Below are positions 1 to 35,417 of a stretch of 35,417 nucleotides of DNA, piece after piece (within the stretch, counting starts at the first letter, position 1; every line of letters starts with the position of its first letter). Below the pieces are notes generated by a model that saw nothing but the letters and a program-made list of their open reading frames with translations, searched no databases and was not told the DNA's origin. The position numbers and the translations under genes are program-made. This DNA is from Heterotrichella gracilis (Eukaryota; Sar; Xanthophyceae; Tribonematales; Xanthonemataceae): NCBI GenBank assembly GCA_032358255.1, contig JAULBX010027639.1, positions 1-35,417 of the forward strand. Reading direction: 5' to 3'.

Positions 1-499
1 GCCTTGGCTCTAGGACTGGGGTGAGGCATACCCAGACATGCTAACCTGGCTTTGAAGCTGGAAAGCAAATACTTACTGACACATGTATACCATAGTGTGC
101 CATCCGCCCCTCGGAGGGGAGCCCTGGGTTAAATCGATTGAATTACATCATAATTGCGGGCATGCATCGATATGACATGACGCCCACATGACCATCATAG
201 TGCACAGACTTCGCCGAAGGGCCCTTAGGGCCGCCTTCAAAGCTTTGCAGGCGATCTTCAAGGCAAAATTGAAGTTGAAAGTCAATTGTCGATGCCAGTG
301 ATTCAGAAGCTAAATTCCATTGGCATTGAATCTGTTCGTGAAGCTGATATCACATTTTCAAGAATGTTTCAGGGAGCTCCACGTCAATCAGCCCCACCCC
401 CTCCACCGCACACACACTCCAGCTGGTCCATGTCCAGGCGATTTAGCACCCCCTCCAAGTGAAACAGCAACAGCTCCCGTTCCATTCCAAATGGACAGT
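1..499. other. 3' flank of rimO, no gene seen
   Basis: No convincing coding segment. The first ~36 bases match an RPA1 intron near 21589 at about 30 of 36 positions, suggesting a dispersed repeat. TTACA at 143-147 (TGTAA on the minus strand) could be a polyadenylation signal for rimO, but it lies over 1.1 kb past the stop. Confidence 0.3.
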
Positions 500-1380
500 T
501 TTGGACCAGTGGGTGCGTCGAAAAGGTCTAGGTCAAACAGTGATTTGGCGAGCACCAGGCAGCGCCCAGTGGGTGGCACCTCACTCACACCACCCGGGGC
601 ATGCAGCAAGCGGGATGCACATCCAACCACACCACACTCCCCCTTCCCACCAACGGGTGCATGCAACCGGTGGCACTGGGCCAGGCGAATCATCCCCTTC
701 CTCACACCAGCGGGTGCGCCTCCAGGTCAAACAGTGAATTGCCAACCACCAGGCAGCACCTGATAGCCACCGACCCCATTTCCCGCACTCCACCCATAGC
801 CATGCAGCAATTCGGGTGCGCATCAACCCCGGCCACACAGATCCCTTTTCCCGCCAGCGCCAGGCGACTCAGCCTGCGCCATACACCAGCGGGTGCGCCT
901 CCAGGCCAAACAGCGAGTTGCCTTCCACCACCCTTGATGACCACCAGCGCCAACCTCCCTCACTCCACCCATGGCATGCAGCGATTGGGCTGCGCGCGCA
1001 TGCGACCGCGCCACACACTGCCTCCTCCAGCCAGCAGGTGCAACCGCCAGGGTGCAACCACTGGGCGAGGCAAATCAGCCTGCGCCCTACACCAGCGGGT
1101 GCACCTCCAGGTCAAACAGCGAGTTGCCATCCACCAGGCAGCGCCTGATGGCCGCTGGCGCCCACCTCCCTTAATAGTTGTAGTCCACCCAAAAGAGCAT
1201 GCAGCGATGGGGCTGCACATATGATTACGTGATTTCCACTTCAAAGGCCCCCCCTTCCCGCCAACTGGTGCATGCAACCAATGGGCCAGGCGAAGCAGCC
1301 TGCACCCTACGCCACCGGGTGTGCCTCCAGGTCAAACAGGGAGTTGCCGTCCACCAGGCAGCGCCTGATTGTGCCAACCT
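500..1380 (-). repeat. Five-copy tandem array of the rimO terminal-exon 3' end
   Basis: Units of about 180-215 bp start near 511, 697, 883, 1080 and 1296; the rightmost is the functional rimO exon end. Read on the minus strand, several units keep the code for [18 protein letters not shown] residues and a stop. The copy near 1080-1150 also keeps [15 protein letters not shown] followed by TAG. The copy near 883 has lost the stop, and that near 511 is the most diverged. Between units lies a second conserved block, about 60 bases of the 3' flank, containing gcatgcaacc and gccaggcga. The array gives long spurious open frames on both strands. Confidence 0.85.
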
Positions 1381-4300
1381 CCAGGGGGGCCACAGCCAAG
1401 TTCTTGGGAGGGGACAGGAACACCAGGGGGTCGATGTCTGGCGCGTCCCACTGGGTGCGCCCAATCATCTCACCGTCCTCGTTGTACCCGTCAACAAGCA
1501 CGTCAACCTGGGGCAGGGGGTGTAAAACACATCAGAGAAAAAACACCAGACAAATATGAGATGTCTCACTCATTTCAAGCGCTTTGCGGCGTGCCGTTGT
1601 ATGTGGCAGGAGCAGGAGTGGCAGGATCTGGCATGCATCCAGATCATAAGGATGGATTTGGCATGCATCCGTGGCATCACAGATCCTGGTCCGTGGATGG
1701 AGCAGTGTATCTGGCATGCATCCAGGTCATGTGGATGCAGCACTGTACACAATGTGCGCATGCATGCATGTCGGTGCCCCCTCACCTCCTTGCCTACCAT
1801 CCCCCTTGCCCACCCCTCCCCTATACGCTGCTGCAGGGACACCATCTCATCACGACGAGCCTGGCGCACATCAGGGTCAACCTGCGAGGGGCGTGTGTGT
1901 GTGTGTGTGTCAGGGATGCAGGGACAGGGCCTTCAGGAAAGGAGGTGATGTGCAGCATTTTTGTATACTCCGCCACAATTTGATATGGCAGAGCCGGAGC
2001 CTTGTTTGGATACCTATGTTTGTTCAGTTTGCCACCCTGCACCAACCCCTTGCACCCCAGCCTCCACAAACCAGCCTCTCCACACCCCACATGCTCAAGC
2101 AGCCGGTGTTCACTCCCCCTCACTGTAGGAGAAAAACCCTACCAACACCCTATCAACGCCCTAGCCACACCCAGCCAGCGCGCAAACCTTCCGCCCCCCG
2201 GCAAAACCCACACCCCTGCATGGGCACCTCCGCAGCTTTAATATCACCCTAGCCAATCCCTGCCACTGCAGATGCGTGCCCCCCACCACCTACCTGCGTG
2301 GGCATCTCCGCAGCCGGCGTCCCCTCCTCCTCACTATACACAAAGCACCCCATGCGCTCAAAGCGGAAGGACTTGACAAAGGAGACTAGGTCCTTGTGAG
2401 CCGCGGCGTCCTCGCCTGCAGGTGGGGGGTGGGAAGCACATCAGGGGGTCATGCATAGGGTTTAGGGTACAGGGTTCAGGGTTAGAATCTAGGGTAATTC
2501 CATTATGTGGTGCTGTACAGCCGGGTGCATGCACCAGTGGCTGTACCCATCCCTGCGTGTACTCCACATCAAGGGATTTGTGCAAGCTTTGTTCTTGAAT
2601 GGCGCTGGCCTGCGGAACTGTGCTGAAGGCGTTTTTTTTAGACAGATGGTACTTTGGTTTGTTGTTTTTATCCAGCACAGCCTCGGTGAAATGCTAAGCA
2701 TGACCAGTGGATGGGACACTTGCATGTCAAGTTGCTTCCCTTTGGTGCTGGGGCTTCCTTTTGGGCCCATGGCATACATCTGTAACCTGTACGTAGTTAA
2801 CGCAGTGTCAAAAGAGTACCTGCGCAGCACTTAATGTGCAGGAGTGCCTTTTGTAACCATGTGGTTTTCTTTTAATACCTGTCTTGATAAAAAAAAAATT
2901 AAAAAAATTACGTTCATGGTCTTTGATATTGTTTGTAGAAATTCCGCTATCTAATAATTTGAAAGATATTGGCTTTGTGTTTGCGAATGAAGAAGCCCAC
3001 GGCACCCATCCCCTCACCTGGGAATCCCGAAATGAACGTGGTCCTGAGCGCCAGGTCCGGGATCCTCTCCCTGAGTGTGTTGAGCAGGCGCTCCGTGTGG
3101 TCCCTTGTGGGTCTGTTCATGGCCAGTAGCGTGAGGTTGTTGATGTGCTGCAGGGGGATGTCGATGTACTTGCACACCTGCAGGGGAAATGATTAGGGTT
3201 TAGGGTTTAGGGGAAGGGGGGTCTGTTCATGGCCAGCAGCGTGAGGTTGTTGATGTGCTGCAGGGGGATGTCGATGTACTTGCACACCTGCAGGGGAATT
3301 GTGTGGATGTGGTGCAGGGGATGTTCAGAATGTTCCCAATGCACTGTAGGGGGAGTATGGCGGGTAAGCCACCAGCATGCACGCATGCAATGCTTAGTCA
3401 CGCATGTGGCTTGGCGCTGATGGCAGGTTCAAGCAGCTAACCATGCCCTGCCCCTCAAAACCTACCTTTGGGTTGTTAGCGATCTCGTCGATAAGCGCGT
3501 CGTTGAAGTAGGACGGGTACGCGTACAGGATGCGCATCCATCTCAGCCCCTCAAGCTTGCCCAGCTCGTGCATCAGCTGAGCAAGGTCCTTCCCGCCGCG
3601 CCGGTCCTGGCCGTACTGGTTGGTGTCCTGCACAGCCATTGACCCTTACTTAAACCCTAAACAAGGAGCCATTGAAATCCTAAAGAGGGATTCACACCCT
3701 GAACCCTAATAGGTCCTTCCCGTCGCGCACGGTCCTGGCCGTACTGGTTGGTGTCCTGCACAGCCAGTAACCCTTACTTAAGCCCTAAACAGGGAGCCAT
3801 TGAATCCTAAAGAAGGGTTCACACCCTGAACCCTAGATAGGTCCTTCCTGTCGCGCCGGTCCTGGCCGTACTGGTTGGTGTCCTGCACATGCGGCGTTAT
3901 CCCTCAGGGACGCGAACAGAAGCCATCAACTAGGAATGCAAGCTCCAAACCCTACACCCTTCACGGGCTAAACCACGCTGCTGGTCACCACAACCCTAGA
4001 CACATGGCGCAAACCCTACACGTTGCTTACCTCTGCAATGAGGTTGAGCTCCACCACGCCGCTGGCCACTAGGCGCTCCGCCTCCTCAAGGATGGATGCC
4101 CACGGCTTGGAGCGGAACTTGCCCCTGGGAAGAAAGGGAAGGGGTGTGTGAGAAGGGGTGGCAGGGGACGTAGTGCACAAGGGAGGCAATGCTCTTAAGC
4201 GAATTCTCATTGCTAATTCCGCTTCTTCTTTTACCAACACGCCAGTTCAAGGGCATGCTGTGCAGATTAATGCGGGTTATACTGAAGGCTAGCAGTGTTG

Positions 4301-7300
4301 GGCAGGGCAGGGGCAAGGGGATGGGGGTGGGTTGTATGTTGGGATGACAGTGTTGGTACAGGCGTTTTCATGTAAAGGCATCACAACCAGTAGGACCGTG
4401 TACAGGGTTGCGGCACATGATGGAGGCTGGTATACTGATGAATGTAATGCACAACGATAAATTACAACAGGTTGGAACGGTGACCAGCAAAATAGTGGTC
4501 TGCCAGGAAATAGGGTTTTACCCAAGGAACAAAACCCTACTGGGCGGCCTGTCCGACGAAAACGTTCGATGGCTTAAAAGGTTGTTGACATCAGCTATTT
4601 TGCGGTCGTTGCGAAATTATAAACTCATTATCGTGTTAGCATGCACAACATGCATTGAGCGTTGTAAGCTTTCGCCTAGCGTTGGGTACATCGCAGTCCT
4701 GCCAACGGTTCACGACCGTCAAGTCAACGCAAGCCATTATAGCTTTCAAACGCACTGCACACCCAAAAGTAGGTCTTTGACTGACAAACGGGTACTTAAA
4801 GCAGCAGCCTCCTCGGTGGATTGCCTCTTAACAGTTTGAACGGTTTGAGTGGTGAACCCCGGGTGGGTTTATAGCAATTCGAGCAGTGTCCAAAGCAAAA
4901 CTATTGCTGCCATTGGCAGCCTGCCCCTGGTGTTGGAGCACATCAGATGGGAGCGACACAGAGCACAGCTGCAGTGGAAGCGGGAGAGGAGGTGGTCGAG
5001 GAAGTGGGGGTGAGTGGAGTCGGGCAGTGTGGGATGTGGGGGTGGTGTGGTGGCCACCATGTCTTAGGATGGGAACAGTACGATGGGTCGAGGATAGACA
5101 ACACCCAGCCTCGCCAGAAAACTATTGAAGGGCATAACAAGCCTAGTTGGCTGGTTTTTGACATGCATGCATATGGGCATGGGTATGTATATTCATATAC
5201 CAATACGTGCAAGGCCAATGCCACCCTTGTCCGTTAGGCTTTCACCTGCAGCCCCAGCCACCTGTGCCACACTGCACTGTTTGGCCTGTCACCTAGTCGG
5301 TACAACTGCAACCACTGCAGCTATCACCTCTATCCCGCACTCCTGCCCCACATCTTGCCCTCTAATATTACCCACGGGACTGGCCACCACCGCCCACTGC
5401 TCTGTATAAACACCCAAAACCCTGTCAAAATGCCACACGAACCTGACTTCACCCACCAGAGCACCCCTCCCCCAACCCTTCTACCTTAAGAACTGAACCC
5501 ACACTGAATGTCTCAATCCTCTGAGACGGGCCCACTACCACCTTATCCCCACCCCCTCCCCACCAGCCACCGTCACACTCGCAGCCTCGATTCCACATAC
5601 ATAACAGCCGTATCCCACATACATAACAGCCACAACCACTGCATACTGCCCTAACTGCACCCTATCACTTGCGCAATGGGCGCAGCACCCCACCCCCCAC
5701 CATGTGAACCCCACCCTCCCTCCCACCGCAGGGCGCCCTCCCCACCACCAAGCTTTACAAGTTCATCCGTGCCACCAGCGGCGTAGGCAGCTGGGAGGTG
5801 GTTTCAGAGTCAGCCCACCCCAACCTGTACAACGCCAACGAGGACTCCAACAGCGAACCCCCAAGGTGAGGCGCACCCGGGGAACAAAGGGGAGCTCAAG
5901 CTTAAAACCTGGTGCATGATGCCCATCTGCATGGCAACAGGGTATCCCCACAAGTCTGTCCAAGTGTTGCTGGGCGCTTGCTTCCTACACCCCAGTGCAC
6001 TTAAGGCCTATTGCATCCTAAACCCTAAACGACTGATAAAAACCCTTCCTCCTGCAGGTGGTTCCTGGAGATTGAGGAGGGCCCCGTGGACGCCGAGATC
6101 AGCGACAAATTCAGTTTCGAGGAGGGGTCGCAGCGGGTGACCTTTGTGGCGGAGGGCATCTGGGCGCTGCGCTTTGGCACCCGGGGCACCTACAAGGACT
6201 TTGAGGTGGCATACAACGGGTGCCTGTTTGAAAACACCTATGGGGTTGAGAACGACGAGGCCAACAGGAAGAAGGTGCGGTGGTGGGTTTTGGGAGTTTA
6301 GGTTTATGAGGAGTTGGGGAGTGGGGCGGCACTGGGCAATCACTGTATGCATTGATTTCTTGATCATTTAAACCTCTCTTGTGGTAGTACATTTGAGGCT
6401 GTGCGATTGCTGCATGCTCTCAACGGCTGATCAGTCTGGTTGCAGTATGTGGCTGCTGGGCAAAGTAGGAGCAGTGATGCAGCGTGCGGAATGATTGGCG
6501 TTCACACCCCCCTCCCCTCCCCAGGTGTTTGGCGCTGACAGCGTGCCCCTTGTGGGTGGAGAGACCGAGGCGTCCCAGCAGGCGTGGGCGGAGGACATGG
6601 ATACAGAGGTGGGAAAACCCTGAACCCTAAACATGGACGGAGGACATTGGGCACAATAACCTCATCGAAACTCCGCAAAAGCTGTCCCCAGCTTACTTTA
6701 TTCGCAAGATTATTCACAAAAAACATAAATGCTTGACATCACCTGTACTAGTGACGCTTCTTGAAATGTACCAATGCCAAGAAAATAAACCAGACAGCCT
6801 TTGGACCTGTACAGCACAAAGCACAGCATGCCACTCTATACTCCCCTACCCGTCACCCCCTGCCTTTCCTCCTCACTATCCCCACCTCCCCCTCCCCGCA
6901 GGACGTCCCCACGCCTGCTGAGCGCACCCCCCTGAAGAACACCCCCCTGTCGCACAAGGACAAGATCCACGGGGTGCGCATGGGTGCGGGGGACCGCTCC
7001 TACCTTGTACGCAACGGGCAGATCGACGTGCTGAAGAACGTGATGGGGGGCGTGAAGGACACGGGGCTGCACTTTGACATCACGCCGCAGAAGGGGGGCA
7101 GCTTCACGCCCAGCAAGGTAGGGTTGGGTCTTGTAGGTGCAGGATACTACATGATGGTGATCTGATATCATTTTTATTAACATTTGCATTGCGAGTTCCT
7201 GGATAGAGTTAAATACAAAGGAAATGGGATTGCAGATACCGGGTAGGTGATATGTAACGGAATCATGTAAACAAGCAAATTAAGAGGGGTAAGAAACTGT

Positions 7301-10300
7301 ACATGTTTAGTGACTATCTTGTAACTAATGATGGTAATGACTACCTTTACTACCATACATTGCATAACTATTGAGACCACCCGTTTTTCCACTTTGCCAG
7401 GTTATGCTTATGAGCACGGAGCGCAAGATGAACATGCTCACCCCGGGGCGGGGCACCAGCCTGTTCCACGCAGACATCGAGACTGGCAAAATTGTGTCGG
7501 AGTGGGGCTTCCAGAAGGATGGGGTAGACATCCCCATGAAGGACATCATGAACGACACAAAGGACGCACAGGTGCGGCAGGGGTGGAGAAACCCTACTAG
7601 GGTGGCGTCAGCAGCATCAGTTCCCAATTAAACTCTTGATTTTCCTTATTTGTCACTAAGCCATTAGTAATGGGCAGCCCACGGCAACTCTGTGGACAGC
7701 ATGCTATTCAATTTGTCAATTGTTTTAGATTGCCAATTTAAAAACATTACTATGCTTTTAACGTGTTTTTCTCACTGTCATGGACATAAACACATTATCA
7801 TCACCAACACATTATGAGTTATGCCCCTTTCCCCTGCCCCCAGCTTGACGAGCGCTCCACCTTCCTTGGCCTGGACGCCAACCGCCTGGTCAAGTGGGAC
7901 CTGCGCACAGCGGGGGGCATAGCCCAGGAGATGGCCTCCCCGGTGGTCAACTACGTGGGGGGCAAGGACTACGCGCGCAAGACCAACTTCAGCTGCATGG
8001 CCACGTCAGGTGGGGGGTGACGCTTAACCTTAAAACCCTAAACAGGTGGCGGGGGCAGGGGCAGGGCCAGGGCTCTGGGGAGGCACCAGGACATGCGCAT
8101 AAAAGTTTCTAATGCGCCTAAAAGTTTCTAATGCGGTTTACTAATTTTATGGTCATTTATCTTCTAATAGTGTACTAAAAGCATGTATTGCATTCTTTGA
8201 TGAAAGGGTGATGAAAGGGCATTATTTCCAGCGATTCTGGTGGCCAATGGAAGTGTTTTAAAGAAGATAGCTGTTAAAACATTCTGACTTTCCGTCAATC
8301 CCTTCGCAGGCGACGGCTACGTGGTCGTTGGCTCAGATGACGGCCAGGTTCGTCTGTACAGCGACAAGTCGCTCAACCGCGCCTCCACCGCCATCCCCGG
8401 CTTAGGCGCCCCCATCAGCGGTGTGGATGTGACCTATGACGGCAAGTGGGTGGCGGCGACCACCGCCAACTACATCATGATTATGAAGACGGCGTTTAGG
8501 TGGGTGGGAAACCCTAAACCCTAAGGTGGCTGCATTGCTGCCTGGCATGTGATGTGGTTTGTGGCGGGAATGGGAGGCAGCAACGACAGCCAACTAGACA
8601 TTGATCATAAAGATGACGTTCAGGTGCGTGAAAAAAAATTAAATACGTTCTGGGCGAGAGGGGGCCAAAGGTTGGTGTAGCAAACAGCCATGCTTCTTTT
8701 GTACCTCAAGCACGCACACCTAGCCCACCCACCTTGCAGGGACAAGGCCGGCAAGGAGAGCAACGGGTTCAAGTCCCGCATGGGCTCAGGCGCACCCGCA
8801 CCCAGGCTGCTGCGGCTCAAGCCAGAGGACATTGAGCTCACGGTGAGCTCAAAAAGCCTAAAACCCTTGCCCTTAAACCCTACACTCTGAACGTCCCCCA
8901 GGCTGCTGCGGCTGGAACCAGTGCATACCTTGGTCTTGACCTCGATGTTGCCCCGCATGAATAACGACGTGTGCATGTAAGATGCCTTAGCAGGCTGCCA
9001 GATCAAGTGCATCCCTACCGCCTAAACCCTATCCCCCCTTTTGGTAACCCTAACCCCCTCCGCCACCCCCCTCCCTCGCAGGCCCGCGCCCCCCTTGAGA
9101 AGGGCAAGTTCACCTGGGTCACGCAGCGCGGCAGGGAGGAGCGGTGGGTGGTGGCCAGCTGCGGAAACTACACGGTGCTGTGGAACTTCAGGTGGGTGAC
9201 ATGGGCAGGGGCGCTGGACACGCATGGGTTTGGTGGGAAAGTCCAGATTATGGCAAGACTTTCATACAATGTAGTCAGTTGTTAGGCATGAATACCCATA
9301 CAGCTGTATTAAGTTTGTGCAGGTTTCCTTGTGCAACTGGACCACAGCTATATACATAAATGGCATTGATCGCAAGAAATATTGGTTTGTTTATAGTCAG
9401 TGCGCATGCCGCATGAAAGACTGGCAATAATTAATGAAACAAGTCCATTTCGTCCCCACTTGCAGGCAGGTCAAGCTTGCGCGCGCCGACGTGACCTCCT
9501 ACGGCGGCCTCACCACCTGCACCACCTACCACCTCATCCCCAAGAGCGAGCACGTGGTGGACAGTGTGTTCACGCACGACAACTATGCAACGCCCACCAG
9601 GGGCACCAGCGAGGCGGCCATGGTGGTGGTCACAGACAGGTGCGTGTACATGCTTTGCCAAATCTAATGTAAAACCAACGGAGTTCTGCATGTGCGACTT
9701 GCTCTGTTTTTGAGTTCTGTCGGTCTGTGATGTTCTGCATTTCCACCCCCTGCTTGTCAGTTTAATTTAGGCACTGTTCTCATTGCACGTTCTGTCCTGC
9801 AGGCATGTGTACAGCCTGGCAGGGGAGGAAGGGGATGACTACGACGGGGAGGACTGAGGCAAATGCAGGGGTGGGGGTGGGGTTGGGGTTGGGGGTCGGG
9901 GAGCAGACACAGCAGCGGGACTGGGGTTTGACCTTGGTTTTGTTTGCAAACAATACGCCACTTGGCAGGGGGCGCCACTTGGCAGCGGGAGCAGTGTGGC
10001 TGCCATGGCATGCATGTTTGTGGAACTGACAGGGTTCAGGTACGTGGTTGACATGCCACATTGTGTACATGCTGGTGGGGGAGAAAGGGAAGACTGCAAT
10101 GGGGGGGAGGGGAAGGGGGGGCGGGCCAGACACAGCAGTGACGTCGGGTTGACAGCGGGTTCGGGTGCAAGAAATTACCACACCGTGTATTGTGACTGTT
10201 ATTCAAACTGTTCACCCTTGAGCGGGTATGGTTGAAAGTGCCTAACCACAGCCTTGCGATGGTCGATACCACGCTGCTGTTAATGGTTTTGATTTTCTGT

Positions 10301-12857
10301 AACGCACACCTGTTAATTTTAATTCCTGTGGCCAGGGTTAGGAGTAAATTAAAAACAATCCTGAAATCTTCACCATTGGCGCCATATTCATACTCAGTCT
10401 GTCAGATTTCAGTGAAGGATTGTGCAGACTGTGCATCATGCGTGATTGCAGCCTGTTGGCTATGGTAACCACACGAGTGCCTGGTCATGCAGCACCCACC
10501 TGAAGGAGGGGATTGCGCAGAACGTGCATGCGTGGTTGCACCCCTCAGCCACGCGCAGGTAGGCGGTGTGGCGCGGCGTCAGGCGGTGACGGTCCCACTC
10601 GGGGCGGAAGGCAACCGTGGCGCTGCCCACCTGTGGGGAGGAAAATGCCCGGCAATGATTGGACCAGGTCACACTGTGGTGGGCAACGTCATACCCTGGC
10701 CCAAAGATACTACAGTATGCAAACAGTTCACATCATGAAGATGTGCATAGAATATATGACATTGCCTGACAATTATGTATGGATAAGAAATTCGAATGAC
10801 TCATTTGATGCTCATCGCTTGGTCCAGGACCAGGACTGTATGTTCCCGTTGACGCTGTAGAAACTGCATTAATTACTGCAGCAAGCAAGTGAAGCAAGCA
10901 ACCAAACTCAGCCGGCTGCAATCGCCATTAAATTTGAAAAAAAATAAAACCGGGGTGCAACGTGCAGGTTGCTCATCAGTGATGCAGCAGTGCCAAATTA
11001 ATCAGAATTGTAAATGCCGGGCAGAGGGTCCAGTGCACAAGCCAATGCCACCCCACCCGCCCCTCCCGCCTGCATGACTAACCTGCACCCTGCTCCTCGC
11101 CGCATATGCATCTGGATCCACCTGTGCGTCAATCCCCAGGGACTGGCGCAGCGCTGAAGGCAGGCCCCCATATGACTCGAAGCCAATCACCAGGTCGACC
11201 TCCGGTAGCTGAGCTGTGGGGTGGGGAGGGGAGGGGTGTTGGTGAGAATTGGCGCATCTCTACCCAGGATATGGTGGCACCCACCCATCCACATGCAATG
11301 AATCCCTCCCGCCTGGCCCATGCATGGTGCAACATGTGCACTGTGCAGCTTGGACCACCATACATATGGTGCGCCGCCGGGTGGCATGCACACACGCGAT
11401 GCCCTATCAGTGCAGGGCCAGATGGCGATGCAAGAAATTCTTCAGCAGGTGACAGTGTGTGCAAGGCAGCCTGTAGCCACCATCCATATCACACACACCA
11501 CCACCACCACCACCACCACCACCATCACAAACAGCAGCACCACCACCACCACCCGTCTGCCAGCTCCTTGCTGTACCTCTGCTATTCAGGGTTTAAAGTT
11601 TAGGGTTTAGAGTTTAGGGCTTAGGGTTCACCTGCCAGCTCCTCGCTGTACCTCTGCTGTTTAGGGTTTAGGATCAAGGGTTCAGGGTTTAAAAGTTAGG
11701 GTTTACCTGCCAGCTCCTCGCTGTACCTCTGTGCCAGGCAGCCTGTGACCACCACCCGCTTCACAGACCCACCCTCGCCCTTCATCTGGGCAGCCTCCAT
11801 GATGGCCTGGGGGGTGGGGATTGGGAATGGGCAATGAATGGGCTGGGAATGGATGGGGACATGCAGGCGAGAACTTGGGTTGGTCTCAGCGTTGTTCTGT
11901 CCAGGGGTGTTCAAGGTGTGTGTACTGCAGGGGTCCATGGCGATTAAAAGCATGATTGTGGCCGACCGCTGGATTGCAAATTGGAGTTCCGGGGCTGGAC
12001 CCTCTTTGTCCCCTTATGCTCTTTGTGGTGTAAGGGTGCGGGTTCTACACAATCCCGGCCATACCCCATCCACGGCCTTCCACCCTCCCACCGCCACGAC
12101 TCGCCCCCCCCACACCCACCTCCAGCGATTCCTCCTTTGCATCCTCCACAAAGCCGCATGTGTTTACCACAATGGCATCTGCCTCCTCGTATTCCTCCGT
12201 GATCTCAAACCCCTGGCGGTACAGGTCGCCCAGCAGGACCTCGCCTGGGTAAGGGGAAAAGATATAGGATTTGGAATTTAACGTTTAGTGCAAAGGCAAG
12301 GGGTGAGGGCAGGGGGGTACGTTTAGGAAAGGTGTTTGCGCATGGGGCGTGGGAAGCTTGGGGTGTGTGTGTGCGGTGTGCGCTTGTGTGCCAATGCGTG
12401 GGCAGCGAGGGTTTGGTTCCCTTGCATGGACCCTGTATGCATGGGCATGTGCAGGGGCAGGTATGGCAGTGGCCAGGCAAAGTGATATGCATCCATGCAA
12501 GGGCAGGCGTGTGCGACGAGGGAGCGGGTCACGTTCTTGGTGTATATGCAAGCACTGGCATGACACGGCAGCACCTGTTGCAGCACGAGTGGCATGCCTC
12601 CCCAACGGCCCTTCAACCTAAGTTATTGTAAGTCAGCACAGCTCCCACCCACACCCAACCCCAGCGTACGCACCATCCACTGTGTTTTTTGGGCACCCCA
12701 GGGACACCATGGCCACCTTGCCCACGGAGCCAGGGGGGGCGGTGGGGGAGCCAGAGGCGGTCTTGGTGGCGGTGGTGCGGGTGGAGGGGGGTGGGCGAGG
12801 GGTGGCGCGGTGGGGCGCTGGGGCGCTGCGCACCAGTGGGGTGCGGTGGGCGCGCAT
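1307..12857 (-). CDS. rimO: RimO-type ribosomal protein uS12 methylthiotransferase, 11 exons, probably organelle-targeted
   Basis: Exons (written low..high, transcribed right to left): 12674-12857, 12120-12244, 11707-11806, 11083-11213, 10500-10630, 4031-4124, 3466-3627, 3018-3177, 2294-2415, 1786-1881, 1307-1507. Phase closes throughout and gives 501 aa. Bacterial RimO is a radical-SAM enzyme that methylthiolates an aspartate of ribosomal protein uS12. The UPF0004 domain shows three cluster cysteines: SLGCPKN (C55), NTCGF (C91) and TGCLAQRY (C126). The radical-SAM motif CNHACTFC gives C211, C215 and C218. [20 protein letters not shown] and [13 protein letters not shown] follow, and a TRAM domain occupies about 431-501. 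SLGCPKN, LTPRH and EEGTPAAE fit RimO better than MiaB or CDKAL1. I start at ATG 12857: the next 44 residues are rich in R, T, P, A and S with no acidic residue, like a plastid or mitochondrial transit peptide. The long open frame above it has no ATG in frame. Intron 5 (6,375 bp) contains a whole gene on the other strand. Untested: organelle location and an additional 5' exon. Confidence 0.88.
1893..1910. repeat. (GT)9 microsatellite
   Basis: Nine GT units lie directly upstream (minus-strand sense) of the rimO exon 10 acceptor at 1882-1883, where they read as an AC run in place of a polypyrimidine tract. Confidence 0.9.
3109..3298. repeat. 80-bp direct repeat of a rimO exon edge around a telomere-like tract
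   Basis: Positions 3109-3188 and 3219-3298 are identical except for one base (T3127/C3237). The 30-base spacer 3189-3218 contains two TTTAGGG-type units. The left copy includes the start of rimO exon 8 (3018-3177) and its acceptor; the right copy is intronic and carries a second, apparently usable acceptor. Confidence 0.92.
3585..3893. repeat. Three ~127-bp tandem copies of the rimO exon 7 5' edge
   Basis: Units start at 3585, 3712 and 3840; the third is truncated near 3893. Each contains the exon start (coding DTNQYGQDR), its acceptor and adjoining intron with CCCTAAAC and CCCTAA motifs. Only the leftmost copy continues into the rest of exon 7. The other two are intronic. Confidence 0.88.
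4125..4946. other. rimO intron segment / presumed VID27 promoter region
   Basis: No exon seen. It contains the start of rimO intron 5 on the side of exon 6 and the sequence upstream of the VID27 start. Positions about 4540-4840 are less GC-rich than surrounding DNA. No clear TATA box was found near 4947. Confidence 0.35.
4947..9857 (+). CDS. VID27: VID27/DEM-family cytoplasmic WD-like protein, 12 exons, nested in the rimO intron
   Basis: Exons: 4947-5009, 5732-5865, 6058-6274, 6525-6608, 6902-7117, 7401-7571, 7844-8009, 8310-8499, 8740-8842, 9082-9191, 9466-9639, 9803-9857 (TGA). Phase closes to 560 aa. It resembles the yeast Vid27 (vacuolar import and degradation) and plant DEM families, whose molecular role is poorly defined. 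An N-terminal segment (about 22-140: [29 protein letters not shown]) precedes an acidic linker. The C-terminal VID27 propeller-like domain (about 240-545) shows [52 protein letters not shown] and [14 protein letters not shown]. The tail is acidic ([10 protein letters not shown]). The first exon encodes MGATQST, a plausible N-myristoylation site as in plant DEM; it is joined by phase and position only, so it is the least certain exon. A TGTAA at 10299 could be the polyadenylation signal, as in Chlamydomonas. The whole gene lies antisense within rimO intron 5. Its terminal exon and 3' flank are duplicated downstream. Confidence 0.88.
9803..10150 (+). repeat. Duplicated terminal exon and 3' flank of VID27
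   Basis: The terminal exon (from 9803) and flank to about 9935 recur, diverged, at about 10062-10150. Both parts contain a tgtgtaca-like start, a g-rich gaggaagg/gaaaggg block, then cagacacagcag (9904 and 10128) followed by a gggttgac-like segment. The second copy no longer encodes the VID27 tail. Confidence 0.6.
10411..10450 (-). repeat. Diverged echo of the rimO exon 5 3' edge
   Basis: This intronic segment resembles the exon edge at 10501-10540, sharing tgaagga, a ttgcgcag/ttgtgcag block and catgcgtg(a/g)ttgca. It is older looking than the other echoes and has no telomere-like spacer that I can see. Confidence 0.45.
11493..11553. repeat. (CAC)n microsatellite tracts
   Basis: Two CAC/ACC runs (about 11497-11523 and 11538-11552) are separated by a short interruption. 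They lie in the rimO intron between exons 3 and 4. The histidine-rich open frames here are low-complexity artefacts. Confidence 0.85.
11556..11735. repeat. Three ~75-bp units of the rimO exon 3 3' edge with telomere-like spacers
   Basis: The exon end and donor at 11705-11731 recur at about 11631-11660 and 11556-11582. Spacers at 11585-11628 and 11660-11702 are runs of degenerate TTTAGGG units. The two intronic copies keep the end of the exon; the nearer one also keeps a donor-like acct (minus-strand aggt). Confidence 0.88.
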
Positions 12858-13819
12858 GCTGGCTGTTGTTGGGCTGCTGGGGGCTGTGTTCTTGTGGTGG
12901 GGTGGGTGGGCTGTGTGGGGTGTTTTCTGGGCTGGCCTAGGTCTATTAGGTACTACAGTGGCGACTGATGGTACTGTCACGAGCAACTTAAAAGCTGCCT
13001 GAGCTAGGCTATTGTATGGTGTTCCTTCAAGTGCAACCGCTAGCGGTATGCTTGTGAGGGCTCAAATATGAACTTCGTTGGGTTGGTGCGTGTGGTGGGC
13101 TTGCTATGCGTCACGACAGCAGCGTACAACAGGTGAGCAAACAAGTATATGTATTGCTCTAAGGGGTTCCCCGATGCGTGTATCCTGAGGCAAACTAAGC
13201 AAGTTTTGTGTGGAAACCACACTGTGTTGGGTGTGCAGGCAGGTGCTATTCGAAACCGAACCACTGTACAGATGCTGCTGCAGTACTTGGTGCGCTGCGG
13301 CTAACCCACTGGCAAGCGAAAGCTACTCCCTTCAACCGTTAAGATAGGGTTACAGCACACAGCTCTCGGGGTTGTGGGTGTTTAAAGCAGCAAGGTTTGG
13401 CGGGTGGTGGCGGCAGTGTGGTGAGGCCTCAGCAGGCACAGTGGCCCGGCCACGTGGCGTCGTTTCACGACAGCCACACATGTTTCCATCTAGACTGCGC
13501 TTCTACCAACCCTATGCCAACACGCAATACCCTTGAAATTGCCGTATGATTTGGAGAAGATCGTATTCTTTTGTGTTTGTGTACGTATTGGTGTGACCGG
13601 AAAGTGCGTATTACCTGTAGGGTACCGCCCCCCATGCATATACACCCACCACACACCACCCAGGGCACCGCACCCTCAACAACCAGGCGACACAACCCAT
13701 CCAGCGGTCTTCAGCTACCTCGAAGTAGTAAGAGGGATAATCTAAACGGGCATAGAGCGACACAAGCAACGGTATTGGGGCCTGGGCAGAGCTGTTTGGT
13801 GTGCATGCAACCCTACACA
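12858..13819. promoter_or_regulatory. Divergent intergenic region between rimO and the ABC1 kinase
   Basis: Just under 1 kb separates the two start codons, which face away from each other, so this must carry both promoters unless an unseen 5' exon extends further. It has a very G-rich block next to rimO (12860-12940). No TATA box or other known motif was identified. A short open segment at 13069-13131 ending in a donor-like site could be a 5' exon of the kinase, but nothing supports it beyond that. Confidence 0.4.
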
Positions 13820-16800
13820 ATGCAGCGCACGCCGCAACTAGGGCACCGCCTGGGCGGCGGCGTGAGGGTCCCAGCAACGGCTGGCGGCGGTGTGAGGGCG
13901 GCCAGGGGGGGTGTGGTGCGCGTGGTTGGGCGCGCTGCAGGGGGTAGCAGCACCACCACCCCCCCACTCCCCCTGGGGAGGTCACCCGCCCCTGACGCAG
14001 CGCAGTTTGCCAAGCGGGCAGCAGACTTCCAGGCACTCCTGCAGGTGCGGGTGCTTGAGGCGTGCATGCTACCCTTGACGCCGGCACCGCACTGCACCAC
14101 TCACTTACCCACAGCGCCCGAGGCAACCACCACAAATAGGGAGCACCACCCAGCCTATTCCCACTCTACCATGCGCCCAGCCGTAGCCATAGACAACACC
14201 AGGCATGGGGAATGCACCAACCCTGTAATACGGACTAACGGTTGACCCCTTCCCTCCCCTGTACCCCCCTACCCTCCTGTAACCTCCTGTAACCCAGCCT
14301 CGCAATCCCTCTCAGCTTCTCCTGTGGGCCTTGGCAATACCCTCACTAAGGGTCTGCGCCCCGTGGCGATCCCTGTACCCTCTACCTCCTACCCTCCTAT
14401 TACCCTCCTACTCGCCCCAGCCCTGTAATACCTCCCCTCTCCACACACCCCGCAGGAGAGCTTCCAGATTGCAGTGTCCAGTGGGCCACGTGGCGCACGC
14501 AGAGCAGCCCAGGCCGCCCAGGCGGTGGCGGCGGTGGGGGCAGACTACCTGAGGGAGGCGCGCAGCGGTGCGTGTAGGGTCTAGGGTTTAAGGGTAGAGG
14601 GGATTTGAGCGGACTGCCTGGTGGAGGCGCGCAGGGGTGAGGGGGTTGAGGTCTAGAAATTGGGGTCAAGGGTTTGGGGTGCCTGATCCAGGCGCGCAGC
14701 AGTATGGGCTCTCTGCTCTGGCAACCACATGGTAGGGGTAAGCTCGATCTGGAACAACCGTTGTACCATGCCTGTGCACAACAACCAGCGTGCCATTCCC
14801 CCATCACTACCTTCCCCAATTTTCCCACCCCTGCCCCGCAACACTCCCCTCCTGCCTGCCGCGCTCACCCCCCACCCCTCACCCACACAGGCACCCCACC
14901 ACCACCACCCGTCATCCTGCGCCGCCTGTTTGAGCGCCTGGGTGCCACCTACATCAAGCTGGGCCAGTTTGTTGCATCGTCACCCACGCTTTTCCCAGCG
15001 GATTACGTGCTGGAGTTTCAAAAGTGCCTAGACAGGTGGGTGCAGGGTGTACAGTTCACAGGTGGTGTGCATACTTGATGCGCTGCACGCCTGCAGTTTT
15101 TCAGGACATGGCGTGATATGTATGCCCATTTGACACCGCAATTCACATGCATCCCATGCATTTTTTCCACCCATCTGCTTTCATCCAACGCCCATTCCAA
15201 CTCAACACATCCTTTCACCTAACTCACATTCCTGGGAGTCAATACTTCATATCGTATTATTAAATGTGCCTTGCCTTTGTGCTGCACTGTGAATTTACTT
15301 CCACCCTGCCCTACTGTCCTGCCCTGAAGTTCATACTCAAGCCTTTCATTTTCCTGTGTTAATAACTCAATTTCCCCCTTTCTCCCCCCTTGCAGCACCG
15401 AGCCTGTCCCCTGGGAGACCATCCGCCGCACCCTCCAGTCCGAGATGACCGCCCCCCTCGACTCCATTTTCTCCTACATTGATCCCACCCCCCTGGCTAG
15501 CGCATCCATCGCCCAGGTGCACGCGGCTGTGCTCAGGGGGAGTAACAAGGAGGTGGTGGTCAAGGTGTTGAAGCCAGGTGAGGGCTGGGATAAGGGGGCG
15601 GGAGAGGTGGCTCCGTTGGGTGGGGAGGGGTGTCAGGTGGGAGGACGAAGGGGTGACCATTGGAGCCTGTAAGGCATGCTAAGTCACCATGACCGCTGCC
15701 AAAAGATGTCCGGAACCATCCCCTCACTCCCTCGTGTAAGCAATATTCCTCCTCACCCCAAGGCATGCTCACCTGGCTCAATGCTGGGATGCAGTTTCTA
15801 CTTGCTTGTACTTACCCCCTCGTGTTATATATACGGCCATGGAGGTGGCCGTGGAGGTGTGACGGCCACCTCCATCACCACCATCAACCCCCACCCCAGG
15901 CGTTGAGGATGTGCTCATTTCCGACCTCAACTTCCTCCTCCTCTCCGCGAAATTCCTGGAATTCCTGGCCCCCGACCTGGCCCGCACATCCCTGGCTGCG
16001 GTGGTGGGCGACATCCGGGGATCCATGCTGGAGGAGGTGGATTTTGAGGAAGAGGCGCGGCACCTAGCGCAGTTTGATGCGTATCTGGATGTGAGTGGGG
16101 CGCGCGCGGTGGCCACCTGCCCATATGTATACAGGCAGCTCAGCACAAAAAGGTGCGAGTTAGTGGTGGCTGTGGAGGTGCCCTACACGTGCAATATCCT
16201 AATATCCTAAGCATTCTAAACAGAAATTGTACTGGATTTTCCGGCTGTATTTTCCATGTTTTTTGTAAATGACAGCGTATAAAATGTTTGACGCGTATTT
16301 GGATGTAAGTGGGGCGCGCGCGGTGGCCACCTGCCCCTATGTCTACGGGCAGTTCAGCACAAAAAGGTGGATTTGGTGGGTATGGTGTTGTGTGTGGTGT
16401 GTGGTGTGGTGAGGTGGGGGGATGGATTGGCCCCTGTTGTATCTCAAGTACCCGAAAGTAGTTTAGAATTCCTTTTGAGGAAATTCAAAGCCAATAAGTG
16501 TACTGTTGGTATCCTGCAGCAATCACAAGAGTCAGGGGACCAGATGTGATCAATCGGCCCTCATTATACTGAGCCCATGAAACCCAGAACCCTGGCCCTG
16601 TCAAATGTTGAACCTTAAGCTAAATTCCCCTGTCCTTCCTAGGGTTCTGGTACTCGAGCGCCTGCGCGGTGCGGCCCTCACAGACCTTGCAGCAATCACG
16701 CGGGTCACGTCAGCAGACCCCGAGGCGGTGTTGATAGCTGCGCTCAACACATGGTTCGGGTCGCTCATCGGCTGCGAGACATTTCACGCGGACGTGCACG

Positions 16801-18821
16801 CAGGTGCGGAGGGTGGGGAGGGGGAGGGAGACGGGCTAGCGCAGCATTGGGGGAGATAGTGCAGCAGTTGTTATGTTGGTGATGGCACAATGTTGCCATT
16901 CGTTGTGTGTACTGCGGCGCATGGAGGGTCCATGCTTGCGGTCGTCCATGCATCCCACATCTTCAACGCTGGATGTCTGCATGGTCTTAAACCCCTGCAC
17001 CTTGAATCCCTCACCTTGAAAGTTCAACACCCTGTCACCATGACAATGCGCCTTTTTTGGCCCAGGCAACCCTAAAACCATTCAAACTCCAAATGTTCGA
17101 CCTAAACCCTACCACTTTTTCCTCCCAGGCAACCTGCTGGTGCTGCCCGATGGGCGGGTGGGCTTCATCGACTTTGGCATTGTTGGCCGCATCTCACCGT
17201 CCACGTGGCGGGGCCTGGAGGCGCTCCTTGCCGCCACGTCAGCGGGTGACTATGACACCATGGCACGCGCGCTGCTGACAATAGGCGCCACGGATGAGGA
17301 CGTGGATGTGCAGGTAGGTCTGTGGTATGTGCTGATCAAGCATGTGCACCGGCAACCCAACCCTAAACTTTAAATGCTTCTGTCCATGCCATTTGCGACC
17401 TTAGCTCCTCCCTTAGGGCTAGCTCTAAACCCTTATAGCTAATTCCAAACCGGAAACCACGCCCTGTGCAGGCATTTTCCCGTGATCTGGAGCTCCTGTT
17501 TGTGGGCCTGGATTCTATCGACACCCAGATGGTGGTGGCAGCAGGGGAGGGGGGTATGGGGGCGGCCGGACTGTCTGCATCGCTGCTGGTGGATGACGCG
17601 CAGGTGGGTGGGGGGTGATGGGTGGGTGGGTGGGGACCGGGGGTTGTTGGCGTTGCTGCTTGTTGTTGATGTGCAGGTGGTTGGTTGGTCGGCATGGGCA
17701 CAGGTAGTTTAGACTTAGGCATCCTCCCAGCAGCCAATGGAGTGCACATGCACTGTCTAGGGGTGAGCGTTGGCACAGGCCAGGGGTATATATATTGGCA
17801 TGCCTGGTGGTTGCAGCACTGATGACCTATGCCGATGTAGACCCTGCCTCTCTCCCCGCAGCACCTTTGCTTCAGCCTTGCCTTTGCATTTTTGATCCCC
17901 CTGCCCCAGGTGAACCGCCTGCTGCTTGACCTGGTGCGTGTGGGTGAGACGCATGGGGTGCGCTTCCCTCGTGAGTTTGGCCTGCTGGTCAAGCAAATGC
18001 TGTACTTTGACAGGTGAGCGGGCACCCTGCACCAGTTAGGGTTCCAAGGTTAGGGTTTACGGTTTGGGTTTAGGGTTTGGCCTGCTGGCCATGACGATAA
18101 CTACCAGTGGGAAAATAGGTCACAAACGGTCAAAAGTGGCCTTGAACGGCGGACCTGGAAAAAAGGCACATCGGACGACAAAACCACGACCGTTAAGCAC
18201 CAAACACGTTTCGGAATACTTATTGGGCACTAAAGGTTCTTTTTTACAACGTTTGTGAAGAATACAGCCGTCGCGTACGGTTTCGCTGTTACGCATGACA
18301 TATGCATGCACCTCGCGAACGCTGAACCGGTCGTCGACAAGGCAGGAAACCCGGGGAAAAGCAGTCTGGGGAACGAACGAGTTATTTCGCAAAGTTTAAA
18401 CGTTTGCCAACCGTCCCTGGGTCCAGTTCCACAGCGAAACGGTGATAGGGAGTAGAATGGACCAACAAACTGCCTGGCGGCCGGCGGCTTTCAAATTACA
18501 GCGAAGGCGGGATATTCGGCGGGACCCTCCCTAGTTCCTGTCTTGCAAGCAAATGTTGTACTGGGTGAGGGGACATTCTGCACCATACGCATACGGCTTT
18601 GAACCTATCCTACAGGGTTCTAGTACCCATGGGGCATTGCGTCAACTGGCCAAAGCTCTGCAGGCAAACTGTGGCCCCTGTATCTCCTCCCCTCTTTCAT
18701 AACATGCCACCTCCCTTTTCCCCTTTGCAGGTACATCCGCATCCTTGCCCCTGAGCTGCAGGTGCTGCAGGATGATCGACTCAACCTCAAGGGGGGCGGT
18801 GGGGGCGTGGCGTACGCGTGA
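13820..18821 (+). CDS. ABC1/ADCK/UbiB-family atypical protein kinase, 10 exons, probably plastid or mitochondrial
   Basis: Exons: 13820-14044, 14456-14567, 14891-15035, 15396-15577, 15900-16152, 16643-16803, 17129-17313, 17472-17603, 17910-18013, 18731-18821 (TGA). Phase closes to 529 aa. ABC1 kinases act in quinone and prenyl-lipid metabolism or in organelle stress signalling, and most plant members are plastid or mitochondrial. Diagnostic elements are intact: the KxGQ motif KLGQ (135-138), the alanine-rich loop replacing the P-loop (PLASAS, 193-198), the VVVK lysine (K217), [11 protein letters not shown], the catalytic HADVHAGN (354-361, D356 and N361) and DFG (374-376). The family is certain; the subfamily is not. 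Residues 1-60 are rich in R, G, V and A with almost no acidic residue, like a transit peptide. ATG 13805 in the same frame would add five residues, and further 5' exons cannot be excluded. The last exon ends in a glycine run followed by VAYA and stop; that segment is tandemly repeated in the 3' flank. Edge copies lie after exons 2, 5, 8 and 9. Confidence 0.88.
14530..14710. repeat. Echoes of the ABC1-kinase exon 2 3' edge
   Basis: The exon end at 14540-14567 (ggcgcgcagc) is echoed at about 14605-14640 and 14676-14702, with TTTAGGG-like runs at 14575-14595 and degenerate ones at 14640-14675. The first echo keeps a GTGAG donor. Confidence 0.7.
16286..16367 (+). repeat. Intronic copy of the ABC1-kinase exon 5 3' edge
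   Basis: About 80 bases duplicate 16070-16153, including the exon end and donor. They still encode [22 protein letters not shown] residues in frame. Changes are few and many are third-position, suggesting a recent origin or past coding constraint. Confidence 0.85.
17634..17687 (+). repeat. Diverged echo of the ABC1-kinase exon 8 3' edge
   Basis: The segment resembles 17563-17606: ttgctgcttgttgttgatgtgcaggtgg against tcgctgctggtggatgacgc then caggtggg, including the donor. Confidence 0.55.
18090..18547. mobile_element. About 455-bp insertion interrupting an exon echo in the last ABC1-kinase intron
   Basis: An echo of the exon 9 end (gtttggcctgctggtca then agcaaatgctgtact at 17975-18006) is split. 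Its left part is at 18076-18091 and its right part at 18546-18562. The intervening ~455 bases are less GC-rich and unlike the surrounding intron. A CA dinucleotide at both junctions could be a 2-bp target duplication. I see no clear terminal inverted repeat and no coding potential. A non-autonomous transposon is likely but unproven. Confidence 0.45.
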
Positions 18822-18880
18822 GGGAGAGGCATGGCGTACGCATGAGGGAGAGTCATGGCGTATTCGTCAGGGGGATTATA
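18803..18880 (+). repeat. Three-copy ~25-bp tandem repeat over the ABC1-kinase stop codon
   Basis: A unit containing tggcgtacgc(g/a)tgagggagag spans the last codons and stop, and repeats twice with small changes to about 18875. The stop falls in the first copy, so the others are 3' UTR. Confidence 0.8.
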
Positions 18881-20297
18881 ATAGTCCCCATGTACTCGTG
18901 AGGAGGGGCCTTTATTTGACCTGAAGAGAGGGGTTTGGGGTGGGAGGGGTGGGCTTGGGGGGAGTGATGAGGATGGGAGGGGAAAAGGCTTGGTGCAGTG
19001 AGGAGGGAGGCGGGAGGGGAGATGAGTGTAGACTGCCTGCTAGTAGCATGCACTGGGTGTGCAGCTGGGGGTGCCCTTTAGCTCAACCTTGAAGGGTGGC
19101 GTCCGGGGGATTGGTCCCTGGGTTTGTTCCCGGATATTGGCTGCCATAGGATTGGGTTGGGAATTGTTCAGAGCACTTTTTTTTGTATTGGTTATCCCCG
19201 GGATTTTGTGCCATTGACGGGGATAGGGCGCCAACATATTCGAATTTCGAATGGTCAGACGCTTATATTACGTCCGACACAAAGTTGGGTGCAACCACCT
19301 CTTCTGCCAAAGCTTGCTCCTTGCCTTGCTCCCAAGTCGCTCACACTACTCCGAAACACTGCCATCGCCGCCTCCAACACACCGTACAGCCTAACTCGTC
19401 AACTTTCGTCACCGGCACTGAACCATCAAGACTTGGATCACAAGCTATTCAAAATATCGCCAGCGTCTTTGAGCATCTTCTCTCAGTTGCAACAAAATAA
19501 GGCTGCAGTGTACCGCGAGGTAGGTTCGTGACAGCTGACACCAGCTACGAATCGATGCCGATGTAGTTCTCGGCCCACACCCGAACAGCCACAACGGTTG
19601 CATCTACCCCGTTCCCCTTCGGGAGCACACCCTCGTTTGAAAGTATTTGCAAGGTGCTTCATCTGGCGCAAGATAAGACGTGGCGTAGGACCTGTGACAT
19701 AGACAGCGTGCGTTAGACCAGCGTTTTGAATACCAGCGGGTCGTGGGTGGTGCATGCTGTGCTGTGTACGACAGATAGCTACTCCTGGCGAGAGGTTGCC
19801 TTGCTTGCACTACTAGCGAAGAAAGGAAACGGCGATGTATCGTTGTTGGGTGCTTGTTCTTCGAGAACGTGCACATCTCGGACGGGCCCGTATTGGAAGT
19901 CATGTTTGAACCTCGGGTGGCATCCCCACCAAACCGCTCAAAACGCCCACACGGCTTGCTTCACTTGGCACCCACTTTCGGCGTACAGCTTTTGAACACC
20001 TACGTCCGTGCGAATTCCTGGTCCTTCCTCCTTTGTAGCGATCCCTACAGGCACCTCCGCATCGTCCATTTCCCAGTGCCCGCGTTTCATCAGACCCCTG
20101 TATGTCCTAGAGCTGCTTCACCAGTAGTAAACTAATTACCAACCTTGCACGGTGAAACAATCACCAATATTGGGCTTGCGATACTCCTGCTGTACCAATC
20201 ACCTTCACCACCCAGTCACACCTGCACCACCACCTGTGTACCCACCACCAGCACCCGCCCCCCACCCCTCCCCCCGGCACAGGTGAAACCACACACG
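18822..20297. promoter_or_regulatory. Intergenic region between the ABC1 kinase and RPA1
   Basis: About 1.5 kb with 3' UTR of the kinase on the left and the presumed RPA1 promoter and 5' UTR on the right. Positions 19130-20140 are less GC-rich and contain open frames up to 135 codons on both strands. None shows a recognisable domain or algal splice structure, so I leave them unannotated. Confidence 0.35.
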
Positions 20298-23200
20298 ATG
20301 GCTGTCACTCAGGGAGCGGTATCACAGATGCTGCTGGGCGAAAACACCGACCCAGTGGCCCTCAAGGTACCCTAAACCCCCCTCGCATACCCATCGGCAA
20401 GCTCTCCCCTAGGCTGGCATTACCACACCCTATTGTGCCCATTATGTTGCCTTTGTGCCTGGTAGCCAGCGGTGTGGTCTCCATGTGTGTTTTGGCTGTG
20501 TCCTTGACATGCACGTCTAGCAGTGTATCCACAACCCCGTTGTCACATGCCCTCCTCCCGTGACGCTCAAACCACCTGTCACCAACTGCTTGTGCTCAAT
20601 CTGTTGACCTGGCTCCTGCCAGCGGGTGTCTTGTGGCAGTGTATGTCCTGGTATTCCTAGGTGTATATGCTGGTTGGCGGACCTGACCAGGTGCACTTGA
20701 TGATTGTCGCTCCATCCATAGGAAGATATCGATCTCCCTCACTCTCCCAAACCCAAACCCAAACCCTCCACCCCCAGGGGATTGTGCACGCCTCGCTCTA
20801 CCGCCCCCCTTTTTGTCCCTCATTAATCCCTGCCACCCTTGCCCGCCGCGCACCCCCCCCCCCCCTTTCCCCTCCATCCCATACCCCTGCAGGTTGTCAA
20901 GATGGATACCACCCTAAACCCTAAACCCTAAACCCCGCCACCCAACCCTGCAGGTCAACAAGCTTGAGCCCAGCCAGGGTGGGACAACACCCAAACCCTA
21001 AACCCTTGACTCAAACCTTAGACCCCATTACCCACCCCTGCAGATTGTCAAGCTTGAACCCAGCCAGGGTGGACGCGTGAAGGGCCTGTTATCCGACAAC
21101 AGCCAGACCCTCAACGCCCTGTTCACCAGCCAGACCAAGGAGTCCATGGTGGGGGTGGCCAAGGGGGACGTCATACGCGTGGTGGACTGGGTGTGCAACG
21201 AGGTGGGTGACGGGGTTGGTGGAGGCCGCCACACCTTGGAATGGTGCATGGTATGGTGTCACCACACAGGCAAAATACCACACGCAGTTTGTGGTTATCA
21301 CGTGCGCTTTGTCAGTGTTGCCGGGTGAGCAGTCAGTCATGGCAGGGCTTGCGCCAACAATCCTGACTTGGCAGGCGTTGTGGCATTTCTGGGTATGAAA
21401 TGCTTACAACTTCCTAGTTACCTGGGTCACCAAACTTCGCGTTTGTGTTTGAATGTGTGCACACATCCCCAGCACTACACCACACCACTCCGCCTTCAAG
21501 TGGGGGTGTGCAGGCTTGCTGCTCAGTTGGTGGCACTGCGGGACCTCGAAACTACTGCGTGGTGTCCCTACAGACAGTACCCGGACAAGCCTTGGCTCTG
21601 GACTGGAATGAGGCGTGCCCACGCCTGGTAATGTGGGTGAAATGCACTTGCTTGCTTACATCTTCCTCCACCTTTCTGCAGGTGAACGGGCACAAGGTGT
21701 GCATGGTGTCTGGGGTGGAGCGGATGGCAGGGGGTGCGCAAGGGGCGGTGGTGGTGAAGAAGGAGGAGGGGGGGGAGGAAGCGCCGGCGGTGGTTGTGAA
21801 GCAGGAGCAGGTGACAGCCATGCAGGTGGGGAGGAGGACTGGTGGCAACTCAGTAAATCCTAAACCCTGAGTGGTGGCCATTTAGAAAATTCCAAGATTT
21901 TGTGCTTCTCATGTCCTAGGGTTTAGGGTTTGTTCATCAGGAGCCGATCGCACGGGGTTGCCATAAATATATACGTACGTGAAGCAGGATCAGGGAGGAG
22001 GGTGTGACGGCCATGCAGGTAGGGAGGAGTAGGGTGGCCGTGGCATGTACACGTGCGCCTGGTTGAGGAGTGGGTGCAATCTAAAAAATGGCTGAAAAGT
22101 AAATATGCTGGAGAGTTTAAAGGTTTGTGCATTAAAGTGGATCTGGGGGGTTTGCCGATATTATTATCTCAGACAGTATGGATTATTTGTGAGTATTCTC
22201 CAGAGGTAGTGACCCACCTTTGAGTGCCGAGTGTCGGTTTCAAATAAGGCATTGTGGACCCACGCCTCCTTACTAAGGAGTCCTTCCCCAGCAACCCCCA
22301 CTCACCCCCACACCCTCCCCCACACACAGACTGACACCCCCACCGCGGTCAAGTCCAGCGGCACCCCTCTGGCAGTCAAGAAGGAGCCAACCAGCGGCTT
22401 CAAGACACCGGGAGCTGGGTCCATGGCATCAAACCAGTGCGCACCCTCCCCTTTTTTCCCCTCCCTCCCCTCACAAATCCTGTGCTTGCGGCACGCATGG
22501 CCACCTACATGTAGCTCCTATGTCCCCACCACGCACCCAACCCAGACATATACAGAGCCTGTGATTGCGCCTGCACACACCCTCTAAAGGACGCCCAGGT
22601 TAGGGGTTAGGGTTGAGGATTCCCACCACCCAACCCTAAACCCTTTACCCTCCCCATCCCACACGCCCACACACCTTGCACCGTCATGTCTATCCACACG
22701 CCATTCATTCACACACGCAAATCCTTGCCACCCTTTCCACCCACAAGCACCACGCCACCCCGCCTCCTCTCAACCCCCACCCCCCACCCCCTCCAGGTCA
22801 AGCACCACCGGCCTCCAGGCCCCCGCCCCCTCCCCCCCCTCGGTGCGCAAGCCCGCGCAACCCGTAGCCGCCCTCAACCCCTACGCGGCGTCGTGGACCA
22901 TTTGCTGCCGGGTCGCCTCCAAGAGCAGCCTGTTCACCTCCACTGACAAGGGGTCGGGCCAGCCAATCAACAGGTTCAATGTGGAGCTGGTGGACGAGGA
23001 GGTGAGGGTTTTGGCATTTCAATGTTTTAGGTTCAGGGTTTAAAGTGTAGGGTTTAGGGTTGTCCATTGGACCATTTGTTGCCGGGTGACTTTCAAGAGC
23101 AGCCTGTTCATCTCCGCTGACAAGGGGTCGGGCCAGCCCATCAACAGGTTCAATGTGGAGCTGGTGCACGAGGAGGTGGGGATTGCAGGGTTTGGGGACT

Positions 23201-26200
23201 TGAGATCTGCTGTTAAGAGTTCAGAGTCTGGAGTGAAGGCTGCAAGAGTGTGCGATTTAGGGTTGGCCATTCAAGGAATTTGGATGAGAATTGAGCTTAG
23301 AGATCAGAGTGTAGGTGGATGATCTGCTAACCCTGCCCCCCAGAGCCCTGCTCCCCAAGGCACCCCCATCGAGGCCAGTGCTTGGCCAGCACCGCAGACA
23401 CGCACTACTCAACAAACCCTAAACCTCAGTGGCTAGGACCGTCCATGAACCTCTACAGCTGATACCCACTGTAACTCTGGTCCCCTCCCGCAGGGCACCC
23501 CCATCGAGGCCACCTTCTGGCGCGGCGCAGCAGACAAGCACTACTCCAGCCTGGAGGAAGGGGGGGTGTATTATTTCAGCAAGGGGAAGGTCAAGCTGGC
23601 CAACAGGAACTTCTCAACCGTCAGGAACGACTACAACATCACCTTTGACGACAACACGGGGTGAGGGGGAAACCCTAGGAAAAACCTAGCAAAACCCTAG
23701 CAAAACCCACAACGTTTTGGTCATACAGCTTCACTCAACTCTGAGGAACACACGACTACAACATCACCTTTGCGACAACACAGGCTGGGGAGCAAACCCT
23801 AGCAAAACCCTCATTGGGATCTAGGGATAAGGGTTGCACACCCACAAGCCTTCACTAAAATCCCTCCTCCGCCCCCACAGGACCGAGATCTCCCCCGCCC
23901 CAGTCTCCCCCGCCACCGCCAAGATGCAGGCCCGCCTGGACCCAGTGCCGATCGCCAACCTTTCCTCCTTCATCGGCAAGAAGATGAACGTCGACCTCCT
24001 ATGCATGGTCACCGCGGTTTCACCCCTGGCCCAGATCAAGCGCAAAGTGGACAACACTGAGGTGGTGAAGAGGGAGCTCACCGTCACCGACCAGAGGTGT
24101 GTGTAAATTATGTCATAACATATCATGGAAATGAAAAATAGGAATAATCTGTGTTATCTTCTACTATTCTTCGTTTTGTTACTGATATGTATTTACAACA
24201 AGGCTGGGATATTTTGTACAACTACAATTATTACACCGACTCAAGCTTACATTCTTTTCTGTTTATTTACATTTATTTATTCCCCGCAGCTTGAAGAGTG
24301 TGCAGCTGACCGTGTGGGGCCGCGCGGCTGAGGAGGAGGGTGTACAGCTCGAGGCAATGGACAGCCCAGTCCTTGCCGTCACCGCATGCAGGGTGACAGA
24401 CTTCAACGGTGAGAAGGGGTCTTGCTTCCTTTTGAAACAGGGAACTTAGCACCCTTTTGACCATACAAGGGAACTTAGCTGCCTGTGAATATACCGGTGT
24501 TCGTTGTGTTTTTTGTGTTTCTTACCCCGAGGTGCCACTGAGAAGGAGGGTGTTCAGCTTGAGGCCATGAGCACACCAGTCACTGCATGCAGGGTGGGAG
24601 AATACAACGGTGAGGGTCTGAAAGTACTTACGATGTTACTAAACATCGCGTTTGGACCTGGCATGGTGGTATTATCTGCGCACTATGCATCCCCCTCCCC
24701 CTCCTCTTCCCCCCACCCCCCCCCGTGTCCACATTCCCCTCCACTTTGATCCACCTTTGCCAACAACCCCGACACCCCAAACCTTCAACCCAAAACCCCG
24801 CAACTAAAACCTGTAACCCTAATCGCCCTCCCACTCTCGCAGGCGTGTCTGTTTCCGCCCTCGCCCGCTCCACCTTCGCCACTAACCCCGACACCCTAAC
24901 CCTCAAACCGAAAACCCCCTAAACCAAAACCCTAAACCCCATTTCACTGCTGCAGGTGTGTCTGTATCCGCCCTCTCCCGCTCCACCTACGCCATCAACC
25001 CCGACACCCCAGCAGGGAACGCGATCAAGGAGTGGTGGGAGAGCGAGGGGAGGAACGCGGAGACTACCCATGCAGGGGAGGGACTGGCCTCGGCGCAAAA
25101 GTGAGTGCTGGAATAGGGAGAGAAATCATTAGCGTGTTAAACAGGAAGAAGGCTTGCAAGCGTCTACAAAGAACAATGTTTGTATAATGTTTACTCAAAA
25201 GCGGGGCATACAAAGGATAACCAAGGCTGCGTTTGGACGCAACCCTCTTATACAGCCAACCATTGGTTTGTTAGTTAGTTACATGCATTTCAGTAACACC
25301 ACAGCCAACCACGCAACTCCCTACCTAACAAACGTCTGGCTGTGCGCATGCGCTGTTGCATACAAGTACCTGCATCTCATTGTTATCCTACATCATTCCA
25401 CCGCCCACATAACCCTAAACCCTAACCCCCATTTTCCTCCAGGTCTGGGGGTTCCGCCCGCCCCCTGTCCACCCTGGAATACCTGCACAATCCCCCGAGT
25501 GTAATGTATTTCAAACGTGAAAAAATCAAAAAACATCTGAATAAGTCACCCTTTGTCACCTACCACCCCGTACCCACCGCCCGTACCCACCTCCCCTCCA
25601 GGTCAGGTGGTTCCGCCCGCCCCATGTCCACCCTGGAATCCCTGCACAAGCCCCCGGGATCCCTGCCCCCCGTGGATGCCAAGCCTGAGTACCACAACAT
25701 CACACTCACCCTGCAGCACTTCCCCGCTGATCAGACCTTCTACTACATGGCTAACCCAGAGAACAACAGGAAGGTGCGCAGCTGGAGAAGGATACAATTT
25801 ATCTTAAAACCCTTTTCTCGATTCATCTCGATGCATGATGACGTAAAGTCCTCAACCTGGAGAACAGCAGGAATGCAGAAATGAGAGTTGAGTCGCAATT
25901 GCATTTTAAAACAAATTAATTGTCATGTCATTTTCAAACAATGACATGATGACAATAATGACGTAATATCCTTGTATTACAAGCCGTTTCCCCTTCCCCC
26001 AGGTTGTTGAGCAAGGGGGTTCCTACTACTGCGAGTACGATGGCCGCACCTACCCCACCATGAGCCGCAGATACGTGGTGCGCGCAAGGGCGGTGGACTT
26101 CACAGGGGAGGCGTTCGTGAACATGTTCAACGCAGAGGTAAGGGGATGGGGTTTAGGGTGTGGGGTGTGGGGTTTTAGGTGCTTGGCGCCAAGGGGTGGA

Positions 26201-27232
26201 TTTCACAGGGGAGGCGTACGTGAACATGTTCAACACGGAGGTAAGGGTTCAGGGTGTAGGCTAGGGTTTAGGGTGTAGGGTATAGGAGTTTAGGGAAAGG
26301 GTTTAGGGTTTACAGGGTGTGACGCCAAGGCGGTGGACTTCACAGGGGAGGCGTACGTAATCATGTTCAACATGGGAGGGGGGAGGGGAGCTGGGGGGGC
26401 AATGGTCCATTGCTTATTGCGCGCTAACTTTGGGTGCTTGGCTGAAGTGCCTGGTGTATTGTACCGTGTATTGTGTTACGAGGTGGGGCATGTGGATGGT
26501 AGCACCACGGGTGGCATGTGGTGCATGCGCTGTGCTGCAAAGTGTAGCGCTGCAGGGAAGGAATGCCAGCCAAGGCAGCCGCTGCCAGTCCCCCTTTGCC
26601 CCCGGATTCTGACACTCTCCACCCTCCTCCCATTCCTCAGGCTGAGCAGGTGTTTGGCATGACCGCGGACGAGCTGTCCCCCCTGAAGGAGGACGCGGGG
26701 AAGGCTGCTGAGCTGGCTGAGGTGCTGCAGCGGGCGCAGTTCTCGGACTGGGCGGCAACAGTCACCTCAAAGACAACGTGAGTCACTGCCCCGGTAGTTG
26801 CATAGGAAAATACTATGTAAGCAGTGCTGCGGCGGGTGCAATCTTCTGGCTGGGAAGCAACTGTCTTGAGAGGCAGCGTGAGTGGGTCAGAAGAAAACTG
26901 AATAAAACCCAGAGCTTCTGTAGAAGCCGGCTTTGATGTGCCCTGTGGGCAGCGCTTGGCAGTAACACATCCACATAGCAATTGTCACCTCAAAGACAGC
27001 ATAAGTAGATTTCATTTAAGTATTTAGGAAACAATGAAAATATGAACAGCACAAAAAATGAAAGCCCAGTGCTCCTCCAATAAAATACCTCACCAACCAC
27101 CCTGTCTCCCCCTGCAGCGAGTACAACGGCGAGCTGCGGCAGAGGTTCGCAATCGCCCGCCTGGCCCCGCTGGACTATGCCAAGGAGAGCAGGCAGCTCC
27201 TGGCGCACATTGCACGGGCAATGGCGGCCTGA
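20298..27232 (+). CDS. RPA1: Replication protein A large subunit (RPA70/RPA1), 13 exons, with a degenerate zinc ribbon
   Basis: Exons: 20298-20366, 21044-21202, 21682-21825, 22330-22436, 22797-23001, 23494-23660, 23881-24096, 24290-24408, 24956-25100, 25602-25773, 26003-26137, 26641-26777, 27118-27232 (TGA). Phase closes to 629 aa, close to the usual ~616. RPA1 is the main single-stranded-DNA-binding subunit of the RPA trimer in nuclear replication, repair and recombination. Order: DBD-F (about 1-95), a flexible linker (about 96-178) with three VKxE motifs, DBD-A (about 185-290; FSKGKVKLANRNFSTV contains the aromatic stacking residue), DBD-B (about 300-420; LTVWGRAAEEEG) and DBD-C (about 455-625). 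In DBD-C the usual four zinc cysteines are mostly replaced: N495, no second cysteine, C511, D514. The donor of exon 3 could instead be 21810, also in frame. A CAG at 20280-20282 just before the start may end a 5'-UTR intron. Nearly every exon has partial copies in the adjacent introns. Confidence 0.92.
20893..21075 (+). repeat. Three copies of the RPA1 exon 2 5' edge with acceptors
   Basis: CCCTGCAG followed by a gt(t/c)-(g/a)-aag-type exon start occurs at about 20885-20912 and 20946-20981 and, functionally, at 21036-21075. Two copies share gcttga(g/a)cccagccagggtgg. Telomeric CCCTAAA runs lie between them (20912-20935 and 20992-21005). Only the last copy continues into exon 2. Confidence 0.85.
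21980..22030 (+). repeat. Echo of the RPA1 exon 3 3' edge
   Basis: A segment with gtgaagcagga, gaggaggg and gtgac(g/a)gccatgcaggt recalls 21796-21828. Its extension to gccatgcag supports 21825 rather than 21810 as the true exon 3 end. TTTAGGG lies at 21918-21930 between the copies. Confidence 0.6.
23059..23177 (+). repeat. Near-complete copy of the 3' half of RPA1 exon 5
   Basis: Nearly 120 bases duplicate 22894-23001 and still encode WTICCRV, KSSLF, DKGSGQPINRFNVELV and HEE in an open frame, followed by a GTGGG donor-like site. The spacer (23005-23060) is a degenerate TTTAGGG run. Confidence 0.9.
23341..23792 (+). repeat. Echoes on both sides of RPA1 exon 6
   Basis: The exon 6 5' edge (23488-23553) is echoed upstream at 23341-23408 (ggcacccccatcgaggcca, gcagaca, cactactc). 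The 3' edge (about 23622-23663) is echoed downstream at 23736-23792 (cgactacaacatcaccttt, gacaacac). Confidence 0.8.
24527..24900 (+). repeat. Echoes of the RPA1 exon 8 3' edge and exon 9 5' edge in one intron
   Basis: Positions 24527-24612 copy 24330-24412 (gagaaggagggtgttcag, atgagcac-cagtc, actgcatgcagggtg) with donor. Positions 24838-24900 copy 24953-25010 (caggcgtgtctgtttccgcc onward) with acceptor. A degenerate CCCTAAA run lies between the exon 9 copies (24895-24940). Confidence 0.85.
25436..25500 (+). repeat. Echo of the RPA1 exon 10 5' edge
   Basis: CTCCAGGTC-ggggttccgcccgcccc, tgtccaccctggaat and cctgcaca match 25595-25655 with several differences, including the acceptor. CCCTAAACCCTAA precedes it at about 25411-25424. 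An older echo may also lie at about 25835-25875. Confidence 0.85.
26185..26372 (+). repeat. Two echoes of the RPA1 exon 11 3' edge
   Basis: The exon end at 26085-26140 recurs at about 26190-26243 and 26322-26372 (ggtggacttcacaggggaggcgt onward). TTTAGGG-rich spacers lie at 26143-26185 and 26245-26318. The first echo still carries GAGGTAAGG; the second has diverged past the exon end. Confidence 0.88.
26824..27004 (+). repeat. Echoes of the RPA1 exon 12 3' edge
   Basis: Positions 26826-26885 resemble 26720-26785 (gtgctgc(a/g)gcgggtgca onward to agcgtgagt), and 26985-27004 resembles 26760-26778 (gtcacctcaaagaca). Both are intronic and diverged. Confidence 0.65.
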
Positions 27233-27337
27233 GGGGGCGTGTGCGCGCTGCTGGGTGCTGCTTCTTGACACAGCCGCGAGTGGGTGTGGGGGCCAAGTGG
27301 CGGCTTGGATGCTGCTGCGGCTAGCCTGAGCCATGGC

Positions 27338-27405
27338 CCTGGATGGACTATGCCAAGGCGAGCAGGCAGCTGCTGGCCCACATCGCATGGGCAATGCCAG
27401 CCTGA
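27338..27405 (+). repeat. Copy of the RPA1 terminal coding segment in the 3' flank
   Basis: The segment duplicates 27169-27232 with about ten changes and still reads as DYAKASRQLLAHIAWAMPA followed by a stop. It lies beyond the functional stop. Confidence 0.88.
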
Positions 27406-27535
27406 GGGGTGCGCGCTGCTGGGCGCTGCATCTGGGACCAATGACCAAGCCTAAACCCTAAGCAGTTCTGGCGGGCGTGGGGGTGCGGGCAGCGACATGC
27501 CCATTGATACGGCCAGTATGAACCATGGCCCTCGA

Positions 27536-27640
27536 TGGATCGTGCGAATTGGCAGAAGGGCAACTGGTCTAGGGTTTAGGGTTTAGGGTTTAGGGTTTAG
27601 TGTGGTTTGGATCGTGCGAATTGGCAGAAGGGCAACTGGT
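27536..27640. repeat. 33-bp perfect direct repeat flanking a TTTAGGG tract
   Basis: Positions 27536-27568 and 27608-27640 are identical. The 39-base interval is a run of four TTTAGGG-type units plus a few bases. To the right, 27640-27690 continues as a third diverged copy of the RPA1 terminal segment (ctggcgcaca-cgcccgggca, then gcggcctgagggg). Confidence 0.95.
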
Positions 27641-27699
27641 TGCTGGCGCACACCGCCCGGGCACTGACGGGCCCTTGCGGCCTGAGGGGTGCGTGATAC

Positions 27700-29255
27700 A
27701 TCGGCGACACGAGGGTAACGCGCTACTGCTCCAGGGGCGGTGATGCCTGGCTGCTGGCGAGGTGGTGGGAGTGCAGCGAGCATGAGGCTGGGTGCCTCTG
27801 GACTTTGCCTAGCATAGCAAGCAGCGGCTTGCGTATGGCGCGTGGATCAGGGTGGATTGAGGGACCGCGTAGGGAAGGGGAATACTGGATTTTTTTTCAT
27901 TTTCTTTTCAAGTTTGACCCATTTCCACAACTCCTGATGTTGCACACTGCCTGGGTGCCGCATGCAGTGCCGGACATACTGATTCAGTGTGTACCTTTAT
28001 GGGCATGGCTTTCATTGCACACCATCCCTTTACAACACTGAGTCTTGTTCTTAGAACAAAGCTTGTTGCTATTAATTGCTTTTTTCAACAACTCTGATGT
28101 TACAGTATTGGGGGGCATGGGTTGTAAGCAGGTGCTCATCCTGCAAGCTGTTATTCTTGTAACAAAATCTGTGTACCTAACTGAATTTCCTGAGTTGCAA
28201 TCATTGCAAAAGTTTTGCTACTCAAGGCTCCTCTAGAACATAAGCACTGTGCTGCCGCCTGTCGACTGCCGCTGTGTGATAATGCACATGACATTGTGTC
28301 TGCAATACCATGTATACTATATTGAAAGCACCAAGTGGTACGTTTTACTAAATCGCAAGTGCTGTCAGTGGCGCCATGGTGCGGCAGCACACTGTCACAC
28401 AGTGTACGCACTTGCTGGCATCATTTCAAAGATCACTTATTGACTGCAAGCCTTAAGCAAGTTTGCAATCACTTGATGATCACAGCTTACACTGAATGCC
28501 AATGAAGGTTATCTTGAATTCAGTCCAAACTGGCCTAAGATGGATCACAGTACTGACGTTATTGTACAATGCACATGTGCTGTAACCATCCATCATGCAT
28601 AAATCAGATGCAGCAGCAATGCACCTGCTGCACTAGTGTAGTGCAATACAGCATAAAGTCTGGGTAGACTGAATGGTCGATCCTACTATACTACTAGAAT
28701 AAACAATTACTCAATTGTGGACTGTGCAGATGAGCATGAACGGTTTGCCATAGATCTGCAAAGCAATGATAACAATGCATTGCCATGCAGCTAGTGCGTA
28801 TGCCTGACGCATTGTGTGACATGCTGACGCACTATCTGAAACTGTGTTACACATGACGCCACGCACGCTGTCATCATTTCGGATTCAAATAATTCTAATT
28901 CTGATTTGTCTCGACAAAGTTGCATACGACATAGGCAGGGGGCAGCTCCCAGTATCCACCATTGCATCAAGATAGCCCAAGCCTAGCCTCCGCCCATGCA
29001 GCTGCCATGTACACAACAACGCTGCACTTGCCTATCTGTGCACATGCCCAAGCTGCGGGCGCTGCCCCCAACTATCAAATCTCCTAATGTTATACATCTG
29101 CGCAGCCCGATCCATCTGGACGGTGCTGCTGACCTGATTTGACCTGATCTCTTCTAATCTGCCACTGCCCCAACCCCATTCACTCTCGCGCCTTGATGAG
29201 CATGCATTGGTGATCACTCCTGTGCCTTGATTTGCATGGATCAGTGATCAAATTA
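27700..29255. other. Convergent intergenic region, no gene seen
   Basis: Between the RPA1 3' repeats and the Mpv17-family stop. It is AT-richer than the genes, with no long open frame that resembles a protein, no tRNA and no splice-consistent exon. Short imperfect repeats occur (for example the tgcattgg/tgcatgg-tgatca pair at about 29204-29250). Confidence 0.5.
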
Positions 29256-31212
29256 TCACTCCTGTGCCTTGATTGGCAGTGACATGGTGAGGAAGGAGAT
29301 GTATGCCGACCAGAACACCCCGATGAGGTTTGCATACAGGATGCGGTAGTCTGCGGGGATGAAGCGGAAGGAGATGACGTTTGCCAGTGGCCACAGCAGG
29401 TAGTTGGCGGCCAGGGTGGGGACCAGCTTGGCCTGCAGGGGAGGGGAGGGAAATAATCAGGCACAGGGAATATAAAACAAGGTAGATTACCCTGAACCCT
29501 AGATGACGGTTGCAAGTGGCCACAGCAGGTGATTGGCAGCCAGGGTGGGGATGGAGAAGGAACAAGTTGAATATTCTAGGTGGTGAAGATGCGGGTTCCT
29601 GAAGTATGAGGGCATGTACTGCAGCAGCTAGTTGCTACATATACTTTGCGACTAGGGTAGGGATGAGCTTCGCATGCATGCAAGGAAAGGTCCCTTGCAG
29701 GGGAAGGTCCTCCCAAATGGAAATGTTATAACCACTCTGTGTACACCCACCCTGAAACCTGGCATCACCCCCTCCCACCCCCTCCCCTCCTCCACCGCCC
29801 CCCACACCCACCTGGATGAATGGTATGATGAGCTCCGGGCTCCCCTCACTGAACTTGAGCCACGCAAAGAACACGCAGGTGACGATCGGGGTGAGGAGTA
29901 GCTGGTCAAGCGCCAGCTTGGAAATGACAGCCTGGAGGGGAGACAAAAAGGGATGTTATAAGTAGGAAGAACGCAGAGGTGAGAAGTAAAACATGGCAGG
30001 GTTTTGCTAAGACTTTGGTCGACCAACAGAGGTACATGGCAGGGTTTTGCTAAGACTTTGGATCCAGCCCTCGGTGGCCCACAAACCAACAGAGGTACAA
30101 GTAACCCATTTGTTCAACTTCCCATTCTACCGTATCCATTTTACCCACAAATTCTCCCTTTGTTCTCTTTTCCAAAACGGATTATATCTGCACCTTTGCA
30201 GTGAATGCTTTTGCAATTGTATTCCCTAAGTCTCATGCAATCCCATTTCTACCCATATTTCCACCCACCTTGGCGCTCGTCGACCTCTTGGGGTGCACAT
30301 ACTTGTCCAGCGCTCGGTGCCAGTAATGCCCCAGCGGACCACCCACCCACAGCGCAAAGCACGCCAGGCGGATGGTGCGCGTGATGGCAAAGCTCTGCCC
30401 CCCCGCAGTCTGCGCGATTATGTCCCCGAGTATCGTACCCACCACCGCAGTGGCGGTTTTGGTGGTCAGCGGGTGCTTGTCCATGCTGCGGGTGTAGGCG
30501 CGCCACCAGGATGTGGGGAGGCCTTGGAAGGTGGAGGGGGCGGCAGCGGGGGTTGGCCAGGGGTGTGCGTCTGCGGAGGTGCACACCGCAGCAGGAGGGG
30601 TGGTGCGGGATGATTCGGAGTGGCGGGGGGAGCCTGCGAGGGAAGAGGGGAGGTGTTAAAGGAGCTGTCTAGGATGGTAGGAGCTGTGGAATGCTCTAGC
30701 GCATGGTGGTGGTGCCCTGTACAGAGCCATGCATTTTTGCGTTAGCAGCCTGGAGCCTGAACCCCAACCACTCAACACTCAGCAAAATGGAGCCTGTAAC
30801 CTAACCCCTCAACAGTCAGCGACCTAGGGCCTAAACCATAAACCTTAAACATTTATAGACGCTAAAGCGGCATGGAGCCGACACCATAAACAGTCAGCGA
30901 CATGGAATCCGACCATCGCCCTCTATGCATGCGATACCCTTCCTCACCTGGAGCCCCGCCCGTGGTTTGGTGCAGCGGCCTGCGGGTCGCCATGAGTGCT
31001 GTTCCCCCGGGGGTGAGGAAGCGCGATGAGGTGGCGGAGGGGGAGCGAGGCCTGGGGATGAGAGTGGTGGCTGCGGGGGTGGAGGGCTGCGGCCGTAGCG
31101 TTGTGGCAAACGCGCGCACTACCTGCACCACTGGTGGCTGTAGTACCGGTGCTAGGTTAGAGAGCGTGTGCTGGATGCCGGGGGTTCTGGTGAGGTTCCA
31201 CAGCGACTGCAT
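29256..31212 (-). CDS. Mpv17/PMP22-family membrane protein, 4 exons, probably mitochondrial
   Basis: Exons (low..high, transcribed right to left): 30948-31212, 30269-30633, 29812-29931, 29256-29432 (stop 29256-29258). Phase closes to 308 aa. Members are four-helix proteins of the mitochondrial inner membrane, peroxisome or plastid, implicated in channel activity and mtDNA maintenance; biochemical function is debated. The family signature begins WWRAYTRSMDKHPLTTK and continues GTILGDIIAQ (helix 1), RLACFALWVGGPLGHYWH (helix 2), LALDQLLLTPIVTCVFF (helix 3), then LLWPLANVISFRFIP and YRILYANLIGVFWSAYISF (helix 4). About 130 residues precede the domain. The first 90 (MQSLWNLTRT, VVRAFATTLRPQ) are basic and S/T/P-rich without acidic residues, so mitochondrial import is likely but inferred. 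The start is the first ATG of the open exon. It is convergent with RPA1 and divergent from the gene at the right edge. Two partial copies of its last exon lie in the last intron. Confidence 0.9.
29499..29675 (-). repeat. Two echoes of the Mpv17-family last exon 5' edge
   Basis: Positions 29500-29552 resemble 29374-29422 (gatgacg-ttgc, agtggccacagcagg, ttggc, gccagggtgggga). Positions about 29624-29675 are a more diverged copy, still reading AKLIPTLVAKYM on the minus strand. Confidence 0.7.
29991..30099. repeat. 28-bp direct repeat in an Mpv17-family intron
   Basis: Positions 29991-30018 and 30034-30061 are identical, and the short flanking block accaacagaggtaca recurs at 30022-30036 and 30085-30099. 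There is no telomere-like spacer here, so it is a plain tandem duplication. Confidence 0.85.
30745..30905. repeat. Degenerate tandem repeat in the first Mpv17-family intron
   Basis: Units with (t/c)ggagcc(t/g)-, aacc-, a(g/c)tcagcgacat or related blocks recur about every 50-60 bases. Confidence 0.55.
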
Positions 31213-33401
31213 GCTGGGGGGGGGTGGAGGGTGGGGGAGGAGCTGGTGGGTGTCTATGACTAGGCACTCCCCGGGGGGCGAGGTGGAGCCTGGGCCCTCC
31301 AGTGACTATGGCGGCTGTGGGGGTGGCGGCGCGGAGGCACTGTGGTGGAGGAAGCAGGTGGTGGTGGAGGCGCTAGAGGGGGGTGGCTCTCCCTGCGGGG
31401 TGCAACAAGGACAGTCTCAGGCGCAGGGTCTCAGTAGTGCACAAGCTTGGCTGGTAGTTCTTTCGTGACTACCCTAGGACATGCAATGAAACCCTAGGCC
31501 AGGCATTCAACACCCTATGCCTGCCACAAAACTCATTAAGAAACCACACAGGTTGTCCTTAGTAAGCGCGTTGTTGAAAGAGAAGTGCCACTACAGGGTA
31601 ACAACGGGCCCCCTATCCACTAATTCCCTTACCAACCCTAGGCCTTGCAATCGTTACCCTAGGTACCCTTGCGCAAAACACCTAGCCCTTTGCAACCCAA
31701 CATCCATTGTACCCCTTCCACTGCACTGCAAAGCAGATACAACCAGGGAACTATATTGTGCCACATACCAAACCTAGTGCCTCCTGAGGGACAGGTGAGG
31801 TGAGTGGTGCTGTAAAGCAGGTGGTGTTGACAAGGGTGATCAACTCACAGTAGTTCAAACAGAACCCAAAAAACTATGTACGACGTGAGAAAATGCCACC
31901 ACAGCCGCTTCCAAGCAGTGAGGAAACTACGAGCGTGCCAACTTTACTGGTTCCTGAGCACAAGGGACAACAAATACCCGAAAGTTGGGCTGGATCACAA
32001 GGTTGCACAAACAGGCGTAAAGGCACGTACAGGGGGTGGGGATACTTCCACAGAAGCGTGCAGGTTGGTGGACGATCTTGCTGCGTGATCTGACTGCCAC
32101 GTAGGGCTGCAGGCTTCGAAAACACCGCGCCAGGCGGAATGCGATGGCTGGAAAACCGTGGCGGGAACGCAGTTTCTAAGAACTTGGCCAATTGAGAGGA
32201 AAAGGTTGCCAACCGGACGAGGCTTCACTCTTATATGCTACAAAACAACTAGATCACTCGTGTGGGGGTGGTGTTTAACCTTTTGACGGGTACTTTCAAC
32301 GGCTGTGCGGGAGGGAAACGAGGGCTAACCAAGAGGAAGCCAGCTCAATAAACGACACCACAGTACACACCGTTGAACAAGATGGGCCCGTTTTCAACAC
32401 GACTAAACGCCACTGTGTGGAATACGGCCAGCTGCAGGTGTTAAACATACCGCCGTCGGTCCACCCCAGGGTTCAAGGGAAGCTTGCCTCACGTTTTGCT
32501 GACTATGAATGCTGGGGCTGCTCCGCCTGTGGCTGGCCCATGCACGTGCTGTTCACGACCGGTGCCGAAAAAGTAGCTCTACGCCCCGCGAGGAGTCTCC
32601 AATGAACCAGCACACTATCCAGATCACATGCTTCAAGCTCCAGAGACCGTAGCGCGGCAGTTTGGGGACGTGTGTCTAGATGCTGGTGGAAACTTCAGTG
32701 GGCGAGATAGCACAGGAGTTGATAGGCCAGAAGGCTGTGAGATGCGTCCGACATGCCAAGTTTGTACCCTGCCAGTGTAACTCGTGCTATGTACGGGGTG
32801 ATTGTGGAGCTGTAAACCCACTTGTGTACAGGCTTTGGGAGGTGGTGCCCCTACACCACCCAAAAACCGGTTGGAAGCTGGGTTGATGCCGTGCGAAAGC
32901 TGTGCACCCGCCGGCCCGCCGTGCAGGCCGCCTCTAGGCACACGAGTGGACCTCACCACATCTCCCTTTGTAACGAGATCTGGCACTCACCACCCGCAAT
33001 GTTACAAAGCAGCATACACTCATAGACATAGGTATAGTTAGAGACAGTTGTGGTGACTGTAGCCCGTCTCTTCCAACCCGATTGGTGTATTGGACCAGGC
33101 TAGACCCCTTTTCAGCCAATGCACGCAGCAAGGGCAGGGCCCCTGCCACCGCGACAAGAAAGCCACACCTTGCGTACCACGAGTGCAGTTCAGATCAGCA
33201 GGCCTTCAAGTTTCCAAGGTAGGTGGGTTTCGTCTCAACGGCAGTTGCGCTAGACCGCTATAAGCTTCGAAACTGGCTGGCCACCAATGCAAGGCTGTGG
33301 AGTGGGTGACAAGTCGCTAGGCACAAACAACTATGGTGCTGCCAAGTTGAAATTATATACTAGTAGAGGTTGCTGCATCAGATTGGGGTTCGCAAGTCCC
33401 T
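31213..33401. other. Divergent intergenic region with unassigned coding-like segments
   Basis: The promoter of the Mpv17-family gene must lie at the left. Plus-strand open frames at about 32417-32605 and 32680-32886 have clustered cysteines (CWGCSACGW; CQCNSCY with a further C). They are not joined by obvious splice sites and stops interrupt them. They could be exons of the right-hand gene, a decayed transposon or chance. I cannot assign them. Confidence 0.25.
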
Positions 33402-33623
33402 TTGGCCAGTTGCCTTGCAAGGCTTGAACCACTGGCATTGCTGGGCACAGGGTTTCTGCCGTTTCCCGCTAGGCGGTGCCACCGTTCCACCCCCAGCCCG
33501 AGCACTTGGGCGAATGCGAGCACCCCCAAAAGTGGTGGTAACAGGAGGCACAACCACCTCGCCTGTCCACCACACTCTTCAATCTCCTCCCGCAATGCAC
33601 CCGACGCACATGACTGGGTAGTG

Positions 33624-35217
33624 ATGGACCCCTCACAATGGCCGGATTGGCCCGATGGGGCGACCACCTTCAAGGGCTTAAATGCCACCATTGACGCGCC
33701 ACTTGACGAACTGCTGCAGCTCCTGTGGACCAACGATGCCTTCCTGGTGCGTGATGGGACTTTACCCTACGCTGGGGTGTGGGTGAGGGTGGATGCTGGG
33801 TTCTGGGCAGGGATGGTGCCACCACGCCTATCGTACGACACGAGGCTATGCAAGCGGTGCTGGGGTAATGTGGGCCTCGGATTCTCCGTTGGGAGGATTG
33901 GGCAGGCAACTGCTGGTGCAAACTGTGCGAAGGTTAAGGTCAGGGATGGAACCCGCTGTACCTTGAATGGGGTGTACATCCTGTGTTTTTGCGACAGGGT
34001 GACAATATGCATGCATAAGCGACCATTGCAGCGATCGATGTCGTGACGGGTGCACGGCACTCACTATTGCCCAACGACGGTCTGAAGTGGTGTGCTATAT
34101 AGACATTGGCTTGCCAGTTCCGGTAAGGTTGCTTCCCTGTTTGAGTTGTCGTGCCAAACCTTTGCCTTTGCTTTTGGTTGTGTTTGTACCCTACACTATG
34201 GGTTACAAGTCTTGCCAAGCTCGCTGCCCTGTTCGAGTGTCATGACCAGCTAGTGTTGAGGTCGTGCAGCGTATTCTTGCCTGCAGCCCACTTTGGTCTG
34301 CCCCCTGCCTGTGCCCCTCCAGTAAGTGCAGCAAGACGAGCACTGCTGCCCAGGGTATAGGGTTGAATCGTGGCAAAGGGTGGGAGCCCTCCAAAGAATA
34401 TGGAACTACACTTTCTTGTGCATCAAATTCCCATCCAAACCAGCCGCCCCAAACGCTCTGGCTTGCATGCCGGGGATCGAGAACCTGGGTGACCCAGGAC
34501 CTGCTATCCCTAGGGTTTATGCGAGGACTGCAGGCTCCTCACTTGTAGTACGCTAGCCTGGCCGTCCACACCTCTCACCCTTATCTCTTCATACCCAGCG
34601 CAACCTGCGGGCCTCCCAGGGGCTTCAGAAAACGCCGCGTCCTCCCTCTCTCCCCTACCTCCCACCCCAACCCTTACCCTCAACCCTCCCTATCCCGGTC
34701 CTTCATGTGTTTAACATACAATTTCTCCATCCCCAGCGCGACCTGCGGGCGTCCCAGGGGCTGCGCAACGTGCGCGATGGGGCGTGGGCGGACACGGTTG
34801 AGGCTGCGCTGGCATCAGGCCCCGACACAGGCGGTGCCAAGGAGGGGAAGGGGAACAGGGGAAACGGGGAGGCAACCATCCAGGCGGGCAAGTGCCGGCT
34901 GGTGGCGTTTGATGGGTCGGCAATGGGCATGAAGGTGAGGCGCCATGGCAGACCCTAAACCAAGCCATGGCAGACATTGTATAGGCCTAGAGTTTAGGGT
35001 GTAGGGTTTTAGGGTCGAGGGTCTGCAATGGGCAAAGAGGTGATGCCCCATGTGCCTGGGAAGGCAGATATTGCATGAACTAAGTTTTAGAGTTTAGGGT
35101 TTAGGGTATGCCTTACACCCTGGTATGGAGGTTCCTCCAATGCCTTGGCACAAACCCCGTAGGTCTGGGTTTCAGGGTTTCACACGCTACCGCTGTGTGC
35201 CCCGCATCCCTGTTCAG
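33624..35217 (+). CDS. Partial gene, probable VASt-domain (lipid-transfer-like) protein, runs off the right edge
   Basis: Three exons are supported by splice sites and phase: about 33624-33746 (donor GTGCG), 34737-34934 (donor GTGAG) and 35176-35217 (donor GTAAC). All junctions are phase 0. The joined frame reads KGLNATIDAPLDELLQLL, TNDAFL, RDLRASQGLRNVRDGAW, a glycine- and lysine-rich insert, GKCRLVAFDG, then GFTRYRCVPRIPVQ. This order resembles the start of a VASt domain (VAD1 analogue of StAR-related lipid transfer), found with GRAM domains in sterol or lipid transfer proteins at membrane contacts. The domain call rests on pattern resemblance only. The 5' end is unknown: the frame is open upstream to 33402 and may include earlier exons or a different start. 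The 3' part is beyond the window. A partial copy of exon 2's 5' edge lies at 34594-34628, and an echo of its 3' edge at 35022-35041. Confidence 0.42.
34594..34628 (+). repeat. Echo of the VASt-gene exon 2 5' edge
   Basis: CCCAGCGCAACCTGCGGGC onward matches 34732-34766 (cccagcgcgacctgcgggc) including the acceptor, with a few substitutions. The copy then diverges after about 35 bases. Confidence 0.88.
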
Positions 35218-35342
35218 GTAACGTGCTGTCAGTGTGTTGTGCCATATGCTTGCACCCCTGCCATCCCTTCGCCAAGGCATCCCCCTGCGCACCTGACACC
35301 CTGAACCCTAAACCTAGAAACCTGACTTCCTCCTCACCTGAT

Positions 35343-35417
<75 letters not shown>
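35343..35417. repeat. 75-base G homopolymer at the window end
   Basis: Uninterrupted G to the last base. It may be a real G tract at which assembly stopped, or a sequencing or assembly artefact. Confidence 0.95.

Follow-up and report, generated by a model that had tools for sequence, protein, structure and literature searches.

Introns are known to arise by tandem duplication of an exon segment that carries AGGT, and introner elements reside in algal introns, where their flanks resemble target duplications. Tandem duplications from staggered breaks were reportedly treated earlier by Vaughn and Bennetzen in 2014 and by Schiml in 2016. Mouse-cell breaks carrying 3′ overhangs of 46 nt are turned by end joining mainly into tandem duplications (PMC5730883). 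The short interstitial telomeric sequences of mammals are described by Nergadze and colleagues as insertions at double-strand breaks for which telomerase is proposed, with duplications at 6/130 rodent and 4/25 primate telomeric insertions (PMC2246262), and instability of interstitial telomere tracts is also known (PMC6410037). The ingredients of the phenomenon described here are already known; its placement at splice edges had no report in our literature search, which returned no description of exon-edge duplication, including in the accessible parts of PMC8226300 and PMC12633428.

The window, meaning the whole stretch of DNA analyzed, is a 35,417-nt contig of the alga Heterotrichella gracilis, whose assembly totals 68.5 Mb, and the sample beyond the window consists of 20 preset 10-kb stretches in which exons are predictions of an exon caller. 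Duplication pairs were called at a fixed score (threshold 44), and the window families were grouped by hand from the non-redundant direct pairs. The recurrent exon-edge copies with telomere-like spacers noted in a first-pass annotation of this DNA are real: the window holds 25 non-redundant direct pairs at this score, forming 17 exon-edge or stop-codon families and one purely 3′-flank family (27536/27608), and TTTAGGG occurs 41 times against 4.4 expected, a count reached in 0/100 shuffles. The joined exons of five window genes translate through as RPA1, VID27, ABC1 kinase, Mpv17 and RimO-type proteins. The duplicated regions are, in window coordinates:

505 to 1369, minus strand: 3′ end of the RimO-type gene, the last coding exon with diverged copies (70-85%) in the 3′ flank and no telomere words.
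3109 to 3301, minus strand: RimO acceptor edge, 3109-3191 and 3219-3301, 97.6% identical, with a telomeric spacer at 3192-3218.
3584 to 3889, minus strand: RimO acceptor edge, a tandem array of period 128 with telomere-like stretches.
11557 to 11731, minus strand: RimO donor edge, three copies of period 75 with degenerate telomeric spacers.
14540 to 14690, plus strand: ABC1 kinase donor edge, a weak copy (14540/14609, score 37, sub-threshold) with a degenerate telomere-like spacer.
16072 to 16379, plus strand: ABC1 kinase donor edge, 16072-16166 and 16286-16379, with no exact telomere words in the spacer.
20911 to 21072, plus strand: RPA1 acceptor edge, 20940-20982 and 21030-21072, with a telomeric spacer and an upstream telomeric array.
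21803 to 22038, plus strand: RPA1 donor edge, 21803-21846 and 21996-22038.
22894 to 23184, plus strand: RPA1 donor edge, copies of 111-117 bp, 91% identical, with a telomeric spacer.
23351 to 23546, plus strand: RPA1 acceptor edge, 23351-23410 and 23485-23546.
23627 to 23790, plus strand: RPA1 donor edge, 23627-23666 and 23752-23790, with the spacer AAACCCTAGC.
24328 to 24614, plus strand: RPA1 donor edge, 24328-24413 and 24538-24614, with no telomere words in the spacer; the exon ends at 24408 by translation.
24750 to 25011, plus strand: RPA1 acceptor edge, three copies of period about 113-119 with degenerate telomeric spacers.
25436 to 25656, plus strand: RPA1 acceptor edge, 25436-25497 and 25595-25656, with a non-telomeric spacer.
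26080 to 26375, plus strand: RPA1 donor edge, three copies with telomere-like spacers.
27162 to 27433, plus strand: RPA1 stop-codon region, 27162-27265 and 27334-27433, with a non-telomeric spacer.
27536 to 27640, plus strand: RPA1 3′ flank (no exon edge), a 33-bp sequence present without differences on either side of about five telomere units.
29372 to 29551, minus strand: Mpv17-like acceptor edge, 29373-29422 and 29502-29551.
34583 to 34762, plus strand: acceptor edge of an unnamed gene, 34583-34624 and 34721-34762.

The first-pass annotation had spoken of at least twenty edges in all six genes; twenty is reached only when weaker pairs are added to the 17 families, and the reference to all six genes was too strong, VID27 having only a sub-threshold pair (8801/8897, score 35). 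The telomere-like spacers that it quoted are present, with degenerate units only at 14575-14675. A further site tried at 17985-18120 gave nothing (score 10).

When the window and the 20 stretches were scored equally, 78 direct pairs and 0 inverted pairs were obtained, with a spacer of at most 600 bp in 75 of the direct pairs and a longer one in 3. Patch copying from elsewhere was rejected on these two counts, the lack of inverted pairs and the rarity of distant ones. The copies show graded identity (72-100%) and recur over many contigs. As in staggered-break tandem duplications (PMC5730883), they are direct, local and tens of bases long; the alga differs in its long, often telomeric fillers and in having tracts that end at splice sites. 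Adjacent copies with little or no filler, a trait of staggered-break duplications, are not the rule here, since 43/50 sample pairs have a spacer between the copies, mostly of tens to hundreds of bases.

We give a probability of about 50% to the reading that exon ends repeatedly undergo staggered-break repair, fill-in and joining, often with prior extension by telomerase. One nick would fall beyond the splice site by about 3-16 nt and the other, on the opposite strand, about 20-110 nt inside the exon, and the protruding ends would be filled in and joined, so that the exon end is duplicated together with its splice site. Telomerase would, in about 40% of cases, first extend the 3′ end pointing out of the exon, yielding a (TTTAGGG)n filler, and the remaining cases would carry non-telomeric filler, for which the model gives no source. 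The exon-joined copy would stay functional while its partner, like the filler, degenerates into new intron; repeated events at one edge would produce multi-copy arrays, some through plain tandem duplication, and introns would grow from their ends. What is observed is the copies themselves, always direct and mostly local, their position at splice edges, the enrichment of telomere words and the outward strand bias; the nicks, the telomerase action, the fill-in, the use of the exon-joined copy and the direction of change are inferred. No relative or allele lacking the duplication was found, and one region searched for a second copy in the genome yielded none.

Local direct duplications concentrate at exon edges, beyond the window as well. 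Among the 43 spaced sample pairs, 29 lie across a predicted exon edge and another 7 touch exons in some other way; only 3 are confined to introns and 4 are intergenic. Random placement, classed by the same edge rule as the data, gives edge, intron, intergenic and exonic cases in the ratio 4826:10540:18537:6097, in which edge cases are less than half as frequent as intron-only ones (about 0.46 to 1), against the 29 versus 3 observed. Pairs at least 92% identical touch exons in 8/8 cases in the sample and 4/5 in the window, and detection bias was small (0.94 versus 0.59). The earlier statement that every copy takes in the splice site or the stop is true of 44 of the 56 spaced exon-touching pairs in window and sample; the other 12 comprise 11 inside a predicted exon and 1 spanning a whole short exon, classes that are partly due to exon-caller errors. 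In the 44 edge-straddling pairs the duplicated tract takes in, besides the splice site, a median of 51 nt on the exon side and 7.5 nt (IQR 4.75-14) on the intron side, uniform placement giving an intron part of 25 nt, and its geometry is alike with or without telomere words in the spacer. No motif was seen at the exon-side end of the tract.

A version of the staggered-break model that differs only in where the breaks fall would spread them evenly across exons, with no splice-site targeting, and let selection retain only insertions whose tract extends past the splice site. The scarcity of intron-only and intergenic pairs is as expected if breaks favor exons, and short intron parts would then be the tail of an exon-centered distribution. 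This version requires an unexplained exon preference, and the intron part is tight, at most 16 nt in 36/44 tracts; we regard it as possible, if somewhat unlikely.

Short arrays of the genome's own telomere repeat are present at internal sites. Three perfect units occur at 406 + 428 places in the genome (overlapping counts, some at contig ends), the reversed pattern at 0, and contigs C70 and C140 begin with the telomere repeat. Spacers with at least two telomere words number 15/22 in the window and 15/38 in the sample. Intron intervals of equal length reach that content in 9.6% (window) and 6.5% (sample) of cases, and intervals next to exon edges that are not duplicated in 20.8% and 10.5%; the condition by which the first-pass annotation would have been refuted, telomere-like units no commoner between copies than elsewhere in introns, thus does not hold. 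The pattern also recurs across the sampled genome, both in the edge placement and in perfect telomere arrays, which lie between direct duplications in 20/48 cases (10/28 in a first set and 10/20 in a second, the criteria for which were noted before the scan) versus 5% of 2000 random positions; 28/48 have no detectable flanking duplication, a point against the staggered-break reading. Such internal arrays, some with target duplication, recall the mammalian insertions, yet duplications are found at a higher proportion of arrays than the rodent and primate counts given above, and splice-edge placement is the alga's feature, not found for the mammalian insertions in the available part of PMC2246262. 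Arrays lie close to an exon edge in 14/28 cases of the first set and 4/20 of the second (pooled 18/48, null 17%), a measure given little weight because the first-set excess was not repeated.

Three arrays (L037, L040 and L041) fit flush, with gaps of 0-1 nt, against flanking copies 25-34 bp long, and a telomerase RNA-binding domain is encoded in two pieces on contig C626, above the cut-off. The first-pass interpretation, telomeric insertion at staggered breaks with fill-in, is partly supported: fill-in fits, as do the flush arrays and the encoded domain, but not every case has the telomeric insert, the spacer holding fewer than two telomere words in 21/44 edge-straddling pairs. Telomere repeats are thus only part of the phenomenon, and the telomeric spacers have only the telomere motif in common.

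A rival reading, which we consider rather doubtful, takes the telomere-like tract as an old feature of the intron start, copied along with its unit by ordinary tandem duplication or slippage and not inserted at the event; the first pass had named tandem duplication of motif-bearing units as an alternative. This reading suits the period repeats at 3584-3889, 11557-11731 and 24750-25009, and interstitial telomere tracts are unstable (PMC6410037). A telomere word lies at most 60 nt beyond the outer copy in 17/23 telomeric cases, which is as expected if the motif preceded the duplication and counts against the staggered-break model. Outside telomere words, however, the sequences following the inner and outer copies are alike in 1/23 telomeric and 4/21 other cases, although the tracts themselves are 72-100% identical; on these 5/44, plain tandem duplication was rejected as the explanation of all cases. 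The three flush arrays also speak against a prior tract, which would leave the tract ends just past the splice site unexplained.

Arrays at most 60 bp from an exon edge have TTTAGGG reading outward in 15/18 cases, the direction expected of telomerase extension in the staggered-break model; at acceptors this could alternatively reflect selection for a pyrimidine-rich intron end. A more speculative and unlikely extension of that model couples breakage to splicing: tract ends would trace the footprint of the splice site on the nascent transcript (e.g., an RNA-DNA hybrid with splicing factors at its borders), telomerase would heal the outward 3′ end, introns would grow from their ends, and the telomere tract beside the exon would make the next break likelier, so that the process feeds itself. 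Near donors in the window the strand is mixed, which counts against the staggered-break model. Telomere words peak 10-60 nt outside exons, with the C-strand orientation dominating on the sense strand at acceptors; this would suit words retained because they serve splicing, as G-runs following donors and as a pyrimidine-rich C-strand preceding acceptors, beside separate, ordinary duplications. That account is improbable, the words being about four to seven times commoner in duplication spacers than at unduplicated edges or in other introns, and perfect arrays being flanked by duplications as often as reported above.

It is very improbable that the copies stem from a mobile or introner-like element whose ends are telomeric and which duplicates its target and creates or enlarges introns. 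The alga shares with introner elements the setting in algal introns and flanks resembling target duplications with inserts between them, but tract lengths vary widely, no predicted intron (0/222) was seen with matching ends in register, and each of two non-telomeric spacers used as queries matched the genome at its own place only; the first-pass suggestion of such an element thus found no support in these searches. Intron birth by AGGT duplication, which resembles the present case in involving splice sites and differs in that the alga's copies sit at one edge of an existing intron, was rejected: end similarity occurs in 12/222 predicted introns, none in register by eye, and is read as tandem arrays or echoes taken for exons. 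An assembly artefact is extremely unlikely, for although the contig ends in 75 G and the copies are known from the assembly alone, they differ by graded amounts and recur over many contigs.

Exon-edge echoes bear on the open question of how introns become longer and acquire additional splice sites. If relatives confirm the staggered-break reading, they would offer a legible record of intron growth with telomere repeats as a built-in tag, and a natural system for counting telomerase-assisted break repair, and they would supply decoy splice sites. An alignment of break points to splice sites would newly suggest that breakage of DNA is guided by gene structure or by splicing. An order with the newest copy nearest the exon is not claimed, because only 5/8 multi-copy families fit it as judged by eye. 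In the sample, 31/177 predicted introns carry a copied exon edge, directly oriented and as a rule stopping shortly beyond the splice site, some of these introns being exon-caller errors at echoes.

Exon ends duplicated into the adjoining intron, in direct orientation only and with a tract that typically stops just past the splice site, form a strong regularity in the window and in a sample of 20 preset 10-kb genome stretches (L009-L028). Self-comparison of both, retaining pairs at most 600 bp apart start to start, yielded 75 non-redundant direct pairs (25 window, 50 sample); the sample stretches were chosen by position rather than content, yet on contigs from the telomere search, which introduces a mild bias. 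A minus-strand search of window and sample at the same score returned 0 inverted pairs vs 78 direct ones, 3 of which have spacers exceeding 600 bp. Such direct-only, local copies make randomly oriented patching from other places less likely, and agree with break fill-in, slippage or tandem duplication. Window features referred to here are:

505-1369, RimO last coding exon with several 70-85% copies in the 3' flank, without telomere words (TTTAGGG-type units)
3584-3889, period repeat
11557-11731, period repeat

Exons were called with a coding-periodicity gene finder written for this analysis (280 in window and sample). Among 43 sample pairs with a spacer between copies, 29 cross an exon edge, 7 otherwise touch exons, 3 are intron-only and 4 intergenic, versus 4826 edge, 6097 wholly exonic, 10540 intron and 18537 intergenic outcomes in 40,000 random placements under one common rule. 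With abutting copies included, 31 of the 50 sample pairs have one copy on an exon, 9 have both, 5 are intron-only and 5 intergenic. These pairs are non-independent: hand grouping gives 32 exon-touching and 9 other sample families, many concentrated in L011, L017, L022 and L023, and the exon-touching pair at L015:5238 is a repeat within coding sequence. Young spaced pairs (at least 92% identity) touch exons in 8/8 sample and 4/5 window cases, three of those four being one family. Simulated detection was 0.59 with two drifting intron copies vs 0.94 with one drifting copy, a bias against intron-only pairs too small to account for the placement. Duplications touch 31/177 predicted introns in the sample and 15/45 in the window.

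In window and sample together, 44 pairs straddle an exon edge; their tracts include a median of 51 nt on the exon side and 7.5 nt on the intron side (intron IQR 4.75-14), the intron part being at most 16 nt in 36/44, vs 34% under uniform placement. Because alignment was run on sequence with telomere words masked, a tract can be cut short at a telomeric spacer; the short intron part is not just masking, because the other half of the pairs has non-telomeric spacers (intron-part median 8 nt, vs 7 nt with telomeric ones). Most unexpectedly, donor and acceptor sides obey the same tract rule, and a G-rich strand running out of the exon at tract ends is the sole common DNA feature noticed. Two apparent exceptions were exon-caller errors: the 74-nt intron part at exon 24290 becomes 5 nt with the true exon end at 24408 (joined protein open), and the pair at 16072, scored inside an exon, crosses the real edge at 16152.

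Contigs C70 and C140 of the assembly (68.5 Mb, 903 contigs) begin with CCCTAAA runs, which makes TTTAGGG very probably the repeat of the chromosome ends; one account gives it as the ancestral telomere repeat of green algae (PMC8226300). It occurs 41 times in the window vs 4.4 expected, and three perfect units in tandem give 406 + 428 matches genome-wide (overlapping matches counted), vs 0 for the reversed pattern. In the 200-kb sample, AGGGTTT/AAACCCT outnumbers TTTAGGG 2.7-fold (203 vs 74), so lone or decayed units are unevenly phased. Telomere units no more frequent between copies than elsewhere in introns would have refuted the earlier proposal, but they are commoner between copies: scoring spacers of 10-260 bp as telomeric when they hold two or more telomere words, 15/38 sample and 15/22 window spacers qualify, vs 6.5% and 9.6% of equal-length intron intervals outside duplications, and 10.5% and 20.8% of intervals beside unduplicated exon edges. 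The first-pass annotation, which described exon-edge echoes with telomere spacers, holds for recurrent edge duplications in window and sample, but telomere repeats are a common filler, not a universal one.

Direct duplications flank 10/28 perfect telomere arrays in a first set and 10/20 in a second (neighbouring arrays L005 and L006 each counted), vs 5% of random positions; for mammalian short telomere insertions, PMC2246262 lists duplications at 6/130 in rodents and 4/25 in primates. Arrays lie at most 60 bp from a predicted exon edge in 14/28 and 4/20 cases (null 17%), short array loci restricting the edge calls. TTTAGGG reads outward from the exon in 15/18 of these (two-sided p 0.008), the direction that telomerase extension of an outward 3' end would yield. 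Telomere words are most frequent 10-60 nt outside exons, with an outward strand bias: acceptors show it strongly, donors weakly, and window donors not at all within 40 nt. At the genome locus L047:544-774, an exon edge carries several successive echoes with telomere repeats after each.

Ordinary tandem duplication, also raised earlier, describes the period repeats at 3584-3889 and 11557-11731. Telomere words aside, the sequences following inner and outer copies are alike in only 1/23 telomeric and 4/21 other cases, so most cases are not simple period duplications. A telomere word is also present beyond the outer copy in 17/23 telomeric cases, and for this reason the tract may often have been in place before the event. 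Interstitial telomere tracts are described as unstable (PMC6410037), which fits repeated events at a single edge. A search of the genome for a second copy of one region found no empty, unduplicated site. The ingredients are known from published accounts: telomere repeats can be inserted at breaks (PMC2246262), and staggered breaks can give tandem duplications (PMC5730883); a limited look at the open-access literature found no description of splice-edge placement.

When the predicted exons of five window genes are joined, each reading frame stays open to its end, and Pfam assigns the proteins to RPA1, VID27, ABC1 kinase, Mpv17/PMP22 and, for the fifth, UPF0004 + radical SAM + TRAM, which we take to be RimO-type. 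The last appears to be one gene (1307-12857, minus strand) with a 6.4-kb intron that appears to hold the whole VID27 gene (4947-9860, plus strand); its exons joined across VID27 encode a protein with all three domains. A rubisco small subunit is encoded in the genome, its top solved matches presumably being Chlamydomonas and Chlorella entries; the analysis took the organism to be a chlorophyte green alga. The contig ends in 75 consecutive G (35343-35417), probably a sequencing or assembly artefact.
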